From assembly GCF_004369205.1 (NCBI RefSeq), contig NZ_QFGA01000001.1, positions 1,364,001 to 1,428,000 of the forward strand: a stretch of DNA of 64,000 nt, written 5' to 3'. Every line of letters starts with the position of its first letter. Within the stretch, counting starts at the first letter, position 1. Made by a program: the position numbers and the translations under genes. The notes below the pieces were generated by a model. That model was not told the DNA's origin, did not search any database, and saw only the letters and a program-made list of their open reading frames with translations. Source of the stretch: Pelotomaculum schinkii (GTDB lineage Bacteria > Bacillota > Desulfotomaculia > Desulfotomaculales > Pelotomaculaceae). Positions 1 through 64,000 of the stretch are shown here, piece by piece.

Positions 1-1198
1 GCAAAAAAATACTCGCTTGAGGGAGCTTTTGGAGGATTTTGAGTCCCTTGATTTACGCCCTTCATCTATCCAGCCGGAGGAAGGCAAGGTCCCCGCAGAT
101 ACCATAGGCGACGCCTACGAATATATGATCGGCGAATTTGCCGGCCAGGCCGGGAAAAAAGCCGGCTCCTTCTTCACACCGTCCGAAGTGTCGGAACTAA
201 TGGCGCGTATTGTTGATCCCAAAATAAGCGATACCATGTACGACCCCACCTGCGGCTCCGGCTCCCTGCTCATCAAGACCGGAAAGACCGCCCAGGCCAA
301 GGAAAACAACGCGATCAAAAAACTTACCTTATATGGTCAAGAAATGAATGGATCATCGTGGTCCATGGCGAAAATGAACATGTTTCTCCATGATATTCTG
401 GACGCCAAGATCCTGTGGGGCGATACCCTGGCCAATCCCCTGCACCTGGATTCTGACGGCAATCTTATGCAGTTCGATGTCATTGTGGCCAACATGCCTT
501 TTTCCCAGGACAAATGGGCGGCTGGTTTTAACACCGGCGGGGCAATGAACGGCAAAGGCAAAGAATTCAAGATGGAAGCGTCCCTTGATAAATATCATCG
601 CTTTGATTGGGGCGTACCGCCTGCCAGTAAAGGGGACTGGGCTTTTTTGCTGCATATGATAGCCAGCCTCAAAAGCGGCGGCAGGATTGCCGCGGTAGCT
701 CCCCATGGCGTTTTGTTCAGAGGCGCTTCGGAAGGCCGGATCAGGCAAAACGTCATCGAAAAAAATCTGCTGGACGCGGTTATCGGGCTGCCTGCCAACT
801 TGTTTTACGGTACCAGTATTCCGGCCTGCATCATAGTTTTCAAGAAAAACCGCAATCGTGACGATGTGCTTTTCATTGACGCTTCCGGCAAGGATGAAAA
901 TGGCGTCCTCCGCTATAGAAAAGATAAGAACCAAAACCGTCTCGAGCCAAAGCACATCGAGGATATCGTAAACGCCTATAAAAACAGGACAGATATTGAT
1001 AAATTTGCCCGCGTGGCAACCCTTGATGAGATAAAAGCCAATGGCTACAACTTGAATATTCCACGCTATGTTGATACTTTTGCAGAAGAAGCCCTGGTGG
1101 ATATTGAAGAGGTAAAAACAAATATTGCAAATATCCAAAAGGAACTTGCCGAAGTTGAAACACAGATGGCCAAATATCTAAAGGAGTTGGGATTGTGA
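1..1198 (+). CDS. hsdM: Type I restriction-modification DNA methyltransferase subunit (HsdM), 5' end cut by window
   Basis: This is the modification subunit of a type I restriction system. With HsdS it methylates adenine at the recognition site, and with HsdR it forms the restriction complex. The reading frame is open to base 2, so the first in-frame TTG at 17 is not the true start and the N-terminal helical domain lies outside the window. Visible motifs are the SAM-binding DPTCGSGSLLIK and the catalytic NMPF in VIVANMPF, the N6-adenine motif IV, which is usually NPPF/Y. The C-terminal tail forms a short coiled coil, as is usual for HsdM contacting HsdS. Downstream are a dinD remnant, hsdS, hsdR and a YgjP peptidase, all on the same strand, so this is the head of the operon. 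Family assignment is secure; the N-terminal extent cannot be judged. Confidence 0.94.
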   Translation, partial: QKNTRLRELLEDFESLDLRPSSIQPEEGKVPADTIGDAYEYMIGEFAGQAGKKAGSFFTPSEVSELMARIVDPKISDTMYDPTCGSGSLLIKTGKTAQAKENNAIKKLTLYGQEMNGSSWSMAKMNMFLHDILDAKILWGDTLANPLHLDSDGNLMQFDVIVANMPFSQDKWAAGFNTGGAMNGKGKEFKMEASLDKYHRFDWGVPPASKGDWAFLLHMIASLKSGGRIAAVAPHGVLFRGASEGRIRQNVIEKNLLDAVIGLPANLFYGTSIPACIIVFKKNRNRDDVLFIDASGKDENGVLRYRKDKNQNRLEPKHIEDIVNAYKNRTDIDKFARVATLDEIKANGYNLNIPRYVDTFAEEALVDIEEVKTNIANIQKELAEVETQMAKYLKELGL

Positions 1199-1201
1199 GT
1201 A

Positions 1202-1465
1202 ATTCAAAAAATAACACAATGGCGAAATTTTGTAAGCGTAATTGAAAAAACAGTGGAATCCTGTGCCAAAAGTGGTATTAACGTCGATGATCATTTTGCT
1301 AACGTCAGCAAAATGATCGATCTCGCAAAAGGCGCCAAACGTGAGATTGAGTATATTGGGCTTTCGCGCTATGCCTGTTATTTAATTGTGCAAAATGCTG
1401 ATCCAACACTGGATGAAAATACAAAAGTCTCGCAATTAGAGAGAAAATCAGCTAACATAATATAG
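1202..1465 (+). pseudogene. dinD-like gene remnant inside the hsd operon
   Basis: The frame opens right after the hsdM stop and reads WRNFVSVIEKTVESCAKSG, then DDHFANVSKMIDLAKGAKR and LSRYACYLIVQNADP. This is the conserved core of DinD, the DNA-damage-inducible protein D family related to BRO-N-type proteins. The usual N-terminus is missing: no ATG or Shine-Dalgarno is seen, and the first possible start is GTG 1253. After QNADP the residues no longer fit the family and the frame stops at 1465, so about two thirds of the C-terminal half is gone. DinD-like genes are known neighbours of type I systems. Here one seems to have been removed by deletion while the hsd genes stayed open. Identification rests on recalled family motifs. 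Confidence 0.7.
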
Positions 1466-1510
1466 GAAGAACTCCAAATTCAGTGACGGCATGAATCAAA
1501 GGAGACGGTT

Positions 1511-2758
1511 ATGCAAAGCGGCAACAAGCATTCTATCATAAGGAGGCATTACGCAAGTTATCCGGACGACTGGATCATAACTGAATTGGGTGAGTTGCTC
1601 GAAAGGGTGGTAAAGCCCGTAGAAGTCATTCCTGATCATGAATACCGGGAAATTGGTATCCGTTCTCATGGAAAAGGTCTGTTTCATAAAGAACCCGTTA
1701 CAGGAAGCGGCCTGGGGAATAAATCCGTTTTTTGGGTTGAGGTGGACTGTTTAATTATTAATATTGTTTTTGCCTGGGAGCAAGCCGTAGGAATTACTAC
1801 AACCCATGAAAAAGGAATGATTGCTTCGCACAGATTCCCAATGTGGCAGTCAAAAGGAAATGTGGAGTTACACTATTTACTGAGGTTTTTTTTGACACCG
1901 TTCGGCAGGCATCTTCTTGAATTGGCCTCACCTGGTGGAGCAGGGAGAAATAAGACGCTCGTCCAGGACGAATTCAATAAAACCCTGGTCTGTATACCTT
2001 CAAATATTAAAGAACAACAAAAAATTGTTAAAATCCTCTCAACCTGGGATAACGCCATCGAATTAAAAGAACAGCTTATCGCCGAGAAAAAGCGGCAGAA
2101 GCAATGGCTAATGCAGAATCTGATGACAGGAAGAAAACGCCTCCCCGGCTTTAGCGGTGATTGGCAAAGGGTAAGATTGGGGGATGTGTGCAAAAATGTT
2201 TTTGGTGGTGGAACGCCGCCAAGAAACATTGAGCATTATTATAAGGGAAGCATCCCATGGGTTACAGTAAAAGATTTGGACGGGGTACAACAAAAATACG
2301 ATTCTATTGAACATATCACCATAGATGCGGTCCAGCAAAGCACTTCAAAAATTATACAAAAAGGCAATCTGATAGTTGCAACCAGAATGGGATTAGGACG
2401 GGGTTTTATTAACATGGTTGATATGGCAATCAATCAAGATATGAAAGGCATTATACTTGATGATAAATTAGTATCTACTGAGTTCGCATATTATAGTTTT
2501 ATTGAACTCGGAAGCAATTTAGAAAGACTAGGCAATGGTTCTACAGTTAAAGGGATAGATCTGCAAACACTACTTAAAATGACATTTAATCTCCCTCCCC
2601 TACCTGAGCAAGCCGCCATCGCCAAAATTTTATCCACAGCAGATCGTGAGATTAGCCTACACGAAAAACAGCTTGATGAGATAAAAAAGCAGAAAAACGC
2701 CCTGATACAGCTGTTACTAGCTGGAATAGTGAGAGTCAATGCACTGGAGGTGTCTTGA
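1511..2758 (+). CDS. hsdS: Type I restriction-modification specificity subunit (HsdS)
   Basis: HsdS determines which bipartite DNA sequence the complex recognises. The 415-residue length is normal. It has two target-recognition domains, about residues 15-170 and 210-370. Each is followed by a conserved helical spacer: KEQQKIVKILSTWDNAIELK after the first, and PLPEQAAIAKILSTADREI after the second. The repeated ILST pattern is typical of the two half-repeats of HsdS. A strong Shine-Dalgarno (AAAGGAGA, about 1498-1505) precedes ATG 1511. The protein has both recognition halves, so an asymmetric bipartite target is expected, but the sequence cannot be predicted from this window. Confidence 0.94.
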   Translation: MQSGNKHSIIRRHYASYPDDWIITELGELLERVVKPVEVIPDHEYREIGIRSHGKGLFHKEPVTGSGLGNKSVFWVEVDCLIINIVFAWEQAVGITTTHEKGMIASHRFPMWQSKGNVELHYLLRFFLTPFGRHLLELASPGGAGRNKTLVQDEFNKTLVCIPSNIKEQQKIVKILSTWDNAIELKEQLIAEKKRQKQWLMQNLMTGRKRLPGFSGDWQRVRLGDVCKNVFGGGTPPRNIEHYYKGSIPWVTVKDLDGVQQKYDSIEHITIDAVQQSTSKIIQKGNLIVATRMGLGRGFINMVDMAINQDMKGIILDDKLVSTEFAYYSFIELGSNLERLGNGSTVKGIDLQTLLKMTFNLPPLPEQAAIAKILSTADREISLHEKQLDEIKKQKNALIQLLLAGIVRVNALEVS

Positions 2759-2912
2759 TCCGCTAAGATATGAAATTAATCCGAACAAAACGAATTCTGT
2801 AATTAGCGAAAAAAGATTACCTTTTATGATTGAAACTCTAAGAAAAGTTGCCTCTGCTGTGGCGGCCAAAATGGCGCAGGGCGCAATGACTGAAATCAAA
2901 TAGACAACAGAG
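2759..2912 (+). other. hsdS-hsdR spacer with a short unexplained open frame
   Basis: The 154 bases between hsdS and hsdR hold an in-frame stretch (2757-2903) that reads cleanly to TAG and ends in a helix-like segment IETLRKVASAVAAKMAQG. There is no good start codon near its beginning and no Shine-Dalgarno at the internal ATG 2827. It could be the last codons of a deleted gene, as with the dinD remnant upstream, or chance. I do not recognise it. Confidence 0.2.
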
Positions 2913-5900
2913 GTGAACCTGGTGCCCGACCATACCATATTCGATGAACGGCCTGAAAGCCAGAACCGGGCGATTAAGGTCTTGGAAAAATTAGGCTATC
3001 AATATATACCCCGTTCCCATGCGGAAATTTTGCGGGGACGGCTTTCCAGTGTTCTGTTTCCTGAAGTGTTACGGGAGTTTTTGCACCGTCAGTCTTTTGT
3101 GTACAGAGGCAGGCGAACGCCCTTTTCCGACCGTACCATAGGCAAGGCCATCAATGATATTGATGTGCCGCTTTTTTCTGGTCTGATGTCCGCGAGCAGG
3201 ACAATTTATGACCTGCTTACCTCCGGCAACAGCTATGAAGAGGAGTTATTTGATGGTGTCCGGCAATCCTTCGACTTAAAATTTATTGATTGGGAACAGC
3301 CGGAAAACAATATCTGGCAGGTTACCGATGAATTCTCTGTAGAATGCTCCAACGGCAAATATGCAAGGCCGGATATCGTGCTGCTGGTAAACGGTATTCC
3401 CCTGGTGGTGATCGAGTGCAAAAAATCCGGTGCGAATGTGGAGCAGGGCGTCGCCCAAAACATACGCAACTGGCAGCCTGAATATATCCCCCATCTGTTT
3501 AAATTTACCCAGATCGTCATGGCCATGAACCCCAACACCGTTAAATACGGCACCTGCGGCACATTGGCCGAATACTTTAATACCTGGCGGGAAAAAGACT
3601 ATCAATGGCAGCAGGGAAAATGCAAAAATGTCAGCCCCGACGGACGGGTTATGGAGCAGGATCGGGCTATTGTTTCCCTGCTCTCCCGGGAGAGATTGCT
3701 GGAACTGATTCGCTATTTCACCCTGTATGATAACAATGTCAAAAAAATAGCCCGTTATCAGCAGTTCTTCGGTATCCAAAAAGCCATGCAGCGCATAAAA
3801 GGCGCAGATGGCCAGAATACCAAAAACGGCGTGATTTGGCATACACAAGGCAGCGGTAAATCTCTGACCATGGTCATGCTGATTAAAAAAATCCTGGCTG
3901 ATCCGGATCTTAAAAACTCCCGTTTTGTTTTGGTTAACGACCGGATCAATCTGGATAAACAGCTTCGGGATAACTTTGCCAAGACCCAGCTCAGCCCAAC
4001 CAGGGCCAAAACCGGCAAGGGCTTGATTTCACTTTTAAATAACAAAGGCGAAACCATCATTACCACCCTTGTGCATAAATTCGACGCAGCGGCAAAAAGC
4101 AGGGTTCAGATCACAGACGAAAATATTTTCTTGCTGGTGGACGAGAGCCACCGCAGCCAGTATGGCCAGCTGCACAACATGATGATTGACGTATTGCCGA
4201 ATGCGACAAAAATTGGATTCACCGGCACGCCTCTGCTCAAGAAAGACAAGTTCAACACTTATAAAAGGTTTGGTCCGCTTATTGACAGTTACCCCATTGA
4301 CCGGGCAGTTGAAGACGGTGTGATCGTTCCCCTGGTATACGAGGGCAGAATCATCCCCCAGGATGTGGCCGGCGAGAAGATAGACGATTACCTCAAATAC
4401 ATCATCGCGCCGCTGAATCATGAGCGGCAGGAAGATATGAAGCGCAAGTGGAGCCGCTTTTCCCCCCTGTCTCAGACACGCCAGCGTATCGACATGGTGG
4501 CTTTTGATATCCATGAGCATTTCATTCGTTTCGCCAAACCAAAGGGCTTTAAAGCAATACTGGCGTCCTCATCCCGCCCGGCCGCCATTGACCTGCATAA
4601 ATCCATAAAGAAGCTTGGCGGGGTAAAAACAGCGGTGGTGATATCACCCGAAAATGTTAAGGAGGGTGAAGAGCTCACGCCTGAAAACAGGAAGAAAATC
4701 AGGGCCTTTTTCAAAGAGGAGGTCGAGCCCCTCTTCAGCAACAATTACGAGGAATATGCGGACTGGGCCAAGAACAGTTTCGTTGGCGGCGACGACATCG
4801 ATATGCTGATCGTCAAAGATATGCTGCTGACCGGTTTTGACGCGCCCATCGCCGCCGTCCTGTATGTAGATAAACCCATGAAGGAACATTCATTGCTGCA
4901 GGCCATCGCCCGCGTCAACCGCGTGTATCCCGGCAAGGACTTTGGGCTCATCGTTGATTATTGGGGTATTTTCAGCAAGCTGAACACTGCCATGGATATG
5001 TACTCGGACGAAAAATCCGGTATGGATGGATATGATCAGGCTGATATCGAAAATGCAATTCTTGGCGCCGGTGATCAAAAGCTCAAGCTGGAAGCAGCCC
5101 ATCAGGATTTATGGACAATATTTCAAGGAAAAGAATTGGACCGGAACAGCTCCGAGGGCTGGCAAAGCGTGTTGGCAGATGATGATTTGAGAAAGATGTT
5201 TTATGAAAGACTTTCAATATATTCACGCTTATTGGATTTGGCCATGGGAAGCTACGCGCTTTACAATGCTGTCGGATACGAGAAGGTCCAGAAATACAAG
5301 CAAGACTTGCTTCATTTCCAAAAACTCCGTGGAGCAGTTTTGCTGCGTTACAGTGAAAGAGTTGATTTCGGTATATATGAAGACGGCATTCGCAGCCTGC
5401 TGAATAACTTTGTGCTTTCCGAACCAAGCCAAATCATTGTTGAACCCGTTTCCATCCACGATACCGAAGGCATGAAAGCGCAGCTTGAAAAATTGGATAG
5501 TAAAGCCGCCAAAGGGGACTCCATTCGTACCCGCATGGATAGAGAACTGGAAACCTGCCGCTACGATGACCCTTTACTGTACGAGAAGTTTTCCGAGCAG
5601 GTCAAGGAAACCCTTGCTGAATACATGGGATCAAGAAATGATGAAACTTATCTATATGCTATGGAGAGAATGGCGGATGATTTCAAAAGAGGCTACACCG
5701 GTCACCGCTATCCCGCCTGCATAGACAATGATAGTGACGCCAAGGCCTTTTACGGGACGATTCAGAGCATCATTGCCGGGGAAATAAAGGACGTTTCAAC
5801 CAAATTAGATGAAGCTATGGGACAAATGGCCATTGAGGTTAAAAAGGCAATTTTCAGCCGGGCCAAGGTGGACTGGCGTTTTAATGTGGCGGTTAATAAA

Positions 5901-6026
5901 GACATGCAGCAAGCGCTGGACGACCTTATTTGGGATTTTATCGAAGAACACGGGATCAAACTGTCTGTTGATAAAATTGATCTAATGCTTGAAGGACTCA
6001 TGAAAACTGCAGTGAGCAGGTATTAG
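2913..6026 (+). CDS. hsdR: Type I restriction enzyme endonuclease/translocase subunit (HsdR)
   Basis: HsdR is the motor and nuclease subunit: it pumps DNA with an SF2 helicase and cuts far from the site. The N-terminal PD-(D/E)xK nuclease is visible as D154 and E168-C-K170 within PDIVLL...VVIECKK. The helicase follows, with Walker A HTQGSGKSLTM (K316), a DESHRSQYG Walker B-like motif, GFTGTPL (motif III), and QAIARVNRVYPGK (motif VI). The C-terminal helical region that binds HsdM runs to the end. At 1,037 residues the length is normal and no break is seen. GTG 2913 is annotated; GTG 2922 is as likely, because AGAGG at 2909-2913 sits about 8 bases ahead of it. Together with hsdM and hsdS it should make a complete active system. 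Confidence 0.96.
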   Translation: MNLVPDHTIFDERPESQNRAIKVLEKLGYQYIPRSHAEILRGRLSSVLFPEVLREFLHRQSFVYRGRRTPFSDRTIGKAINDIDVPLFSGLMSASRTIYDLLTSGNSYEEELFDGVRQSFDLKFIDWEQPENNIWQVTDEFSVECSNGKYARPDIVLLVNGIPLVVIECKKSGANVEQGVAQNIRNWQPEYIPHLFKFTQIVMAMNPNTVKYGTCGTLAEYFNTWREKDYQWQQGKCKNVSPDGRVMEQDRAIVSLLSRERLLELIRYFTLYDNNVKKIARYQQFFGIQKAMQRIKGADGQNTKNGVIWHTQGSGKSLTMVMLIKKILADPDLKNSRFVLVNDRINLDKQLRDNFAKTQLSPTRAKTGKGLISLLNNKGETIITTLVHKFDAAAKSRVQITDENIFLLVDESHRSQYGQLHNMMIDVLPNATKIGFTGTPLLKKDKFNTYKRFGPLIDSYPIDRAVEDGVIVPLVYEGRIIPQDVAGEKIDDYLKYIIAPLNHERQEDMKRKWSRFSPLSQTRQRIDMVAFDIHEHFIRFAKPKGFKAILASSSRPAAIDLHKSIKKLGGVKTAVVISPENVKEGEELTPENRKKIRAFFKEEVEPLFSNNYEEYADWAKNSFVGGDDIDMLIVKDMLLTGFDAPIAAVLYVDKPMKEHSLLQAIARVNRVYPGKDFGLIVDYWGIFSKLNTAMDMYSDEKSGMDGYDQADIENAILGAGDQKLKLEAAHQDLWTIFQGKELDRNSSEGWQSVLADDDLRKMFYERLSIYSRLLDLAMGSYALYNAVGYEKVQKYKQDLLHFQKLRGAVLLRYSERVDFGIYEDGIRSLLNNFVLSEPSQIIVEPVSIHDTEGMKAQLEKLDSKAAKGDSIRTRMDRELETCRYDDPLLYEKFSEQVKETLAEYMGSRNDETYLYAMERMADDFKRGYTGHRYPACIDNDSDAKAFYGTIQSIIAGEIKDVSTKLDEAMGQMAIEVKKAIFSRAKVDWRFNVAVNKDMQQALDDLIWDFIEEHGIKLSVDKIDLMLEGLMKTAVSRY

Positions 6027-6029
6027 GCT

Positions 6030-6788
6030 GTGAATACAAAAAAACTATTTTTAACTAGACCATTGAGCGATGTTGAAGTAATCATTGAACGTAAAAACGT
6101 AAAAAAAATCCGGCTCAAGGTGTGCCCAAACAGCGTTATCAAGCTATCCGCGCCCCTGGGCGTGCCGGACGCGTACATCGATGATTTTCTCACCAGCAAT
6201 ACCCCCTGGATTGAAAAGTCCCTGCACTATTTCAAAGAAACAGAGGCCACTGAATTTGAAACAAGCATATTCAGCGGCGCGTCCACCCGCATTTTGGGCA
6301 GGCAAGTTAGAATCATTGTCAATGAAGCCAAAAAACGCATAATAGAGCAGAAAGAGGACTATATTTATATACAATCTCCTGTTGCCGGGGATCAACAGGC
6401 TTTATTAAAGCAGTTTGAGCGCTGGTGGCTCAGCCGGAGCAAGTCTTACTTTCTGGCGGTTATCGACAGGCTGTATCCGATTATCGCCAAACATGGCATC
6501 AACAAACCAAACCTGCAAGTTAGAAAAATGAAAACCCTATGGGGCAGCTGTTCAAGAAAGCACAATAAAATCAATCTAAACTACTATCTGTATAAAGCTG
6601 CACCGCCTTGTATTGACTATGTTGTTTTACATGAGCTGGCACACTTCCTTTATCCTAAGCACAATAAAGATTTCTATGATTTTCTGACCGTACACATGCC
6701 GGATTGGCAAGAGCGCAAAAGGATTCTTGACCACGAAGTTGTTAAAGGACTGGGTTATTATGCCCGTGTGCATCCCTGTCTAAAATGA
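6030..6788 (+). CDS. YgjP-type metal-dependent peptidase/hydrolase linked to the hsd operon
   Basis: This is a 252-residue protein of the YgjP/DUF45 (SprT/WLM-like zincin) family. The zinc site is VVLHELAHFLYPKHNKDF, the HExxH motif with a downstream third histidine. It is preceded by the family signature KTLWGSCSRKHNKINLNY. The N-terminal half has the beta-rich YgjP pattern. It starts (GTG 6030) three bases after the hsdR stop, so it is translated with the restriction operon. YgjP-like genes are recurrent companions of type I systems. A role such as turning over HsdR (compare ClpXP control of HsdR) is inference, since substrates are not known. The 3' end abuts a broken serine recombinase gene on the other strand, so its stop lies at the boundary of the restriction island. 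Confidence 0.9.
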   Translation: MNTKKLFLTRPLSDVEVIIERKNVKKIRLKVCPNSVIKLSAPLGVPDAYIDDFLTSNTPWIEKSLHYFKETEATEFETSIFSGASTRILGRQVRIIVNEAKKRIIEQKEDYIYIQSPVAGDQQALLKQFERWWLSRSKSYFLAVIDRLYPIIAKHGINKPNLQVRKMKTLWGSCSRKHNKINLNYYLYKAAPPCIDYVVLHELAHFLYPKHNKDFYDFLTVHMPDWQERKRILDHEVVKGLGYYARVHPCLK

Positions 6789-7128
6789 TTTCCGCCAGTT
6801 GACTCTCCCGAATATAGTGTCCCGTGCAGACCTCCTTACCGCGCTTCTTGTAGGTGAAACACGCGAAGTTGTTTTTCACCGCGTCCATTGTATGTGCTCA
6901 GTGTAGTACCATCGTCCCGCCGCAGTCGGCACAGTAGACCAGACCAGAGAAAATATTCTGCTCAGCCATGTTGGCTCTGCGCCGCTTATGCTTTCGGATA
7001 TCCTGAACGATATCCCAGGTTTCCTTCGTCACCAGCGGCTCGTGTGTGTTCTCGAACCGCAGTTGTTCCGATTTGGGTCGCTCAATCCGTTTCTTGTTCT
7101 TCGGAAGGTTTGTCCCATCGTTAGTTCC
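6780..7128 (-). pseudogene. C-terminal fragment of a large serine recombinase (integrase/TnpX type)
   Basis: Reading the minus strand gives PKNKKRIERPKSEQLRFENT, then EPLVTKETWDIVQDIRKHKR and FSGLVYCADCGGTM, a stop codon (TGA), and then NNFACFTYKKRGKEVCTGHY. This is the recombinase domain end plus the zinc-ribbon domain of large serine integrases from Tn4451/Tn1549-type elements. The catalytic N-terminus is absent, one in-frame stop interrupts the zinc ribbon, and the C-terminal coiled coil is cut where the YgjP gene of the hsd operon ends. The restriction island therefore seems to have been joined into, or recombined at, a recombinase gene. The fragment cannot be active. Confidence 0.72.
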
Positions 7129-7727
7129 TATAAGGGTGTAGTGATCCGCTGAAAAAGCGCATCCATTTTACCGTAATGACAGGCAAAGGCTTCCGCGCTG
7201 GCCTCTATCATTTCCTTGTCTGTAACCTGCGAAAAGTCTACCTGGTATCCCGCGTTTTCGGCAAGATATTGAATAAAAAGCCGTTGTACCCGTCCGTTGC
7301 CTTCCCGAAACGGATGGAGCATATTGATCTCACTGATAAAAGGATAGGCGGAAGGGGATCTCATTTTCCGAAGTACCGATAAGGTATGTCTCCTTTTTCA
7401 GCCTGCCAAACAGCTCGTTTGCATTGATTCTATGTACGGATAGAGGCAGAACTGATTTCCTTTGGAGACGTTTACCCATCGCAGTTTGCCTGCCCATTCA
7501 TAGATATCTTTGAAAATGTACCGGTGTATGTCCTGCAGATGCTTTAAATCAAAACTGCCGGGAATAGGGTTAACCCTTGCCTCCAGTATCCGAACGGAGG
7601 TGATTTCCCTTTCCGCAATATGCAGTTGTTCGGCATCCCTTAAACCCAGTTTGTTCTTCAGAACAAAAGAATTGGGATAACAGTATCTGCTATCCCATTC
7701 ATAGTCATATTTATAATTTTTGTTCAT
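7128..7727 (-). pseudogene. Fic-family AMP-transferase toxin gene with two frameshifts
   Basis: The start MNKNYKYDYEWDSRYCYPNS and the segment GSFDLKHLQDIHRYIFKDIY are the N-terminal half of a class I Fic (FIDO) toxin. The C-terminal half carries the catalytic loop HPFREGNGR and ends at 7128. The two halves are out of frame. After NVSKGNQFCLYPYIE the frame must shift to read ELFGRLKKETYLIG, and again before ISEINMLHPF. All expected segments are still present in order, so decay is recent or, less likely, results from sequence error at two places. Its start (ATG 7727, with GAGGGG ahead) overlaps the antitoxin gene by 17 bases, the usual toxin-antitoxin arrangement. Intact Fic proteins of this type AMPylate host proteins such as gyrase or topoisomerase IV. 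Confidence 0.78.
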
Positions 7728-7902
7728 GAACACCCCTCGCTTTGACCGAATGCTTTCGTATAAGATCAGCGACAACCTGATCCGTTTTCTTTTTATCTCC
7801 GGCACAATATCGCATGCGCGCTTTATCTTCTTTTGTGAGAGGCATACCTTCCATCGCCATAGAGGCGTTCACATCCTCAATCATTCGCTCTAAATCTTTC
7901 AT
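7711..7902 (-). CDS. VbhA-type antitoxin of the Fic pair
   Basis: This is a 63-residue helical protein immediately upstream of the Fic gene. It contains the inhibitory motif SMAMEG, which fits the (S/T)xxxE(G/N) signature by which class I antitoxins place a glutamate in the Fic active site and block ATP. The following PLTKEDKARMRYCAGDKKK resembles the VbhA helix. It starts at ATG 7902 with GAGG about 8 bases ahead and has a good promoter upstream. No break is seen, so the antitoxin outlasts its damaged toxin. It may now be a relic or may still neutralise a related Fic protein elsewhere in the genome. Confidence 0.72.
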   Translation of the reverse strand: MKDLERMIEDVNASMAMEGMPLTKEDKARMRYCAGDKKKTDQVVADLIRKHSVKARGVHEQKL

Positions 7903-7925
7903 AAAAACACCTCGTTTTCGTATTC

Positions 7926-7954
7926 AGTATAGCATAAAATCTGTAAAAAATCAA
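7926..7954 (-). promoter_or_regulatory. Probable sigma-A promoter of the Fic antitoxin-toxin pair
   Basis: On the minus strand, TTGATT (7949-7954) and TATACT (7926-7931) are separated by exactly 17 bases, about 24 bases ahead of the antitoxin ATG. The strong agreement with the consensus and correct position support it; not tested. Confidence 0.5.
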
Positions 7955-7967
7955 CCAGAGCAAGGCT

Positions 7968-8198
7968 TTACAGCCTTTTCCTGGCCTTCTGAAAGCGATA
8001 GACATCCTCGAAATGCACGCTGCCGACAGACCGCTTGACATCCTGCACACACTTCCTGCGGAGATTCCCCAATGTGGTCTCATCCACATCCGCATTAGCG
8101 GCAAGGATATTCATCATCATAGACATCTCCACCGCCAGCTTGAACAGCAGACGGGCGGTACGGTTTTCAGACGCGTCAACCGCGCCTGTGTATGACAT
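7968..8198 (-). CDS. Small conserved helical protein of an integrative element, function unknown
   Basis: A 76-residue protein starts at ATG 8198 with AAGGG close ahead. It reads MSYTGAVDASENRTARLLFK and then a helix with MSMMMNILAANADVD. The residue pattern is coherent (helical, alternating charge) and looks like small genes found next to relaxase or primase genes in Tn1549-like conjugative elements, but I cannot name the family. It lies between a decayed ATPase fragment and the Fic pair, all on the minus strand, as in the body of an old integrative element. Function not assigned. Confidence 0.5.
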   Translation of the reverse strand: MSYTGAVDASENRTARLLFKLAVEMSMMMNILAANADVDETTLGNLRRKCVQDVKRSVGSVHFEDVYRFQKARKRL

Positions 8199-8226
8199 TG
8201 CACCCTTACATCCTTGATTCGGGAAG

Positions 8227-8705
8227 CTACCAGTACCACTGGTTTCCAAGCCGCACCGATTGCGCGCCTGTATTCTTTTTTGCAATGTTGACGGTGCGTT
8301 CCGAGATGTCAAGCTCCTTGGCCCGCTGGAATACTTCCTCCACCGGAACAGGTCTGATGAGCAATTCCTTGAGCTCCTGCTCCATCTGCATGGTTTTGGT
8401 CTGCACCGAACCTGTGCCGGAAAGAACTTCATCCACCGTGGTATCGCAATAACCTTTCCACTAAAAGCCTTTCTCCGCGTCCAAAGAGAAAGTGAAGCTA
8501 TCCAGTGAAACATCCGCGCAGCTCTGATCCTTGTCGTCGATGATCCGCAGCACCAGCTTGCGATTCCTTTGCTTAACCTCTTGATCAATAGATGGTGGTT
8601 CGTTTCTAGTCGCCTTTCCTGCTGTGTGGTTTCTGGCTTGCGGTAGAAATGATCGCTCAGGGATCTCAGTATGTTTTCCATAGTTCTGGCCTCCTTCAGC
8701 GACAT
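8227..8705 (-). pseudogene. Decayed integrative-element genes (DUF6809-like start, phage/plasmid ATPase-like end)
   Basis: Two coding-like pieces lie head to tail with broken frames. The first (from about 8705) starts MENILRSLSDHFYRKPE and, after a frame change, reads RKLVLRIIDDKDQSCADVSL, which resembles small DUF6809-type proteins of clostridial mobile elements. The second reads WKGYCDTTVDEVLSGTG and ends AKELDISERTVNIAKKNTG then VRLGNQWYW at 8227. This is the C-terminal helix-turn-helix of RepA/primase-type ATPases of phages and conjugative elements. A TAG stop at about 8461-8463 separates the pieces. The names are from memory and tentative; the broken coding character is clear. Confidence 0.42.
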
Positions 8706-8743
8706 TACAATACCACACTCAATCCGATATAGCTATGCTTATT

Positions 8744-8773
8744 TTGACAAAATTTTCATTTTTAAATTGATAT
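8744..8773 (+). promoter_or_regulatory. Candidate promoter for the helicase-kinase cluster
   Basis: A perfect TTGACA (8744-8749) is followed after 18 bases by TGATAT (8768-8773), in an AT-rich stretch about 70 bases ahead of the small helix-turn-helix gene. It is the only consensus-like -35 in the gap before the 15-kb co-oriented cluster, so it may drive the whole set, with the small DNA-binding protein as a possible self-regulator. Confidence 0.35.
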
Positions 8774-8844
8774 TGTTCGTAAGTTAGAGTAAAATAATTC
8801 CATAATATTTTTGATGAACTCCGCAAAAGAAAAGGATGTTTCTA

Positions 8845-9078
8845 GTGGATTATATGCTTATTTCCGAGGCTTCAAAAAAGTGGGGTATCACCACGAGACG
8901 CATTCAGACCCTCTGTATCGAGGGTCGGATTAAAGATGCAGAAAAAGCAGGTAGCATTTGGCTTATTCCCAAAAATACTGAGAAACCTGCTGATGCCCGC
9001 ATAAAGAGTGGAAAATATATTGGCTATTGTGAAAGATACAAAAATAAAAAGAAGCTTAACAGCGATATCGATCCATAA
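8845..9078 (+). CDS. Small helix-turn-helix DNA-binding protein at the head of the cluster
   Basis: This protein of about 77 residues has a winged helix-turn-helix of the MerR/excisionase type: LISEASKKWGITTRRIQTLC, followed by GRIKDAEKAGSIWLIPKNTE. The turn and the IPK wing are typical of short proteins annotated as excisionase-family or helix-turn-helix proteins. GTG 8845 is preferred because AAAGG (8831-8835) lies 9 bases ahead. ATG 8836 directly abuts the AAAGG and is less likely; ATG 8854 is also possible. It sits 85 bases ahead of the giant helicase gene, same strand, so it is a candidate regulator of the cluster or a recombination-directionality factor left by the neighbouring element. 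Confidence 0.62.
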   Translation: MDYMLISEASKKWGITTRRIQTLCIEGRIKDAEKAGSIWLIPKNTEKPADARIKSGKYIGYCERYKNKKKLNSDIDP

Positions 9079-9162
9079 AAATGACAGGACATCAAAAACA
9101 ATTTGTCGTAAAGCTAGATAGAAACAAAATATAAGCATTTTACCTGAAACGAGGTTTATGAT

Positions 9163-12100
9163 ATGTCTGAAATGGTGTTTATAAGCAGCTCCACAGGTTC
9201 AAAGGTTGTTGTTGTGGTATGTCCCAAATGCGGCAGGATCAGCCGTCAGATTCTCAGGGACGTATATTCGCGGCAACCTGTTTGTGCCCTGTCTGCAGAA
9301 CATAAGTGTCCTGTTTGTGGTGCTATATATTCTTCATGCAACGCGGCACGAAGCAACAGTTGGGCAAACGCCTATAACCGCTATTCCAGAGATGCACAGG
9401 GGTATAATAATTCCATCAAGGAGAACTATCAGCGAAGCCTTTCAGCACAGCATGAGCCTGCCGTTGCTGCTCAAGCGCCGGCTCAATTTGCTGCCACTGC
9501 CCCCGTACAGCAAAGACAGCAAACCGCCTTTGTTCAGATGGCTCCTGTGCCAGCGCCAGCTCCCTCTACTCCGCAAGCACCGGCACAGGTAATTAATGAG
9601 GGTGCGATACGAAAGATGTCTCAAGAGACTTTGTTGGGCGCTCTACAGCAAGCCATAACTCAGATGCAGGCTGAGGAATCCAAAGCTCCGGAAGCGGCCC
9701 CTCCTCCCAAAATAGAAGACGCGATACCGCTGCCGTCTTTTACTTCGGCTCCGGTTCAGCCTCCTGCTCAGTTTGACGCCTTGGATCGAAAAATAGAGTA
9801 TTGGAAGAATCAGCTTCTGGATTTCGGTAAACGCAACAAGATGATCAATTACCGCGAAACAAAGCGGGCGACGCTCCGCATCTTAGAGCCTGAGTTTTCC
9901 GAGCTGTTCAATCGCCTTGCCCTCAATGAAGAAGAACTAACCTTCCAGCGCCCAATCGATAAGGACTCTGATTTGAGAACCTTCTCGATGCTTTCGCTGC
10001 TGGAAACCTTGTCATATCCTCTTCCGGTACATATTGGAGATATTAAAACTGAAGGAACTATTTTAGAGCGGCAGAAAACACTAAAAAATCTCCGTACCAA
10101 ATCCAAGCTTGCCAGAGACGAACAAGGTACAAATATACTCTACTTGTCCTTTGGGTTTATCGAATGGAAAGAGAACAATGTGGCCAGCTCCCCCTGGCTA
10201 AAATCCCCGATTCTTATGATGCCGGTTTCTCTCAAGATAGAATCTATCCAAGCCCCCTATACTATCAGTCGTTATGATGATGAGATCGAAGTCAACCCGA
10301 CGCTCGACTACCTGTTTAATCAAGAATACGGCATCGATCTGCCCACCTTCGAACTCAAGGACGCATCTTCGATTGATCAGTACATGGAAGTAATCGAGGA
10401 TATCGTCGACAAGCGTGGCTGGAAGCTTGTGCGAGAAGTCAGCATGGGATTGTTGTCTTTCCTCAAAATCAGTATGTACCACGATCTAAACAATAACCGC
10501 GAAAGGATGCTGAACAATCCCGTAATTCGAGCCATCACAGGAGATACCAGCGTAGCCAATGTAATCCCCAAGGAATATCTCAATTTCAGTTTTGACCGCG
10601 TGGCTCCATACGATTGGTATCAAGTAGTCAATTCAGACTCCAGTCAACAGGAAGCGATTCTGCTCTCCAAGATTGGCGTCAGTTTTGTTATGCAAGGCCC
10701 TCCCGGCACTGGCAAAAGCCAGACGATAACGAATATTATAGCCGAGGCTCTGGCAGATGGTAAAAAGGTTCTGTTTGTTTCCGAAAAAGCTGCGGCACTT
10801 CAGGTCGTTTATAAGCGGCTTTCGGAAGTTCATCTGGATGATTTCTGCCTCGCCCTGCACAGCCATAAAGCCAACAAAAAAGAGATTCTCGATAGTATTG
10901 GCGACAACTTGAAACTGCCACACAATCGTGTTAAGGACAGTGTTATGGCTGAGCTTAACGAGCTGTTCCACGACCGTGAATATCTGAATCAATATGCCCA
11001 TGAGCTTCATGAAGAAGTTGCTCCCCTCGGAGAGAGCCTCTATGTCGTATTCGGGAAGCTGTCAAAGCTAGATACTGCAACGGCGATCCCGTTTGTGATC
11101 GACAATCCCACTGCCGTTTCTGCTGACCAGTTCAATACAATGATTTACTGTGTCAGGAATTATGCAAAAGCTCTTGCTAATATGGGTGGTAAACTGACAG
11201 ATAACCCTTGGTATGGTTCGGTTGTGACCTCAATAAGTCAAGAATTCAAATCCCAATTATTGGCTGAAACGCAAGGCTTGGATCAGCAGCTCTCCTCATT
11301 ATATGAGGCTTTATCCAATTATCAGAACAAATATGGTTTTGGCGGAGAAGCTACTTGGAACGACGTTCAGCGAATTATTTCTATGCTCAGCGAAATAGAA
11401 AAAACCCCTCTGTTCCCGTTCGACTGGTGCAGCTCGGAAAGACGTGCACAGCTTCTTTCTGCCGCAAATAAAGCCAAAAAGTTGAAGCTGAAGTATTTAT
11501 CAGTGCTGACCGAAGTACAGAGTCATTTTGCAGACACCATATTTGATGTTGACTTGAACGCATGGACTGAATCTATGAACGCAAACATTGCGGCAATTCA
11601 GCAAATCGGTAATTATTCGACTTTGTTGGCCGGGGATATATTCACTAGAGTAGAAAATGTCAATGTCTATGCCAAAGCCTTAGTTACTCAGATAACAGAA
11701 ATCATCGCGAAATACCATGAGGCTATTGACATTCTTCATATCGACATTACGGATACATTTGAAAACATGAGCAAGATCGGACAAATCGCAGAGGCTTTAA
11801 TTACCATGACCGCTGCAAGGCGTGAATGGTTTGACACTTTTATTTATAACCAGGCTGTCCATCAAATTGATATTGCAAAGTCGCATACTGCAAGTGTTCA
11901 GGCAAAGTCGCAGGCTTTATTGGAACATTGGGAACCTGAAGTTTTTACAATTAACGCAGATTCAATGCTGGAACGTTTTATGACGAAATATAACAGCAGC
12001 TTTAAAGATTCGGTGATTGCATACAGGCAAGATGTTGAGACTATTTACGGTATGTCAAAGTCTGTTATTCAAAAAACCAGCGACGATGTTATTGTTTCGC

Positions 12101-15100
12101 TGTTACAAAATATCAAGGCCATTAATACAGAAAAGCAAAGGATGGCGGAAAACGAAACGCTTATATGCTCTCATTTTGGAAGTAATTACTTCGGTTTGGA
12201 CACGGATTGGAATAATTTACACGCGGTTTATTCACGGGTTGGCCGTCAAATAGAAATGGTGAAATCAAACTCTGACAGCATTCACATCTGGATGCAGGCC
12301 TTATTGGAACAATGGGAGCCGGAAGTTTTCGAGATTGACACGGAAGCAATGCTGGGACGTTTCAAGACGGAGTATACTGGCATTTTCAGACGTTTAAAAT
12401 CTGCATACAGAAGGGATGTTAAGGCCATTCGCTGTGTATCCAAATCTGTTGGTGGAAAAATAAATGATGATGTTATTGTTTCGCTGTTACAAGATATCAA
12501 AGCCATCAATACAGAAAAGCAACGAATGGCGGAAAACGAAACGCTAATACGCTCTCACTTCGGAAACTATTACTTTGGGTTAGATACGGATTGGAATAGT
12601 TTACGCGCGATATATTCACGGGTTGGCCGCCAAATAGAAATGGTGAAATCAAATTTTGATAATATCCAGGCCCAGATGAAGGCTCTGCTGGAGCAATGGG
12701 AGCCAGGAATATTATCCATTGACGCGGAAGCGATGTTGGTACGCTTTACGACAGAGTATAGTAGAGTTTTCACAGATTTAATGTTTGAATATCAAAAGGA
12801 TGTTGAGTTCATATGTGGGATGTCTAAATCTATCAGAAAAGAAATTGGCGATGAAGAAATTATTATACTATTGCAAAAACTGAAAGATATTAATTCGGAG
12901 AAGCAATGGTTTGCCGATAACGAGCAGGTCTTGCGTTCCTGTTTTGGTGATTACTATCTCGGGATGAGTACTGACTGGCAGAGCTTAAGTACTGGACTGT
13001 CTTTTGTCGCATCTCTGTGTAAGATCTTTCCTCACGGGATTGTATCATCAAAGATTATCGACATAATCTGCGATAAGGCTTCCCACTCAGCGGAGTATTC
13101 GAAGCTTACTGGTATTGCACATACCTTGTCCCAAGAGAACATATCAGATGCTCAGATTAAATCGGGTAACGCCACTACTCACATAGCTGATTCGGCAGGA
13201 CTTTCAGTTGAGAAAGACATTCTGCCTTGCTTAAGTGCGCTCAGAGCAGCAAGCGCAAAGATTATCGAATGCATCAATACGGTTCAGCGCCACGCGAAAG
13301 ATGAAATTCCGCTGGCCGATATGACCATGCATATTAGTAAGGCTGTGGAAGTTAAGGCAGCCAAGGCCGATTTGCTTGCGAATGGAGCACCCAACAAAGA
13401 ACTCTTTGGTGACAGGTATCAAGAGATTGAAACGGAATGGGATGCCATAATTGATGACCTAGACAAAGTCGGGGATCTGTTTGCGTGTAAAGATTTTGAG
13501 TTTACTACAGAGGAATTTATAGAATTGCTCTGCGATGATCGTGAAGTGCGTTTGGATCTGTCAAAAGCAAAAGATGACTTACAAAACAGATACACTTCTG
13601 CACAGCAACCGGTTCGTAGTTTTGTCAAGCTGTTCAGAGAAGATGCGGATTTATTCAACTCTTCTCTGATTGACCTTGCTATGCGGTTTAGACGATGCAT
13701 CGATAATTACAGTATGCTAGATAAGTGGCTGGACTACACAGAAACCAAAGCCGAATGTGATAAAGTCGGCCTTTCGGACTTTACTACAAAAATTGATGCT
13801 CAAGATAACTCTATCCCAGGCGTCTCTGATGCATTCAGCAGGGGCTTTTATCGACAATGGAGTGTAGCGGTTATCGACAGCAAAGCCTCCGTGCAGCAGT
13901 TCCGGCGTCGTGTTCATGACGAGAGGATCAACAGATTTGTGGTGCTTGATGACAAGCAATTGGCAATCGCTCAAATGCGGATCCGAGACAAGATTATCAG
14001 CACTTTCCCAGATACCAATAGAGTGATGACAGCAAATGATGAGATGAGTATCCTATTGCATGAGCTTGGGAAAAAGCGCCGGATCATGCCTCTGAGAAAG
14101 TTGTTCCGTTCTATCCCCAATCTACTGCTGACACTTAAACCATGCCTGATGATGTCACCGCTTTCAGTTGCCTATTTCCTCGAAGCTGAATCTTATCAGT
14201 TTGATATGGTTATCTTTGATGAGGCGTCTCAGATTTTCCCGCAAGATGCTATAGGCGCAATATTCAGAGGCGCACAAGTCATCATTGCCGGCGACAGCAA
14301 ACAGCTTCCTCCGACAAACTTCTTTGCCGCCAGCACCAATAACAGCGAGAATGACTATGATAACGAGGACGATAAGGAATATGAAGATGCAATCTACGAC
14401 TCGATCCTCGAAGAAACCACAAATGTACTACCAAACCGCACTCTTCTCTGGCATTACAGGAGTAAGCATGAACATCTTATAGCATTTTCAAACCAAGAAA
14501 TCTATAAAAACGAACTGGTGACTTTCCCGAGCAGTATAGAAAAAGAAGAAGATACCGGTGTTGAATTTGTCTACGTTGAACATGGCGCCTATGAAAGCGG
14601 CGGTAAAAACTGCAATGTTCAGGAAGCAAAACGCTGTGTTGAACTTGTCAAGGACCACATTAAAAAGCATCCCACTCGCTCACTTGGGATAATAGCATTT
14701 AGTGAGAAACAGCAGCAGGCCATATCTTATGAGATACAGCGTTTCAGAGAGCAGAATCCAGAATTCGAAGAATTTTTCGCTGAAGACAAAGAGGACGAGT
14801 TCTTCGTGAAGAATCTTGAAAATGTTCAAGGCGATGAACGAGATACAATTATTTTCAGTATCGGTTACGCCAAGACAAAAGACCAACGTGCAAATAACAG
14901 GCCTATGTCAATGCGTTTTGGCCCACTTGGGCATCAGGGCGGTGAGCGCAGACTGAATGTGGCAATCACCCGTGCAAAACGAAATGTCAAACTTGTGAGT
15001 TCAATCCTGCCTTCGGATATCGATCTTTCTCGCACAGAATCCGAAGGTGTGCGAATGTTACGTTCATATATCGAGTTCGCTATGAATGGGTCAGCTTCCC

Positions 15101-16128
15101 TTAGATCAGGACGTTCTGATGCTGGCAGCAATGATGATTTTGTGGATACTATCAGTGATTACATTGAACGAAATGGATATCGCATTAGAAAGCACGTTGG
15201 TTGCTCTGGATATAGGATCGATATCGCAGTTGAACATCCAGAGAAAGATGGACGTTTTATCGCGGGCATTGAGTGTGACGGTTTCTCATATATCGCTGTA
15301 AAAACCGCAAGGGATAGGGATCATCTTCGCAAGTCTGTACTGAAAGCGATGGGATGGAGCATCTATCGCGTCTGGTCGACGGAGTGGATTAAGAATCCAG
15401 AAATTGAAGGAGAAAAGCTCATTTCGTTCATTAAGGAAACTGTAGATAATTACCATGAGGATATTACACCAGTAATAACAGAACAGTCTGTTTCTGCGGT
15501 TCCAGACACATATGAAATAGTCGAGGAAATTAAGGAAACTCCTTCTACGGCAACAAAAAATGGAACGCCTGATAATCCATACGGTTTTGACTATTACACT
15601 GAAGCCGTATGGTCAGAAACTCCGAACATCCTGCAGTATCAGGGCACGAACAGAATAATTGAGGAAATCAAATATATAGTTGGGATCGAACAGCCCATTA
15701 GCAAGGATTTGTTGTATCAGCGAATGGCGGGAGCCTTTGGACGGCAAAAAGCTACCGCACCAGTCAGAAATACAATTAATCAAGCCTTACGCGCCACAAA
15801 AGCAAAAGAAATTCTAACCAATTCTGACGGGTTTGTGATCTTGGCTGGTTTTTCAAATTTAAGAGTTAGAATCCCCAAGCAGGGCGATACTCCAAGACCA
15901 ATAAACTATATTTCACCGAGCGAAATCGGATTGGCTATGCTGACCATCGCTTCTCACACCTTTGGTCTTTCTTCAGAAGGGTTGATAGATGAAACAGCCA
16001 GAGTGTTGGGATATGCCCGTAAGGGCGAAAGAATCATGACTTGTGTGAAAGAGGCATTGTCTCGGCTGATTTCAAGCGGACAAGTCAAGCTGATCGATGG
16101 CAAGGTCAATATTGTGGAGGAAGTTTGA
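9163..16128 (+). CDS. Giant zinc ribbon-DUF4011-SF1 helicase-Vsr-like nuclease-DUF3320 protein
   Basis: This 2,321-residue protein probably unwinds and cuts nucleic acid. Domains in order are: an N-terminal zinc ribbon (C20, C23, C49, C52); a Pro/Ala/Gln-rich linker (about 90-205); DUF4011 (from about 210, KIEYWKNQLLDFGKRNKMIN); and an SF1 helicase with Walker A GPPGTGKSQT (from G512). A long helical insert (about 640-1620) with three tandem repeats follows. Then come helicase motif II FDEAS (D1686-E1687), GDSKQLPPT (motif III), VQGDERDTIIFS and LNVAITRAKR (motifs V-VI). Next is a Vsr/MTES_1575-like PD-(D/E)xK nuclease (D2020, E2037-C-D, then RDRDHLRKS and GWSIYRVWS). DUF3320 closes it, near 2170-2230. 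It starts at ATG 9163 behind GAGG and ends one base before the kinase ATG. Related helicase-Vsr proteins occur in defence islands; the exact role here is inferred. Confidence 0.92.
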   Translation: MSEMVFISSSTGSKVVVVVCPKCGRISRQILRDVYSRQPVCALSAEHKCPVCGAIYSSCNAARSNSWANAYNRYSRDAQGYNNSIKENYQRSLSAQHEPAVAAQAPAQFAATAPVQQRQQTAFVQMAPVPAPAPSTPQAPAQVINEGAIRKMSQETLLGALQQAITQMQAEESKAPEAAPPPKIEDAIPLPSFTSAPVQPPAQFDALDRKIEYWKNQLLDFGKRNKMINYRETKRATLRILEPEFSELFNRLALNEEELTFQRPIDKDSDLRTFSMLSLLETLSYPLPVHIGDIKTEGTILERQKTLKNLRTKSKLARDEQGTNILYLSFGFIEWKENNVASSPWLKSPILMMPVSLKIESIQAPYTISRYDDEIEVNPTLDYLFNQEYGIDLPTFELKDASSIDQYMEVIEDIVDKRGWKLVREVSMGLLSFLKISMYHDLNNNRERMLNNPVIRAITGDTSVANVIPKEYLNFSFDRVAPYDWYQVVNSDSSQQEAILLSKIGVSFVMQGPPGTGKSQTITNIIAEALADGKKVLFVSEKAAALQVVYKRLSEVHLDDFCLALHSHKANKKEILDSIGDNLKLPHNRVKDSVMAELNELFHDREYLNQYAHELHEEVAPLGESLYVVFGKLSKLDTATAIPFVIDNPTAVSADQFNTMIYCVRNYAKALANMGGKLTDNPWYGSVVTSISQEFKSQLLAETQGLDQQLSSLYEALSNYQNKYGFGGEATWNDVQRIISMLSEIEKTPLFPFDWCSSERRAQLLSAANKAKKLKLKYLSVLTEVQSHFADTIFDVDLNAWTESMNANIAAIQQIGNYSTLLAGDIFTRVENVNVYAKALVTQITEIIAKYHEAIDILHIDITDTFENMSKIGQIAEALITMTAARREWFDTFIYNQAVHQIDIAKSHTASVQAKSQALLEHWEPEVFTINADSMLERFMTKYNSSFKDSVIAYRQDVETIYGMSKSVIQKTSDDVIVSLLQNIKAINTEKQRMAENETLICSHFGSNYFGLDTDWNNLHAVYSRVGRQIEMVKSNSDSIHIWMQALLEQWEPEVFEIDTEAMLGRFKTEYTGIFRRLKSAYRRDVKAIRCVSKSVGGKINDDVIVSLLQDIKAINTEKQRMAENETLIRSHFGNYYFGLDTDWNSLRAIYSRVGRQIEMVKSNFDNIQAQMKALLEQWEPGILSIDAEAMLVRFTTEYSRVFTDLMFEYQKDVEFICGMSKSIRKEIGDEEIIILLQKLKDINSEKQWFADNEQVLRSCFGDYYLGMSTDWQSLSTGLSFVASLCKIFPHGIVSSKIIDIICDKASHSAEYSKLTGIAHTLSQENISDAQIKSGNATTHIADSAGLSVEKDILPCLSALRAASAKIIECINTVQRHAKDEIPLADMTMHISKAVEVKAAKADLLANGAPNKELFGDRYQEIETEWDAIIDDLDKVGDLFACKDFEFTTEEFIELLCDDREVRLDLSKAKDDLQNRYTSAQQPVRSFVKLFREDADLFNSSLIDLAMRFRRCIDNYSMLDKWLDYTETKAECDKVGLSDFTTKIDAQDNSIPGVSDAFSRGFYRQWSVAVIDSKASVQQFRRRVHDERINRFVVLDDKQLAIAQMRIRDKIISTFPDTNRVMTANDEMSILLHELGKKRRIMPLRKLFRSIPNLLLTLKPCLMMSPLSVAYFLEAESYQFDMVIFDEASQIFPQDAIGAIFRGAQVIIAGDSKQLPPTNFFAASTNNSENDYDNEDDKEYEDAIYDSILEETTNVLPNRTLLWHYRSKHEHLIAFSNQEIYKNELVTFPSSIEKEEDTGVEFVYVEHGAYESGGKNCNVQEAKRCVELVKDHIKKHPTRSLGIIAFSEKQQQAISYEIQRFREQNPEFEEFFAEDKEDEFFVKNLENVQGDERDTIIFSIGYAKTKDQRANNRPMSMRFGPLGHQGGERRLNVAITRAKRNVKLVSSILPSDIDLSRTESEGVRMLRSYIEFAMNGSASLRSGRSDAGSNDDFVDTISDYIERNGYRIRKHVGCSGYRIDIAVEHPEKDGRFIAGIECDGFSYIAVKTARDRDHLRKSVLKAMGWSIYRVWSTEWIKNPEIEGEKLISFIKETVDNYHEDITPVITEQSVSAVPDTYEIVEEIKETPSTATKNGTPDNPYGFDYYTEAVWSETPNILQYQGTNRIIEEIKYIVGIEQPISKDLLYQRMAGAFGRQKATAPVRNTINQALRATKAKEILTNSDGFVILAGFSNLRVRIPKQGDTPRPINYISPSEIGLAMLTIASHTFGLSSEGLIDETARVLGYARKGERIMTCVKEALSRLISSGQVKLIDGKVNIVEEV
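11893..13020 (+). repeat. Three tandem 384-bp repeats inside the helicase gene
   Basis: Equivalent codons recur at exactly 384 bases (128 codons): the LLEHWEP/LLEQWEP segment at 11917, 12301 and 12685, and the DDVIVSLL/DEEIIILL segment at 12085, 12469 and 12853. Units 1 and 2 are close to identical over about 190 bases, including silent positions, whereas unit 3 has diverged. The repeats encode a long helical (coiled-coil-like) array between the helicase halves. Unit 3 fades out near 13020. The high DNA identity of units 1 and 2 indicates recent duplication and possible length variation between strains. Confidence 0.9.
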
Positions 16129-16129
16129 A

Positions 16130-17824
16130 ATGGATAACAGAACACAGATTAATCAAGAAATTCAATCTGCCCCACAAACGGCGATAAACAGCGAAATAGC
16201 TGAACAGTATCAGGCACGAATTGAAAGTGTTTCCGAAGTAAGTACAGGACTTCTCGAAACCGGCACGATAGTATGTGATAAGTACACTATCGAAAATCGT
16301 CTGGAAGTAACATCAGGCGAGGCGGATCTATATGTCTGCTCCGCTGATGGTCATCAATATGTTGCCAAAGTCTATAAACGGAAGTTTGCCATTAAAGACG
16401 AAGTGATTCAAGCACTTCTCAGCATTGATTCTCCATATGTAGCAAAACTCTATGAAACATCAACATATAATGGATTCCCAATTGAGATAATCCCCTATTA
16501 CAAAAACGGAAGCCTTCAGGGCAAGACTTGCTCCTATGATGACCTTATTCGTATGGTGATTCCCAATATAAACGAGGGACTAAAAGCATTACATGATTCC
16601 GGGATAATTCACAAGGATCTCAAACCATCAAACATAATGTTGGCTGATGACGACAAGAGTGTTGCAATTATAGACTTCGGCATAAGCTCCGTCGTGAGCG
16701 AGGGCAGCACCGTTGTAGTAACAAAGACCGGCATGACGCCCGAATACTCTGCTCCGGAAACATTTCGCAACCTATTTCTCGAAGAATCCGACTACTATTC
16801 TTTCGGGATCACGCTCTTTGAGTTGTTTTGCGGCTATACCCCTTATGCGAACATGAGCTCAGAGGAAATAGAGCAATATGTTTCAGTGCAGCGCATCCCG
16901 TTTCCGGAAAATATGCCAGCTTTGCTCCAAGACTTTATTTCTGCCCTGACCTATTACGATATCACAAACAGAAAAAACAAGAGCAATCCCAATCGTCGAT
17001 GGACATATGACGAAGTGAACAAATGGCTCAATGGCGAAAGCCTTGTCATTCCAGGTGAAGGTATCGGTAATGTCGGGAAAGGCATTATGCCGACCTACAT
17101 CTTTATGAATGAGTCATTTACCGATCCGGCATCCCTGGTGACGGCATTTGCGAAGAATTGGGAAGAAGGCAAAAAACAGCTTTTCAGAGGTATGGCCACC
17201 GCACATTTCCGAGCATTTAATCAGGACATTGCTAAACACTGCATTGAAGCCGAGGAAGAAGCAAGCCGCACTAACGGGAAAGACGATATAATCTTTTGGA
17301 AACTGCTCTATCAGATCAACCCGAAGCTAAAAGGCCTCTATTGGAGAGGGCAAGTTTTTGAAAGCCTTCCGGCGCTTGGGCGGGATATGCTGGAACGTCT
17401 ATGGAAGAAAGACAAAAGCCAATATCCTTATTATACCAGCATACTTACCGAAAAGCTTCTATCGCAATATGTCGCTATGGCTGCCCCCAAAAACGAGAGC
17501 TTAAAAAAGGCGGCAACTGCAATCGAAGACTCATATCAGTTTGAGATTAATAATCACATGGATATGCAAAGAACGTTCTACCTGATGGCCTATACAATAT
17601 CGGGGCAGAAACTTCTATGTATAGCAGGTCAACACTTTAGAACTGTTGGAGAGTTGGCGGGATATATGCGTTCACAATTGGATGAATCCTTTGAAGCGTT
17701 TGAAAGCCTCTGCCATAAGCTCGTGGACTATGATGGAAATCTGGACATTCAACTTGAAGCCTGGCTTACTGCAATTGGGAAAAAGAAAGAATTAGACAGG
17801 TGGAGATCACTCATGAACGAGTGA
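16130..17824 (+). CDS. Soluble Ser/Thr protein kinase of the cluster
   Basis: This 564-residue protein has a complete Hanks-type kinase domain at about 50-300. ATP lysine K80 is in QYVAKVYKR, the catalytic loop is HKDLKPSN (D163, N168; lysine replaces the usual arginine before Asp), DFG is at 182-184, and the activation-segment end TPEYSAPE is at 203-210. The activation loop is rich in Thr/Ser (TVVVTKTGMTP), so autophosphorylation is plausible. No transmembrane segment is seen; the 260-residue C-terminal part is helical and unrecognised. ATG 16130 lies one base after the helicase stop with GAGG upstream, indicating translational coupling. An FHA reader and a PP2C phosphatase follow in the same cluster, so this kinase probably sets the phosphorylation state of a cluster protein. 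Confidence 0.93.
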   Translation: MDNRTQINQEIQSAPQTAINSEIAEQYQARIESVSEVSTGLLETGTIVCDKYTIENRLEVTSGEADLYVCSADGHQYVAKVYKRKFAIKDEVIQALLSIDSPYVAKLYETSTYNGFPIEIIPYYKNGSLQGKTCSYDDLIRMVIPNINEGLKALHDSGIIHKDLKPSNIMLADDDKSVAIIDFGISSVVSEGSTVVVTKTGMTPEYSAPETFRNLFLEESDYYSFGITLFELFCGYTPYANMSSEEIEQYVSVQRIPFPENMPALLQDFISALTYYDITNRKNKSNPNRRWTYDEVNKWLNGESLVIPGEGIGNVGKGIMPTYIFMNESFTDPASLVTAFAKNWEEGKKQLFRGMATAHFRAFNQDIAKHCIEAEEEASRTNGKDDIIFWKLLYQINPKLKGLYWRGQVFESLPALGRDMLERLWKKDKSQYPYYTSILTEKLLSQYVAMAAPKNESLKKAATAIEDSYQFEINNHMDMQRTFYLMAYTISGQKLLCIAGQHFRTVGELAGYMRSQLDESFEAFESLCHKLVDYDGNLDIQLEAWLTAIGKKKELDRWRSLMNE

Positions 17825-17854
17825 CATCGCATAGCGAGAAAGAGGTAAATAATT

Positions 17855-19219
17855 ATGAGTGGCCCTAAGATATCCGTATATGAACTCTCTGCTTGGGCGA
17901 GGCGCAACCTTAGTGGGCAAATCAGATGTCAACAACAGACTTTTGCTTGCGTCGAACAGATTCGCAACCTGATTCGAGAAATATTAAGCTCAAGTGGAAG
18001 CATTGATTCAATATTAAGCAATCTTTCTATGCTTCTCGAAAGAACCGGAAAAGGCGCAGAAGAAGTGCAGTTGCTGACTGATTTGAAAGCAACGCTTAAA
18101 AAGGACTGTGCAGCATTCCAGAAGGATCTTGAGGACAACATCCCACAGCCCGCAACAACGATTACAATTAGCGATGAAGCTCTTGCTGATAAGAAAGCAT
18201 TATTGGGAAAAATAAAAGCAATCCAAACGGAGGCCGCTTCATATCAGGCCAATCTGTGCAAAGTATTATCTCAGGGCGGTCATCAGAATAAGGAGCATTC
18301 GGGCGAGCTTTATGATGATATCGTCTCGGATATCAACGCAGCCGCTTCGTTTGATATTGCCGTTATCGATGTTGCTAAGGATGACTTCCATACGACGTAT
18401 AAAATGCTTGAAAGAAAACTTAGCTCGCTCATGCTGGACAGCTCCTGTCCAGCAGAGATCAAAGCCGAAGCAAAGAAAGCTGTAACTGCACTTGGGAAAA
18501 TTACAGATCTTGATTACTTAAAGACATTTGAAGCTGTTTCTGTTAAGCCGTTGTTGAAAAAGTATCAGGATGCCGTTTCGCGCCTTTCAAAAATACAAAA
18601 CGATTATCAGATGCTATTAACCCGTTATTTAGCCCTATTCACCTTGACAGGCAGCGAAGCAAAAACCGTTCCCATAACTGATGAAGCAATCTCGCTTTTA
18701 CAAACCGAGATTTCCAAACTCGAGAAGCAGCTCGTGAGGCAAAAAGAGCAGGAATACATCAGCAGTTGTGTTGATCAGGTTATGGTTGAGATGGGATATG
18801 ACCTCCTCGGACATCGTGAAGTAACTAAGCGAAGCGGAAAACGCTTCAGAAATGAGTTGTATTCTTATGGAAAAGGAACTGCGGTCAATGTTACCTATGC
18901 TTCCGATGGTCAAATCACTATGGAACTTGGTGGAATTGACAGAGCTGATCGCGTTCCGAATCTGGAAGAAACGGATATGTTGCGCGAAGACATGGAATCA
19001 TTCTGCGAAGATTTCGCCGAAATCGAGAAAAGATTACAAGCAAAGAGCGTCATCATCGGAAAACGCATTGCCATGTCTCCGCCCTCGACAGAATACGCTT
19101 CAATCATCAACATCAACGATTATGAAGTAAAGTCATCCAAGCCAATCGCTACGATAACTGTCACCAACAAGCGCAAGAGAACGTCAGTAAAACAGACCAT
19201 GAGAAGGGATGATAGCTAA
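17855..19219 (+). CDS. Coiled-coil protein of unknown function, conserved N-terminal MSGPK start
   Basis: This 454-residue, mostly helical protein begins MSGPKISVYELSAWARRNLS. It has long heptad-like segments (about 25-300), and the C-terminal third (about 305-440) looks globular, with DQVMVEMGYDLLGHREVTKR and a DGQITMELGG strand pair. No enzyme motif or membrane segment is seen, and I do not recognise a named family. AGAGG precedes ATG 17855 (the kinase stop lies 30 bases upstream), and its stop overlaps the next ATG (TAATG at 19217). Lying between kinase and FHA gene, it could be the phosphorylation substrate or a scaffold of the helicase; this is inference from position only. Confidence 0.75.
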   Translation: MSGPKISVYELSAWARRNLSGQIRCQQQTFACVEQIRNLIREILSSSGSIDSILSNLSMLLERTGKGAEEVQLLTDLKATLKKDCAAFQKDLEDNIPQPATTITISDEALADKKALLGKIKAIQTEAASYQANLCKVLSQGGHQNKEHSGELYDDIVSDINAAASFDIAVIDVAKDDFHTTYKMLERKLSSLMLDSSCPAEIKAEAKKAVTALGKITDLDYLKTFEAVSVKPLLKKYQDAVSRLSKIQNDYQMLLTRYLALFTLTGSEAKTVPITDEAISLLQTEISKLEKQLVRQKEQEYISSCVDQVMVEMGYDLLGHREVTKRSGKRFRNELYSYGKGTAVNVTYASDGQITMELGGIDRADRVPNLEETDMLREDMESFCEDFAEIEKRLQAKSVIIGKRIAMSPPSTEYASIININDYEVKSSKPIATITVTNKRKRTSVKQTMRRDDS

Positions 19220-19836
19220 TGGCTTTAGAAAAATATAAGGTTTGCCCTGCTTGTGGTGAACACAATCCACCCGTTCTCTTAGAATGTAAGAAATGTGAAA
19301 CCGATCTCACGGGAGTTAAGGTCGTTGACAGCGCCTCTGAGCTTAGTGATACCCTTGAAAAGGAAGACTCAGCCAAAGTCGATACCCAACAAGAGTTAGT
19401 GAAAATCTGCGATTGCGGTGCACATAATCCTCCCCAAGCAAGGAAGTGTATTTCCTGTGGAGAAGACATATCAGACATACGACCGACTGCGACCTTTCAG
19501 AAGCAAAACATATATGCGCTTCAATCCGTATCTGACGATTACTCTTTTGTCATCGATAAGCCTGTTACCATCATTGGTCGCGAGGCAGAAATGCAGGATT
19601 ACCTCGCTCAGAAGCCTTATGTGAGCCGACAGCACGCTAAGTTTACCATTGTAGGAAATGAAGTTTTTATTGAGAATTTGAGCAGTACTAATCATACTTT
19701 CGTCAATAATGCTCTAATATCCAAAGAATCGCCAACTCTCCTGAAGGAAGGCGATGAAATTGGACTTGGTGGAAAGGTTATAGATGAACAGCGCCAAGCC
19801 AACGCAGCGTATTTCATTTTTAAGGTGACATCATGA
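19219..19836 (+). CDS. Double zinc-ribbon FHA-domain protein (phospho-threonine reader)
   Basis: This 205-residue adaptor has two zinc ribbons (CPACGEHNPP...CKKC at C9, C12, C23 and C26, then CDCGAHNPP...CISCGED). A C-terminal FHA domain (about 110-200) follows, with the signature IIGREAEM, VSRQHAKF, and NLSSTNHTFVN. Gly-Arg, Ser-Arg-x-His and Asn are the phospho-peptide contacts of FHA domains. It should bind a phospho-threonine made by the neighbouring kinase. The zinc ribbons may bind nucleic acid or protein; the giant helicase has a similar one. Its start overlaps the preceding stop by one base and its stop overlaps the radical-SAM ATG (ATGA), so stoichiometric expression is likely. Confidence 0.92.
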   Translation: MALEKYKVCPACGEHNPPVLLECKKCETDLTGVKVVDSASELSDTLEKEDSAKVDTQQELVKICDCGAHNPPQARKCISCGEDISDIRPTATFQKQNIYALQSVSDDYSFVIDKPVTIIGREAEMQDYLAQKPYVSRQHAKFTIVGNEVFIENLSSTNHTFVNNALISKESPTLLKEGDEIGLGGKVIDEQRQANAAYFIFKVTS

Positions 19837-20450
19837 ATGTAGCCAGAATCCTTTATCCAGTTAAGGTGCTCGGCCCCGGCAATCGCATTGGGATTTGGCT
19901 GTGTGGATGTTCACGTGAATGCGCTGGATGCAGCAATCCAGAGCTGTGGCACATGCGGGATGAATACGAAATAAGCGTCTCACAATTATTGAATCTTATA
20001 ACTGAGATAGCAAATAATCGGTATGTAGACGGCTTCACTATTACTGGCGGCGAACCTATGGATCAGAGCCAAGAACTGGCCGTCTTTATAAAATATATAA
20101 AAAAAATAAGCGATGATATTCTTATCTATTCGGGGTATACGATTGATGCTTTATATAAAAAAGATGCGCCAGACATGGGCAGCATCCTTAACTCTATTGC
20201 CATATTAATTGATGGAGCATATATCGAAGATCGCAATAACAACACGCCTCTTGTTGGCTCGGACAATCAAAAAATCAACATACTCAATTACAGATACAAG
20301 GAACGCTATGAGAAATATTTAAGTACAATAAACAATCAGATACAGAATTTCACCACGACCGATGGAGTCATTTCGGTAGGAATTCATAGAAGCAGCTTTA
20401 AAAAAGAACTTGATGAACGAATTGATTGGGTTAATAGAGATCGGGAGTAG
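19833..20450 (+). CDS. NrdG-like radical-SAM/4Fe-4S activating protein
   Basis: This 205-residue protein resembles the anaerobic ribonucleotide reductase-activating enzyme NrdG. The cluster motif is CSRECAGC (C26, C30, C33; Cx3Cx2C), preceded by GNRIGIWLCG. The SAM-binding GGE motif is in FTITGGEPMDQS. NrdG normally makes a glycyl radical on NrdD, but no NrdD or other glycyl-radical protein is encoded nearby. It overlaps the FHA gene by four bases (ATGA), which ties it to the cluster rather than to nucleotide metabolism. It may modify or activate a cluster protein, or act as a redox/oxygen sensor; both are inference. The C-terminal part (LVGSDNQKINIL then a helical tail) is shorter and less typical. 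Confidence 0.88.
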   Translation: MNVARILYPVKVLGPGNRIGIWLCGCSRECAGCSNPELWHMRDEYEISVSQLLNLITEIANNRYVDGFTITGGEPMDQSQELAVFIKYIKKISDDILIYSGYTIDALYKKDAPDMGSILNSIAILIDGAYIEDRNNNTPLVGSDNQKINILNYRYKERYEKYLSTINNQIQNFTTTDGVISVGIHRSSFKKELDERIDWVNRDRE

Positions 20451-20863
20451 GCTAATGAACGGGACATATAATGAAAAATTAAAAACAGGTGGAGAACTAC
20501 TGGTTAGTGCAATTAATTGGTCGATACAGTACTACTTCTCTGGCCCAGAGATATAATGGAACTTTCGTAATGATTTCAGGCAATATGATTGATATCTATA
20601 GATGCATGGGATAAAAATTATAACAAATATTGTGAACTACAGCAAAGTATACCTGCTATCTGGTGGGCAATATGAAACAATTGGACTGATGAACACGTCC
20701 ATCAGGATTGATGGATTCTTCGAAGGAGTTTGCCTTCAAAGTTACCTCGCTCACAAGCTGGTATTGTTGAGGTGATAAGTGATTATGAGTATGCTCGTGA
20801 TCGAGCACCAAAGCTTATGGAAATGTTAAATTAATCTATAAAGGCTCAAGAGGAGGGTTTGAA
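20451..20863 (+). pseudogene. Gap with traces of a decayed gene
   Basis: These 413 bases have no intact gene. A 34-codon frame (20455-20559, starting MNGTYNEKLKTGGELLVSAI) and two overlapping frames further on (RIDGFFEGVCLQSYLAHKLV, and SQAGIVEVISDYEYARDRAP, ending KLMEMLN at 20835) read like coding sequence but in different frames. The last one stops 28 bases ahead of the AAA+ gene, where an operon member would be expected to end. I read this as one or more lost genes of the cluster. The family is not recognised. Confidence 0.35.
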
Positions 20864-22744
20864 ATGGCTGACTATATATCAAAGTGGCACCGTGAACTCG
20901 GTATCTTTAGCCGAATTAAGCCTTTGATTATTATAGAAGGAAATGTTTTAGATGTTTATCAATACCCGTTGGAAGGAAGTATTTCCAAGGGGAGTATTCT
21001 TAGGCTTCCAGAATATCTTCATTACTATTTCAAAGACATAGGCTATCAAACCATCGTGTTCTTTGACAGCATGCAGGGCTTTTATAATACCTGTGAAGAC
21101 GGCCACATTGATGAATTCGCACGCTTGAGCAATACGAGAGACGATGGTAAATTCATTCGGTCAGAATTCAAAGGCAAGACAAATTCTGCCTCTGCTATCG
21201 TGCGCTCTGCTGTAAGTCAAAATCAAAGTTCAACAGCCATTATCATGAATCTTGCCTCCCGCTACATTACTTCACCGGACAATCTGGAGCAAGCTGAGGT
21301 AGACAGCTTCACAAACTTACTGCTGGCGTCACTTGAAGGGAAAGACGTCCGGACAGAAGGAGGCGCTCTGAAGAATATCGTCGTAATGATCGTAAACAAA
21401 ACCAATGACGTTCCGGTATGGTTTTACCATGACAACCCGAATGTTAAGACGATCACAATCAGCACACCTTCCAAAGAGGAACGCGAACAGCTCGTAAAAG
21501 GTGAAAATTTTACCAGTTTCTTTGCCCCAGATATATATGCGGAAGATATCGCTTACTATGAAGAACATCCAGATGAGCTTGAAAAAGTACAAGATAAATT
21601 CGTCGGTCTGACAGAAGGATTCAGCTTCACGGAGATTAACGGTCTTCGCCGCCTGTGCAAGAACGAGCGAACCCATATCCGTCACATGTCAACGGTCATT
21701 GATCTGTACAAATACGGGATTAAGGAAAACCCTTGGGATACGCTGGATGAAAACGAACTAAAAAATGCACATGAGGATTTTGAAAAGAGGATCAAAGGGC
21801 AGGACTATGCGATAACCAAAACGCTCGACGTTGTCAAACGCGCAGTGACCGGTATGGCAGGGCTACAGCACTCATCCCATACGAAGCCCAAGGGCATTCT
21901 CTTCTTTGCAGGGCCTACTGGTACCGGCAAGACCGAAACAGCCAAAACGCTTGCCGAAAAGCTGTTTGGAGATGAAAGCTGCTGTATTCGCTTTGATATG
22001 AGTGAATATGGTCAGAGCCATAGTGACCAGAAGCTCCTTGGGGCGCCTCCTGGATATGTCGGTTATGAAGCCGGAGGCCAACTTACAAATGCAGTTAGGG
22101 AAAATCCTTTCTCCATTCTGTTGTTTGACGAAATAGAAAAAGCGAATCCTTTGATCTTTGATAAGTTCCTGCAAATATTAGAGGACGGCCGTATGACCGA
22201 CGGGCAAGGAAATACAGTGTATTTTTCCGAGTGTATTATTATTTTTACAAGCAACCTTGGTATCTTTACTTGGAATGCTATGGGCAGCAGAGAACCCAAT
22301 GTCACCGCAGAAATGGAATACTCGGAAGTTCAAAAAAAAGTTAGGCAAGCTATTGAAGACTATTTCAAGCTGGAGCTCGGTCGTCCTGAGATTCTCAATA
22401 GAATCGGAGAGAACATCATCGTATTCGACTTCATTCGGCCACCAGTTGCTGAAATCATCTTGGATGCTTTGGTAAACAAGATAATCAAAAACCTTGCAGC
22501 GGAAAAGAGAATCGACCTGGTATTGTCAGACGAAGCGAGAGCGACGCTCCTTGAGAAGTCTCTCGGCAATCTTGCAAACGGTGCCAGAGGCATCGGTAAC
22601 ATCGTTGAGAGTTTGCTCATAAACCCCTTGTCTCGTTATCTCTTTGACAACTCCATAAAAGGAGATGAAAGAATTGTCATCAGATCAATCGATGCTGAGA
22701 ATATCCCGTTTAATCTAAATTGTACTCGAGGTGAGGTCGAATGA
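20864..22744 (+). CDS. ClpA/ClpB-like AAA+ ATPase with a degenerate N-terminal module
   Basis: This 626-residue protein has its C-terminal half (about 300-600) as a standard Clp/Hsp100 D2-type AAA+ module. Walker A is GPTGTGKTET (from G350), followed by the substrate-pore segment GAPPGYVGYEAGGQLT, Walker B ILLFDEIEK, sensor-1 IIFTSNLG, and the Clp C-terminal lid. The N-terminal half (1-290, PLIIIEGNVLDVYQYP...) looks like an AAA-like fold without a Walker A, so only one ATPase ring is expected. No ClpP-binding loop or N-terminal Clp repeat is seen, so it is more likely an unfoldase/remodeller than a protease partner. GAGGAGGG lies ahead of ATG 20864, and the stop overlaps the PP2C ATG by four bases. 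Confidence 0.9.
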   Translation: MADYISKWHRELGIFSRIKPLIIIEGNVLDVYQYPLEGSISKGSILRLPEYLHYYFKDIGYQTIVFFDSMQGFYNTCEDGHIDEFARLSNTRDDGKFIRSEFKGKTNSASAIVRSAVSQNQSSTAIIMNLASRYITSPDNLEQAEVDSFTNLLLASLEGKDVRTEGGALKNIVVMIVNKTNDVPVWFYHDNPNVKTITISTPSKEEREQLVKGENFTSFFAPDIYAEDIAYYEEHPDELEKVQDKFVGLTEGFSFTEINGLRRLCKNERTHIRHMSTVIDLYKYGIKENPWDTLDENELKNAHEDFEKRIKGQDYAITKTLDVVKRAVTGMAGLQHSSHTKPKGILFFAGPTGTGKTETAKTLAEKLFGDESCCIRFDMSEYGQSHSDQKLLGAPPGYVGYEAGGQLTNAVRENPFSILLFDEIEKANPLIFDKFLQILEDGRMTDGQGNTVYFSECIIIFTSNLGIFTWNAMGSREPNVTAEMEYSEVQKKVRQAIEDYFKLELGRPEILNRIGENIIVFDFIRPPVAEIILDALVNKIIKNLAAEKRIDLVLSDEARATLLEKSLGNLANGARGIGNIVESLLINPLSRYLFDNSIKGDERIVIRSIDAENIPFNLNCTRGEVE

Positions 22745-23484
22745 TTTACGTTGCCACACGAGCGGGTAACGGGAAAACAGTAAGTGAAGATCGCGTTCTT
22801 GTCGGACGTAATGTGATATGTAATGCCTCCGCTGACTTTCCTATTCCCGCAAGAGGTTTTGTTTGCGTTGCAGATGGGGTTGGCGGAAATACAGGAGGCG
22901 CTGAAGCATCTGAGTTCGTTGTCAATGCGCTGATGTCATTTGCCGAAACTAATGAAGAACTCTCCAAAGAGGCGGTCACTAAGCATTTGTGGAAGATCAA
23001 TTCCGAACTGCTTTCCTTTGGTCAACAGCAAAGTGGTCGATACCAATTGGCGACAACACTGACCGGAGTGCTATTTTCCGAAACCGAAAAGTATCTCATC
23101 CATATTGGAAATACAAGAGCCTATGTTGTGCAGGCGCATTTTCTAAAGCAACTGACATATGACCATACCGTAAGCAACTGGCTAAAGAGTATGGGAAGAA
23201 TTGACGAGGCTGAACAATGCAATAAGAATGAGATCACTAATTGCTTCGGCGGCGGCAATGAAACTTTGTTTAAACGGCTGGATATAAGTTCTTTACAAGC
23301 ATTTCACACAATGCTATTAACATCCGATGGAGTCCATGATTTTGTAAGTGTCGCAGAATTAGAGCAATTCATGTCATCGGATATTCCGGGAAACTGTAAA
23401 TGTGAGAGAATCGTTGAGTCAGCGCTGAGTGCTGGATCACAGGATGATTTATCTGTAGTCATCATCAATTCACAGGAGGGATAG
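22741..23484 (+). CDS. PP2C-family Ser/Thr protein phosphatase of the cluster
   Basis: This 247-residue protein has the PP2C/SpoIIE-type metal-binding pattern: an early acidic residue in SEDRV (D17), VCVADGVGGNTGG (D45), LLTSDGVHD, and SQDDLSVVII near the end. No membrane segment is seen. It overlaps the AAA+ gene by four bases (ATGA). It should reverse the action of the cluster kinase, holding the system off or resetting it. Bacterial kinase/PP2C pairs are common, but an FHA reader, a helicase-nuclease and a Clp-like ATPase in the same run are not the usual cell-wall (PrkC/PrpC) setting. Confidence 0.93.
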   Translation: MIYVATRAGNGKTVSEDRVLVGRNVICNASADFPIPARGFVCVADGVGGNTGGAEASEFVVNALMSFAETNEELSKEAVTKHLWKINSELLSFGQQQSGRYQLATTLTGVLFSETEKYLIHIGNTRAYVVQAHFLKQLTYDHTVSNWLKSMGRIDEAEQCNKNEITNCFGGGNETLFKRLDISSLQAFHTMLLTSDGVHDFVSVAELEQFMSSDIPGNCKCERIVESALSAGSQDDLSVVIINSQEG

Positions 23485-23488
23485 AAAA

Positions 23489-24544
23489 ATGGGTTTTCGC
23501 ATGAGAAAAAGCATAAATCTCGGGGGAGGTTTCAAAATCAATCTCAGTAAATCTGGCATTGGATACAGCTGGGGTGTCCCAGGCTATAGGATCACTAAGA
23601 CAGCCAAAGGAGCCACGCGCAGAACTTACTCGATACCTGGCACCGGTATTTCATATGTTGATGAAACAGGCCACAATTCGCATAACCACGCCAACAATAA
23701 CGGTACAAGAACCCGCACTAATCAATATGCAGACCCATCCGGTTACATCCAGACACCAGGTTACGATCAAGTTCGAAATATCGAAATTGCAGATATTGAA
23801 CAACTCAAGACAGCGGAAGCTGATAATATCACTGCAACTATAGAGAAAACGATGAGGTTCAATAAATGGGGCACAATCCTCTTGTGGTGTGGACTGTTAG
23901 GCTTTGCTCAGTGGTATTTTTTTGTTCTGCCTATTATCGGGATTGTGCTGAAAGTAGTTGCCCATAAAACCGGAGTAGTTGATCTCGACTACTCATTTGA
24001 CGACGAGAAAGCAGATGAATACAATAGGCGAATAGGTGCTTGGTTGGTCTTGTCTGAAGGTGACCGAGAATGGCAAGTAATTCAAGAGGCTTCTGTATCC
24101 AACACAAAGGTTAACGCCGGAGCGGGAAGAAACATTAAGAGGGTTGTTTGTAGAATAGAGAAAGGAACTCCGTATTATATCAGGACAAATGTTGAAACAA
24201 TTCAGTTAAAGCTTCAAAAAGAATTGCTTCTGTTCCTTCCGGACAAAGTATTTATCATCAGAAAAAAGAAAGTTGGTGCTGTAAACTACAGCGATGTGGT
24301 AATACGGACTTCTCAGGTCAAATTCGTTGAGACCGGCAGGGTTCCAAAAGATGCTCAAGTCGTAGACAGCACATGGCAATATGTGAACAAAAACGGAACC
24401 CCAGATCGGCGCTATAGCAATAACAGACAGCTTCCGATCTGCCTCTATGGTATAGTAACAATCACTTCACCGAATGGCATAAATGTTGAAATGCAATTTT
24501 CCAATATTCAGAAGACTCAAGATTTTGAGGCATTAGCGCGCTAA
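23489..24544 (+). CDS. DUF4236 membrane protein closing the cluster
   Basis: This 351-residue protein begins with a DUF4236 domain: MGFRMRKSINLGGGFKINLS and GIGYSWGVPGYRITKT, with GTGISY. DUF4236 is a short beta domain of unknown function often found at the start of envelope proteins in conflict loci. A Gly/Asn-rich linker follows, and then one long or two short hydrophobic segments at about 130-155 (WGTILLWCGLLGF..WYFFVLPIIGIVLKVV). The remaining 190 residues are soluble, mixed alpha/beta, and unrecognised. It starts 5 bases after the PP2C stop behind GGAGGG. It may be a membrane-acting effector or an anchor; no toxin motif is visible. Confidence 0.8.
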   Translation: MGFRMRKSINLGGGFKINLSKSGIGYSWGVPGYRITKTAKGATRRTYSIPGTGISYVDETGHNSHNHANNNGTRTRTNQYADPSGYIQTPGYDQVRNIEIADIEQLKTAEADNITATIEKTMRFNKWGTILLWCGLLGFAQWYFFVLPIIGIVLKVVAHKTGVVDLDYSFDDEKADEYNRRIGAWLVLSEGDREWQVIQEASVSNTKVNAGAGRNIKRVVCRIEKGTPYYIRTNVETIQLKLQKELLLFLPDKVFIIRKKKVGAVNYSDVVIRTSQVKFVETGRVPKDAQVVDSTWQYVNKNGTPDRRYSNNRQLPICLYGIVTITSPNGINVEMQFSNIQKTQDFEALAR

Positions 24545-24710
24545 TTCTGTGAGGAGGTGAAACATACCGAGTCCGGTGTGATTTTCAAATAATCCTCGCC
24601 CCATGGTTATTGGTAAGGTAGTGCATTTGAACAATGGGATGAGCTTTCACGATAGCAATTACAGTAGGAAAAATCTCAATAAAAACAGAATGAACCCTAA
24701 AAAAAGGAAA

Positions 24711-24729
24711 CAAGAGAACCGTCCTCTTG
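24711..24729. repeat. REP-like hairpin with ACCGTCC core
   Basis: A perfect 6-bp inverted repeat, CAAGAG-aaccgtc-CTCTTG, sits in an AT-rich gap after the cluster. Hairpins with an AACCGTCC core are scattered in many Firmicute genomes next to Y1-type transposase genes. Only one copy is seen here, so the repeat status is from memory. Confidence 0.35.
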
Positions 24730-24742
24730 CTTAGCAACTCAT

Positions 24743-25350
24743 GCAAAAGGCATAGGCATTGCTATTTATACGGAAGATTTTCAAAACGAGTTTATTTCAC
24801 TTACGGATATTGCAAGATATAAAAGCGATGAGCCTAAAGATGTAATTAAAAACTGGATGAGAAGCAAAGATACAATTGAATTCCTGGGTCTTTGGGAGCA
24901 ATTACATAATGACAGATTTAAAGGGGTCGAATTCGACGCCTTTAGAAGACAAGCAGGTTCAAATGCTTTTACATTGTCTCCGCAGAAGTGGATAGAAAAT
25001 ACAAATGCAATTGGTATCGTTTCTAAATCAGGTCGCAATGGCGGAACTTTTGCTCACTCCGATTCATGACATATGCCAGTGAAGCAGATGTGTTGAATGT
25101 AGCATTGTTTGGAATCACAGCAAAGCAGTGGCGGGAAGAACATCCTGATAAGAATGGAAATATCAGAGATTATGCCACATTAAACCAACTGCTGGTTTTG
25201 GCTAACATGGAAAGCTATAACGCGATTCTGATTGAACAAGGCAAACCTCAATCAGAGAGACTTCAACTGTTGAATAAATTAGCCATTCGTCAGTTAGAAG
25301 CAATTCAGAATATTGGTATTGATACAATTAAAAAATTGGAAGGTAAATAA
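24743..25350 (+). pseudogene. KilA-N domain gene with lost start, internal deletion and frameshift
   Basis: The first frame reads GIGIAIYTEDFQNEFISLTD and WIENTNAIGIVSKSGRNGGT, the KilA-N DNA-binding domain of phage and virus-type proteins. It has no start codon and ends at FAHSDS-stop (25069). The second frame (25066-25350) reads TYASEADVLNVALFGITAKQ and NIRDYATLNQLLVLANMES, the usual C-terminus of the same protein family. The central part (normally the FEFASWLS..EFKLYL segment and a coiled coil) is missing. The gene is thus a deletion remnant marking the edge of the accessory island. Beyond it the strand and gene style change. Confidence 0.75.
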
Positions 25351-25434
25351 GAGTACTTGCATTTAAAGTTTATCTTGATGTGTGGGTGCCGCTTTAGTGG
25401 CTTGGATGTCTATTTAATAAGATGTCTGCTCACC

Positions 25435-27528
25435 CTAATCAAAGAATTCGGGGTGTTTTTTCCTGCGATGAGCCATTCTCTTATCCTTCCATTCAGCCAG
25501 CACGGTGTACAGCGAAGGCACCACTATCAGTGTCAGCATTGTCGATAACGCAAGACCGGAGATAATTGTCGTGGCTATCGGGGTGAAAAGCGGGTCCCCG
25601 GATAGAGCCAGAGGCATCAGGCCGGCTATGGCCGTCAGCGAGGTCAGCAGGATCGGGCGCAGGCGGGCCTCTCCGGCGTGGATGACCGCCTGTTTCAGCT
25701 CTACCCCCTTCTTCCTGGCTTGTTCTATAAAGTCGATCAGGACTATCCCGTTACGCACCACAATCCCCGCCAGCGAGATAAACCCCATCATGCTCATGAA
25801 ACCCAGCGGGGTACGTGTGACAAAGAGGCCGATAAGCCCCCCTGCGACAGCCAGGTAAACCGTGCTCATAACCAGGAGCGGCAGGCTCAAGGAGTTAAAC
25901 TGGATAGCGATCACGATTAGAATTAAAAATATCACCACAATCGAAAGCCTGCCCATGTCAGCGAAAATATCCGTTTGTTCCGACATCTCTCCCCCGGTTT
26001 CCCAGCGGTAACCTTCCGGCAGCTCCATCTGTCCCAGGAACTGGATAATCTCCGTCATTACCTCCGTTGCCGTGCGGTTATGGACATCGCCCGTGATGGT
26101 GACCACCCTGGACAGGTTGCGGTGAGGGATATTCTGCAGAGTAAAGGAAGGTTTGACCACAGCCAGTTCGCTCAGGGGGATCTGTTCCCCGCGGGCATTG
26201 GCCACCGTCAGGTGCTGGAAGACGGCCATGGGATCACCTTCGCCTTTCTCCATATACATTGTCATGTCGATTAGATCTTTTCCGTTATCAAACTGGCTGA
26301 CCGTAATCCCTTCACTGACCAGGCGCAGGGTGCGGGATAAATCGGTGTAATTAACCAGACGCTGGTCCATCATAGGCTTGTCGACCTGAAATTCCAGGGC
26401 GTAGCTGTCAATCCCGAAGTTGTCCTGGATGTTGTAGGCGCCAGGCACCTTGGATATCCTGTCTTTAACCTCCTGGGACAGCTGGCGCAGTTTGCCGATG
26501 TCTGTGCCGTAGATGTGCACGGTTATCGGGTCGCCTACCGGCGGGCCGGTTATCAACAGCCAGGGGTTGACGTCAACCCCCGGGTACTTTTGTTTAAACT
26601 CCGCACGCCACTCTTCCGACACCTCAGCCTGGTTGACCTTGTTGGTGTCCACTTTGGCCATGACCATGGCAGATCCCTCCGACACATTGCTTAAGTCTGT
26701 GCCTCCTCCGAACCACTGGTAGGCATGACCTCCGGAAACGGCCATCACCCCGGTTACGCCCGGCTGGCCTGCTACCCAGGCCTGTAATTCCATGGTGATA
26801 CGGTTGGTTTCTTCAACATCGCTGCCCTTGGGAAGGGTAATTAAAACCGGGAGCTCCTCACGGTCCGCCGCCGGGAAGAGGTCAACCGGGATAAAGGGGA
26901 TCAGTCCGTAAGCTATAGTGCCGATGAAGACACCGGTCAGGCCGGTACGCAGGGGACGCTTCAGCATAACAGGCATAAGCCTTCCGGCATACCAGGCAGT
27001 CAGCCGGGTGATCTGCCTGCCCAACAGCCCGGCAGGCTTGTTTTCGCCGCCTGCCGGCGGTAGGCGGCGGCGTTCGTACCAATTGCGGAATATGGGTACA
27101 ATAGTGACGGCCATGACCATCGAGGCCAGCATGGTCAGTGAAATCACGATCGGTATGGGTCTGATGAACTCGCCTGAATTACCCCGCAAGAACATCAGCG
27201 GGCCAAAGGAAAATATGGTGGCCAAGTCTCCGTCGAAAAGGCGGTCCGCTCCCTTGACCACGACCTGGTCTCCGTCTTTGACGCCGGAAAGGATCTCAAG
27301 ATGGTTGTTGAAAAGCTCTCCGGTCGTCACAAAAGTTTTGACCGCTTTATCACCCACAGCTAAAAATACGTAGGGCTTCTCTTCTCCCCGGCTTAAGACC
27401 GCCTCCACGGGGACGAACAGTCCTTCCTTCATGGCAGCGGTGCGCGAGGCCTTGACGACCTGCCCGGGGAACCAGTCACGCCGGGGATTTGGCACCTCAA
27501 CTTCTACGCTGATGGTACCGGTACCCAT
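25435..27528 (-). pseudogene. In-frame chimera of an RND efflux adaptor end and an RND pump C-terminal half
   Basis: The first ~103 residues (GTGTISVEVEVPNP, PGQVVKASRTAAMKEGLFVP, VKDGDQVVVKGADRLFDGD) are the C-terminal barrel of a HlyD/MFP periplasmic adaptor. At about residue 104 the frame changes, without any stop, into an AcrB-type pump near its fifth transmembrane helix (FSFGPLMFLRGNSGEFIRPI). It then continues to the normal pump end with the second porter loop and the last six helices (GFMSMMGFISLAGIVVRNGI). The adaptor's N-terminus and the pump's N-terminal half are missing. One deletion between two adjacent genes explains the fusion, and a second removed the adaptor start. The product could be made (697 residues) but should not pump. 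Confidence 0.8.
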
Positions 27529-27559
27529 TTTCCCTTTGTTTTAACAAAGAAACAACAAA

Positions 27560-27582
27560 AAAACGGCTATAACGGCCGTTTT
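27560..27582. terminator. Rho-independent terminator
   Basis: An AAAACGGC / GCCGTTTT stem (27560-27567 with 27575-27582) and a 7-base loop are flanked by A-runs and T-runs. It works on paper on the minus strand (T-run after the stem), ending the transcript of the small membrane protein gene just ahead of the truncated RND chimera. Confidence 0.7.
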
Positions 27583-27658
27583 GGACATCTTACATTAAAT
27601 ACGTTGTTTTTTGAGAACATAAATTCTTAGGAAGCAAGAGGGCCACCCCCTTACTTCC

Positions 27659-27913
27659 CTACCATGCCTTCTTTTGTACTCGTTGCTCTATTTCTGACCA
27701 TAACAGGTAGAATAGGCCGATAACACCAAGTGACAAACTGATCTCAGTTAAAGGCGTGTCCACAAATCTCAATGAATCCTGCACCAAGCTTTGCATGCCG
27801 CTTAAGGTTTCAATTTCTTTTTCTGAGACAAAGATTGCTGCGCTTAAATACCTGACACAAAATGTTATAACCCCTAAGGCAATAAATCCGAACCCCACGC
27901 CTCTTTTGGACAT
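27659..27913 (-). CDS. Small two-helix membrane protein, unknown function
   Basis: An 84-residue protein has two hydrophobic segments: near the start (GVGFGFIALGVITFCVRYL) and near the end (ISLSLGVIGLFYLLWSEI). They are separated by a polar loop. ATG 27913 is chosen because GAGAGGGG lies just ahead; an upstream in-frame ATG at 27931 lacks a site. No family is recognised. It is monocistronic, between a terminator and an EamA permease reading the same way. Confidence 0.6.
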   Translation of the reverse strand: MSKRGVGFGFIALGVITFCVRYLSAAIFVSEKEIETLSGMQSLVQDSLRFVDTPLTEISLSLGVIGLFYLLWSEIEQRVQKKAW

Positions 27914-28009
27914 CCCAAACCCCTCTCTCATCTTATACTAAGTTTTATATAATTGCCCAAAAAACAATTTAATTATACATTTGAAGAAATTAAAACCAAA
28001 TTGGTTGTT

Positions 28010-28921
28010 CTATGAGCGCCCTCTGAGTACGAACACGCCGGCCAGCACCACCAGCCCGCCGGCCATCTGCCAGCCCGTGAGGAGCTCGCCCAGGATTAAG
28101 AAACCAAGCACCGCCGTCGCTGCCGGTTCGAAGGTGCTGATGATGGCCGTTCGGGAGGCCCCGATTATTTTGACGCCCCGGAGTAGCGCCGCCATGGCCA
28201 GGACTGTCGATACGATGCCGAGGACGATGATGGCTAACAGCGCCTGCAGGTTAAAGTCGAAACTGACCTGGCCGCGGGCAAAAGTGATTATGACGGTTGC
28301 CAACGCCACGATAGTCGTAACGTAGGCGTTATAGACCGTGGTATCAATGTCTTTGAGCAGGCGGGTCGTCCCAACCAAAAAAATGGAATTGGTAAAGGCG
28401 GCCGCCAGTGAAAGCAGGACTCCGCGTAAATCAAGCCCGTTCAACGGCTGCCCGAGGATGATGGCGCAGCCCGCGAAAGTAAGCAATAGGGCTGCGCCTT
28501 TTCGCCAGGTAAAAGGTTCCCGCAGGACGAAAACAGACAGGACCGCGACAAGGGTGGGATAAAGGTAAAGAAATAAAATGGCCATGCCGGAAGGTATGTA
28601 ACGAAAGGCCTCGAACAGGGCCAGGACGGTGAGAGTTTGGGCACCCAGGGAGAGCGCCGCGACTGCGGCCAACTGCTGTCGCGGCAGCCTGTACGCATAT
28701 TTTCCCGCCTTGATAATCAGCCAAAATATAACTGCGGCCAGGATGTAGCGCAAGGTAAGCGTGATCATGACGGTGGCCCCACCCTGGTAAGCCAGCTTCG
28801 CCGCCACCGCCTCTATGCTTAGACAAATAGTCGAAAAAAGGACCAGAGCCACTCCCAGTCCCTGGCGGCTGCTTTTTTGTTCCTTTAAAATACCCGCATC
28901 ACGTGTATCGCCAGGTTGCAT
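28010..28921 (-). CDS. EamA/DMT-family drug-metabolite transporter
   Basis: This 303-residue integral membrane protein has ten predicted helices as two EamA repeats: LVLFSTICLSIEAVAAKLAY for the first, and LLSLAAAFTNSIFLVGTTRL for the second. The typical end ILGELLTGWQMAGGLVVLAG is present. The family exports amino acids, nucleosides or drugs, and the substrate cannot be inferred. ATG 28921 is preferred because AGGAG precedes it by 8 bases; the longer frame from 28966 has no ribosome site. A palindromic repeat lies upstream. Confidence 0.9.
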   Translation of the reverse strand: MQPGDTRDAGILKEQKSSRQGLGVALVLFSTICLSIEAVAAKLAYQGGATVMITLTLRYILAAVIFWLIIKAGKYAYRLPRQQLAAVAALSLGAQTLTVLALFEAFRYIPSGMAILFLYLYPTLVAVLSVFVLREPFTWRKGAALLLTFAGCAIILGQPLNGLDLRGVLLSLAAAFTNSIFLVGTTRLLKDIDTTVYNAYVTTIVALATVIITFARGQVSFDFNLQALLAIIVLGIVSTVLAMAALLRGVKIIGASRTAIISTFEPAATAVLGFLILGELLTGWQMAGGLVVLAGVFVLRGRS

Positions 28922-28988
28922 AAATAAATCTCCTGTTAAAGAAATTGGTGAATTAATATAAGGCACGTATCATGAAAAACCAGCCGAT

Positions 28989-29074
28989 GTAGGTGCGATT
29001 TTAATCGCACACGGCGCGCCAGCGCCGAACTTGGGTATCTAAAGGAACTATTGTGCGAATGAATTCGCACCTAC
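28989..29074. repeat. Palindromic intergenic repeat, copy 1
   Basis: This 86-bp element is bounded by the 10-bp inverted repeat GTAGGTGCGA / TCGCACCTAC. Inside are GTGCGATTTTAATCGCAC and GGCGCGccaGCGCC hairpins. The same core, in the opposite orientation, occurs at 42921-42976. The shared sequence (GGTGCGATTT, AATCGCACACGGCGCG, then AGCGCCG and ACTTG) is too long for chance. It contains no open frame, so it is a small non-autonomous or REP-type repeat. Confidence 0.8.
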
Positions 29075-29102
29075 ATTTTTTAAATAAGATACATATATAG
29101 AA

Positions 29103-29124
29103 GGAACCGGCATCAGCCGATTCC
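29103..29124 (-). terminator. Terminator of cysK
   Basis: On the minus strand GGAATCGGC-tgat-GCCGGTTCC folds into a 9-bp stem with one G-T pair, followed by TTCTATATA, 43 bases after the cysK stop. Confidence 0.55.
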
Positions 29125-29166
29125 AAATCCAACCTCAAATATCTTGCCCGGATGATTAACCTTTGA

Positions 29167-30075
29167 TTAGGGGGAGCACTTGGCGCAGATGGACCGGAAC
29201 AGCGTCGTGCTGAGGTAGCGGTCGCCGCGGTCGGGTAGAATCGCCACTATGACGCCTGTACTCATCCTTTCGGCTATCTTGAGAGCTCCGGCTACGGCCG
29301 CTCCGCTGGACATACCGACAAAAATTCCTTCTTTGGTGGCCAGCAACCTGGCAGTTTCGTAAGCCTCGTCATCCTCAATAGTTATGATTTCATCCAGCAT
29401 GCCGGGGTTATAGATCTCCGGCACAATCGCTTCCTGCATGTTTTTGAGCCCCTGGATAGCATGGCCTACGGTAGGCTCAATACCAACTACCTTAACCCCC
29501 GGTTTTTTCTCTTTGAGATACCTGCTCGCCCCCATTAAAGTGCCTGTAGTACCCATACCCGCCACAAACACATCGATTTCCCCGTTCGTCTGGGCATATA
29601 CTTCCGGCCCCAATGTCTCATAGTGGGCAAGGGAATTGTTTTCGTTGACAAACTGGTTGGGCATATAATATTTGTCAGGTTCTTCTTTAATAACCTGGTG
29701 GGCTTTGCGGATCGAGCCGTCAGTTCCTTCCTCTGCCGGAGTAATAATAACATCCGCGCCGAAGGCTTCCAGGATGCGGCTCCTCTCAACGCTGACGCAG
29801 CCGGGCACCACAAGTGTCACCTTGTAGCCCTTGGCCGCTCCAATCATAGCCAGGGCAATTCCGGTATTTCCTGAAGTCGGCTCAAGGATAATCTTGCCTT
29901 TTGTCAGTTCACCGGATTCCTCCGCTTTTTTAATTAGATAATAGGCTGTACGGTCCTTAATCGAACCGCCTGGATTACAACCTTCCAGCTTCCCTAATAT
30001 CTTGACCTTCGAACCGTTGGTTAGTGATTTCAACTCAACAAGCGGGGTATTCCCGATAGAATCAAAAATATCCAT
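29167..30075 (-). CDS. cysK: Cysteine synthase (O-acetylserine sulfhydrylase)
   Basis: This PLP enzyme joins O-acetylserine and sulfide to form cysteine. It has 302 residues, normal for CysK. The PLP lysine is K40 in NPGGSIKDR, the substrate loop is PTSGNTG (66-72), and the phosphate-binding GMGTTGT and a late SSGAAV/PDRGDRYLS are present. The C-terminus ends RSICAKCSP, an extra CxxC tail not essential to the family. GGGAGG lies ahead of ATG 30075. It is monocistronic with its own terminator. CysM-type activity (thiosulfate) is an alternative that sequence alone does not exclude. Confidence 0.93.
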   Translation of the reverse strand: MDIFDSIGNTPLVELKSLTNGSKVKILGKLEGCNPGGSIKDRTAYYLIKKAEESGELTKGKIILEPTSGNTGIALAMIGAAKGYKVTLVVPGCVSVERSRILEAFGADVIITPAEEGTDGSIRKAHQVIKEEPDKYYMPNQFVNENNSLAHYETLGPEVYAQTNGEIDVFVAGMGTTGTLMGASRYLKEKKPGVKVVGIEPTVGHAIQGLKNMQEAIVPEIYNPGMLDEIITIEDDEAYETARLLATKEGIFVGMSSGAAVAGALKIAERMSTGVIVAILPDRGDRYLSTTLFRSICAKCSP

Positions 30076-30246
30076 TCACATGCCGCCTCCCAAGTTATGG
30101 CAATATACTGATATATATTCTGCCCTACACTGCATCTCCTGCCTAAAGGGGCATCGTATCCATTATACAGCCTTCTGGCCCATATGAAATACAAAATTTT
30201 TTTATTACCAAAAATTTGTTCCTGTCTGTTCGTAAATATACAGTTG

Positions 30247-31038
30247 TCATTTTCCAAGCCGGAGCCTGCCCATCAGGTAGTGCTGCAGATAGCAGTCAAC
30301 CGAACGAATAATTTCTGTATCCGGCAGGCTGTCAATTATCTTATTAATATAGCCTTTTCTGGCTGCCTCCGCCAGCGAGTAAGGAAAATTAAGATCGTAA
30401 AGCCACGAGAGGAGCAGCAGCTTCCGGTCATTAAGGGTTTTTACGTCATCATAGTAGCATTTTTTTTGCTGCAGCAGGTTCTCAACCAGGACCGTTGAAC
30501 ATTCCCCGGTGTCGGGAAGGTTCGGCCCCAGTACGGGCTTTAGCGCCTCACTCGGACTGGTTAAAAATTGCACGGTCATCTCCAAAATATCCAGTTTGTC
30601 CGCATCCCTGATCAGGCGGGAAAACAACAACTCCCGGCCCTGCAGCGTCCCGGGCAGGTCGCAGGCATTATGATGCTCAAGGGCTGTTCTGATGACGGAT
30701 TGTTCCGGCCCCGGCAAGCCACGCAGCGCCCCGACTCGATCCAGTTCCCGCAAGCCAAGCAGGGCATGGTTTTCTGAGCGCCTGTCGTTAAAAGTACGAT
30801 ACTGAGCATACTGTTTGAAGCGCCCGAGGTCATGCAACAAAGCTACGGCTTCAGCCAAATTCAGGTCTTCTGCCGTCAGTTGCAAGCTGCGGCCGATCTG
30901 AACAATTTGCCGGCACACTCTTAAGGTATGCTCTTCCTTCAGCCGCACCCCTATCTGCAGTTCGGGATCATCACTGTAATAACCTCTCACGTAGCCGTCA
31001 AACCAGTCTCGTAAAACCTTTAAATGAACCTGGTCCAA
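30247..31038 (-). CDS. HD-domain metal-dependent phosphohydrolase
   Basis: This soluble protein of about 263 residues has an HD domain. The first histidine is in EEHTLRVCRQI, the HD pair in ALLHDLGRFKQ, a conserved NHALLGLREL, and ALEHHNA in the later helix, giving the H...HD...H ligands. Such enzymes hydrolyse nucleotides or phospho-compounds; the substrate is unknown. TTG 31038 is preferred because CAGGAGG is 8 bases ahead. The longer frame to ATG 31071 lacks a ribosome site. It is separate from cysK by about 170 bases with no visible terminator. Confidence 0.85.
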   Translation of the reverse strand: MDQVHLKVLRDWFDGYVRGYYSDDPELQIGVRLKEEHTLRVCRQIVQIGRSLQLTAEDLNLAEAVALLHDLGRFKQYAQYRTFNDRRSENHALLGLRELDRVGALRGLPGPEQSVIRTALEHHNACDLPGTLQGRELLFSRLIRDADKLDILEMTVQFLTSPSEALKPVLGPNLPDTGECSTVLVENLLQQKKCYYDDVKTLNDRKLLLLSWLYDLNFPYSLAEAARKGYINKIIDSLPDTEIIRSVDCYLQHYLMGRLRLGK

Positions 31039-31211
31039 AATTTGAACCTCCTGCTTATCTCCAAGATCCATTATGCATACAAACTATTCCTGGGAAGAGC
31101 AATGCATTTCCTGATAACTGGCATAATTATTATCATAAGCCCAAATAATCACTCATTTTGGAGGAATGTTAACCTTCCCGGGCTGTATTCCACTTACTTC
31201 CAGGATGTGGC

Positions 31212-32222
31212 TCAAGCCAACCGTCCCGAAGCTTCCGCCAGCATCTCGCGGATGGGCAGGTTGTAGGGACATCTCTCCTCGCACTCGCTGCAACCGACGC
31301 ATTGGTCCGCGGTTGCTTTTAAACCATGGTAGCGCTCCCTGGCCCATTCCTGCAAATTATACCTGCGGTAATAGCCGTCCAGTAAAAACACCGACGGGAT
31401 ATCGATGCCCTGCCGGCAAGGCCGGCAGTACTCGCACCTCCTGCAAAAAACAGTCCCCAGACGGCCACTCTCTTCATCCAGCGCTCTTCTTTCCTGTGCT
31501 GAAAGAGGCAGCGGGTCAAGCCCGGCCTTGACATTCTCCTCCAACTGCTTTAGTGAATCCATACCCGGAATCACCGTGGAAACAGGATGCTCCAGCACAA
31601 AACGCAAGGCCAGGCCGGCATTGCTGAAAGCGCCCCCGGCCAGCGGCTTCATGATAATCACACCGGTTTCTGTTTGCCCGGACAGGTCCAGCAGTTCCCG
31701 TACGCCGTTCGATTCCACGGGGTTGAACGGAAACTGGACGGTTTCTATTTCAGGAATTCGCAGGATTTCCAACAAAAATTCCTTGATGTGTCCGGTTACA
31801 CCTATATGTCCGATTAACCCTGCTTCTTTGGCTTGCTGCAAAGCATCCAAAGCGCCGCCGGGGCTCAAGACCTTTTCCAGAGCAGCTTTGTGCTTGATGT
31901 TATGCATCTGGTACAGGTCGATATATTCCACTCCCATGGCTTTCAGGCTGGTCCGGATATCCGACGCCATGTCCCCAGCTGTCCGGGCCATAGATTTTGT
32001 GGCAATGATTGCTTCATTTCTACGCTGCCGCAAAACAGAGCCCAGCTTTGCTTCGCTGTCGGTATAACCTCTTGCCGTATCAAAAAAATTTATCCCCAGA
32101 TCCAAAGCCTTGTGAACTATTAAACCAGCTTCGGCCGCTGAGACCCGTTGAATAGGTATACCACCAAACCCGATTACTGAAACCTGCAAACCCGTGCGAC
32201 CCAATACCCTATACCTCATCAT
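31212..32222 (-). CDS. Aldo/keto reductase with C-terminal 4Fe-4S ferredoxin domain
   Basis: This 336-residue protein has an N-terminal aldo/keto reductase barrel (MRYRVLGRTGLQVSVIGFGG, then FFDTARGYTDSEAKLG with the catalytic Asp/Tyr, and IDLYQMHN). The C-terminal third has two cysteine groups, CRRCEYCRPCRQGI and CVGCSECEERCPYNLP, the pattern of ferredoxin-type aldo/keto reductases common in anaerobes. It probably couples a carbonyl/alcohol conversion to ferredoxin rather than NADPH alone. GGGAGG is right ahead of the tandem ATGs at 32222/32219; the second has better spacing. Neighbouring hydG is separated by a terminator. Confidence 0.92.
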   Translation of the reverse strand: MMRYRVLGRTGLQVSVIGFGGIPIQRVSAAEAGLIVHKALDLGINFFDTARGYTDSEAKLGSVLRQRRNEAIIATKSMARTAGDMASDIRTSLKAMGVEYIDLYQMHNIKHKAALEKVLSPGGALDALQQAKEAGLIGHIGVTGHIKEFLLEILRIPEIETVQFPFNPVESNGVRELLDLSGQTETGVIIMKPLAGGAFSNAGLALRFVLEHPVSTVIPGMDSLKQLEENVKAGLDPLPLSAQERRALDEESGRLGTVFCRRCEYCRPCRQGIDIPSVFLLDGYYRRYNLQEWARERYHGLKATADQCVGCSECEERCPYNLPIREMLAEASGRLA

Positions 32223-32394
32223 GTCCTCCCGTCATCAGCAGTCCCCTGTTCCAGGCCTTCGAAAAAATAAGTTTTAAACCCGGCGCCGTTTAATATATTC
32301 TGTTTGTTTAATACAATTTCCTCCAAGATTTTTCACCATCACGGTTATACGGATAACCTGACCAAGGCCGGTAAAACAGATTAAGATTAAGATA

Positions 32395-32430
32395 AAGAAA
32401 AGCTATGAAATATTTTTCTTATCATAGCCT
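32395..32430 (-). terminator. Terminator of hydG
   Basis: On the minus strand GGCTATG...CATAGC forms a stem (32402-32407 with 32423-32428) followed by TTTTCTTT, 65 bases after the hydG stop. Confidence 0.5.
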
Positions 32431-32493
32431 TTCTTTATGAAAAAACTCAGTATTTATCCAGCGCATATCAATCAGAACATTAACGCGTTGGAC

Positions 32494-33918
32494 CTAAAAA
32501 TATAAGTCTCTTGTACCTTCTTCTATTTTCTTTAATTCACTAATAGTCATCTGTTTAATCCTGGGATCCGGGATCATTTCTAAATGCTTTTGAATAGTCC
32601 TCTCCCCAATTTCTCTGGTTTCCGGACCGGCGTAGTCTATCAGATATTCTTTAAACGTCAATATGGCGTTGGGCTGACAGACGTTTTGAATTTCCCCGCT
32701 TTTGGCCAGGGGCATAAACCGGTCTCCCGTTCTGCCTTTGCGATAACAGGCGGTGCAGTAACTTGGAATATAGCCGGATTCGCAAAGATGGCGGAGAATT
32801 TCATCGGGAGTCCGGGTGTCCTCCACCTCAAATTGAGGAGTGCTTTCTTCTTCCAGACTAATACCGTTTTTGATTTCCTCCAGCTTCTTCTTGTATCCGC
32901 CTATGCCGACGCAGGAAGCGGCGCTCATTTGGGATATGCCCAGGTCAATGACTTCGTCCCTGTAGCCGGGTTTTTCACGGGTAGAGATGATCAAGCCGGT
33001 ATAAGGCACCGCCAGGCGGAAAACCGCCACTATTTTTTTGAACTGGTCATCGTTAACCAGATAGGGAAAGGCGCTTAAATCCACATCCTCCGCCGCTCGC
33101 AGGCGCGGGAAGGAAATGGTGTGAGGACCCACGCCAAACTTTTCTTCCAGGTGTAAAGCATGGAATATAAGAGCCACTACTTCAAACCGGTAGTCGTAAA
33201 GGCCAAAAAGCGCTCCCATCCCCACATCGTCGATGCCGCCTTCCATAGCTCTGTCCAATGCGGTGGTATGCCAGTCATAATCCCGTTTGGGACCGTAGGG
33301 ATGCATTTTGGCATACGTTTCCCGGTGGTAGGTCTCCTGGAAAAGAATATACGTGCCAATACCGGCCGCTTTCAACTTTTGATAGTCTTCCACGGTAGTG
33401 GCGGCAATCTGGACGTTGATCCTCCGGATGGAACCGTTGTCCTTCATGGTATCATAAATTGTTTTCATCGCCTCTGTTACGTATTCAATAGGAGCATTTT
33501 TGGGATCTTCCCCCATATCCAGCATTACTCGCTTATGGCCTAGCTCTTCCATGGCCTCTATTTCTTCGCGGATTTCTTCCATGGACAATTTTTTGCGGAC
33601 CGCGTCGCTGGTACTGTGAAAACCACAGTAAACACAGCCGTTCACACAGTAACTGCTCAAATATAGAGGCGCAAACATCACGATCCTTTTTCCATAAATC
33701 TTTTCTTTAATGTATAAAGCGGCGGCAAACATTTTTTGCAGCAACTCTGGATCTTCCAACTGGATTAAAGCCGCCACCTCACGGGGGGTTAGGCCTTTTG
33801 CCGCTTTTGCTTTTTCAATAATGGACTCCACTTCGCTATCAGGGATGGAAGCCGTTTCCTCCAACAGTTGATTGATTAAAGATTCGTTAATAAAGTCCGC
33901 ACAATAGGTTTTTTCCAT
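32494..33918 (-). CDS. hydG: HydG, radical-SAM tyrosine lyase for [FeFe]-hydrogenase H-cluster assembly
   Basis: HydG cleaves tyrosine to p-cresol, CO and cyanide and builds Fe(CO)(CN) units for the hydrogenase H-cluster, working with HydE and HydF. The 474-residue length is right. The radical-SAM cluster is CVNGCVYC (C91, C95, C98; Cx3Cx2C), and the second auxiliary cluster is near the C-terminus, CTACYRKGRTGDR with QNVCQPN. AAAGGAG lies ahead of ATG 33918. HydE, HydF and the hydrogenase are not in the window, so this is a lone copy. Its presence still implies H2 metabolism by an [FeFe]-hydrogenase. ThiH is a paralogue, but length and the C-terminal cysteines favour HydG. Confidence 0.95.
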   Translation of the reverse strand: MEKTYCADFINESLINQLLEETASIPDSEVESIIEKAKAAKGLTPREVAALIQLEDPELLQKMFAAALYIKEKIYGKRIVMFAPLYLSSYCVNGCVYCGFHSTSDAVRKKLSMEEIREEIEAMEELGHKRVMLDMGEDPKNAPIEYVTEAMKTIYDTMKDNGSIRRINVQIAATTVEDYQKLKAAGIGTYILFQETYHRETYAKMHPYGPKRDYDWHTTALDRAMEGGIDDVGMGALFGLYDYRFEVVALIFHALHLEEKFGVGPHTISFPRLRAAEDVDLSAFPYLVNDDQFKKIVAVFRLAVPYTGLIISTREKPGYRDEVIDLGISQMSAASCVGIGGYKKKLEEIKNGISLEEESTPQFEVEDTRTPDEILRHLCESGYIPSYCTACYRKGRTGDRFMPLAKSGEIQNVCQPNAILTFKEYLIDYAGPETREIGERTIQKHLEMIPDPRIKQMTISELKKIEEGTRDLYF

Positions 33919-33958
33919 TTAATGCTCCTTTCTTTATTGTCCCGGACTGCAAAAAAGT

Positions 33959-33982
33959 AAAACCTCCCGTCTGGAAGGTTTT
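33959..33982 (-). terminator. Terminator downstream of the YcdB/SLH gene
   Basis: AAAACCT (33959-33965) pairs with AGGTTTT (33976-33982). On the minus strand a T-rich tract, ending in TTTTTT, follows. It lies between the SLH gene and hydG and so separates the two units. A leader attenuator for hydG is an alternative. Confidence 0.55.
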
Positions 33983-34197
33983 ATTGACTAAAAATATATA
34001 TCCACCATACCCCCGGGATCAGAGCAACCTCTTCCCCCTCAGATAGTCAAACCTCCCTTCCAGCCAGGCGCACCCTACCAGTCAGGACATTTTATTTATT
34101 TAATTTTGCATCCTTACCAATATCATAATCCCTATTTTTGCGCTCGTCAAATATTGTTGCAAATAATTTTTGGAACTGTTTGAAAAACCTAAATACC

Positions 34198-36501
34198 CTA
34201 TTTCCAGCTGTTCAGAAGCTTGACCAGGGTTATGGCCGCTTCACCCCTGGATACATGGTCCTGCGGCCGGAAATAACCCTCCCGCGGCTCAAGCAGACCC
34301 ATAGCAACGGAGATGGCTGCGTGCCCCCGCAGGTGTTCGGGAATTTCAGCCGCATCCTGGAAATCCAGGACGTAAATATCACTCAGCCGGGCTACCCGGT
34401 ACAGGCCGATGGCGTGGATGGACCACCTGGCCATGAAAATGCGGGTGACCGGAGCGTCGGGGTCGGGCTGCTCGCCTTTTTGCAGGATACCCAGCTGCAC
34501 GGCTTGTTCGTAGTAGGGCTGGTACCAGGCCTCATTATTGCCCGTTGACAGCGGTCTTACTCCTCCTTCGGAATAGGTGCCGGCCTTAACCAGCATCGCA
34601 ATCAGTTCAGCCTGGGTCACCGCATCGTTTGGCCTGAATAAGCCGCCGGCGGCGCTGATAATGCCCGCGTCGGCCAGCATTTCCACGGCCTCCCGGGCAG
34701 GACTGCCGGCCAGGTCGGTAAATCCGCTCCCTTCGGAAGGCGCTTCCACAGCTTCTCCTTCAGAATTTAGGGGTTGGCCTGAAAAGGCGTCGAGCATGGT
34801 GAAATTTTGGTTGTTCAGGTGGTAGGTCAGGTAGATTTCAGCCTTAACCGTGCTTCCCTTCCACCGATCCTCCGGCCACAGGCCCAGGTAAGCCTCGGTC
34901 AGCGGCGCCTCCCGCAGAAAGACGCCGGCTGCGGCGTCAGCGTCCATAACGCCCTGGGGGTCCGGGAAGTCCACATCGTACCAGTTCATACGAAAACCGG
35001 TTATTTGCCCGGTCACTGCGTTCACATCCACGGTAAAGCCGTTGTCGGGAAACTGGATGCCGTCCCTGGCCACCCGGGACCAGACAAAGGTGTAAGCGCC
35101 GGGGAGCTGCTTTTCACTTAGATACGGTCCCATCACCGGCTGGGCGTCCTTGAAGACTACCTGTCCCCATTTCTCAGGTTGCGCTTCTTTAATAAAGCTT
35201 TCAGCAACCGTGCGGGCGTCCGCCTCGCTGAATTTGGGTTCTGTTGTTCCAAGCCTGTCCCAGATGTAGGATTCGTTCAAGTTGAAGGATACCAGTTCCC
35301 CGCTGGCGGCGTCCACGGAAATGTCCAGCCACTTCCGGTCCGGCTCGGTACCGGCCTCCCAGCTAAAATGCCAGGTCTTTTGGTCCGTAAAAAGATAGTC
35401 CTGCTCAATCCTGCTGCTGCGCAAGGCGTATTCGCCCGTCACATTTACGGCCGCCTTGGCCTTGGACAGCGCCGCATCCTGCGTCAGCAGGTTTTTGGCG
35501 CCTTCCACGGCGCTTACTTCCACCGGGTTCAGCTGATATTCTTCTCTCGCGGTACTGGGCATTTTCATCATCCCGGCGCCGCCGGCCCCGTCGTAAAGCA
35601 CGTAGTAATTCCCATTATCCAGGATTTTCCCGGTCAGGGCATCGATCAGAAGCTGTGATCTTTGGTCGGGCAAGCAGTAGACGAGCTTTATAGGAACCTC
35701 GCTGCCGCCTGGTATACGCGGCCGGAAGTAGTAAAGCTGGGGGCTTGCCTGGGTACGAAAGATCTGTTCGGCCGCCGGCTTGCTGATGCTCCCGCTTGGG
35801 TCGGGAAAGCTCGCGGCGTCGTCCCAGTTCAGGTTGAATCCGGTTACTTCGCCGGTGTCACCGTTAACCGTGACGTTTATACTGTTTTCCAGGTAGGGGA
35901 AACCGTTTACCACGCGGGCAAAACGATAGCTGTATTCCACCTGGCTCCGCGTCTGGGAAAGAAGCGGCGGGAAGTAATCCCGTCCGGCCTGCAGCCGGGT
36001 TTCTTGAAAACGTGACGGCTGTAATCTCTCCGCCAGGGCGGCCGCGATACCCTGGGCCTGCTCCCTGCTGTACGCGGGCAGCCCCTGGTAGCCGCTTCCG
36101 TCAAGCGAAGGATTCCACTGTGACATGCTCCAGATTTCCCCGGTCTGGGCGTTGACTCTTACATCAAAGTAACCTCCGGTCTTGGCGCTGCGGTTCCAGT
36201 GCAGTTCCCAAAAAGACCCTTGTTCCGACTGTTCGAACCCGTTTGTGAACTTGTCAAAGTCCGCCGGGACCGGGAAAGCGCCCCGGGCAATCTTGATCGC
36301 CTGCTCCAGGCTTACGGCAGCCTGCTGTCCCGCTTCCAGTGACTTGTCATTGTTGTCTGAAGCCTGGGCTGGGGCTGCAATTTTTTCCGGGGCATCCGCA
36401 GCCGCAGCTTGTGGCGGCCCAATGGCAACCTGCGTCACAAAGAAGCCAAGGGCCAGGACCAGCGCAAACAACCTTGACGCAACCAAATCTCGATATTTCA
36501 T
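34198..36501 (-). CDS. Secreted YcdB/PepSY-repeat protein with C-terminal S-layer homology domains
   Basis: This 767-residue exported protein has a signal peptide at 1-35 (LVASRLFALVLALGFFVTQV, cleavage near AAAADA). Several YcdB/PepSY-like modules follow across about 60-570. Each has the pattern of a helix (AVSLEQAIKIARGAFPVP, or EADARTVAESFI) followed by VNAQTGEI- or VDAASGEL-type strands. From about 590 there are two to three SLH repeats (FTDLAGSPAREAVEMLADAG, AVTQAELIAMLVKAG, VSRGEAAITLVKLLN) for attachment to the cell wall. PepSY modules are thought to inhibit or chaperone peptidases; the target here is unknown. ATG 36501 is chosen because GGAGGA lies close ahead, rather than the longer frame from 36534. 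Confidence 0.88.
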   Translation of the reverse strand: MKYRDLVASRLFALVLALGFFVTQVAIGPPQAAAADAPEKIAAPAQASDNNDKSLEAGQQAAVSLEQAIKIARGAFPVPADFDKFTNGFEQSEQGSFWELHWNRSAKTGGYFDVRVNAQTGEIWSMSQWNPSLDGSGYQGLPAYSREQAQGIAAALAERLQPSRFQETRLQAGRDYFPPLLSQTRSQVEYSYRFARVVNGFPYLENSINVTVNGDTGEVTGFNLNWDDAASFPDPSGSISKPAAEQIFRTQASPQLYYFRPRIPGGSEVPIKLVYCLPDQRSQLLIDALTGKILDNGNYYVLYDGAGGAGMMKMPSTAREEYQLNPVEVSAVEGAKNLLTQDAALSKAKAAVNVTGEYALRSSRIEQDYLFTDQKTWHFSWEAGTEPDRKWLDISVDAASGELVSFNLNESYIWDRLGTTEPKFSEADARTVAESFIKEAQPEKWGQVVFKDAQPVMGPYLSEKQLPGAYTFVWSRVARDGIQFPDNGFTVDVNAVTGQITGFRMNWYDVDFPDPQGVMDADAAAGVFLREAPLTEAYLGLWPEDRWKGSTVKAEIYLTYHLNNQNFTMLDAFSGQPLNSEGEAVEAPSEGSGFTDLAGSPAREAVEMLADAGIISAAGGLFRPNDAVTQAELIAMLVKAGTYSEGGVRPLSTGNNEAWYQPYYEQAVQLGILQKGEQPDPDAPVTRIFMARWSIHAIGLYRVARLSDIYVLDFQDAAEIPEHLRGHAAISVAMGLLEPREGYFRPQDHVSRGEAAITLVKLLNSWK

Positions 36502-36876
36502 TTTTTCCTCCTCCCTTATGTACGGGCTGGTCATGAAATGCCGCTAGTTAACCAGCTAAGGCCCACCGCCTAAACACTACCTTACTACTTTGACGTCAAT
36601 AAGCCTGCCCGGGTTTAACCCAACAGTCAAAAATTCATAGAAAACTGCCGCCTATTAAAATTTTAAACATTTTACGTGCTGACGGCAATTATGATTTCAA
36701 ATAAAGATTTACTTTATGGAAGTATTAAAATAAAATAAACTATTATAAAATAAAATACCGTTATCAATTGAACATGGATTATGGTCCATAATTATAGCCG
36801 AAAATTTTACCTACGTAAATGGTACCGCAGGATTAGTCTCTTGTCCCAATTGATTGGGATAGGAGGTTTTTATTTT
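36502..36876. other. Divergent intergenic region (SLH gene and M24 peptidase gene)
   Basis: This 375-base AT-rich gap holds the 5' ends of two divergent genes. On the minus strand TTGACG lies near 36590, a candidate -35 for the SLH gene. On the plus strand a run of TATTATAAAAT-like sequence at about 36735-36755 may hold a -10 for the peptidase gene. No gene or RNA was recognised apart from the inverted repeat listed next. Confidence 0.4.
36844..36859 (+). promoter_or_regulatory. Inverted repeat at the ribosome site of the M24 peptidase gene
   Basis: TCCCAAT (36844-36850) pairs with ATTGGGA (36853-36859), directly ahead of AGGAGG (36861-36866) and ATG 36877. A 6-bp stem with a TTGA loop would sit against the ribosome site, so it could be an operator or a translation-control hairpin. 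Confidence 0.35.
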
Positions 36877-38097
36877 ATGGTAATAACTAACCAGGGGGTA
36901 CGGATCGTGTTCGAGAATAATCAAACATGTTATACACCACAGGAGGAGCTATTCACAAGGATAGAAAGACTCCAGGGGCATCTGCTTACAGCCGGTATGC
37001 AAGCAGCCCTGATTGTGCAAAATGCCGATTTGTTTTATTTCAGCGGGACCTGCCAGGATGCCCACCTTTTGATTCCCGCCCGGGGCGAACCGCTTTTGAT
37101 GGTTAGAAAAAACTATGAAAGAGCGCTTGAAGAAAGCGCCCTGGACAAAATTATCGCTGTACAAAGCTACAAAGACATCGGCAGAAGTATTGCCGGAAGT
37201 TTAAAAAACAGAGGCGGGATCGGGCTGGAGCTTGACGTTTTGCCGGCCAACCTGTTCTTCCGTTACAAAAAGATGCTCGAACCGCTGGAAATCATTGATG
37301 TATCGGGGGCAATCCGGGAAATCAGGATGATCAAGAGCCCCTATGAAATTGAATGTATGAAAGAATGCATCCGCGTGACTTCTGAAATGTACAATGAGGT
37401 TCCAAATCTGCTCAAAGAAGGCATGACCGAAATTGAACTATCCAGCAGGCTGGAACTGTTGATGCGGGTAAAAGGAAACCAGGGCAACCCTCGCTTGAGG
37501 GCATTTAACCAGGAGGCGCCCCCGCATGTCTTGTCGGGGCGAAACTCAGCCTACCCCAGTTTTTTCGACGGACCCACAGGCGGCGCCGGCCTTAGCCCTG
37601 CTTTCCCACAGGGACCGGGCTTTAAAACAATCGGCCGGAACGAACCCATCCTGGTTGATTTTAGCGCTGTTATCAATGGTTATGTGGTCGACCATACCAG
37701 AATTTTTTCAATCGGACCACTTTCTGACAAACTGGTCGAGGCGCACAACACCGCCCTGGAGATCAAGCGCAGGTTTATACAAGAAATAAAGCCCGGCGCC
37801 AACGGCAAGGATTTCTATGATATGGCGGTCAACATGGCTGAAAAGGCGGGGCTTTCCAGCCATTTCATGGGATCCGGCGTTCATTTCGTCGGACACGGCC
37901 TCGGATTGGAACTTGACGAACTGCCGGTCATAGCCAAAAATCACCATGTCACCTTACAGTCCGGCATGGTTTTGGCGCTGGAGCCAAAGTTCGTCTTTCC
38001 AGGGGAGGGGACGGTCGGTGTTGAAGACACTTTTGTTTTGACTGAAAGCGGCCTGGAGCAATTAAATATGCTTGACGACTCAATCAAGATACTGTGA
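36877..38097 (+). CDS. M24-family Xaa-Pro aminopeptidase-like metallopeptidase
   Basis: This 406-residue protein has the creatinase N-terminal domain (FTRIERLQGHLLTAGMQAAL, LFYFSGTCQDAHLLIP) and a C-terminal pita-bread domain. Metal ligands are seen in LVDFSAVINGYVVDHTRIF (two Asp), VGHGLGLELDE (His), LALEPKF (Glu) and GVEDTFVLTE (Glu). Substrates are dipeptides or proline-containing peptides; the exact one is unknown. ATG 36877 is chosen because AGGAGG precedes it and the family homology begins there. The frame is open 32 codons further up but without a ribosome site. It ends in a strong terminator. Confidence 0.92.
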   Translation: MVITNQGVRIVFENNQTCYTPQEELFTRIERLQGHLLTAGMQAALIVQNADLFYFSGTCQDAHLLIPARGEPLLMVRKNYERALEESALDKIIAVQSYKDIGRSIAGSLKNRGGIGLELDVLPANLFFRYKKMLEPLEIIDVSGAIREIRMIKSPYEIECMKECIRVTSEMYNEVPNLLKEGMTEIELSSRLELLMRVKGNQGNPRLRAFNQEAPPHVLSGRNSAYPSFFDGPTGGAGLSPAFPQGPGFKTIGRNEPILVDFSAVINGYVVDHTRIFSIGPLSDKLVEAHNTALEIKRRFIQEIKPGANGKDFYDMAVNMAEKAGLSSHFMGSGVHFVGHGLGLELDELPVIAKNHHVTLQSGMVLALEPKFVFPGEGTVGVEDTFVLTESGLEQLNMLDDSIKIL

Positions 38098-38117
38098 GTC
38101 TCTCCAAGATAAGCTAC

Positions 38118-38162
38118 AGCCTTTCACCCGGACTAAAAGCATAATGGTGAAAGGCTTTTTTT
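38118..38162 (+). terminator. Strong rho-independent terminator after the M24 gene
   Basis: AGCCTTTCACC (38118-38128) pairs with GGTGAAAGGCT (38146-38156) in an 11-bp perfect stem followed by seven T, 20 bases after the stop. Confidence 0.88.
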
Positions 38163-38266
38163 GCATAAAATTTTTACATATGCCAATTTTTACATAGTAA
38201 GCTGAAGGATTTTTTCTCTAATTTCATGAATTAAACAACACATTAAAAGAGGGAGTTCTATTCATA

Positions 38267-40177
38267 ATGAAACACTTGTATGAGCTAATTAAGAACCACG
38301 AATCCTGGTTAACTTCCAGAGCGCTTTATTACGCCAAAGAACACAACTATGTAAAATACACGTCAACTTTAATTGAAGCCACGCGAAAAGCCGTTGAGGG
38401 CTTGTCGCAGGCGATTTATAGAGCTGTAAGTATTAGTGAACGGGTTCACGAATTGGGACCTGACGATGACTATACCGTCGACCCAACTGCTTCTTTTGGC
38501 ATCTTGGAGGCCAAAAAACATCGTGAGCGTGGTGTCACTCTTGATATGTTTTTAGGCAGGTTGAAATACTACCGCCAAAGTTTCATCGACCTGATCCATC
38601 AGGCAGGTTTTGCAAGAGACTATGACGACCACTGCCAGCTTTTTGTCAACAGGGTGTTTGACCGTATTGAGATAGGCTTTTGTCTGGAATGGACCGGAAA
38701 TGTCAGAAGTAAACTCATAAAAGATTTGCAAGACTGCAACCGGAATATAACCAATGAAAAAAATAAGTACCTAACCGTTTTCGAAAGCTTACCCAATCCG
38801 GTCATACTATTAAACAGCGATAACCAAATTGTAGTTATGAACCATGCCGCATCGGGACTACTTCTGGGGTCCTGCGCTCCAGGGGCGTATTACTACAGTG
38901 AAAAACAAAAAGAAGATCGACTGCCGTGGTTGCATGAGGAATTGATATCTTTTACAGCCTGCGATGATTCCACACTATCCTATGAATTTGAAAGAGAACT
39001 AAAAAACAAAAATGGAACCGGTTACTTTGAGGTTAAATTCACAAAAATGCTTGATGTAAGCGGTAAATTCAGCGGTACTGTTGTAATTCTCAATGATATT
39101 TCCAATCGTAAGGAGATGGAGGATAAGCTTCGCAAAGCTGAAGCTAAATTTCGTACGCTGGTTGAACAAATTCCCGCAGTCACCTATATTGAAGCACTCG
39201 ATAACGCCAGGACCAAAAAATACGTCAGCCCTCAAATAGAGCAACTGCTGGGCTTTTCTCCCGCTGAAATCATAGCTGATCCCAAACTCTGGTTTAGACA
39301 AATGCAGCCTGAGGATCACCAACGCTTACTAGAAATTTATCAAGGTAAAACAAGCGATATTCCAATAAGATCCGAATATTGCATGCTGAGCCGTAATGGC
39401 CGTAAGGTATGGGTCAGAGATGAGGCTACGATCCTATCGGACGAAACAGGGCAGCCTTATATGATACAAGGCGTGCTCCTGGACATCACCGAGCGCAAAC
39501 AGTTTGAAAATGAGATTGCCCGCCTGGACCGTCTAAACCTGATCGGAGAAATGGCTGCCGGAATCGGTCATGAAATCAGGAACCCGATGACCACCGTGCG
39601 CGGTTTCCTACAGTGGCTCTCGAACAAAAAAGAATGCGCTAAATATAAGGAATACTACGACCTGATGATAGATGAATTAAACAGGGCAAATTCAATCATT
39701 TCAGAATATCTATCCCTGGCCAAAAATAGAACTATAAACCTAAAGAACCAGAATCTCAATGCCATATTGGAAACTATGTTCCCTTTAATCCAGGCGGACG
39801 CCATGGTCTCTGATAAATATGTCGTTCTGGATTTGGCCGGTATTCCGGACCTGCTTCTGGATGAGAAGGAAATCCGCCAGCTTATCCTTAACCTCATTCG
39901 TAATGGACTGGAAGCAATGCCGGCCGGCTGCGCCATAACAATTAGAACGTATCAAGAAGGCAATAAAGCAATTCTGTCTATACAAGATGAAGGTCCTGGA
40001 ATTAATCCCGATGTAATTGAAAAGCTCGGCACCCCCTTCTTTTCAACTAAAGAACAAGGAGCTGGTCTGGGACTGGCTGTCTGTTACAGCATCGCCACCA
40101 GGCATGAGGCTGCCATTGATGTTAAGACAAGCCCAAATGGAACCACCTTTTTTGTTCAGTTTAAGACATCAAGATAG
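38267..40177 (+). CDS. PAS-domain sporulation-type sensor histidine kinase
   Basis: This 636-residue cytoplasmic kinase has an N-terminal helical sensor region (about 1-160), two PAS domains (about 165-280 and 295-415, the second with a PAC end LLDITERKQFE), HisKA with the phospho-acceptor in IGHEIRNPMTT, and HATPase_c with GLEAMPAG, DEGPGI and GAGLGLAV. No transmembrane helix is seen. The HisKA/HATPase pair and soluble layout match Bacillus KinA/KinE-type kinases that feed the Spo0F/Spo0A relay or phosphorylate Spo0A directly in clostridia. No response regulator is adjacent, which fits an orphan. Role in sporulation is inferred from type. GAGGGA precedes ATG 38267. Confidence 0.92.
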   Translation: MKHLYELIKNHESWLTSRALYYAKEHNYVKYTSTLIEATRKAVEGLSQAIYRAVSISERVHELGPDDDYTVDPTASFGILEAKKHRERGVTLDMFLGRLKYYRQSFIDLIHQAGFARDYDDHCQLFVNRVFDRIEIGFCLEWTGNVRSKLIKDLQDCNRNITNEKNKYLTVFESLPNPVILLNSDNQIVVMNHAASGLLLGSCAPGAYYYSEKQKEDRLPWLHEELISFTACDDSTLSYEFERELKNKNGTGYFEVKFTKMLDVSGKFSGTVVILNDISNRKEMEDKLRKAEAKFRTLVEQIPAVTYIEALDNARTKKYVSPQIEQLLGFSPAEIIADPKLWFRQMQPEDHQRLLEIYQGKTSDIPIRSEYCMLSRNGRKVWVRDEATILSDETGQPYMIQGVLLDITERKQFENEIARLDRLNLIGEMAAGIGHEIRNPMTTVRGFLQWLSNKKECAKYKEYYDLMIDELNRANSIISEYLSLAKNRTINLKNQNLNAILETMFPLIQADAMVSDKYVVLDLAGIPDLLLDEKEIRQLILNLIRNGLEAMPAGCAITIRTYQEGNKAILSIQDEGPGINPDVIEKLGTPFFSTKEQGAGLGLAVCYSIATRHEAAIDVKTSPNGTTFFVQFKTSR

Positions 40178-40223
40178 CTCCTTAAAATGAAATGCCATGG
40201 CTTCGGCTGACACCGTGTTACCC

Positions 40224-41324
40224 TTAAATCTTTTTCAGTATACTGCGAAACGGATCATATTCAACGCACTTGACCGGCTGCCTGGCAATGTGATGCAGAC
40301 AAAGGTTGCACGAGGTGCATTTAGACGGCCTCTTGTCGGGGCTGAATAACAGCCTCTCCGGCAGGTCCGGTTCACATATTAATGGACGGCAAATTCCTAT
40401 TAAATCCACCCCTTTTCCCAGGATCTCCTCCATTACCGGCAGGGAACGGATACCGCCGGTTAACGACAGGGCTGTCCTGGCCCCTGCCACAGCCTCTCGC
40501 ATGGCTTCAACAGCCTGGAGAAAATAGGCTTCTTTTGCTCCCGCCTCCGCCTTGAGTTTTGCCCGCAGCTTTGACTGCTCTTTGATCCCCCCGCTCAGTT
40601 CGATCAAGTCCACGCCCGCATCTGCCAGCCGTTTGGCCACCTGTACATAATCTTTAATGGTATTGCCGCCTTCAAGATAGTCATTCGTGTTTAGTTTCCA
40701 TAAGACAGGGAAGTCCGTACCTACCTGCCCGCGGACGGCAGAATAGACTTCGAGTGAAAACCGCATCCTGTTCTCCAGGCTGCCCCCCCATCGGTCATCA
40801 CGGTTATTGGTGACGGGACTAAGAAACTCACTCAACAGGTAACCGTGCGCCCCGTGTACCGCAACAGCGTCAAAGCCAGCTTCTTTGACTCTACGCGCCG
40901 CCCGGCCAAAGGCAGCTATCGTTTGTTGAATCTCATCTTCCTTTAAATCATTGAGCCTGTAGCCGCCGTCCATCGCGCCATAAGAATACCCGTAGCCTGC
41001 TGTGCCCTGGTGAAAAATCTGGACGGCACACTTGCAGCCGCCTCCGTATGTGTGCACAACTTTAGCCAATTTCTTCAGGCCGGGGATAAATTTATCATCA
41101 TAAACAGACATTTGATTTACAAAAGCCCTGCCCGAGGCTTCCACAGAAGCGGCGCCGGTCACTATGAGGCCCGTCCCTCCCCTTGCCAAATCATAATACA
41201 GTTTTAACAGCGCGTCAGCGACGTACCCCTCAATATCTGCCATGTTTTCCACAGTAGCCGAGCGTAAAAACCTGTTCTTGATTTCCATACTGTTAATTTT
41301 TAACGGTTTGCCAAGTAAACCCAC
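40224..41324 (-). CDS. NADH:flavin oxidoreductase, old-yellow-enzyme family
   Basis: This FMN barrel enzyme of about 366 residues has the N-terminal KPLKINSMEIKNRFLRSATV, the catalytic and substrate segments FHQGTAGYGYSYG and VHGAHGYLLSEFLSPVTNNR, and the FMN-phosphate site GGIRSL...GICRPLI. The C-terminal CTSCNLCLHH tail is like that of 2,4-dienoyl-CoA reductase-type OYEs that bind a 4Fe-4S cluster, but it lacks the second flavin domain. It reduces an alpha,beta-unsaturated compound of unknown identity. GTG 41324 is preferred, because GAGGGGGG lies 7 bases ahead; ATG 41381 has no site. A truncated MFS gene diverges from its 5' end. Confidence 0.88.
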   Translation of the reverse strand: MGLLGKPLKINSMEIKNRFLRSATVENMADIEGYVADALLKLYYDLARGGTGLIVTGAASVEASGRAFVNQMSVYDDKFIPGLKKLAKVVHTYGGGCKCAVQIFHQGTAGYGYSYGAMDGGYRLNDLKEDEIQQTIAAFGRAARRVKEAGFDAVAVHGAHGYLLSEFLSPVTNNRDDRWGGSLENRMRFSLEVYSAVRGQVGTDFPVLWKLNTNDYLEGGNTIKDYVQVAKRLADAGVDLIELSGGIKEQSKLRAKLKAEAGAKEAYFLQAVEAMREAVAGARTALSLTGGIRSLPVMEEILGKGVDLIGICRPLICEPDLPERLLFSPDKRPSKCTSCNLCLHHIARQPVKCVEYDPFRSILKKI

Positions 41325-41422
41325 TTTTTTGCCCCCCTCATGAAGCTGTTTGTGCAAACTGCCTGCGATTTTTAATTCCATTTTATCCGAACAGCTATTT
41401 AAGGTCTATCTATATTAGTTAA

Positions 41423-41956
41423 GTTACCCCATTTGCCGCCATCACCTTTTGGATGGCCATCCGCGGCGCGGGAATGGGTCTGTGCATGATGCCTGTAACT
41501 ACCGCTGGCATGAATACAGTACCGCCTCACCTGGTGGGTAAGGCATCCGCGTTGAGCAATGTGGTCCGGCAGGTCTCCGCGTCCTTCGGCATCGCCATAC
41601 TTACCACCATAATGCAGAAACGGGAAGCATTCCACTTTGCCAACCTGGCTCAATCAGTAAATATGAACGGCAACGAGGCTTATGCTTTGCAGACCGCTTT
41701 GCAGGACATGGCTATCCACCAGGGACTTAGCTATGGTACCGCGCAAGGTGTCGGCCTGGGTTTAGTAGCACAAAGAGTCACGCTGCTTTCCATGGTTAAC
41801 GCCATAGGCGACTGCTTTATTGTAGCGGCAGGGATGTGTCTGCTCGCACTTATACTCTGTTTTTGGCTAAAGGACAAGAAAAAACCGGTGGGACCTGCTG
41901 CAAGTTCCCCGGCTATAAAGGCGCCGGATGCAAAACCAGCTTTAAAAACACAATAG
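41423..41956 (+). pseudogene. C-terminal remnant of a DHA2-type MFS drug exporter
   Basis: After an in-frame TAA (41420) the frame reads FAAITFWMAIRGAGMGLCMM and ASALSNVVRQVSASFGIAIL, the late helices of the 14-helix EmrB/QacA family. It continues with the last helix (IVAAGMCLLALILCFWL) and a Pro/Ala tail. The first two thirds of the gene, including motif A, are missing and no start is seen. It is a deletion remnant next to the oxidoreductase gene. Confidence 0.75.
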
Positions 41957-41964
41957 CCCATACA

Positions 41965-42390
41965 CTAATATCTCTTTTTCGCAGCGCCCTGTGCTTTCAA
42001 TGTTCTTACTGTCAGGATAATCCCGGTTGTGGTCAAAAAAATCAATCCAATTGCCGCTATATCCAGAAGGATAGAAAGGTTTGCATTGTTTACTTTTCCG
42101 GAATGCAGCGCTTTAATGAAACCCATCATATTATTTTGCCCGCTGTAATTTTTCGCGCCTCCGCCTTGGGCCGCCTCTCCTTCAGCAGCTCTTTTGAATT
42201 CCGGCGCCTCTCTTCCAGGGGCCGCACCACCCGCTCCTGTTCTGTCCACCTGCACCCGCTGCTCCATGGACGGCATACTAGCGCCGATAAGCCACGGTTC
42301 AACCATAATGAGTCCTGTGACAGCCTCAATCAGTATTAATAAAGAAGTCAACAAACCAATCCATAAATGCAGCTGACGGCATTTTTTCAT
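41965..42390 (-). CDS. PepSY-associated membrane protein
   Basis: This 141-residue protein has two membrane helices: LHLWIGLLTSLLILIEAVTG at the N-terminus and ILLDIAAIGLIFLTTTGIIL near the C-terminus. The extracytoplasmic loop between them is Gly/Ala/Glu-rich. It matches the short PepSY-TM (DUF4857/PiuB-like) proteins, which span the membrane and often accompany iron uptake; no such genes are adjacent. ATG 42390 (second start codon of the frame) is used, with GGGAGA about 8 bases ahead. Confidence 0.75.
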   Translation of the reverse strand: MKKCRQLHLWIGLLTSLLILIEAVTGLIMVEPWLIGASMPSMEQRVQVDRTGAGGAAPGREAPEFKRAAEGEAAQGGGAKNYSGQNNMMGFIKALHSGKVNNANLSILLDIAAIGLIFLTTTGIILTVRTLKAQGAAKKRY

Positions 42391-42503
42391 CACGAATCTC
42401 CCTGGGTATTTTGTTAAACACCTTAAAACACACCTCTTGTATTATCTAATATCTATTACCATTTAGGCACTCAAACAAACCTTATCGGCCTCCAGAAAAA
42501 TGT

Positions 42504-42713
42504 TTAAAACCTACTTAAAAAAACCTCCTTCCCGGCAACCCGCGCGACCTGTTTTTTCGCCGGTAAAGACTGCTGCGGTCTAAATCTTCTAAGAGGTTTA
42601 TTATCGCTTTCCCACAAATCAAACAAATCGATAAAACACCTGTCCAACACTAAAGCCAGGGCCAGGCCTGAGATTTCTTCTGTTTTTACACCCTTTTTCT
42701 GCGAATTAAACAA
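42504..42713 (-). CDS. Small hypothetical protein
   Basis: A 69-residue frame starts at TTG 42713 with a good GGGAGGA site 7 bases ahead. The N-terminal part is helical (ISGLALALVLDRCFIDLFDL) and the C-terminal part is basic. There is no signal peptide and no known family. The ribosome site is the main support; it could be a chance frame. Confidence 0.45.
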   Translation of the reverse strand: MFNSQKKGVKTEEISGLALALVLDRCFIDLFDLWESDNKPLRRFRPQQSLPAKKQVARVAGKEVFLSRF

Positions 42714-42920
42714 CTGCAGTTCCTCCCTTGCCCCATAACATTATTAGGATTCATTGTAGCCTTCCTTTCTTAATAATTCGTGAAGATTTCATGAAAGTTA
42801 GCTGAATTTTTTTGGGTAAATAAGCGCACAAAAAAGAAGCCACCTTCTGGTTGTACCATCAAGTGACTTCTTAAAGAACATGATTTACTACCTTAAAATA
42901 TTTCAACCCTACTACGTTGC
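42714..42920. other. Intergenic region with weak hairpin
   Basis: AAGAAG-c-CAC pairs loosely with GTG-a-CTTCTT (about 42834-42875). No gene is seen. With the repeat and a GCCGC-gtta-GCGGC hairpin at 43000-43013, it fills the 317 bases between the small protein gene and tex. Confidence 0.3.
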
Positions 42921-42976
42921 CCAAATGCAAGTGCGGCGCTAACGCGCCGTGTGCGATTGAAATCGCACCCACATTT
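42921..42976. repeat. Palindromic intergenic repeat, copy 2 (inverted)
   Basis: The minus strand reads GTGGGTGCGATTTCAATCGC, then ACACGGCGCG, AGCGCCG and ACTTG, matching the left part of the element at 28989-29074 with only a few changes. The outer inverted copy present in the first element is absent. It ends 55 bases from the tex stop. Confidence 0.78.
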
Positions 42977-43030
42977 CTGAGTTTTCATTCTCTGCCGGCG
43001 CCGCGTTAGCGGCATGATTGTCTAACAAAG

Positions 43031-45178
43031 CTACAGCCTTGTTTTCATAGAAAGAGCGACCCTGCCTCTTTCCATATCGATCGACAGCACGTATACCTTG
43101 ACCACATCCCCCACTGAAACCAGGTCCATCGGGTGTCGCACACGGGTGTCCGACATTTCCGAAACGTGGACCAAACCGTCGTTTTTGATCCCAATATCCA
43201 CAAAGGCGCCAAAATCAACAACATTACGGACAGTGCCGGTGAGTTCCATGCCCGGCTTTAAATCTTCAATGCTAAGTACGTCCGTGCGGAACACTGGTAC
43301 CGGCAGGTCCTCCCTGGGATCCCGGCCCGGCCGGGCCAAACAGTCTACAATATCTTTAAGGGTCGGGACACCGGCGTCAAGCTGCGCCGCGATCTCCTCA
43401 ACATCCACCCCGGCAATTTTCGATCTGATGCTGGAGCGGCCTATTTCATCCACCCCGGAACCGATCAGGTCGAGGAAGCGGTGGGTCAAGTCGTATGACT
43501 CCGGGTGGATTGCGGTAGCGTCCAGCCGGTCGTCTCCGTTGTTAATACGCAAAAACCCCACGCACTGCTCAAGTGTCTTGGGGCCTAGCCTGGGTACTTT
43601 GGATAACTCCTTGCGGCGCTTAAAACCACCAATCTCATCACGGTAATGCACGATATTCTCGGCAACGGTCGCTTTGATTCCGGCAACATAGCCCAAAAGC
43701 TGTGCAGAGGCTGTGTTAAGGTCAACACCCACATAGTTCACGACTGATTCAACCACCTCTGCAAGCTTTTCATCAAGGTGTTTGGGCGGCAAATCATGCT
43801 GGTACTGCCCGACACCTACTGCCCGGGGCTCAATTTTTACCAATTCAGCCAAGGGATCCTGAATGCGGCGGGCAATGGATACCGCGCCGCGTTCTGAAAC
43901 GTCAAGGCCGGGAAATTCTTTTTTGGCCAGTTTGGAGGCTGAATAGACGCTGGCGCCGGCCTCGCTGACAATAGTATACGATAGGCCCGGCTTGTTGCAA
44001 GACTTGATAAAATCTGCGACAAACACCTCCGTTTCCCTGGAAGCGGTGCCATTGCCTATGACAATTGCATTAACTCCATACTTTTCTACCAGGCCGGCTA
44101 AGGCTTCTTCGGACTCCTTTATTTTTTTCAAGGGAGCAGTGGGGTAAATGACACCGGCCTCCAGGAATTTCCCGGTTTTGTCTATTACCGACCATTTGCA
44201 GCCTGTACGGTAGCCTGGATCCAACCCCAAGACCACCTTACCGCGTACCGGCGGCTGGAGCAGCAAGCTGCGCAGGTTCTTTGAGAATACCTTGATGGCC
44301 TGTGCCTGTGCTTTATCAGTTAATTCATTCCGGATATCCCGCTCAACAGCAGGAGCAATGAGTCTTTTATACCCGTCCTTAATAGCTTTTGACACGTACT
44401 CAGAGGTCGTTGAACCCTCTTCTAAAAATTTACGCTTGAGCCATTGGAGTACAGGACTTTCATCCACCTCAATGGAGACACTCAGTACTTCTTCTTTCTC
44501 ACCCCTGTTAATAGCCAACACCCGGTGCGGAGGTATCCTGTTCACTGGCTCTTTGTAATCGTAATAATCCCGGTAAGTTTTGTCTTCTTCCGTCTTGCGC
44601 CCACTGGTGACGAGGAGCCCTCCCCGCCTGGTATGTTCACGCACCCAGCCGCGCACATCGGCGTCCTCGGCCACACTCTCGGCAACGATGTCCATAGCTC
44701 CCTGCAGGGCTTCTTCAACTGTGGGAACTGATTCAGATATATAGGCATAAGCCTCTTCCTCCGGGCTTTCCGACCTGGGGAAGGACAAAAGAAAATTAGC
44801 TAAAGGTTCGAGCCCGTGCTCTCTGGCAACGCCGGCCCTGGTTTTGCGCTTGGGCTTGTAGGGCAGGTACAGGTCTTCCAATTTTGAGAGTTTGGTGCAG
44901 TTAATGATTTTAGCCTGCAGCTCTTCAGTAAGTTTCCCCTGTTCGTCAATCAGGCGGATTATCTCTTCCTTGCGCTGTTCAAGACTGGTGTAGTACCTGT
45001 GCTGTTCATCAATGTTGCGGATCTGTTCTTCGTCGAGCTCTCCTGTCTGCTCTTTGCGGTAACGGGCAATGAAAGGGATTGTGTTATCGGCCAAAAGCTT
45101 GACCGTTTGCTCGACCTTATGCCGAGGAATACCTGTTTCTTTTGCTACGATAGCAATAATATCTACCTGTTTTATCAA
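43031..45178 (-). CDS. tex: Tex, RNA-binding transcription accessory protein with S1 domain
   Basis: Tex is a conserved nucleic-acid-binding protein influencing transcription and, in some species, toxin expression. The 715-residue length is normal. Its order is an N-terminal helical Tex region (TIPFIARYRKEQTGELDEEQ), a YqgF/RNase H-like fold (VVLGLDPGYRTGCKWSVIDK), helix-hairpin-helix repeats (NTASAQLLGYVAGI), and a C-terminal S1 domain (LTGTVRNVVDFGAFVDIGIK). TTG 45178 is preferred, because GGGG lies 7 bases ahead and the family begins near IKQVDIIAIVAKETGI; the frame also opens at ATG 45208. A small membrane-anchored gene directly upstream may share its transcript. Confidence 0.95.
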   Translation of the reverse strand: MIKQVDIIAIVAKETGIPRHKVEQTVKLLADNTIPFIARYRKEQTGELDEEQIRNIDEQHRYYTSLEQRKEEIIRLIDEQGKLTEELQAKIINCTKLSKLEDLYLPYKPKRKTRAGVAREHGLEPLANFLLSFPRSESPEEEAYAYISESVPTVEEALQGAMDIVAESVAEDADVRGWVREHTRRGGLLVTSGRKTEEDKTYRDYYDYKEPVNRIPPHRVLAINRGEKEEVLSVSIEVDESPVLQWLKRKFLEEGSTTSEYVSKAIKDGYKRLIAPAVERDIRNELTDKAQAQAIKVFSKNLRSLLLQPPVRGKVVLGLDPGYRTGCKWSVIDKTGKFLEAGVIYPTAPLKKIKESEEALAGLVEKYGVNAIVIGNGTASRETEVFVADFIKSCNKPGLSYTIVSEAGASVYSASKLAKKEFPGLDVSERGAVSIARRIQDPLAELVKIEPRAVGVGQYQHDLPPKHLDEKLAEVVESVVNYVGVDLNTASAQLLGYVAGIKATVAENIVHYRDEIGGFKRRKELSKVPRLGPKTLEQCVGFLRINNGDDRLDATAIHPESYDLTHRFLDLIGSGVDEIGRSSIRSKIAGVDVEEIAAQLDAGVPTLKDIVDCLARPGRDPREDLPVPVFRTDVLSIEDLKPGMELTGTVRNVVDFGAFVDIGIKNDGLVHVSEMSDTRVRHPMDLVSVGDVVKVYVLSIDMERGRVALSMKTRL

Positions 45179-45204
45179 AACGCATCCCCTTTTTCTATCA
45201 TTTC

Positions 45205-45543
45205 TCAAGTCGTAAATTGAACCGGTCCCTTATAGTATGAATGATTTAACGGAAAGAAAAAAGGCTCTTGCCGCTTTTTATCATAACTTATGGCCTTGGA
45301 CAGCAACAGTGTCTCACCATTTACGGCATAGCTTAAGTCAAGGGGCCTACTGATTTGTTCCAGCGGAACGAGCATACGGCCATCCACCTCGACTGTATCA
45401 AGAGCAAGAAAAGGCCGGCTGCTTACTTCAAGGTTGCTGATTGAGGAACTTGATGAATCTATTGGGAATACTATAGACAGCATTATCAATAAAAAAATTA
45501 TTATCAAAAGTAACAACAGTACTCTTTTAAAATAAAGAAGCAT
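45205..45543 (-). CDS. Small membrane-anchored protein with a partial copper-amine-oxidase-N-like domain
   Basis: This 112-residue protein has an N-terminal membrane anchor or signal (FKRVLLLLLIIIFLLIMLSI) and a short beta-rich segment (VEVDGRMLVPLEQISRPLDL, YAVNGETLLLSKA). The segment resembles half of the stalk domain (Cu_amine_oxidN1) that is common in Peptococcaceae secreted proteins. GGGGTGG precedes ATG 45543. It ends 27 bases ahead of tex, likely co-transcribed. Confidence 0.65.
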   Translation of the reverse strand: MLLYFKRVLLLLLIIIFLLIMLSIVFPIDSSSSSISNLEVSSRPFLALDTVEVDGRMLVPLEQISRPLDLSYAVNGETLLLSKAISYDKKRQEPFFFPLNHSYYKGPVQFTT

Positions 45544-45764
45544 CCCACCACCCCTTTAAGTGGATTATAATCCATTATATGGCTTCATGGGAATAATATG
45601 ATCTTCAGAAAATTGCTTTGGAGTTATTGAAATGGATGTCCTTTATGATGACGCCTGGGAACAAAGCAACCTGCACGCAAAAGGAGATGGGCAATCCCAT
45701 CTCCTTCGCTTTAGCTCCTTTAGCAACTGCAATGGCTTTCATGAAACAACATCAAAAATTTCTG

Positions 45765-45947
45765 TTATCGCACCTGGTCAATCACCCGACGGTAAAATTC
45801 CCGCCAGTCACCGGAGAGGTGGCTGAGGTCCGGCTGGTCGGGTTGGTCCGGCTGTACGGAACTAACGGTGGTATTTTTGGTCACGGCGCTGATATTTTTC
45901 ACAGCCTGTGGCTTTTTCTTTTTTTTCTCTTTCTTCTTGCGTCCCAC
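45765..45947 (-). CDS. Small lysine-rich protein downstream of the SNF2 gene
   Basis: A 60-residue frame follows the SNF2 stop by 37 bases with a strong AAGGAGG site 8 bases before GTG 45947. ATG 45953 is only two bases from the site. The N-terminal 12 residues are almost all Lys/Arg (GRKKKEKKKKKP), and the C-terminus is HLSGDWREFYRRVIDQV. It is a basic, probably disordered protein that may bind nucleic acid. No family is known; position suggests it is the last gene of the SWIM-SNF2 operon. Confidence 0.5.
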   Translation of the reverse strand: MGRKKKEKKKKKPQAVKNISAVTKNTTVSSVQPDQPDQPDLSHLSGDWREFYRRVIDQVR

Positions 45948-45983
45948 TTGCATGGCCTCCTTGCAACCGGCGCTGCCGGCGTT

Positions 45984-48818
45984 TTAGGCGCCGACCCATT
46001 CCTTGCGGAGGGAGAAAAGCTCCCGCAACTCACTGGTGGAGATCTCCGTTACCCAGGCTTCACCGGCGCCGATGATTTGCTCATTCAAGCTCGACTTGCG
46101 CTCCAGCACTTCGTCGATACGTTCTTCCATCGTGCCCAGACTGATGAATTTATGGACCATGACGTGACGGTTCTGGCCGATCCGGTGCGAGCGGTCGGTG
46201 GCCTGGTTCTCCACGGCAGGGTTCCACCAGCGGTCAAAATGAAAGACATGGTTGGCGGCGGTGAGGTTCAAGCCAAGACCGCCCGCTTTGAGTGACAGTA
46301 TAAAAATATTGTAATTGTGTGAGCCTGTATCCTGGAAACGGGCTACCATTTCGTCCCGCTCCTTCCTGGGAGTACCGCCATGCAGGTAGTAAGACTCTTC
46401 TCCCAGCTCTTTTAATATAACTTCCTGCAGCAGCTGCCCCATCCTGATAAACTGTGTAAAAATGAGGCAGCGGTCGCCCTGCTGGCGCAACTCCGCGATC
46501 ATTTCCAGAAGACGCTCCACTTTTTTGGAACCTGCATTGATGTTTTCAAGCGGACCTTCTTTTAGAAAAAGCGCCGGGTGATCACAGATCTGTTTCAGCT
46601 TCATCAGCGTGGACAGGATTAAACCCCGCCGGGCCATGCCGTCTGATTTCTCCAGTTTATTAAACAGGTCTTCCAATACGCTTTCGTAAAGAGACGCCTG
46701 TTCAACGGTCAAGGGAATGTATTCTTTTTGTTCCTGCTTTTCCGGCAGGTCCAGCTCGATAGCCGGGTCATTTTTCACCCTTCTCAGCAGGAACGGGCGG
46801 ATCAACTTTTGCACCCGGCCGATATCTGTCGCGTCTCCTTTTTTCTCAATAGCGCTTATGAAGCTGCGGTTAAACTCCTTACTGCTGCCGAGGTAGCCAG
46901 GGTTGATAAAGTCGAAAAGCGACCACAGCTCGGTCAGGCGGTTTTCCATCGGCGTGCCGGTCATGGCTATGCGATGGCGTCCTTTAAATTTGCGTACCGC
47001 GGCGGCCTGTTTGGTGTAGGCGTTTTTAATGTTTTGGGCCTCGTCCAGGCAAATGCAGTCCCATTCCACCGCAGCCAAATCTTCTTCGTCTATGTGGGCC
47101 AGATTATAGGAAGTAATCACCAGGCCGACGCCTTCAATGGAGGATAGGAAATCAGGACCTTTTGCCCGCTGCGGGCCATAGTGAAGCTGTACCTTAAGTG
47201 AAGGCGCAAAACGGGCCAACTCCTTCTGCCAGTTGCCCAGGACTGAAGTCGGACAAATCAAAAGTGACGGGCAAGGAGGATTTTCGTTTTCTTGGACTTT
47301 TAACAAATAGGCAATCCATTGGATTGTTTTCCCGAGGCCCATATCGTCGGCCAGGCAACCGCCCAGGCCGAAGCGGCGCAAGAATAACAGCCAGGAGGCG
47401 CCTGCCAGCTGGTATCTTCTAAGCGAGCCGTAAAAAGAAGCTATCGTCTCAAGTATGGGAATCTGGTCCAGGTTGTTCAGTTGTTCCACCATCCGGGCGA
47501 ACTGTCCGCTTAGCTCCACCTCCACCTGCAGAGCTTCTGCCGGGCCGGGCTCCGGTTCCAAAGAAGTTTCGTCAACCGGGGTAAGCAGGCGCATATGCAG
47601 GATTTCACCCAGCGAAATACCGTCCTTTTTACGAAGGTATTGCTGGATTTTCTTCACAAAAGCAGGGTCGAGCTGGATCCACTTGCCCTGGATCCGCACC
47701 AGCCGCCGTTTTTTTGCAACCAGCTTCCGGAACTCTTCTTCCGGCAGTTCCAGGCCGCCGACAGCCAGATTCCAGTCAAATTGCACAATCTGGCTGACAC
47801 CCAGGAGGCTTTCTTTCGATGAGCCCACCGAGGAGCGGGTCCTGATTTTAAGCGACGGCACGAGCTTTTGTACTTCTTGCCACCATTTGGGCAAAAAGAC
47901 GGTGTGGCCGGCCTGCGCCAGCTGGATACTGCCGGTATTGAGAAATTCCCAGGCATCAACCTCAGTAAGTTCCCGGCGCAGTCCTGCTGATCCTTCCCCG
48001 CGGCTATCCTGCAGCCACGGCAGGATGTCGATCCATTTCTGGATATCGCGTTCGACACGGTCGCTATGCTCCTGCCAATCCGGCCGCATGGCCCCGGGTT
48101 CCCAGGCTGCCAGGCTGCCGCGGTCCTCTTTGTCCTGTAAAATAATATTAAGCAGCCAGGCGGTGTCTTCGCCGTCCGGTTCCGCAAGTTCCAGGCAAGT
48201 CCGAAAAGGGGTGTGGTCCTGCTGCCAGCCGGCGGCTTCCAGCCACGTTTCTTCATCACCGGTTAAAGGCTGACTTCTATCCTGAGCGGGAATCAGTACA
48301 GGATATGACGACAGAATTTTTTCCCAGGTCCGGCCGATTTCCGGTTTTTCTTCGATCAGATTATTGATAATCAGATCAGCCCATTCATCAATAAAGGGCA
48401 CTATGACCGGCAAGTCGCCGCAACCGGAGGCGCGCTCCCAGTCCATGCGCCACCCCCGCCTGCCTTCCCGCCACTTGTCGAAATCCGGCTTCCAGCAGCC
48501 GGCGGCCAGGGCTTTTCTGAACCGCGGCGCTGCTTCCATCAACGCTCTGGTTTCGTCGCTCCAACGCCAGTCCAGCTCTCCGGACCAGGTCCGGGTGGTG
48601 AAGAAGTCTAGCGAAGTCAGGGGAGAAAGGTAAAGCGCCTCCCTGCCCCGGTGGCTGCCGGTATCGATAAAGGTCCCGTAATATGAAGCTTTGTGCCTGG
48701 CAAAAAGCAGGTACTTCAATTCATGAAAAACGGTTGTATGGTCGGCTCCCGCTGCCCAGATGATGAAACCTTTACCGGGCAGCCATTCCGAAAAAACGCT
48801 GATGCGGTTATCCGTCAT
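45984..48818 (-). CDS. SNF2-family (SWI2/SNF2) DEAD-like helicase/translocase
   Basis: This protein of about 944 residues has an N-terminal SNF2-associated bacterial region (1-460) and a complete Snf2 ATPase: motif I DDMGLGKTIQWIAYLL, Ia LLICPTSVLGNWQ, II DEAQNIKN, III MTGTPMENRL, and the second RecA domain with LIFTQFIRMG, LSLKAGGLGLNLT and ATDRSHRIGQ. Bacterial members (RapA-like and YwqA-type) remodel protein-DNA complexes. Start ATG 48818 overlaps the stop of the SWIM gene (ATGA, 4 bases), so the two are translationally coupled. The longer frame further up merely overlaps that gene. Role inferred; a two-gene SWIM/SNF2 unit is common in Bacillota. Confidence 0.92.
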   Translation of the reverse strand: MTDNRISVFSEWLPGKGFIIWAAGADHTTVFHELKYLLFARHKASYYGTFIDTGSHRGREALYLSPLTSLDFFTTRTWSGELDWRWSDETRALMEAAPRFRKALAAGCWKPDFDKWREGRRGWRMDWERASGCGDLPVIVPFIDEWADLIINNLIEEKPEIGRTWEKILSSYPVLIPAQDRSQPLTGDEETWLEAAGWQQDHTPFRTCLELAEPDGEDTAWLLNIILQDKEDRGSLAAWEPGAMRPDWQEHSDRVERDIQKWIDILPWLQDSRGEGSAGLRRELTEVDAWEFLNTGSIQLAQAGHTVFLPKWWQEVQKLVPSLKIRTRSSVGSSKESLLGVSQIVQFDWNLAVGGLELPEEEFRKLVAKKRRLVRIQGKWIQLDPAFVKKIQQYLRKKDGISLGEILHMRLLTPVDETSLEPEPGPAEALQVEVELSGQFARMVEQLNNLDQIPILETIASFYGSLRRYQLAGASWLLFLRRFGLGGCLADDMGLGKTIQWIAYLLKVQENENPPCPSLLICPTSVLGNWQKELARFAPSLKVQLHYGPQRAKGPDFLSSIEGVGLVITSYNLAHIDEEDLAAVEWDCICLDEAQNIKNAYTKQAAAVRKFKGRHRIAMTGTPMENRLTELWSLFDFINPGYLGSSKEFNRSFISAIEKKGDATDIGRVQKLIRPFLLRRVKNDPAIELDLPEKQEQKEYIPLTVEQASLYESVLEDLFNKLEKSDGMARRGLILSTLMKLKQICDHPALFLKEGPLENINAGSKKVERLLEMIAELRQQGDRCLIFTQFIRMGQLLQEVILKELGEESYYLHGGTPRKERDEMVARFQDTGSHNYNIFILSLKAGGLGLNLTAANHVFHFDRWWNPAVENQATDRSHRIGQNRHVMVHKFISLGTMEERIDEVLERKSSLNEQIIGAGEAWVTEISTSELRELFSLRKEWVGA

Positions 48819-50452
48819 GAAGAAATCAGCTTTCCTTTCCGCAACTCTTCCTGCAGCGCCCTCATCCGCGGGTAACGCGCAGCCAGGCTGTAAATGAAGG
48901 TATTCCATTCCTTGATGGCTTTGCTCTTGTTATAGAGCGCGCGCAATTTTTTGAGCACTCTGACCGACGCCTGATAAGATTTTCTGGTTTTCCCTTCTAT
49001 AAGCATGGCCGACCACTGGTGATAAAGGGGTATCAGGGCGGCCGGGTCCTTTGCTTCAATGAGCCGCAATACATCCTTGTCGATATTATCCCAGGTGTAT
49101 CCCCGGTAGCTCATGTGTAATTCAACCCATTCCCTGAACAGGTCCTCCTCCAGAAGATATTGGGCATAGCAATCCAGGCTGCGGGGCAGCCAGGAGCGAA
49201 TAAGCTTGATAAATTCCTGCCCGAATTTACTGTTTTCAACCGCCTGGAGGCAGTACTTGCAGATATCCTCCAATACAACAGCATTTGCTCCCTTTATATC
49301 GGGAGCCAGCCAGTTGACCCAAGCCAGGAGTTTTTCCCATTCCCTCGCCCGGGCAAAATACTCCAGGTAAAAGAGCAGGTCATCTATGCGCTTGTCTTTA
49401 AGCTGCCGCAGCACGGACAGGGCGTCCTCTTCCCTGTTGGCGGCCAATCTCAGGCTGGCCAGCCCGAGGACCGCGTAATAATAGCTCTGCTGGTCCGGCT
49501 CATGCCCAGCTAAGAATTCTTCCAGGTAACGTGTTTCTTTTTCCAGACAATCATTATACGAAGTGACACACAACAGGCGGTAGACCATTAACCAATTAAA
49601 AAGAGGGGTTTTCACCAGAAAAAGACGCTCGCGGGCAACTTCTATAGCCTTCTGAAAAAACGTCTGAAACAACGGTTTATTTTTTTCCCGTTGCTTATTG
49701 GACAGAATGGCGGCAAAGGACCGCATAAAATCATCCCATATTTCTTCCATTTGATAATGGTCCACGTATGCCGGTTGGACATCCTTTATTTGTTTTTCCA
49801 GCATGTCCATAAAAAACAGGTCGCTGTGAAACCGGTATAAGTCCCTGTTTAAGGAAGGCCAGCTTTGGCTGTGAACGTTCACCACGTCCATAAACTCGTC
49901 ATATAACCTGGCGCTGATATACAGTTCACTGGCAAAAAAATCCGAATACGATAGAGATGGCCTCTTCCTGGATTCCCTGATCCTGCCGTAGGTGTTCTCA
50001 AAATACTCATACCAAAGCTCAACAGGTCCTTCCTTGTCAGGAGTACTCTGAACCGCCTGATTTTTTAGGTTTAGGTTAGTGTTTTTAGGGGGGGCGTTCT
50101 TGCTTGCCGAAAAATTCATCTTTGGTGAATTTTCAAATTCCATCATCCTGGGGCCGTAGTAATGAATAAAAACTGCGGCAATATGTTCACAAAGGCGTTT
50201 TTTTGCGCAAGTGCAGGTGCTTTGGGAAAAATTATCAATGTGTACCGTCACAGTATACATTTTATCGTCATCAACAGTCGAGTAAATCCTTGGCCCAAAT
50301 ATTTTGACCCATTTGATCCGGTCACGATCGTAGAGGGTTTTCCCCTTCTCATATACCTCCGGGGCCATACAGCGGGTTGCCTCGTCAGCCATGATCGACA
50401 ATTTTTCGCTGGAGATCCGATCCTTATACATAACTAAAGACACCTTAACCAT
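48815..50452 (-). CDS. SWIM zinc-finger protein paired with the SNF2 helicase
   Basis: This 545-residue protein has the SWIM motif near its N-terminus: C80-x-C82, C88, H90 in STCTCAKKRLCEHI. The rest is helical, without known domains. SWIM domains bind DNA or protein. Neighbours with SNF2 helicases (YwqB-YwqA in Bacillus) are well known, and here the coupling is by a 4-base overlap. The start is uncertain: ATG 50452 (weak site) or ATG 50431 with AAGG at distance. No break is seen. Confidence 0.88.
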   Translation of the reverse strand: MVKVSLVMYKDRISSEKLSIMADEATRCMAPEVYEKGKTLYDRDRIKWVKIFGPRIYSTVDDDKMYTVTVHIDNFSQSTCTCAKKRLCEHIAAVFIHYYGPRMMEFENSPKMNFSASKNAPPKNTNLNLKNQAVQSTPDKEGPVELWYEYFENTYGRIRESRKRPSLSYSDFFASELYISARLYDEFMDVVNVHSQSWPSLNRDLYRFHSDLFFMDMLEKQIKDVQPAYVDHYQMEEIWDDFMRSFAAILSNKQREKNKPLFQTFFQKAIEVARERLFLVKTPLFNWLMVYRLLCVTSYNDCLEKETRYLEEFLAGHEPDQQSYYYAVLGLASLRLAANREEDALSVLRQLKDKRIDDLLFYLEYFARAREWEKLLAWVNWLAPDIKGANAVVLEDICKYCLQAVENSKFGQEFIKLIRSWLPRSLDCYAQYLLEEDLFREWVELHMSYRGYTWDNIDKDVLRLIEAKDPAALIPLYHQWSAMLIEGKTRKSYQASVRVLKKLRALYNKSKAIKEWNTFIYSLAARYPRMRALQEELRKGKLISS

Positions 50453-50611
50453 TTATGCTTTATTAATACTATCCTTTTAGTTTACCATAAACCGCTAAAT
50501 CAAAGCTAAGTAGTTTTTTAAAATCACTTATCAACTGCCATCTTTTCTGCTTGTCTTGCCAGATTAAGACAGTTGTCCATAACCCCGCCCCCCTGTCAAC
50601 CCTTTGTCAAC

Positions 50612-50640
50612 AAAAAAGCCGGCGGGTGATTTCCGCCGGC
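50612..50640 (-). terminator. Terminator of the ABC importer operon
   Basis: GCCGGCGG (50618-50625) pairs with CCGCCGGC (50633-50640). On the minus strand it is followed by six T, four bases after the ATPase gene stop. Confidence 0.88.
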
Positions 50641-50643
50641 GGT

Positions 50644-51450
50644 TTATTGGGCCAGGAGTAAACGGTCGGTATTTAAAGCTTTGCCGCTGGCCTGCTCGAA
50701 CATCTTGAGCAGGTCGGGGATCTCCAAACGAGCCCTTTCCGGACCGCTGATATCGAGAATGATCCTGCCTTCGTGCATCATGATCGTACGTGTGCCTACG
50801 GTCAGCGCCTGTTCCATATTGTGCGTCACCATGAGGGTTGTCAAGTTTCCATCAGCGATAATCCTGGTGGTCAGGTCCAGCACCACCGCTGCCGTTTTTG
50901 GATCGAGCGCAGCGGTGTGCTCGTCAAGAAGCAGGAGCTTTGGTCTGGCGATGGTTGCCATCAGTACCGTCAACGCCTGACGCTGTCCCCCGGAAAGAAG
51001 GCCGACCTTGGAAGTCAGCCTGTTTTCCAGACCCAGGCCAAGCGGCTCAAGGCGCTCGCGGAACAGTTCACGCTTATTTTTTGCAGTTCCCCGCCGCAGG
51101 CGCAGCGGCTTACCGCGCTGCAGGGCCATTACCAGGTTTTCCTCGATGGTCATGGTTGCCGCCGTACCCAGATTGGGGTCCTGAAAAACGCGCCCGATAT
51201 AAGCGGCCCGGACATGCTCGGGCTTTCGGCCGACCTCTTGTCCTTCAATCAGCATTTGCCCTTCGTCGATCTGAAAAACACCGGCTATGGCGTTCAGCAG
51301 GGTGGTCTTGCCTGCCCCGTTGCTGCCGATCACCGCAACGACCTCACCCGGCGCAAGATGCAGGGAAAGGTCCCGCAGGGCGGTTTTTTCATTGATATCA
51401 CCGGGGTGAAAGACCTTGGTGATGTTTTTTATTTCAAGCACTCTGACCAC
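50644..51450 (-). CDS. ABC importer ATP-binding protein (TrpX/ABC_sub_bind type system)
   Basis: This 268-residue ATPase has Walker A GSNGAGKTTLL, signature LSGGQRQALTVL and Walker B LLLLDEHTAAL, followed by the H-loop MVTHNMEQAL. LSGG with a Q-R-Q follows the usual pattern. It overlaps the permease gene (17 bases), so it belongs to one operon: binding protein, permease, ATPase, in order of transcription. This family takes up aromatic amino acids or related small molecules. Confidence 0.93.
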   Translation of the reverse strand: MVRVLEIKNITKVFHPGDINEKTALRDLSLHLAPGEVVAVIGSNGAGKTTLLNAIAGVFQIDEGQMLIEGQEVGRKPEHVRAAYIGRVFQDPNLGTAATMTIEENLVMALQRGKPLRLRRGTAKNKRELFRERLEPLGLGLENRLTSKVGLLSGGQRQALTVLMATIARPKLLLLDEHTAALDPKTAAVVLDLTTRIIADGNLTTLMVTHNMEQALTVGTRTIMMHEGRIILDISGPERARLEIPDLLKMFEQASGKALNTDRLLLAQ

Positions 51451-52345
51451 TCCTTTCCCGGGATAACGGAAGTTTGCGGAAACGCGCCCGGAAAACGGGG
51501 AAGGCCAGGGCGACTGTCACTATAGCCGCCGTGAGGAGTTTTAAATCCGTCGCCGGCATGCCCAATTGCAGGACTCCGGCAATGACGGCGCGGTAGATGA
51601 CCGAACCGACCAGGGCTGCCACAAGCGCCCGGAAGATCGTCGGAGTGCGGACCAGGACTTCTCCGATGATGACCGAGGCCAGGCCGACGACGATCATCCC
51701 GATGCCCATGCCGACATCGGCAAAGCTCTGGTATTGTCCCACCAGACTCCCGGATACGGCAACAAGGGCGTTGCTCAAGGAAAGCCCGATGAGTTTGGTG
51801 GTGTTGGTATTAACACCAAGGCTGCGGATCATCTGGGGATTATCGCCGGTCGCCCGTACCCCCAGACCAACTTCTGTTTGCAGGAAAAAGTAGAGGCCAA
51901 TGACCACAAGCAGAGAGACGGCGCCGCCCAGCGCAAGGGCTGAGGCGCTTAGGCCGGTGAAACCGCTGATGGAGGAAAAAATGGTGTCCACGCGCAGCAG
52001 CGACAGGTTTGCCGTACCCATTATGCGCAAGTTAACAGAGTATAAAGCTATCATGGCAAGAATACCTGAAAGCAGGGGGTCGATTTTCAGTTGCGTGTGG
52101 AGCAGTCCTGTAACCAGCCCCGCTGCGGCGCCGGCCAGGACAGCGGCCATGGTCGCAAGCCACGGGTCGCAGCCGCCAAGAATCAGGCGCGCAGCTACCG
52201 CGGCTCCCAGGGTAAAGGAGCCGTCTACCGTGAGGTCAGGAAAGTTCAGGATCCGGAAGGTCAGGTAGACCCCCAGGATCATGGAGCCCCAGAGTAATCC
52301 TTGCTCCAGGGCGCCCATCCAAATGTGCAACGACAATATTATCAC
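51434..52345 (-). CDS. ABC importer permease of the TrpX-type system
   Basis: This 303-residue protein has about nine hydrophobic segments, for example LWGSMILGVYLTFRILNFPD, LTVDGSFTLGAAVAARLILG and VGLASVIIGEVLVRTPTIFR. The pattern FPDLTVDGSF, with one polypeptide forming both pore halves, is typical of the branched-chain-amino-acid-like permeases found with PF04392-type binding proteins. Substrate not determined from the sequence. Confidence 0.9.
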   Translation of the reverse strand: MIILSLHIWMGALEQGLLWGSMILGVYLTFRILNFPDLTVDGSFTLGAAVAARLILGGCDPWLATMAAVLAGAAAGLVTGLLHTQLKIDPLLSGILAMIALYSVNLRIMGTANLSLLRVDTIFSSISGFTGLSASALALGGAVSLLVVIGLYFFLQTEVGLGVRATGDNPQMIRSLGVNTNTTKLIGLSLSNALVAVSGSLVGQYQSFADVGMGIGMIVVGLASVIIGEVLVRTPTIFRALVAALVGSVIYRAVIAGVLQLGMPATDLKLLTAAIVTVALAFPVFRARFRKLPLSRERSGQSA

Positions 52346-52371
52346 CTTTGCTGTTTAAAAAGTTGCTTTTG

Positions 52372-53361
52372 CTACTCGACCAGCGTGGCTTTTGCTTTAA
52401 GCTCTTCAGGCAGCGTCACGCCCATGCGCGCGGCGGCTGCGGGATTCAGCGTCAGGGTCAGTTCCTTCTGGCTCTCAATGGCCATTTCCTGCGGCTTCTC
52501 ACCTTTCAGGATACGCAAGGCCATCTCACCGGTCTGGCGTCCAAGCTTATAGTAGTCGATACCGTAAGTGCCGATGGCGCCACTCTTGACCGAGTTTTCC
52601 TCAGCGGCAAAGACAGGCAGCTTGCTGCTTTCACCCACCTTGACAACGCTGGAGATGGCCGCCACAACCATGTTGTCGGTTGGGACGTAGACGGCATCAC
52701 AACGGCCGACCAGGGACTGGGCCCCCTGCATCACTTCATTGCTGGCAGTAATCGGAGCTTCCACGATCTCCAACCCCAGTTCGGGGGCTATATCCTTGCA
52801 AGCCTTTGCCTGCACCTGGGAATTAATCTCGCTGGAGTTATAAATGATACCTACTTTTTTTACTGAGGGGACGATATCCTTGATAAGCTGCAACTGTTCT
52901 TTAATCGGGTTCATGTCCGTGGTGCCCGTTATATTGGTATCCGGCTTGTCCATGCTCTTGATGAGCTTTGCCTCTACCGGGTCGGTCACAGCAGTTATCA
53001 GAATAGGAATTTCACTCGTCTTGTCGGCCATGACCTGGGCGGAAGGGGTAGCGATAGCCAGGATCAGGCTCTTCTTGTCCTGGGCTAACTTGTTGGCAAT
53101 GGTTTGCAGGTTGTCTTGCTGCCCCTGCGCATTCTGGTAGTCAACAGCAAGCTTATCGCCATCCTTGTAGCCGTTTTCCGCAAATACGTCCAGGAAACCT
53201 TTGCGGGCGGCGTCTAAAGCCGGATGCTCCACAATTTGAATAATACCCAACTCAACCTTTTGAGACTGCTGTTGTCCGGACGATGACTTTTCCTTGCTGC
53301 CGCATCCGGCGGCGCCCAGAACCAGAAGTACCGCCAACACTGTAAAAATTACTCTTTTCAC
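52372..53361 (-). CDS. ABC importer substrate-binding lipoprotein (PF04392/TrpX type)
   Basis: This 329-residue lipoprotein has a lipobox LGAAGCGS (Cys at about 20). The mature part has the ABC_sub_bind signatures GIIQIVEHPALDAARKGF, NITGTTDMNPIKEQLQLIKD, VGIIYNSSEINSQVQAK, and GIDYYKLGRQTGEMALRIL. Characterised members bind tryptophan or tyrosine. GGAGGAG precedes GTG 53361. It heads a three-gene operon with its own promoter; no T-box or other leader element is evident in the 90-base leader. Confidence 0.93.
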   Translation of the reverse strand: MKRVIFTVLAVLLVLGAAGCGSKEKSSSGQQQSQKVELGIIQIVEHPALDAARKGFLDVFAENGYKDGDKLAVDYQNAQGQQDNLQTIANKLAQDKKSLILAIATPSAQVMADKTSEIPILITAVTDPVEAKLIKSMDKPDTNITGTTDMNPIKEQLQLIKDIVPSVKKVGIIYNSSEINSQVQAKACKDIAPELGLEIVEAPITASNEVMQGAQSLVGRCDAVYVPTDNMVVAAISSVVKVGESSKLPVFAAEENSVKSGAIGTYGIDYYKLGRQTGEMALRILKGEKPQEMAIESQKELTLTLNPAAAARMGVTLPEELKAKATLVE

Positions 53362-53456
53362 TTATAGTCTCCTCCCCGTTTTAATACCGGCGCCACTTAC
53401 CCCGCCGCCCCACAGGCCGCATGGAAGATGTTAGTTAATTGACGCCTATCATTCTA

Positions 53457-53485
53457 ATCCTATATAACGAATATACCTATGTCAA
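53457..53485 (-). promoter_or_regulatory. Probable promoter of the ABC importer operon
   Basis: On the minus strand TTGACA (53480-53485) and TAGGAT (53457-53462) are 17 bases apart, about 95 bases ahead of the binding-protein gene. TATATA, 2-3 bases further up, is an alternative -10. Confidence 0.5.
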
Positions 53486-53568
53486 CTGACAATTTGAACA
53501 AAATCCGCCCAACACAGTTGCCGGCAAATTCATTCGCCATGCAGTTCCATACTACAATACATATATAG

Positions 53569-53612
53569 ACTAACAAAAACGCCGGCTTTGGCGGGGATAT
53601 GATAAGGAAGTA
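53569..53612 (+). repeat. Left flanking hairpin element of the van cassette
   Basis: The element begins ACTAACAAA, has a GC-rich imperfect hairpin (CGCCGGCtttgGCGGGG), and ends ATAAGGAAGTA. The same outer and inner parts occur inverted at 59998-60038, directly outside vanT. Read from outside inward, both copies start ACTAACAAA and end ATAAGGAAGTA. Confidence 0.72.
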
Positions 53613-53698
53613 ATCTCAAATAAACATTGGATAGTCGGCAAACGGTATTGTAAATAAGCTGGAAACAGCAACTACAAACGCATTGGAGCGAAAAACAA

Positions 53699-53863
53699 AT
53701 GTAAGAGATTACTTATTCACAAGTTGGAGACTACCTGCTGCCTGATTTGGCGTTACCCGAAACTGAACACGCTACAATCGGTAAATACGGTATCGGGATG
53801 CTGCTATTAAATGGGGTATTGCAGAACGCAGGAAATAAAAACTCTGTGAAGAAAATAGGATAG
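53699..53863 (+). pseudogene. TnpV-like transposon gene remnant
   Basis: The frame reads EITYSQVGDYLLPDLALPET then IGKYGIGMLLLNG and ends at 53863. The first 30 residues match the start of TnpV, a small protein of Tn4451-type elements (T-x-G-D-Y-LIPDL, then GKYG). A TAA stop directly follows the ATG (53702), and after GKYG the sequence is not TnpV, so only a remnant is left. It sits just inside the left flanking hairpin and supports transfer of the van block. The remaining bases of the 606-bp gap 53362-53967 hold the importer promoter and no other gene that I can see. Confidence 0.65.
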
Positions 53864-53967
53864 ATGGCGGTGTGCAATTTTGATAAGTGAAAACAGCAAA
53901 ATGAATGACGGTTTTTTGATACTGATTATGGGATTTTGTTGCTGCTTAAGGGGTTGATTGGATTATA

Positions 53968-54663
53968 ATGGGAAAAATTCTGGTGGTAGATGATGAACAG
54001 TCTATTGCAGACTTAATTGAAGTATATCTAAAAAGCGAAAACTACAATGTACTTAAGTTTTATAATGGACATGACGCCTTGCAATGTATTGAGAAGGAGA
54101 ACATAGATTTAGCGATATTGGATGTCATGCTTCCCGATGTAAACGGCTTTTCAATCTGCCAGCAAATCAGAGAAAAGCATAATTTCCCTATTATTATGCT
54201 AACCGCCAAGGATGAAGAAATTGACAAGATTACCGGCCTTACGTTAGGTGCGGATGATTACATTACAAAACCTTTTCGGCCTCTTGAAATGGTTGCGCGG
54301 GTGAAGGCGCAATTGCGGAGGTTTACAAAATACAATCCGGCTGAACCGAGCCAGGAGGAAAATTCCATCGTATTTTCCGGCTTGGTATTAAATAAGGACA
54401 AGCATGAATGCATACTGAATGAAAAACCGCTTTCCCTTACTCCCACAGAGTTTTCTATTTTGTGGGTCCTGGCGTCCAATCGGGGGCGTGTTGTCAGCTC
54501 GGAAGAATTGTTCCACGAGGTATGGGGGGACAAGTATTTTACCAACTGCAATAATACCGTAATGGTGCATATTCGGCATCTAAGGGGGAAAATGCACGAC
54601 AGCGCGGAACGGCCGCAATACATCAAAACGGTATGGGGGGTCGGCTATAAAATTGAAGGATAA
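53968..54663 (+). CDS. vanR: VanR-type response regulator of the vanG cluster
   Basis: This 231-residue OmpR/PhoB-family regulator has a receiver domain with the acidic pair VVDDE (D8-D9), phospho-acceptor D52 in LAILDVMLPD, and a conserved lysine in YITKPF. The C-terminal winged helix ends HIRHLRGKMHDSAERPQYIK, VWGVGYKIEG. When phosphorylated by VanS it would activate the resistance genes. It starts 105 bases after the tnpV remnant and overlaps vanS by 11 bases. No vanU gene precedes it, unlike the enterococcal vanG operon. Confidence 0.92.
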   Translation: MGKILVVDDEQSIADLIEVYLKSENYNVLKFYNGHDALQCIEKENIDLAILDVMLPDVNGFSICQQIREKHNFPIIMLTAKDEEIDKITGLTLGADDYITKPFRPLEMVARVKAQLRRFTKYNPAEPSQEENSIVFSGLVLNKDKHECILNEKPLSLTPTEFSILWVLASNRGRVVSSEELFHEVWGDKYFTNCNNTVMVHIRHLRGKMHDSAERPQYIKTVWGVGYKIEG

Positions 54664-55771
54664 ACAGTTTCGTTCCGAATTTATGAAAAAGACGATCTTT
54701 CGGTGCGCAAGAACGGAAATCCTGGCATCGGTACTGTATGCGGCTATCATTGTTACCGCTTACTATATAGGTTACAGCATCACTTGGCAGCCCTCGCCCC
54801 TATATTATTTTTTAAATATACTTTTGGATTATGCCACCCTCTTAATCCCGCTGGTTTGGTTTGTCATGGTCCTGATCATCATTTATATTTATTGGAGCAG
54901 GACAGTCGGTTATATTGAGGATATCGCCGCAGCGAGCACGGCTCTGGTGCAGCCGGATGATATAGACATCAAGCTTCCGGCAGAGCTTCGGGAAATTGAA
55001 GACAGCATGAATCAGATCAAAAAGACTGCCCTCAAAAACGAGCGTGAGGCAAGGGAAGCGGAGCAGCGCAAAAATGATCTGGTCGTAAATCTTGCACATG
55101 ATATCCGGACGCCGCTCTCCTCCGTCATCGGGTATTTGAGCCTGCTGGATGAAGCGCCCGATATGCCGGCCGAGCAACGAGCGAAATACACCGGCATTAC
55201 GCTGGAAAAAGCATATCGTCTGGAGCAGCTTATCAATGAATTTTTTGAAATCACACGGTTTAATCTAAGCTCTATCGTGCTGAACAAGGGGAAAATCAAC
55301 CTGTCCTTTATGCTGCGGCAAATGGCGGATGAATTCTATCCGATGCTGTCGCCGCAAAACAAGCAGGCCATTGTCCAAGCGCCGGATGAGTTGGTTTTAT
55401 GGGGAGACGCGGATAAACTCTCTCGTGTGTTTAATAATATTCTAAAAAACGCGATGGCATATAGCTATGACGGCAGTACCATTGACATCACAGCTTCCGT
55501 GCAGGCGAAAGACGTCATAATAAAATTTGCAAACAAGGGCGATCCCATTCCACCACAGAAATTAGAAACCATCTTTGAAAGGTTTTTTCGACTGGATGCC
55601 TCACGTTCTTCACAAACAGGGGGCGCTGGGCTTGGCCTGGCAATCGCCAAAGAGATTGTTACCGCCCACGGCGGTACGATTACAGCCCAAAGCGACGTGA
55701 GCAAGACAACGTTTACCGTTGTTCTCCCAACTGGAGATTTGGAGTTGAGCAAAAGCAAACAACTATCTTAG
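54653..55771 (+). CDS. vanS: VanS-type membrane sensor histidine kinase
   Basis: This 372-residue kinase has two membrane helices (EILASVLYAAIIVTAYYIG; LDYATLLIPLVWFVMVLIII) with a short outer loop, a HAMP-like segment, HisKA with H149 in NLAHDIRTPLSSVIGYL, and HATPase_c with NILKNAM and GGAGLGLAIAK. It probably senses glycopeptide or cell-wall damage and phosphorylates VanR. The start is uncertain: TTG 54653 (overlap with vanR) or ATG 54683. The very short external loop is like that of VanS of the vanG/vanB-distant type, so the inducing signal cannot be assigned. Confidence 0.9.
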   Translation: MKDKQFRSEFMKKTIFRCARTEILASVLYAAIIVTAYYIGYSITWQPSPLYYFLNILLDYATLLIPLVWFVMVLIIIYIYWSRTVGYIEDIAAASTALVQPDDIDIKLPAELREIEDSMNQIKKTALKNEREAREAEQRKNDLVVNLAHDIRTPLSSVIGYLSLLDEAPDMPAEQRAKYTGITLEKAYRLEQLINEFFEITRFNLSSIVLNKGKINLSFMLRQMADEFYPMLSPQNKQAIVQAPDELVLWGDADKLSRVFNNILKNAMAYSYDGSTIDITASVQAKDVIIKFANKGDPIPPQKLETIFERFFRLDASRSSQTGGAGLGLAIAKEIVTAHGGTITAQSDVSKTTFTVVLPTGDLELSKSKQLS

Positions 55772-55777
55772 GGAAAT

Positions 55778-55805
55778 CATAAGTTCTTCATAAGTCTTTC
55801 TTAAG
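55778..55805 (+). promoter_or_regulatory. Triple direct repeat upstream of vanG, probable VanR operator
   Basis: TCATAAG (55778-55784), TCATAAG (55788-55794) and TCTTAAG (55799-55805) are spaced 10 and 11 bases apart, one helical turn, as expected for OmpR-type regulators binding one face of DNA. The vanS stop lies just upstream and the vanG ATG 114 bases downstream, so this would be the second promoter, of the vanG-vanXY-vanT unit. Confidence 0.55.
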
Positions 55806-55918
55806 GTTTTGATCAGCCAAAATTCCAATATTGCCTGTCCGACTTCGGTAAGATGAAATTACCGAATCAGGGCAGGCTTTTTGTATTTTTGAAAGATCAG
55901 ACCAAAGGAGTGATTTTT

Positions 55919-56968
55919 ATGAAACAAAAAACAGTAGCCGTTTTGTTTGGCGGCCATTCCACCGAATACGAGGTATCCTTGCAATCGGCTTGTTCGGTGA
56001 TAGAAAACCTTCACCCTGAAAAGTATCATGTCATTCTGCTTGGCATTACCCGTCAAGGAGAATGGATGAAATATAGTGGCAACATCCGGCAAATTCAAAA
56101 CGACACCTGGCGGAAACATGATTCCTGCGTTCCGGCTGTCATTTCACCGGATCGCAATACACATGGCATTCTTGTGCTGGATGGCGGCAAGGCGACGGCG
56201 ATTCCTATTGACGTAGCGTTTCCTGTTCTGCACGGTAAAAACGGCGAAGACGGCACGGTCCAGGGCTTGCTTGAAATGGCAGGCATCCCTTGTGTTGGAT
56301 GCGGAACGCTTAGTTCGGCTCTGTGCATGGATAAAGATATTGCTCACAGGCTGGCACACTTGGCGGGGATAAAAACACCCAACTCCATTGTCCTGCCTTC
56401 TCAAATCCCGGCTAAGAAGTTATCAGAACAGACTGCTCATATGCAATACCCGTTATTCGTTAAGCCGGCCAATGCCGGCTCATCCTTGGGGATCACAAAG
56501 ATTTACGATGCGGGTGATTTATCGGGTGCGGTTGAAGCGGCTTTTCAGCATGACTATAAGGTTATCATTGAGGAAGCCATTGCAGGTTTTGAAGTCGGCT
56601 GCGCTGTGCTCGGCAACGAAACACTTACGATTGGCGAAGTCGATGAGATTGAATTGTCACAAGGCTTCTTTGACTACACGGAAAAATATACGCTGAAAAC
56701 CTCTAAAATCCATATGCCCGCCCGCATTGACGCAGATACGGCAAATCGTATCAAACAAACGGCAGCAACCATTTATCAGACGCTAAACTGTTCAGGTTTT
56801 GCACGGGTGGATCTGTTTCTGACCCCTGAAAATGAAATCGTCTTTAACGAAGTGAATACCATTCCCGGCTTTACCTCCCATAGCCGCTACCCCAATATGC
56901 TAAAAGGTATTGGGATGACCTTTGAGCAGATTGTAGATGAATTAATCAAGCTGGCGATGCAACCATGA
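55919..56968 (+). CDS. vanG: VanG-type D-alanine:D-serine ligase
   Basis: This 349-residue ATP-grasp ligase makes D-Ala-D-Ser, which replaces D-Ala-D-Ala in peptidoglycan precursors and weakens vancomycin binding. Motifs are VAVLFGGHSTEYEVSLQSA, FPVLHGKNGEDGTVQGLLEM, KPANAGSSLGI, the omega-loop FDYTEKYTLKTSKIHMP, and FNEVNTIPGFTSHSRYPNM. The omega-loop EKYTLK form fits D-Ser ligases (VanC/VanE/VanG) rather than D-Lac ligases (VanA/VanB). ATG 55919 is chosen (AAAGGAG ahead); the longer frame to 55853 lacks a site. It is followed by vanXY with a 4-base overlap. Ddl is an alternative reading, but the vanXY/vanT context rules it out. Confidence 0.94.
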   Translation: MKQKTVAVLFGGHSTEYEVSLQSACSVIENLHPEKYHVILLGITRQGEWMKYSGNIRQIQNDTWRKHDSCVPAVISPDRNTHGILVLDGGKATAIPIDVAFPVLHGKNGEDGTVQGLLEMAGIPCVGCGTLSSALCMDKDIAHRLAHLAGIKTPNSIVLPSQIPAKKLSEQTAHMQYPLFVKPANAGSSLGITKIYDAGDLSGAVEAAFQHDYKVIIEEAIAGFEVGCAVLGNETLTIGEVDEIELSQGFFDYTEKYTLKTSKIHMPARIDADTANRIKQTAATIYQTLNCSGFARVDLFLTPENEIVFNEVNTIPGFTSHSRYPNMLKGIGMTFEQIVDELIKLAMQP

Positions 56969-57726
56969 GAACGCTCCGATTTGGGAGGATGGACATTGCC
57001 AAAGGAAATTTGATCCTTGTCAATCCATTACACCCCTTTAGGGGCGATATGTCAAAGGATTGCCTTGTATCCGTGCGCCCCAATACTACGCATATTCTTT
57101 TGGAAAGGCAAGCCGCAAAAATGCTGGCGGAGGTCACGGCCTTTTTAGGCTGCGAGCATCAGATTGTTCCGGTCAGCGGCTACCGAACCATGCGGGAACA
57201 GCAGACAATCTATGCGGATTCCCTGCATGAACACGGGGAGGATTTCACCCGAAAATATGTTGCCATTCCCGGGTGCAGCGAACACCAGACGGGCCTTGCG
57301 ATTGATCTTGCCGAGAACAAGGATGATATTGATTTTATTCGCCCTGATTTTCCATACACCGGCATCTGGGGGCGTTTTCGGGAGTTCTCAATCCAATATG
57401 GATTTACCGAACGCTATCCGGCCGGGCGTGAGCAGATTACACACATTGCCCATGAACCGTGGCATTTCCGCTATGTAGGGTATCCTCATTCACAAATGAT
57501 GAAAGAAAGAGCGTTGACGCTGGAAGAATATACGGACTATCTTAAACAGTACCCCTACCGGGGCGCTCATCTGCGTTTCAAGCGCAATAAACGTGATTTT
57601 GAGATTTTCTATGTTCCTGTTCAGCGTGATCATGAAACGATTATAGAAATTTCCGATGGAGTTCCTTATCAGGTTTCAGGCAACAACGAGGACGGCATTG
57701 TGGTGACGTTATGGAGGGATCGCTGA
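56965..57726 (+). CDS. vanXY: VanXY-type D,D-dipeptidase/D,D-carboxypeptidase
   Basis: This 253-residue soluble zinc peptidase of the VanY family removes residual D-Ala-D-Ala and terminal D-Ala from precursors, so that only D-Ser-ended ones remain. Zinc ligands are H107 and D114 in SEHQTGLAIDLA, and H167 in HEPWHFRY, with catalytic E164. No signal peptide or membrane helix is present, so it acts in the cytoplasm, as bifunctional VanXY enzymes do. It overlaps vanG (ATGA) and vanT (1 base). A C-terminal extension of about 75 residues (FKRNKRDFEIFYVPVQRDHE) resembles that of vanXYG. Confidence 0.93.
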   Translation: MRTLRFGRMDIAKGNLILVNPLHPFRGDMSKDCLVSVRPNTTHILLERQAAKMLAEVTAFLGCEHQIVPVSGYRTMREQQTIYADSLHEHGEDFTRKYVAIPGCSEHQTGLAIDLAENKDDIDFIRPDFPYTGIWGRFREFSIQYGFTERYPAGREQITHIAHEPWHFRYVGYPHSQMMKERALTLEEYTDYLKQYPYRGAHLRFKRNKRDFEIFYVPVQRDHETIIEISDGVPYQVSGNNEDGIVVTLWRDR

Positions 57727-59885
57727 TGACGATACCTCAAAAAAAAGAATACGCCGGCATTGACTATTTTAGGCTAATAGCAGCCTTCCTTGTAGTTGCG
57801 ATTCATACATCGCCCTTGTCAGGACTAAATGAAACAGCCGATTTTGTTTTAACAAGGGTTCTTGCCCGTGTCGCGGTTCCTTTCTTCTTTATGGTTTCAG
57901 GGTTTTTCCTGTTTTCCAAAACGGAAGCAGAAAAGCTGAATTTCTATGGATTGGCGGTGCTTTTGAAAAAGACTGCTTTCCTATATGGCATCGCCATCCT
58001 GCTTTATCTGCCGCTGAATATCTATGCGGGAACACTGGGAGAATGGAGGTGCTTGCCCAATCTCCTGAAAGACATTGTTTTTGACGGTACGTTTTATCAT
58101 TTGTGGTATCTTCCGGCGGCCATCTTCGGCGCCTGCATTGCTTGGCTATTGCTGAAAAGGCTGCCATCCAGACAGGCATTTATCATCAGTCTGATTTTGT
58201 ATATCGTTGGGCTATTCGGTGACAGCTATTACGGTATTTCTGAAAAAATTCCGTTTCTAAAAGCAGTTTACCAGAACTTGTTTTGGTTTTCCGACTACAC
58301 GCGAAACGGCTTGTTTTTCGCCCCTGTTTTCTTCATGCTGGGTGCGCTGCTTGCAAGACAGACGAAAAGGATACCTCTGCAAACCTGCTTAATTGGACTT
58401 GCGGTGTCCTTTGTGTTCATGCTCACAGAAGGACTGCTGCTGCACAGTCTTAAGCTTCCAAAGCACGACAGCATGTATTTGATGCTTTTGCCCTGCATGT
58501 TTTTTCTGTTTCAGAGCCTGCATTTTTGGAAAGGGAAAAACCCTAAATATTTGCGTAACCTATCCATGCTTATTTATCTGATTCATCCGGCGGTTATCGT
58601 GGTAGTTCGTGGTTTTGCGAAAGCGACTGGACTGCAAAGGCTACTGATAGATAACAGTGTCATTCATTATCTGGCCGTTGCGTCAGGCTCCTTTGCCGCT
58701 GCCATCGTGCTTGTCATGATTTTGAATAGGAAACGTACCCATAAGTCCAATTCTATGCAACGGCATAAGGATCGGGTATGGGCCGAGATCAATATGCTCA
58801 ACTTGCGCCATAACGTACAGGTCCTGCGGGATGCGCTTCCTGTCGGATGCGAAATCATGGCTGTTATAAAAGCAAACGCATATGGGCATGGAGCTGCCGA
58901 AATATCGGCTTATCTGCATCGCATTGGTGTTGATTCCGTTGCCGTTGCCACGATTGATGAAGCTATCTATCTGCGCAGGAAAGGAACGAAAGGGGAAATC
59001 CTTATCTTAGGCTATACATCTGAGGCAAGAACCTCCGAGCTTTTTCGCTACCGCTTATCGCAAACCGTAGTGGATGCGGAGCACGCGCGGGAGTTGAATC
59101 GTTTTGGCAAACCGATACAGATTCACATTAAAGTGGATACAGGTATGAACAGGCTGGGAGAAAATTATCGACATGTATCTGAAATAGCTTCTATCTTTGA
59201 CTGTGAAAATCTTAAGGTCAGGGGGATTTTTTCCCATATGTGTGTGTCGGATAGCACGGAAACCGGCAATGTTGCTTTTACCAAAGCACAAATTCAGCAT
59301 TTCTATGAGCTTCTGGACGGGTTAAAGGCAAAACACATTCAGCTTCCCAAAATCCACATACAAAGCAGTTACGGGGTTTTGAATTATCCTGAACTACAAT
59401 GCAGCTATGCCCGAATCGGGATTGCGCTTTACGGCGTTTTAAGCACATTTGATGCACAGACCAAATGCTCATTGGATTTAAGGCCCGTTTTAGCCTTGAA
59501 ATCGAAGGTTGTCCTGGCCAGAACGATTGAATCAGGAGAGAGTGTTGGCTATGGCCGGGAGTTTGTCGCGGAGCGAGAAACGAAAGTTGCCGTCATTTCC
59601 ACTGGCTATGCAGACGGTTTCCCGCGCAGCCTTTCCACGGGGAAAGGCCATGTTTTAATTCATGGGTGCCGCGCGCCGATTATTGGCCGAATCTGTATGG
59701 ACCAGCTTATGGCCGATGTTACCGGGCTTCCTGATATAAAGAGGGGTGATGTTGTCACGCTGATTGGTAAGGATGGCTCCGAAGAAATTACAGCAGAGCA
59801 GGTGGCGGTAAACGCTGGGACGATCACCAATGAGCTGCTTAGCAGATTGAGTAATCGTTTAGAAAGGGTATTCCTTGATCTGTAA
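57726..59885 (+). CDS. vanT: VanT membrane serine racemase (acyltransferase-like plus PLP racemase domains)
   Basis: This 719-residue protein provides D-serine. The N-terminal half (1-340) has about ten membrane helices of the acyltransferase-3 type (IDYFRLIAAFLVVAIHTSPL...LIYLIHPAVIVVVR) and probably takes up L-serine. The C-terminal half is an alanine-racemase fold with PLP lysine K382 in MAVIKANAYGHG, the GRICMDQLMADVT motif, and the C-terminal beta domain. Start ATG 57726 overlaps the vanXY stop by one base, with GGAGG 9 bases ahead. Size and layout match VanT of the vanG/vanC class. It closes the operon; a small coding trace (59889-59967, ending RKNRETA) and then the right flanking hairpin follow. 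Confidence 0.94.
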   Translation: MTIPQKKEYAGIDYFRLIAAFLVVAIHTSPLSGLNETADFVLTRVLARVAVPFFFMVSGFFLFSKTEAEKLNFYGLAVLLKKTAFLYGIAILLYLPLNIYAGTLGEWRCLPNLLKDIVFDGTFYHLWYLPAAIFGACIAWLLLKRLPSRQAFIISLILYIVGLFGDSYYGISEKIPFLKAVYQNLFWFSDYTRNGLFFAPVFFMLGALLARQTKRIPLQTCLIGLAVSFVFMLTEGLLLHSLKLPKHDSMYLMLLPCMFFLFQSLHFWKGKNPKYLRNLSMLIYLIHPAVIVVVRGFAKATGLQRLLIDNSVIHYLAVASGSFAAAIVLVMILNRKRTHKSNSMQRHKDRVWAEINMLNLRHNVQVLRDALPVGCEIMAVIKANAYGHGAAEISAYLHRIGVDSVAVATIDEAIYLRRKGTKGEILILGYTSEARTSELFRYRLSQTVVDAEHARELNRFGKPIQIHIKVDTGMNRLGENYRHVSEIASIFDCENLKVRGIFSHMCVSDSTETGNVAFTKAQIQHFYELLDGLKAKHIQLPKIHIQSSYGVLNYPELQCSYARIGIALYGVLSTFDAQTKCSLDLRPVLALKSKVVLARTIESGESVGYGREFVAERETKVAVISTGYADGFPRSLSTGKGHVLIHGCRAPIIGRICMDQLMADVTGLPDIKRGDVVTLIGKDGSEEITAEQVAVNAGTITNELLSRLSNRLERVFLDL

Positions 59886-59997
59886 AAACCATATAGGCGG
59901 CCTGGGCATCCTGAACATCCACGAACTAACTGATGAAATGTTGCGCAAAAACAGAGAAACAGCGTAGCCCTCTGGCTGCACCGTTCCCTGTTAATAA

Positions 59998-60038
59998 TAC
60001 TTCCTTATGAACGCCGGCTTTCGCCGGCATTTGTTAGT
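59998..60038 (-). repeat. Right flanking hairpin element of the van cassette (inverted)
   Basis: Reading the minus strand gives ACTAACAAA, then GCCGGC-gaaa-GCCGGC, then ATAAGGAAGTA. Outer 9 bases and inner 11 bases match the left element exactly, with a GC-rich hairpin between in both. As it lies just after vanT, it may also act as a transcription terminator. Confidence 0.72.
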
Positions 60039-60056
60039 TCATTGACTAAGTATTAT

Positions 60057-60074
60057 CCGGCGGCTGACCGCCGG
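60057..60074 (-). terminator. Hairpin after the copper-amine-oxidase-N-like gene
   Basis: CCGGCGG-ctga-CCGCCGG is a perfect 7-bp stem 24 bases after the minus-strand stop; the following T content is low, so efficiency is uncertain. Confidence 0.4.
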
Positions 60075-60097
60075 TCACGAAAAATTACAGGTCCGGT

Positions 60098-61375
60098 TTA
60101 ATCAACAGGGTTTTTAACGCTGTCATCAATAACGGGGGCTTTAAATGGTTCGCCCAGACCGCTGATGTTAAACTGCCCGTTCATGTCATACTTAATCCTT
60201 ATTTCCTCCGGAGCTTGCTCTCCGCTTTGGTCGGTGTCAGGGTCTGTGTCAGGTTCCGGGTTCTCCATAGTCAGATCCATCTTGGCATTGAAATTGATGA
60301 TGTCGCTAATCAGCGTTTCCTTGTTGATCAAAATTGTGTAGAAGTAATCAAGACTGGCGTTTTCCATTATCTGTTGCAACTCCTGCTGCATATCGGCGGG
60401 ATTTTCCTGTGCCGCCCCGCTGGACGCAGCCTGCATGGCCTGTTGGAACATTTCCTGGAAATTCTCCATGAACTTATTAAAATCCAGAGAAGCATTCAAC
60501 ACATAGTAGTCTTTGCCGTCCACTGTCGTGTCGTTGCCGTAGTTCACCAGAATCCCCATTTCCTTCATCTGCGCGATAGCTTTAAGAGGATCGGACTGGA
60601 TATCCTGCTGCTGTTTCCAAAATTCGGAGGAGAAAGGCTGCCCCATGGCCTGCCATTCCTGACCGGGCATTTTCATGTACATTTTTTCTTCATCCATGTA
60701 CATTTCCACAGCCATCTCAGGGATTTGGCCGGCTTCGTCGGCATTGACCTTTTGCGTTATATAAATTTGCAGGGGATCGTTCTGAATCTGACTGGTTAAC
60801 GACATGCCCAGATTTTTGGGAGCGTCTTCCATAAGCTTCCCGTCGGCCATAATCTCCATGTCTATGTCGAAGGAACCGTCCATAGAATAGGTGTTAATAG
60901 CCTGACAGGCAGCATTGGACTTGGCCAGGAGCTCAAGCGGGGCCATGCCGTCCCTGGTCTCTTCTCTGACCAGCGACACCAGCAATTTCTCTGCGTCCCA
61001 GCCTACTTCAAAACCAAAAGCGCTGCTGACCGCACGGAGCGGAACATAAGCAACATTGTTGGTTTTAACCGCCGCACGAGGCAGCGCTACGGGTTGGTCT
61101 CCGAGCACGGCTTCATCTTTGCCGCTGGTCAAGGTTAGGGCCTTCCCGTTTTCGGTAATGGTCAAGACTTCCCCGTTTTCGCTGAAATCGGCGCCGGATA
61201 AACGGGCAAAAGTGCCGGCAGAAATCATTGTTACATCGTTGTCAAGGTAAAGGGCAGGTGAAGGTACCGTATCTCCGTTAACCTGCAGTTGGACCTCCCC
61301 GGCGGCAAAAGCAGGGGCAGCCAGGACCACAGTTATTAACGCCACCATAACAACAAAAAACAAACTCTTCCTCAA
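60098..61375 (-). CDS. Secreted protein with copper-amine-oxidase N-terminal-like domain
   Basis: This 425-residue exported protein has a signal peptide at 1-24 (FFVVMVALITVVLAAPAFAA), then a Cu_amine_oxidN1-type stalk domain at about 25-130 (VQLQVNGDTVPSPALYLDND, NVAYVPLRAVSSAFGFEVGW). A larger C-terminal domain at about 140-410 is rich in Met/Gln (KMYMKMPGQEWQAM) and resembles lipoprotein-like DUF6612 folds. The stalk domain is common in S-layer-bearing clostridia and does not itself imply oxidase activity. No SLH or LPXTG anchor is seen. It is monocistronic and probably a cell-surface protein. Confidence 0.85.
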   Translation of the reverse strand: MRKSLFFVVMVALITVVLAAPAFAAGEVQLQVNGDTVPSPALYLDNDVTMISAGTFARLSGADFSENGEVLTITENGKALTLTSGKDEAVLGDQPVALPRAAVKTNNVAYVPLRAVSSAFGFEVGWDAEKLLVSLVREETRDGMAPLELLAKSNAACQAINTYSMDGSFDIDMEIMADGKLMEDAPKNLGMSLTSQIQNDPLQIYITQKVNADEAGQIPEMAVEMYMDEEKMYMKMPGQEWQAMGQPFSSEFWKQQQDIQSDPLKAIAQMKEMGILVNYGNDTTVDGKDYYVLNASLDFNKFMENFQEMFQQAMQAASSGAAQENPADMQQELQQIMENASLDYFYTILINKETLISDIINFNAKMDLTMENPEPDTDPDTDQSGEQAPEEIRIKYDMNGQFNISGLGEPFKAPVIDDSVKNPVD

Positions 61376-61584
61376 GGTATCATCTCTCCTTAACTATTTA
61401 AATAATTTCAGCCTACTAAATAATAACACATCCAGGGGCAATAATGTGAAGATTATATAATAAAGATAATGATATACAATTTTTCCCATCTGAAGTACTC
61501 CAGCGGATAAGCTCGGCAAGTACCTTAAGCCCAAAATCAACAGCCAGTATTCACATCATCGTGATAACTATAGTAGTTAAGCAA

Positions 61585-62652
61585 TTACTTCTTATATGTC
61601 TCCTTTTTCGTACGCACTAATTCGTTATTAAACTTTTCTGCTTCCTGCATAAAAGGAGCATGGGCTGAGTTTTCAAACCTTACTAAATATTTTCCTTTAG
61701 GCGCATCAAGGACCTCATAATACTTTTCTACCAGTTCAAGAGGTGTATTATAATCTTTTACGCCGTTGAAGAAATATACAGGCATAAGGAACCGGGGACT
61801 TTGTTGAAAAACATTGAAGGATAAGCTGGACTTCCACATGGGGCCGCTTCCTCTATTAGCTCCTTTTAACCAGGAATAGTAATCGCTAAGCCTGTATTCA
61901 GGGGATTTCAATGCTATAAGCGCCAGTTTATCCATTCCTATATCCATTCCTCCGCCGTAGGAATCAACCATTTTAATAAACGAAACAAAGTCTTCGTGTT
62001 CAGTATAAGGAGGAGTTCCTAAATCCTTTAGACGCTTTAAATGTGCTTGATTTCCACTAAGATCAATTTCCTTTTGAAGCCAGGTATGAGCTATTTCATT
62101 ACCTATTGAAGGGTCAACAACCTGGCTAACAGCGATGTATGCATAATAGTCATTCGGATAATCATACGCAACTTTGCTGCCTATCTGGGTTCCCCAGGAA
62201 TGACCTACCAGGTAAATCTTCTCCTTATTAAATCTTTTCTTGAGATACTGAGTTAATTCATGGGTATCACCGCAAAACTGCTCGAAAGTCATAGTTTGCT
62301 CATCAAAATCAAGCGGATTGGACTTTCCGGCCCCGCGTTGATCCCATTGAACAATAATGAATTCTGACTCCAAAGCTCCATTATAATGCCGTGCTACCGG
62401 CATTAGTGGAGCTCCGGGACCTCCATGCAGCCAAAGCAATACCGGATTGGAAATATCGTTTCCCCGGAGCAATATCCATTGGTCCATACCACCGATTTTT
62501 GTTTTTTCCAGAGAGGCGATGCTGTTAGGCTTTATACTTCCCTTATCATCTCTAATCTTTGGAGTCCATGCGAATACTTGCTTCCATATAAATACTGCTA
62601 TAAATATAATTATAATTATTCCAAAAATGATTGCTTTCTTTGATAGCATCAT
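61585..62652 (-). CDS. Alpha/beta hydrolase, proline-iminopeptidase-like, membrane-anchored
   Basis: This 355-residue protein has an N-terminal membrane anchor (AIIFGIIIIIFIAVFIWKQV). The hydrolase core has the oxyanion segment WLHGGPGAP, the nucleophile elbow VGHSWGTQIG (Ser), WDQRGAGKSN, and a late NSAHAPFMQEAE with the catalytic His. The pattern HGGPG plus DQRGAGKS is typical of prolyl iminopeptidases (S33). GAGGGGG precedes ATG 62652. The anchor places the enzyme outside the membrane. Its substrate is unknown; it may act on peptides or on a small ester. Confidence 0.9.
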   Translation of the reverse strand: MMLSKKAIIFGIIIIIFIAVFIWKQVFAWTPKIRDDKGSIKPNSIASLEKTKIGGMDQWILLRGNDISNPVLLWLHGGPGAPLMPVARHYNGALESEFIIVQWDQRGAGKSNPLDFDEQTMTFEQFCGDTHELTQYLKKRFNKEKIYLVGHSWGTQIGSKVAYDYPNDYYAYIAVSQVVDPSIGNEIAHTWLQKEIDLSGNQAHLKRLKDLGTPPYTEHEDFVSFIKMVDSYGGGMDIGMDKLALIALKSPEYRLSDYYSWLKGANRGSGPMWKSSLSFNVFQQSPRFLMPVYFFNGVKDYNTPLELVEKYYEVLDAPKGKYLVRFENSAHAPFMQEAEKFNNELVRTKKETYKK

Positions 62653-62869
62653 ATTTTCCCCCTCTAGTACGAGGTTGTTACATCTTAAATCATACCCTTA
62701 CTTAGCTGTTTTTGCAAAGTATGTCAGTAATTATATAGCTTGCAATATCCTTGTCCTACCGCCATTCCCGGTAAATTGAATTGCTTTATCAAAAGGGGAA
62801 CAGCTACTATAAGCCGCTCCCCCAGGTTTACACCCTTCAATTTGTCCTGTTGATAATACTCCTCGTATA

Positions 62870-63217
62870 CTAGTCGTCCTCACCGGGTTTTTTCATTTTC
62901 GACATTATCACGGGTACCAGTTCGGCCAGCTTTTCCATAGTGCCCTTCTGCGCGAGGGAATAGATCTTTACATCATCACCCTGCATTATGATCAGAGCTG
63001 TCGGCGCGAGCTTGGCGCCGGCCCCGCCGCCGCTACCCTTGCCGGTGCCCCGGCTCGGTTCGCTGCCTTCCCCGTCGCCCAGGCCGAAGCCAAAACTGGC
63101 CGTGAGGATGGGAATAATGGTGGTGTTTCCATGAATAATCGGTTCACCTATGATCGTCTTGGTTGAAACCATGTTGTTCAGGCTGGAAAGAATAGCTTCG
63201 ACATTCTCCTTAAACAT
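62870..63217 (-). CDS. ytfJ: GerW/YtfJ-family sporulation protein
   Basis: This 115-residue protein has the family signatures VSTKTIIGEPIIHGNTTIIP and SFGFGLGDGEGS, and ends in a Gly-rich stretch and KLAPTALIIMQGDDVKIYSL. In Bacillus GerW is needed for L-alanine-triggered germination and is made under sigma-F. It overlaps the DUF2953 gene by 8 bases, the usual arrangement in sporulating Firmicutes. This supports a spore-forming host. Confidence 0.92.
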   Translation of the reverse strand: MFKENVEAILSSLNNMVSTKTIIGEPIIHGNTTIIPILTASFGFGLGDGEGSEPSRGTGKGSGGGAGAKLAPTALIIMQGDDVKIYSLAQKGTMEKLAELVPVIMSKMKKPGEDD

Positions 63218-63872
63218 GCTGCGCTGCCTCCTTTTTAAACTTCATCTTGTTTTTAATGACGGACAACCATATTCTTCTGACCGGCTTCTGCCAAAGTAAG
63301 GTTAAACATATGCCCAGCAGTTCCGCAGGGATAACCCTGCTCCGCAAGGCGCCTCTTAATTCAAAAACAGCTTCCGTAAAAACAGGCTGCATCTTGAGCT
63401 TGATCCTGTCCCCGTTGATCAGAGCCACCAGTCCGGCTAATAAGCCGGTAAGGGCGGGATCGTCTGCGCCGTACCGGCCGGACAGCTTCATATCCAACCT
63501 GAAAGCCCTGACCAGACGGCGCAAAAAAGCTATACCCGCCTTAAACAGTTCTCCGTCGCTCAATAATTCAATTGTTTTACGCAAGTTAAAATCATTCTTC
63601 TTTTTGACCGTTTTTTGTTTTCCAGGGCGCGGTAAGCTTTTTTCCTTCTTCCCTCCCCGCCATAGCGTCAGCCCGCCTATGCTCAGTGTAGTATTAAAAG
63701 AACCTTCCCGTACTGCGAAGCCTATCGCCGCCAGTCCGCCGGCCCACTTAAGCCTGGCCTCAATATATTTAATGTCCCCCCATTCACCCCGGCCTGTAAA
63801 GTCAAAAGGCATGATCAGCAGGAGGACTAACATGCCTGCAGCTGCTGTCATAATTACCAGGATCGGAGTCAA
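63210..63872 (-). CDS. DUF2953 protein upstream of ytfJ
   Basis: This 220-residue protein has an N-terminal membrane helix (MTAAAGMLVLLLIMP) and a DUF2953 core (RLKWAGGLAAIGFAVREGSF, FRLDMKLSGRYGADDPALTG, and a late LRSRVIPAELLGICLTLLWQ). Function unknown; it is conserved next to ytfJ in spore-formers. It starts at TTG 63872 (overlapping the upstream stop, TTGA) and ends within the ytfJ start. Confidence 0.88.
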   Translation of the reverse strand: MTPILVIMTAAAGMLVLLLIMPFDFTGRGEWGDIKYIEARLKWAGGLAAIGFAVREGSFNTTLSIGGLTLWRGGKKEKSLPRPGKQKTVKKKNDFNLRKTIELLSDGELFKAGIAFLRRLVRAFRLDMKLSGRYGADDPALTGLLAGLVALINGDRIKLKMQPVFTEAVFELRGALRSRVIPAELLGICLTLLWQKPVRRIWLSVIKNKMKFKKEAAQHV

Positions 63873-64000
63873 GGCTTATCCCCCTTGGTCAAATTTCTCC
63901 GGGCAAACTGCCAGAGACTTTTGCTAAAAGAAATGGCGCCTGGTTTGTGCATTTTCGGATTGACAGTCTGGTTCAACCAGGGAATCAGACCTGCGCCGGG
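63869..64000 (-). CDS. 3' end of an unidentified gene, cut by window
   Basis: The last 43 codons of a gene on the minus strand (GLIPWLNQTVNPKMHKPGAI then FARRNLTKGDKP) end in TGA that overlaps the DUF2953 start. No domain is recognisable from this part. The overlap shows it belongs to the same operon as the two genes after it. Confidence 0.5.
   Translation of the reverse strand, partial: PGAGLIPWLNQTVNPKMHKPGAISFSKSLWQFARRNLTKGDKP

What the first reader, a model, noticed from the sequence alone, without database searches (positions are those of the whole stretch)
8845..24544. Nine-gene cluster joining a giant helicase-nuclease to a kinase/FHA/PP2C circuit, a radical-SAM protein and a Clp-like ATPase
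Seen: nine co-oriented genes, several with ATGA/TAATG overlaps. They are a helix-turn-helix protein, a zinc ribbon-DUF4011-SF1 helicase-Vsr-like nuclease-DUF3320 protein, a Ser/Thr kinase, a coiled-coil protein, a zinc-ribbon FHA protein, an NrdG-like radical-SAM protein, a Clp-type AAA+ protein, PP2C and a DUF4236 membrane protein. The cluster lies between a restriction island and a KilA-N remnant. Known: kinases occur in BREX (PglW), Mokosh combines a helicase and a kinase, TerY-P triads have kinase and PP2C, and helicase-Vsr proteins occur in defence islands. Inferred: invasion changes threonine phosphorylation, the FHA protein recruits partners, and the helicase-nuclease is released; PP2C resets it. 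The full set, with radical SAM and Clp-like ATPase, does not match any system I can name.
Basis: partly seen in the sequence, partly recalled or inferred. Interest (0 to 1): 0.92.

Follow-up and report, generated by a model that had tools for sequence, protein, structure and literature searches.

The report
Kinase-linked helicase-nuclease operon with radical-SAM partner
A bacterial gene cluster links a giant DNA helicase-nuclease to a protein kinase switch, a Clp-like remodelling motor and a radical-SAM enzyme; many of the same partners recur together in distant bacteria and on plasmids, so it looks like a modular, untested defence system that matches no described one.

Summary
The genes are real and in place, though I count eight, not nine: membership of the small HTH gene is unsupported. 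The core (Ser/Thr kinase, MSGPK coiled-coil protein, FHA, NrdG-like radical SAM, Clp-like AAA+, PP2C) recurs, whole or in part and in shuffled order, in several phyla. It is not tied to one helicase: in the close clade, 12 of 18 readable loci have the DUF4011-SF1-REase helicase upstream of the kinase and 6 do not. In Rhizobium and Caballeronia, kinase, DUF4011, SF1 helicase and REase form one ~2,090-residue protein beside AAA, radical SAM and an MSGPK protein. On plasmids of five other proteobacterial genera, a different SF1 helicase plus a PIN protein takes that place. Catalytic motifs are mostly kept; the AAA is a ClpB/ClpC-like double ring with a dead first ring and no ClpP-docking tripeptide. 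Several loci lie on plasmids or beside restriction or PglZ genes. Best reading: a phospho-gated, AAA-remodelled helicase-nuclease defence module with swappable effectors. Defence was not tested, the radical-SAM step is unknown, and helicase-free cores leave a non-defence role open. No PADLOC or NCBIfam model seen covers the set; the open literature searched does not describe it.

The parts
9163..16128 (+). HEL: 2321-aa zinc ribbon - DUF4011 - SF1 helicase - PD-(D/E)XK REase (MTES_1575) - DUF3320 protein
   Evidence: Pfam; PADLOC PDC-S37 E=0; NCBIfam ProA 1350 bits against cut-off 1500; Walker A, DEAS and D2020/E2037 aligned in relatives
11917..13068 (+). Three ~128-aa tandem repeats inside the long insertion between helicase motifs I and II of HEL
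   Evidence: TRF 384-bp period; repeat starts at residues 919, 1047, 1175
15139..15432 (+). Vsr-like REase domain of HEL with D2020 and E2037
   Evidence: Pfam; alignment
16130..17824 (+). STK: Ser/Thr kinase, ~564 aa
   Evidence: Pfam; HxD Asp in 38 of 39 and DFG Asp in 37 of 39 relatives; start by ribosome-binding site
17855..19219 (+). CC: MSGPK-type helical-hairpin protein with an alpha/beta head built from both termini
   Evidence: alignment; AlphaFold2 pLDDT 85.4; no significant PDB match
19219..19836 (+). Zinc ribbon - FHA protein
   Evidence: Pfam; Zn Cys and FHA G121/R122/S137/H140/N159 conserved in 34-40 of 40
19833..20450 (+). NrdG-like small radical SAM protein
   Evidence: Pfam; NrdG model 103.5 bits against cut-off 126.1; C29/C33/C36 in 60 of 60
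20451..20863 (.). Gap with frame-broken traces similar to the AAA N-terminus: probable decayed partial AAA copy (weak)
   Evidence: weak tblastn matches to AAA of L007 and L058, in matching order; no intact ORF
20864..22744 (+). Clp-like AAA+: degenerate D1 plus D2 with intact motifs
   Evidence: Pfam; model pLDDT 87.6; ClpC/ClpB fold Z 31.4, rmsd 7.5, 518 aligned; D1 lacks Walker A in 32 of 32, D2 Walker A Lys and Walker B Asp-Glu in 32 of 32
22741..23484 (+). PP2C phosphatase
   Evidence: Pfam; D19/D47/D198/D237 in 27 of 27
23489..24544 (+). DUF4236 protein; a DUF4236 gene also lies directly beside AAA in Caballeronia L149
   Evidence: Pfam
8836..9078 (+).
   Evidence: HTH_59 below cut-off; no clear match elsewhere, thinly testable

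Best explanation
A mobile, modular anti-mobile-element system. Its constant part is a Clp-like AAA+ remodeller, an NrdG-like radical SAM protein and (in most forms) an MSGPK or similar helical adaptor; a Ser/Thr kinase with FHA and PP2C adds a reversible phospho-switch in many forms. The effector slot holds an SF1 helicase with a nuclease: DUF4011-helicase-REase (as here, or fused to the kinase in Proteobacteria), or a different SF1 helicase plus a PIN protein. Proposed course: a trigger changes the kinase/PP2C balance; phosphorylated partners are read by FHA; the AAA motor, which pulls or unfolds but lacks a ClpP dock, remodels a held complex through the adaptor; the helicase-nuclease then acts on foreign DNA. 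The radical SAM step (maturation or modification of one partner) is of unknown chemistry. Shown: gene content, recurrence, fusion, motif conservation and predicted folds. Inferred: defence, trigger, order of steps and targets.
For: Partners recur in several phyla: among 70 AAA-bearing loci outside the gut-Clostridia AAA-only group, rSAM lies near in 62, CC in 45 (30 by profile, 7 by the PIN-type profile, 8 by the MSG[PAS]K start only), STK in 43, FHA in 38, PP2C in 29 and a helicase in 25 (contig ends lower these). Fusion of Pkinase-DUF4011-SF1-REase beside AAA and rSAM in L141, L149 and L150. Helicase-PIN-CC-AAA-rSAM order on plasmids of Moellerella, Polaromonas, Photobacterium, Acinetobacter and Leisingera. 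Core-linked HELs are one clade (100/100) and the fused ones another, with stand-alone homologues between, so the link probably arose at least twice. Catalytic residues mostly kept. Neighbours: HsdM (window; HsdS and HsdR read), GmrSD and HsdR (L024), PglZ and DEAD-HNH (L020), ArdA (L140); an anti-phage dCTP deaminase ~14 kb from AAA in L142.
Against: No phenotype. 6 of 18 readable close-clade loci lack HEL; several cores (L099, L101-L103, L105) sit among genes that look ordinary (my reading). HEL and the AAA rarely share a genome. 33 gut-Clostridia loci have the AAA without the core nearby. PIN-type CC is not shown homologous to the MSGPK family (E 0.24). The long helicase insertion is not specific to core-linked HELs. 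The flank comparison (212 against 39 PADLOC families) is not a matched control, and the control also had defence-like hits.
Confidence: 0.55

Rival explanations
1. The core is a general phospho-regulated remodelling module (comparable to the PpkA/Fha/PppA/ClpV set of type VI secretion) for host physiology, and helicases are only one of several things it was coupled to.
For: Helicase-free cores in several genomes, some beside genes that look ordinary (L099, L103, L105, my reading); an FtsK/SpoIIIE-type ATPase with the core in L056/L058/L060/L079 (cluster c19, Pfam on the L058 copy); DUF4407 proteins in L069/L073; AAA alone in 33 gut-Clostridia loci.
Against: A helicase of these kinds in 11 of 12 plasmid loci examined (the 12 come from the records found); repeated, non-sister helicase associations and a fusion.
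Confidence: 0.22
2. Kinase toxin / PP2C antitoxin pair of the KKP type: phage infection tips the balance, kinase activity stops growth, and the other genes are accessory.
For: KKP is a defence module of Ser/Thr kinases, FHA and PP2C (PMC11341870, passages read); kinase, FHA and PP2C residues are mostly intact.
Against: One kinase, separate FHA, no cold-shock domain among the nine proteins; PP2C was not detected in the fused forms, and neither STK nor PP2C in the helicase-PIN operons, though AAA and rSAM remain.
Confidence: 0.13
3. HEL is a stand-alone anti-phage gene (ProA/Hhe kin) that merely sits next to an unrelated kinase operon in a defence island.
For: HEL homologues occur without the core in many genomes; PADLOC lists the family as PDC-S37, which I take (recalled) to mean a single-gene candidate; nearest stand-alone HELs share the long insertion.
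Against: 1-bp spacing and same strand in the window; HEL upstream of STK in 12 of 18 readable loci; single clade; gene fusion in another phylum.
Confidence: 0.08

Closest known systems
ProA / PDC-S37 and Hhe (DUF4011 anti-phage helicase-nucleases)
   Same: HEL matches PDC-S37 (E=0), ProA (1350 bits) and Hhe (888 bits).
   Different: Below both NCBIfam cut-offs (1500, 2000); embedded in an eight-gene operon.
Mokosh (MkoA/MkoC)
   Same: Kinase plus SF1 helicase; MkoA model hits HEL 9e-29 and STK 7e-23; the Moellerella helicase hits MkoA 7e-102.
   Different: PLD nuclease (definition recalled) not found; here REase or PIN protein plus AAA, rSAM and CC, with FHA and PP2C in some forms.
KKP kinase-kinase-phosphatase defence module
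   Same: Ser/Thr kinase, FHA and PP2C in a mobile defence operon (PMC11341870, passages).
   Different: One kinase, no cold-shock domain; helicase-nuclease, AAA and rSAM present.
Type VI secretion threonine-phosphorylation pathway with ClpV
   Same: Kinase, FHA, PP2C and a ClpB-like AAA (kinase and FHA: start of the abstract of PMC3953482 in the listing; PppA and ClpV recalled).
   Different: No secretion genes among the nine; ClpV and TagH models far below cut-off.
MADS (MAD6 kinase), BREX (PglW) and TerY-P
   Same: Kinases in defence operons (MAD6 and PglW models hit the kinase domain).
   Different: No methylase, PglZ/BrxC or vWA protein among the nine; scores far below cut-offs.
NTP-dependent conflict systems of Kaur et al. 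2020
   Same: Reports radical SAM, FHA, kinase and PP2C components in conflict systems (PMC7159879, passages).
   Different: Those passages describe vWA/MoxR or GTPase-centred systems; none of the passages seen describes this AAA-rSAM-CC-helicase set.

Membership tests
ProA (NCBIfam NF058533) | score at or above the curated cut-off of 1500 bits | tested here: not met
   1350 bits; a close relative, not an equivalog by NCBI's rule
Hhe (NF042953) | score at or above 2000 bits | tested here: not met
   888 bits
PDC-S37 (PADLOC candidate) | strong match to the profile | tested here: met
   1452 bits, E=0, five stretches; PADLOC's own thresholds were not applied; covers HEL only
Mokosh | SF1 helicase with kinase domain | tested here: inconclusive
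   MkoA model hits HEL and STK as separate proteins at moderate scores; fused in the Rhizobium and Caballeronia copies
Mokosh | PLD-family nuclease (recalled) | tested here: not met
   no PLD family at E <= 0.01 in any of the nine proteins
KKP | two kinases, one with FHA and one with a cold-shock domain, plus PP2C | tested here: not met
   one kinase, FHA on a separate protein, no CSD
BREX | PglZ, BrxC/PglY and PglX with a PglW kinase (recalled) | tested here: not met
   none of these listed among the nine; PglW model 29.4 bits against 990
MADS | MAD6 kinase at cut-off 460 bits | tested here: not met
   78.8 bits
TerY-P | vWA protein TerY (recalled) | tested here: not met
   no vWA domain at E <= 0.01 in the nine proteins
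Type VI secretion phospho-pathway | TssH/ClpV and TagH models at cut-off | tested here: not met
   ClpV1 213.9 of 885 bits; TagH 23.2 of 120 bits
ClpA/ClpB | equivalog score | tested here: not met
   ClpB 258.9 of 1232 and ClpA 224.3 of 993 bits, over D2 only
ClpA/ClpC-type proteolytic unfoldase | ClpP-docking [I/L]G[F/L] loop in D2 | tested here: not met
   no such tripeptide in the window loop; in 6 of 32 rows a similar string occurs, overlapping the sensor-1 SN-LG in five and in a long insert in one
NrdG | TIGR02491 cut-off 126.1 bits | tested here: not met
   103.5 bits
NrdG / glycyl-radical activases | glycyl-radical enzyme partner nearby | tested here: inconclusive
   crude motif scan over the loci gave nine scattered hits, none recurring beside the core
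Anti-phage defence system | protects against phage or plasmid | not testable with these tools
   needs experiment

The most novel reading that the evidence does not exclude
A categorically new class of prokaryotic immune system whose constant heart is not the nuclease but a radical-SAM-matured, Clp-like AAA+ / hairpin-adaptor machine: the radical SAM protein chemically arms a partner (possibly the conserved G-Y/F and Cys head of the adaptor), the pseudo-D1 AAA ring loads or releases interchangeable helicase-nuclease effectors, and Ser/Thr phosphorylation sets the threshold.
Probability: 0.3. Interest if true: 0.92.

Novelty: new variant of a known kind. Interest (0 to 1): 0.74.

Why it matters
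If true, bacteria use reversible Ser/Thr phosphorylation and an unfoldase-type motor to hold and release DNA-cutting helicases, with one control core serving several effectors. I know of no defence system that combines a radical SAM enzyme with a Clp-like ATPase (recalled). The compact four- and five-gene plasmid forms found here make it directly testable, and the AAA N-domain profile gives a marker to find more.

Tried and rejected
Core-linked HELs have 908-1207 residues between Walker A and DEAS (8 of 8 with both motifs) and 11 more distant stand-alone ones 518-646, but three of the nearest stand-alone relatives, read further, have 914 (L111/L153), 1213 (L113/L154) and 912 (L112/L155); a fourth (L110/L152) has no Walker A in its frame. 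So the long insertion belongs to the wider clade and is no evidence for the link; I lowered nothing but the weight of that point and set the 'unrelated neighbour' rival from 0.07 to 0.08.

Rejected or unsupported: the HTH gene as a member (no clear match; only L007, L024 and L143 have sequence to look at upstream of a core-linked HEL). Rejected: a DUF4236-AAA pair in gut Clostridia. My first clustering suggested it, but the ~220-aa neighbour matches only the C-terminal half of the DUF4236 proteins of L009-L012, L019 and L020, and not significantly the window's own. Rejected: an intact gene between rSAM and AAA in the window. No glycyl-radical enzyme seen nearby (crude motif scan).

Inconclusive: fold of CC. 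Foldseek gave nothing at E <= 0.001; VIA Z 10.1 to ALIX helices (147 aligned, 3.9 A), 8.8 to spermine synthase (101 aligned, 2.8 A) and 7.9 to the Chk1 KA1 domain (86 aligned, 2.4 A) are within what common arrangements give. PIN-type CC against MSGPK CC: E 0.24; Rhizobium CC against MSGPK CC: E 6.5e-5, probability 64%.

Flank test: 128 of 133 listed flank proteins of 18 loci (one dropped for the residue limit, one long L142 ORF, three that are CC) hit 212 PADLOC families at 1e-15; 113 of 133 randomly listed control flank proteins (cut to fit the limit) hit 39, among them an SNF2-type helicase family in 4 members. Many models are paralogous, so family counts overstate, and the control is not matched: read only as a hint. 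Promoter-like sites were not above shuffles; terminator-like sites were within one sd. No Rfam match or tRNA in the window. AAA N-domain: 19 plasmid records, no phage record.

Literature: no description found (PMC CC0/CC BY/CC BY-SA library only; no preprints, most subscription journals missing; listings, not whole papers). The paper behind the NCBIfam name ProA was not found.
Full report
OBSERVATION. Junction sequences show TAATG and ATGA overlaps. The kinase most likely begins at 16130, one base after the HEL stop. The HTH gene at 8836 is below the Pfam cut-off and had no clear match in other loci, few of which reach that far upstream. Between rSAM and AAA lie 413 bp without an intact gene; weak traces of an AAA N-terminus suggest a decayed partial copy. 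Cluster GC is 0.434 against 0.493 for 25435-64000.

CONSERVATION. A scan of GTDB genomes with the AAA gave 80 loci (the best 80 of 539 relatives); 12 plasmid loci and 10 further genome regions were added. Profile searches over these loci show the core in Bacillota in several orders: HEL-STK-CC-FHA-rSAM-AAA-PP2C-DUF4236 in L010, L011, L012, L019 and L020 (with extra ORFs in between in L010, L011 and L019), and STK-CC-AAA-rSAM-FHA-PP2C in L106 and L107. A Cloacimonadota MAG (L061) has all six core genes; Actinoplanes (L068) has AAA-rSAM-FHA-PP2C-STK; Methylocaldum (L069) and a Desulfuromonadales MAG (L073) have STK, FHA, AAA and rSAM with an MSGxK protein. Among 103 loci with the AAA N-domain, 33 are a gut-Clostridia type without the core nearby. 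In the other 70, rSAM is near in 62, CC in 45 (30 by profile, 7 by the PIN-type profile, 8 by its MSG[PAS]K start only), STK in 43, FHA in 38, PP2C in 29, and a helicase in 25. Contig ends cut many loci, some may be redundant, and loci were chosen by AAA similarity, so these are not frequencies in nature. L024 shows no rSAM.

THE HELICASE IS ONE OF SEVERAL EFFECTORS. In the close clade (26 loci), HEL lies upstream of STK in 12 of 18 loci where that place can be read (window, L007, L008, L010, L011, L012, L019, L020 as a 229-residue contig-edge piece, L024, L067, L071, L143); it is absent in L013-L016, L022 and L099. HEL homologues are more common than the core: 35 of 396 sampled genomes of the phylum at E <= 1e-20 against 13 of 398 with the AAA N-domain; only the window's genome is in both lists. 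In trees the core-linked HELs are one clade (100/100). A long insertion between motifs I and II looked at first like a mark of core-linked HELs, but three of the nearest stand-alone HELs have it too, so it is not.

FUSION. On plasmids or megaplasmids of Rhizobium (L141, L150) and Caballeronia (L149), AAA and rSAM are followed by one protein of about 2,090 residues with Pkinase, DUF4011, SF1 helicase and MTES_1575 REase, and then an MSGPK protein. In L149 a DUF4236 gene stands directly before the AAA. Two more Rhizobium records have the same order with the fused gene split in frames (L144, L151). The fused helicases are a separate clade from the Bacillota core-linked ones, with stand-alone homologues between (the tool warns of long branches). 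So the association most likely arose at least twice, which is good evidence for a functional link.

ALTERNATIVE EFFECTOR. Moellerella, Polaromonas, Photobacterium, Acinetobacter and Leisingera plasmids carry SF1-type helicase - PIN protein - CC-like protein - AAA - rSAM (record annotation); a Bacillota genome has the same five genes (L108). Pfam shows AAA_11/AAA_12 and PIN_4 in the two copies scanned, Moellerella and L108; the Moellerella helicase resembles MkoA of Mokosh (7e-102). The CC-like protein is helical in look, but homology to the MSGPK family is not shown. STK, FHA and PP2C were not detected in these operons.

PARTS. AAA: the model (pLDDT 87.6) matches ClpC/ClpB over D1 and D2 (best Z 31.4, 518 aligned, rmsd 7.5). 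D1 has no Walker A in 32 of 32; D2 Walker A lysine and Walker B Asp-Glu are kept in 32 of 32. The window loop has no ClpP tripeptide, so remodelling rather than proteolysis is likely. CC: a helical hairpin whose two ends build an alpha/beta head (pLDDT 85.4); no convincing known fold. rSAM: three cysteines in 60 of 60; kinase HxD Asp in 38 of 39; PP2C metal-binding Asp in 27 of 27; FHA Arg in 38 of 40. HEL: catalytic Glu in 11 of 11 core-linked and 4 of 4 fused rows; the first Asp in 10 of 11 and 4 of 4 (L024 has Asn).

NEIGHBOURHOODS. Window: type I restriction genes (HsdM; HsdR and HsdS read from ORFs). L024: GmrSD and HsdR just before FHA-AAA; L020: PglZ and a DEAD-HNH helicase after DUF4236. 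L140: ArdA. L142: anti-phage dCTP deaminase about 14 kb from the AAA. L150: a reverse-transcriptase gene before AAA. L107: genes that I read as type III CRISPR components (recalled from sequence, not scored). Against: L099 lies beside genes I read as histidine-biosynthesis genes, and L101-L103 and L105 beside genes that look ordinary (my reading). A rough PADLOC comparison of flanks gave 212 families for 128 proteins against 39 for 113 controls.

MECHANISM. Shown: partners, adjacency, fusion, motifs, predicted folds. Inferred: the kinase/PP2C pair sets a phosphorylation state read by FHA; the AAA motor with CC holds or releases the helicase-nuclease; rSAM matures one partner. The forms without FHA and PP2C suggest that the phospho-switch is an added layer over a basic AAA-rSAM-(CC)-helicase machine. 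I give 0.95 that this is a real conserved multi-gene system, about 0.7 that it acts against mobile elements, and 0.55 for the explanation as stated.

KNOWN OR NEW. HEL is close kin of ProA, PDC-S37 and Hhe but below the NCBIfam cut-offs. In the scans made, no PADLOC or NCBIfam model named a system for CC, FHA, rSAM or AAA as used here; hits were to general or other families. Literature searches in the open PMC library found no description. Passages of three papers were read: KKP (PMC11341870), conflict systems (PMC7159879) and Pseudomonas hotspots (PMC10250203). Mokosh, BREX and TerY-P definitions are recalled. I rate it a new variant of a known kind (kinase-linked helicase-nuclease defence), with a real chance of something categorically new.

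Noticed in passing
L009, L010, L011, L013, L019 (between STK and CC): A variable slot holds ORFs without a convincing Pfam match (three tandem paralogues of 373, 393 and 734 aa in L009; 209, 390, 241 and 265+234 aa in the others): candidate sensors or extra effectors.
   Followed up: partly
L009:8911-9993, L011:7841-9984 (between rSAM and AAA): ORFs of one cluster lie exactly where the window has its 413-bp gap; the L009 copy is a BspA-type leucine-rich repeat protein (Pfam LRR_5).
   Followed up: partly
window 11917-13068: Three ~128-residue tandem repeats inside the helicase insertion of HEL (384-bp period).
   Followed up: partly
L056, L058, L060, L079: A form with rSAM, STK, a CC-like protein, FHA and AAA is preceded by a ~1130-1170-aa protein of one cluster (FtsK/SpoIIIE-type in the L058 copy) instead of a helicase.
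   Followed up: partly
L025-L055 (without L053), L057, L059, L062: 33 gut-Clostridia loci carry an AAA of the same family without the other core genes; in at least 14 a ~210-280-aa protein homologous to the C-terminal half of some DUF4236 proteins is nearby.
   Followed up: partly
L069:4313-5524, L073:6958-8160: DUF4407 proteins stand in the operon between kinase and FHA.
   Followed up: partly
L143:16180-19038: The Aristaeella lactis 44-kb plasmid record has the HEL-to-PP2C set followed by a DUF6273 gene and a second large protein kinase.
   Followed up: no
window 7398-7805, minus strand: A short ORF that reads like the N-terminal part of a Fic-type protein (recalled, not scored) lies between the restriction genes and the cluster.
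   Followed up: no
window 25066-25350: 94-aa ORF matching only the C-terminal part of PADLOC family PDC-S22 (5.7e-37): likely remnant of another defence gene.
   Followed up: partly

What the first reader, a model, noticed from the sequence alone, without database searches (positions are those of the whole stretch)
19833..20450. NrdG-like radical-SAM protein embedded in a defence-type cluster without its NrdD partner
The protein has Cx3Cx2C at C26-C33 and a GGE motif, and it overlaps the FHA gene by four bases, so it is not a stray metabolic gene. Known NrdG enzymes activate NrdD; none is nearby. A glycyl-radical or other post-translational activation of a cluster protein, or an anaerobiosis/oxygen gate on defence, would be new.
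Basis: partly seen in the sequence, partly recalled or inferred. Interest (0 to 1): 0.68.

Follow-up and report, generated by a model that had tools for sequence, protein, structure and literature searches.

The report
NrdG-like activase of kinase-controlled defence cluster
A small radical enzyme that looks like the activator of the oxygen-free DNA-building enzyme has become a fixed part of a mobile, phosphorylation-controlled, defence-like gene cluster, where it probably modifies one of the cluster's own proteins instead of its classical partner.

Summary
In detail: a 205-aa radical-SAM protein with CX3CX2C (C26/C30/C33) and GGE, overlapping the FHA gene by 4 bp. The genome has a separate nrdD-nrdG pair elsewhere. 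This protein is not a stray NrdG. It scores below the NrdG cut-off, is rejected as a member of the NrdG clade (AU p=1.5e-4), and has a 40-79-residue C-terminal extension that true NrdG lacks. Relatives sit beside a ClpB-like AAA+ protein in 12 of 12 AAA-positive Firmicute genomes and 19 of 21 plasmid records, including aerobes. Two near-complete genomes with the cluster contain no NrdD and no other glycyl-radical enzyme, yet their copies keep every catalytic residue. So it is a dedicated, catalytically competent core component, not an NrdD or PFL activase. No conserved glycyl-radical loop exists in the cluster. The best candidate substrate is the neighbouring coiled-coil protein, whose only invariant part in its first 220 residues is the N-terminal tag MSGPKxSxYxL. 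The two radical-SAM loci found without the AAA+ protein both keep an MSGPK protein beside it. Anti-phage function and the modification itself are inferred, not shown. I found no description of this arrangement in the open-access papers searched.

The parts
9163..16128 (+). helA: DUF4011 SF1 helicase with C-terminal MTES_1575 nuclease domain; probable effector
   Evidence: DUF4011 108 bits, MTES_1575 107 bits; NCBIfam antiphage ProA 1350 bits (cut-off 1500) and Hhe 888 bits; PADLOC PDC-S37 1452 bits
16097..17824 (+). Ser/Thr protein kinase, 575 aa
   Evidence: Pkinase 108 bits; orthologues in most Firmicute loci
17855..19219 (+). MSGPK coiled-coil protein with conserved C-terminal domain; candidate substrate or adaptor
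   Evidence: M1 S2 G3 P4 K5 S7 Y9 L11 are the only invariant residues before L222 in 7 relatives
17855..17887 (+). N-terminal tag MSGPKxSxYxL; candidate modification or recognition site
   Evidence: pattern found once in 398 genomes of the phylum, here
19219..19836 (+). double zinc-ribbon + FHA protein
   Evidence: FHA 61.9 bits, zinc ribbons
19833..20450 (+). NrdG-like radical-SAM protein with C-terminal hairpin extension (the finding)
20864..22744 (+). ClpB/ClpC-like AAA+ protein: N-terminal half without an AAA model match, active D2-like AAA+ half
   Evidence: AAA_2 161 bits and ClpB_D2-small only in the C-terminal half; AF2 model pLDDT 86.7, best PDB matches ClpC/ClpA/ClpB over most of its length
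22741..23484 (+). PP2C-type phosphatase
   Evidence: PP2C_2 40.7 bits; Stp1/IreP family 129 bits (cut-off 230)
23489..24544 (+). DUF4236 protein, present in some relatives
   Evidence: DUF4236 71.8 bits; in L014, weakly in L030 and L047

Best explanation
The gene encodes a catalytically competent radical-SAM enzyme of a subfamily derived from, or sister to, NrdG. It is a dedicated core component of a kinase/phosphatase/FHA-controlled, helicase-bearing conflict (defence-like) system and is not an activator of ribonucleotide reductase. Proposed mechanism: the enzyme uses SAM and a [4Fe-4S] cluster to make a radical-based modification, perhaps a glycyl radical or its oxidation product, on a cluster protein. 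The likeliest target is the exposed N-terminal tail (M)SGPKxSxYxL of the neighbouring coiled-coil protein. The AAA+ unfoldase (an Hsp70 in one variant) assembles, opens or disassembles the complex that presents the target, and the kinase-FHA-PP2C trio sets when this happens; the helicase-nuclease is the effector. Shown here: separate family from NrdG, near-obligate gene linkage, invariant catalytic residues, occurrence in genomes with no glycyl-radical enzyme, and the invariant MSGPK tag. Inferred: catalysis, the substrate, the order of events and the anti-phage role.
For: (1) Linkage: AAA hits at E<=1e-75 in 12 of 398 phylum genomes, with the radical-SAM gene next to it or one gene away in 12 of 12; also 2 of 2 in relatives G461 and G406 and 19 of 21 plasmid records from distant phyla. 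Several independent loci keep the order kinase-MSGPK-FHA-rSAM-AAA-PP2C. (2) Co-inheritance: rSAM and AAA distances correlate at r=0.86, 0 of 2000 permutations as high. (3) Catalysis: CX3CX2C, GGxP, GSxNQ and a C-terminal Gly are invariant; the AF2 model (pLDDT 91.4) is closest to PFL-activating enzyme with AdoMet and peptide (Z 10.9) and to QueE (Z 10.2). (4) Not NrdG: AU p=1.5e-4; tails of 40-79 aa after GSxNQ against 6-22 aa in 11 true NrdGs. (5) G218 (95% complete) and G313 (97%) hold the cluster but no NRDD and no Gly_radical match. (6) MSGPK: the N-terminal tag is invariant while residues 12-221 have no invariant column. L015 and L099, the two rSAM loci without AAA, both have an MSGPK-start coiled-coil protein next to or one gene from the rSAM. 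MSGPKxSxYxL occurs once in 398 genomes.
Against: Proteobacterial versions have a coiled-coil protein before AAA without the MSGPK tag, and hhalign shows no homology to the Firmicute MSGPK family; the link to L099's MSGPK protein rests on the tag, not on the rest of the sequence. So the tag cannot be the substrate in every system. No experiment shows SAM cleavage, a modification, or phage defence. FHA, PP2C and a separate kinase gene are missing from the proteobacterial systems, so the phosphorylation layer is optional. One MSGPK-start gene without an rSAM nearby was found (G151).
Confidence: 0.38

Rival explanations
1. The radical-SAM protein modifies the AAA+ unfoldase itself, or a client threaded through it, rather than the MSGPK tail.
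For: AAA is the commonest partner (12/12 genomes, 19/21 plasmid records) and co-varies with it. Most AAA proteins share a Y-x-x-G-x(4)-P-W linker between the two halves (G285 and W291 invariant).
Against: L015 and L099 have the radical-SAM gene without AAA. No glycyl-radical-like loop in any of 24 AAA proteins.
Confidence: 0.22
2. It makes or alters a small molecule or nucleotide (a pVip- or QueE-like role) that the helicase-nuclease uses or that poisons phage replication.
For: The fold is as close to QueE as to PFL-AE (Z 10.2 against 10.9) and viperins follow at Z about 7; the Acinetobacter relative has a weak pVip match of 28.5 bits.
Against: No pVip match for the window protein; no nucleotide-processing partner genes recognised in the clusters; small NrdG-sized activases act on proteins in the cases I know.
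Confidence: 0.15
3. The Fe-S/SAM site is a redox, oxygen or SAM sensor that gates the AAA or kinase; catalysis is not needed.
For: Fe-S proteins are common sensors (own knowledge); the partners are signalling proteins.
Against: All SAM-binding motifs, not only the Cys triad, are invariant across several phyla, which suggests selection for SAM chemistry; it occurs in aerobes and anaerobes alike.
Confidence: 0.13
4. It is a spare NrdG or a decoy that activates or blocks host or phage NrdD.
For: Overall NrdG similarity (TIGR02491 103.5 bits).
Against: Below cut-off; AU test rejects membership; no NrdD in G113, G218, G313; found on plasmids of aerobes; the host has its own nrdD-nrdG pair.
Confidence: 0.04

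Closest known systems
NrdG, class III ribonucleotide reductase activase (TIGR02491)
   Same: CX3CX2C, GGE/GGD-P, DGxY, GSxNQ; similar length of core
   Different: No nrdD partner, extra C-terminal hairpin with an invariant Gly, separate clade, linked to AAA/FHA/kinase/PP2C
PflA-type glycyl-radical-enzyme activases
   Same: Closest solved fold (3cb8, Z 10.9)
   Different: No PFL-type partner; two near-complete host genomes have no Gly_radical domain at all
FtsH-ternary conflict systems with a radical-SAM gene (PMC7159879)
   Same: AAA+ protein with an inactive first AAA domain plus a standalone radical-SAM gene proposed to modify a peptide effector
   Different: Those have MoxR, vWA and FtsH; here the AAA is ClpB-like and no vWA or MoxR was found among the window's cluster proteins
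Mokosh (MkoA/MkoB)
   Same: Proteobacterial relatives of this cluster carry an MkoA-like helicase (320 bits) and a PIN protein weakly like MkoB
   Different: PADLOC has MkoA-C models only, with no AAA or radical-SAM component; the window's helicase is DUF4011 type
PDC-S37 / ProA / Hhe DUF4011 anti-phage helicase-nucleases
   Same: The window's helA has this architecture
   Different: Scores below the NCBIfam cut-offs (1350 of 1500; 888 of 2000); here part of an 8-gene cluster
pVip (prokaryotic viperin)
   Same: Radical-SAM enzyme in a defence setting
   Different: No PADLOC pVip match for the window protein

Membership tests
NrdG (TIGR02491) | Score at or above the curated cut-off (126.1 bits) | tested here: not met
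   103.5 bits; cluster members 83-114 bits, NrdD-linked NrdGs 115-159 bits; one true NrdG also falls below the cut-off
NrdG (TIGR02491) | Groups with NrdG in phylogeny | tested here: not met
   Window clade held with NrdG: p-AU 1.5e-4; held with Firmicute NrdGs: 6e-16. The NrdG clade itself is only weakly supported, 82/30
NrdG (TIGR02491) | Gene partner NrdD nearby or at least in the genome | tested here: not met
   Not in the window; absent from three cluster-bearing genomes, two of them 95-97% complete
NrdG (TIGR02491) | Activates NrdD by forming its glycyl radical | not testable with these tools
   needs biochemistry
Radical SAM superfamily | CX3CX2C triad and SAM-binding motifs on a radical-SAM fold | tested here: met
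Glycyl-radical-enzyme activases | A partner protein with a glycyl-radical loop | tested here: not met
   No conserved loop in cluster proteins; no Gly_radical in G113, G218, G313
pVip | Match to pVip models | tested here: not met
   No hit for the window protein at E<=0.01
Mokosh type I | Kinase-helicase MkoA plus MkoB | tested here: not met
   Window helicase is DUF4011/PDC-S37 type, MkoA only 98 bits over the helicase core
FtsH-ternary system | MoxR + vWA + FtsH | tested here: not met
   none of the three among the window's cluster proteins by Pfam

The most novel reading that the evidence does not exclude
A radical-SAM activase has been recruited to install a radical or radical-derived modification on the N-terminal SGPK tail of a coiled-coil partner, licensing a chaperone-driven, phosphorylation-gated immune complex. 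This would be a new class of radical-SAM protein modification and a new switch in bacterial immunity.
Probability: 0.25. Interest if true: 0.9.

Novelty: new variant of a known kind. Interest (0 to 1): 0.66.

Why it matters
Radical-SAM activases of this size are known to me only as servants of glycyl-radical enzymes. Here one is a fixed partner of an unfoldase in mobile clusters, in hosts that include organisms without any glycyl-radical enzyme. If it modifies a cluster protein, it adds radical chemistry to the known switches of bacterial conflict systems (phosphorylation, nucleotide signals, proteolysis) and gives a directly testable substrate, a five-residue N-terminal tag.

Tried and rejected
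Glycyl-radical loop R[VTIC]x[GC][YFLW]: controls PflB (RVSGY) and NrdD (RVCGY) are found; in the window's cluster only RVLGY at residue 2280 of helA, whose relatives read REFGF, KSFGF, KALGY at that place, so the Arg is not conserved. Viral contigs: no relatives (a first try with a broader alignment could not be searched). Phage records: only partial ClpB-like matches among the rows shown. E. coli genomes: only short matches to Clp ATPases (ClpB and a plasmid Clp subunit) among the rows shown. L017 and L040: L017 is a short weak match; L040 proved to be a true NrdG 1.5 kb from NrdD. Plasmid search with the L099 MSGPK protein: none. hhalign of Firmicute MSGPK against the proteobacterial coiled-coil proteins: no homology. 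Short MSGPK DNA pattern alone is at chance level. Paper searches found no description of this arrangement; subscription journals and preprints are mostly not held.

Full report
1. Observation. The ORF at 19833-20450 is as described: 205 aa, C26/C30/C33, G72-G73-E74, and a 4-bp overlap with the FHA gene. It is a clear radical-SAM protein. The genome has its own nrdD and, beside it, its own nrdG on another contig, so the cluster gene is a second, separate NrdG-like protein.

2. The cluster. All genes are on the + strand and close or overlapping: DUF4011 helicase with MTES_1575 nuclease, Ser/Thr kinase, MSGPK coiled-coil protein, zinc-ribbon FHA, radical-SAM, ClpB-like AAA+, PP2C, DUF4236. A 413-bp gap separates the radical-SAM and AAA genes here, but in Aristaeella they overlap by 4 bp. 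A type I R-M system lies just upstream, and the helicase resembles the ProA/Hhe/PDC-S37 anti-phage models, below NCBIfam cut-offs. This suggests a defence island; no activity has been shown.

3. Conservation of the linkage. Among 398 genomes of the phylum, 12 have the AAA protein at E<=1e-75; all 12 have the radical-SAM gene next to it or one gene away. Some of these are close relatives (four are from one genus, g136), so the independent number is smaller. The window's order is kept in Clostridium drakei, Butyrivibrio, a Clostridia MAG and Aristaeella, with extra genes inserted in some. Of 21 plasmid records with the AAA protein, 19 have the radical-SAM gene immediately beside it: Rhizobium 7, Moellerella 6, and one each of Caballeronia, Leisingera, Polaromonas, Photobacterium, Acinetobacter, Aristaeella; Geminocystis has both 9 kb apart, Mesomycoplasma has AAA only. 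The proteobacterial version is SF1 helicase, PIN protein, coiled-coil protein, AAA, radical-SAM, near BREX and DarT genes in Acinetobacter and ArdA in Moellerella. A rough estimate of the chance that any one gene has one of the 21 Fer4_12 proteins as neighbour is 1% (assuming 4300 genes). Distances of rSAM and AAA correlate at r=0.86, as expected for co-inheritance; part of this may be common ancestry of the hosts.

4. Not NrdG. Cluster members score 83-114 bits with the NrdG model, NrdD-linked NrdGs 115-159 (cut-off 126.1; one true NrdG is below it), so the score alone is not a clean test. Phylogeny: true NrdGs form one group (weak, 82/30) that excludes the cluster proteins; putting the window clade into NrdG is rejected (p 1.5e-4), and with Firmicute NrdGs strongly rejected (6e-16). 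Whether all cluster proteins form a single clade is open (p 0.051). After the GSxNQ motif the cluster proteins have 40-79 more residues, against 6-22 in true NrdG; the model shows helices and a beta hairpin carrying the region of the invariant G183.

5. Host genomes. G113 (78% complete), G218 (95%) and G313 (97%) carry the radical-SAM gene but have no NRDD and no Gly_radical match. Plasmid hosts such as Acinetobacter are aerobes (own knowledge). The protein therefore cannot depend on NrdD or PFL-type enzymes in general.

6. Catalysis and fold. The SAM and Fe-S motifs are invariant. The AF2 model (pLDDT 91.4) is nearest to PFL-activating enzyme and QueE. The AAA model (pLDDT 86.7) resembles two-ring Clp unfoldases, with an N-terminal half lacking a Pfam AAA match.

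7. Candidate substrate. No conserved glycyl-radical loop was found. A different signal appeared: the coiled-coil protein diverges to about 30-40% identity, with no invariant residue between 12 and 221, but in its first eleven residues MSGPKxSxYxL eight positions are invariant in seven relatives. MSGPK or MSGEK also starts the neighbouring coiled-coil proteins in Rhizobium, a G289 cluster, Calothrix and G461. G461 contig 58 has a radical-SAM gene with the same kind of extension, a macro-domain protein, an MSGPK coiled-coil protein and an Hsp70, without AAA. L015 has helicase, kinase, MSGPK and radical-SAM but no AAA, FHA or PP2C in the 10 kb downstream. Thus where AAA is missing, MSGPK stays. 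The full pattern MSGPKxSxYxL occurs once in 398 genomes, here; the G144 copy is missed because its codon there is not ATG. Homology between the Firmicute MSGPK family and the Rhizobium protein has some support (E 7e-4, probability 26%), but none to L099 or to the proteobacterial proteins, so the shared tag in L099 is the link, not the rest.

8. Mechanism. I propose a radical-SAM modification of the MSGPK tail, with AAA or Hsp70 handling the complex and phosphorylation as the gate. Modification of AAA itself, a small-molecule product, and a sensor role are the main rivals. What is shown is the dedicated subfamily, linkage and conserved catalytic residues; what is inferred is the chemistry, target and defence role.

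9. Known systems. The nearest published idea is the radical-SAM gene in FtsH-ternary conflict systems, proposed to modify a peptide effector (PMC7159879). I found no paper on this cluster in the open-access library; subscription papers and most preprints were not searchable.

Noticed in passing
53968-59885: A VanG-like D-Ala-D-Ser vancomycin-resistance cluster: VanR (409 bits, cut-off 350), a sensor kinase, VanG-like ligase (580 bits, cut-off 495), VanXY-like peptidase, VanT-like serine racemase fusion.
   Followed up: partly
25435-27528 (-): An in-frame fusion of an RND adaptor-like N terminus with an RND permease that starts at profile position 442 of 1009; looks like a deletion product.
   Followed up: partly
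17-6026: Type I restriction-modification system (hsdM, hsdS, hsdR) directly upstream of the cluster.
   Followed up: partly
25066-25350: A short ORF matching only the C-terminal third of PADLOC PDC-S22 (positions 185-272 of 281); a possible remnant.
   Followed up: no
L103:7905-10060: In Treponema succinifaciens a NrdG-like radical-SAM gene sits next to an AAA ATPase inside a contractile injection system locus.
   Followed up: no
L050, L104, L105: Another recurrent module: AAA ATPase, DUF1257 or a hypothetical protein in its place, DUF2997, sometimes a helix-hairpin-helix protein, and a NrdG-like radical-SAM gene.
   Followed up: partly
L099:1291-7381: Radical-SAM, macro domain, MSGPK coiled coil, second coiled coil and Hsp70 in one cluster without AAA.
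   Followed up: partly
L046:17467-23727: In Rhizobium the DUF4011 helicase-nuclease is fused to a protein kinase in one 2086-aa protein beside AAA and radical-SAM genes.
   Followed up: no
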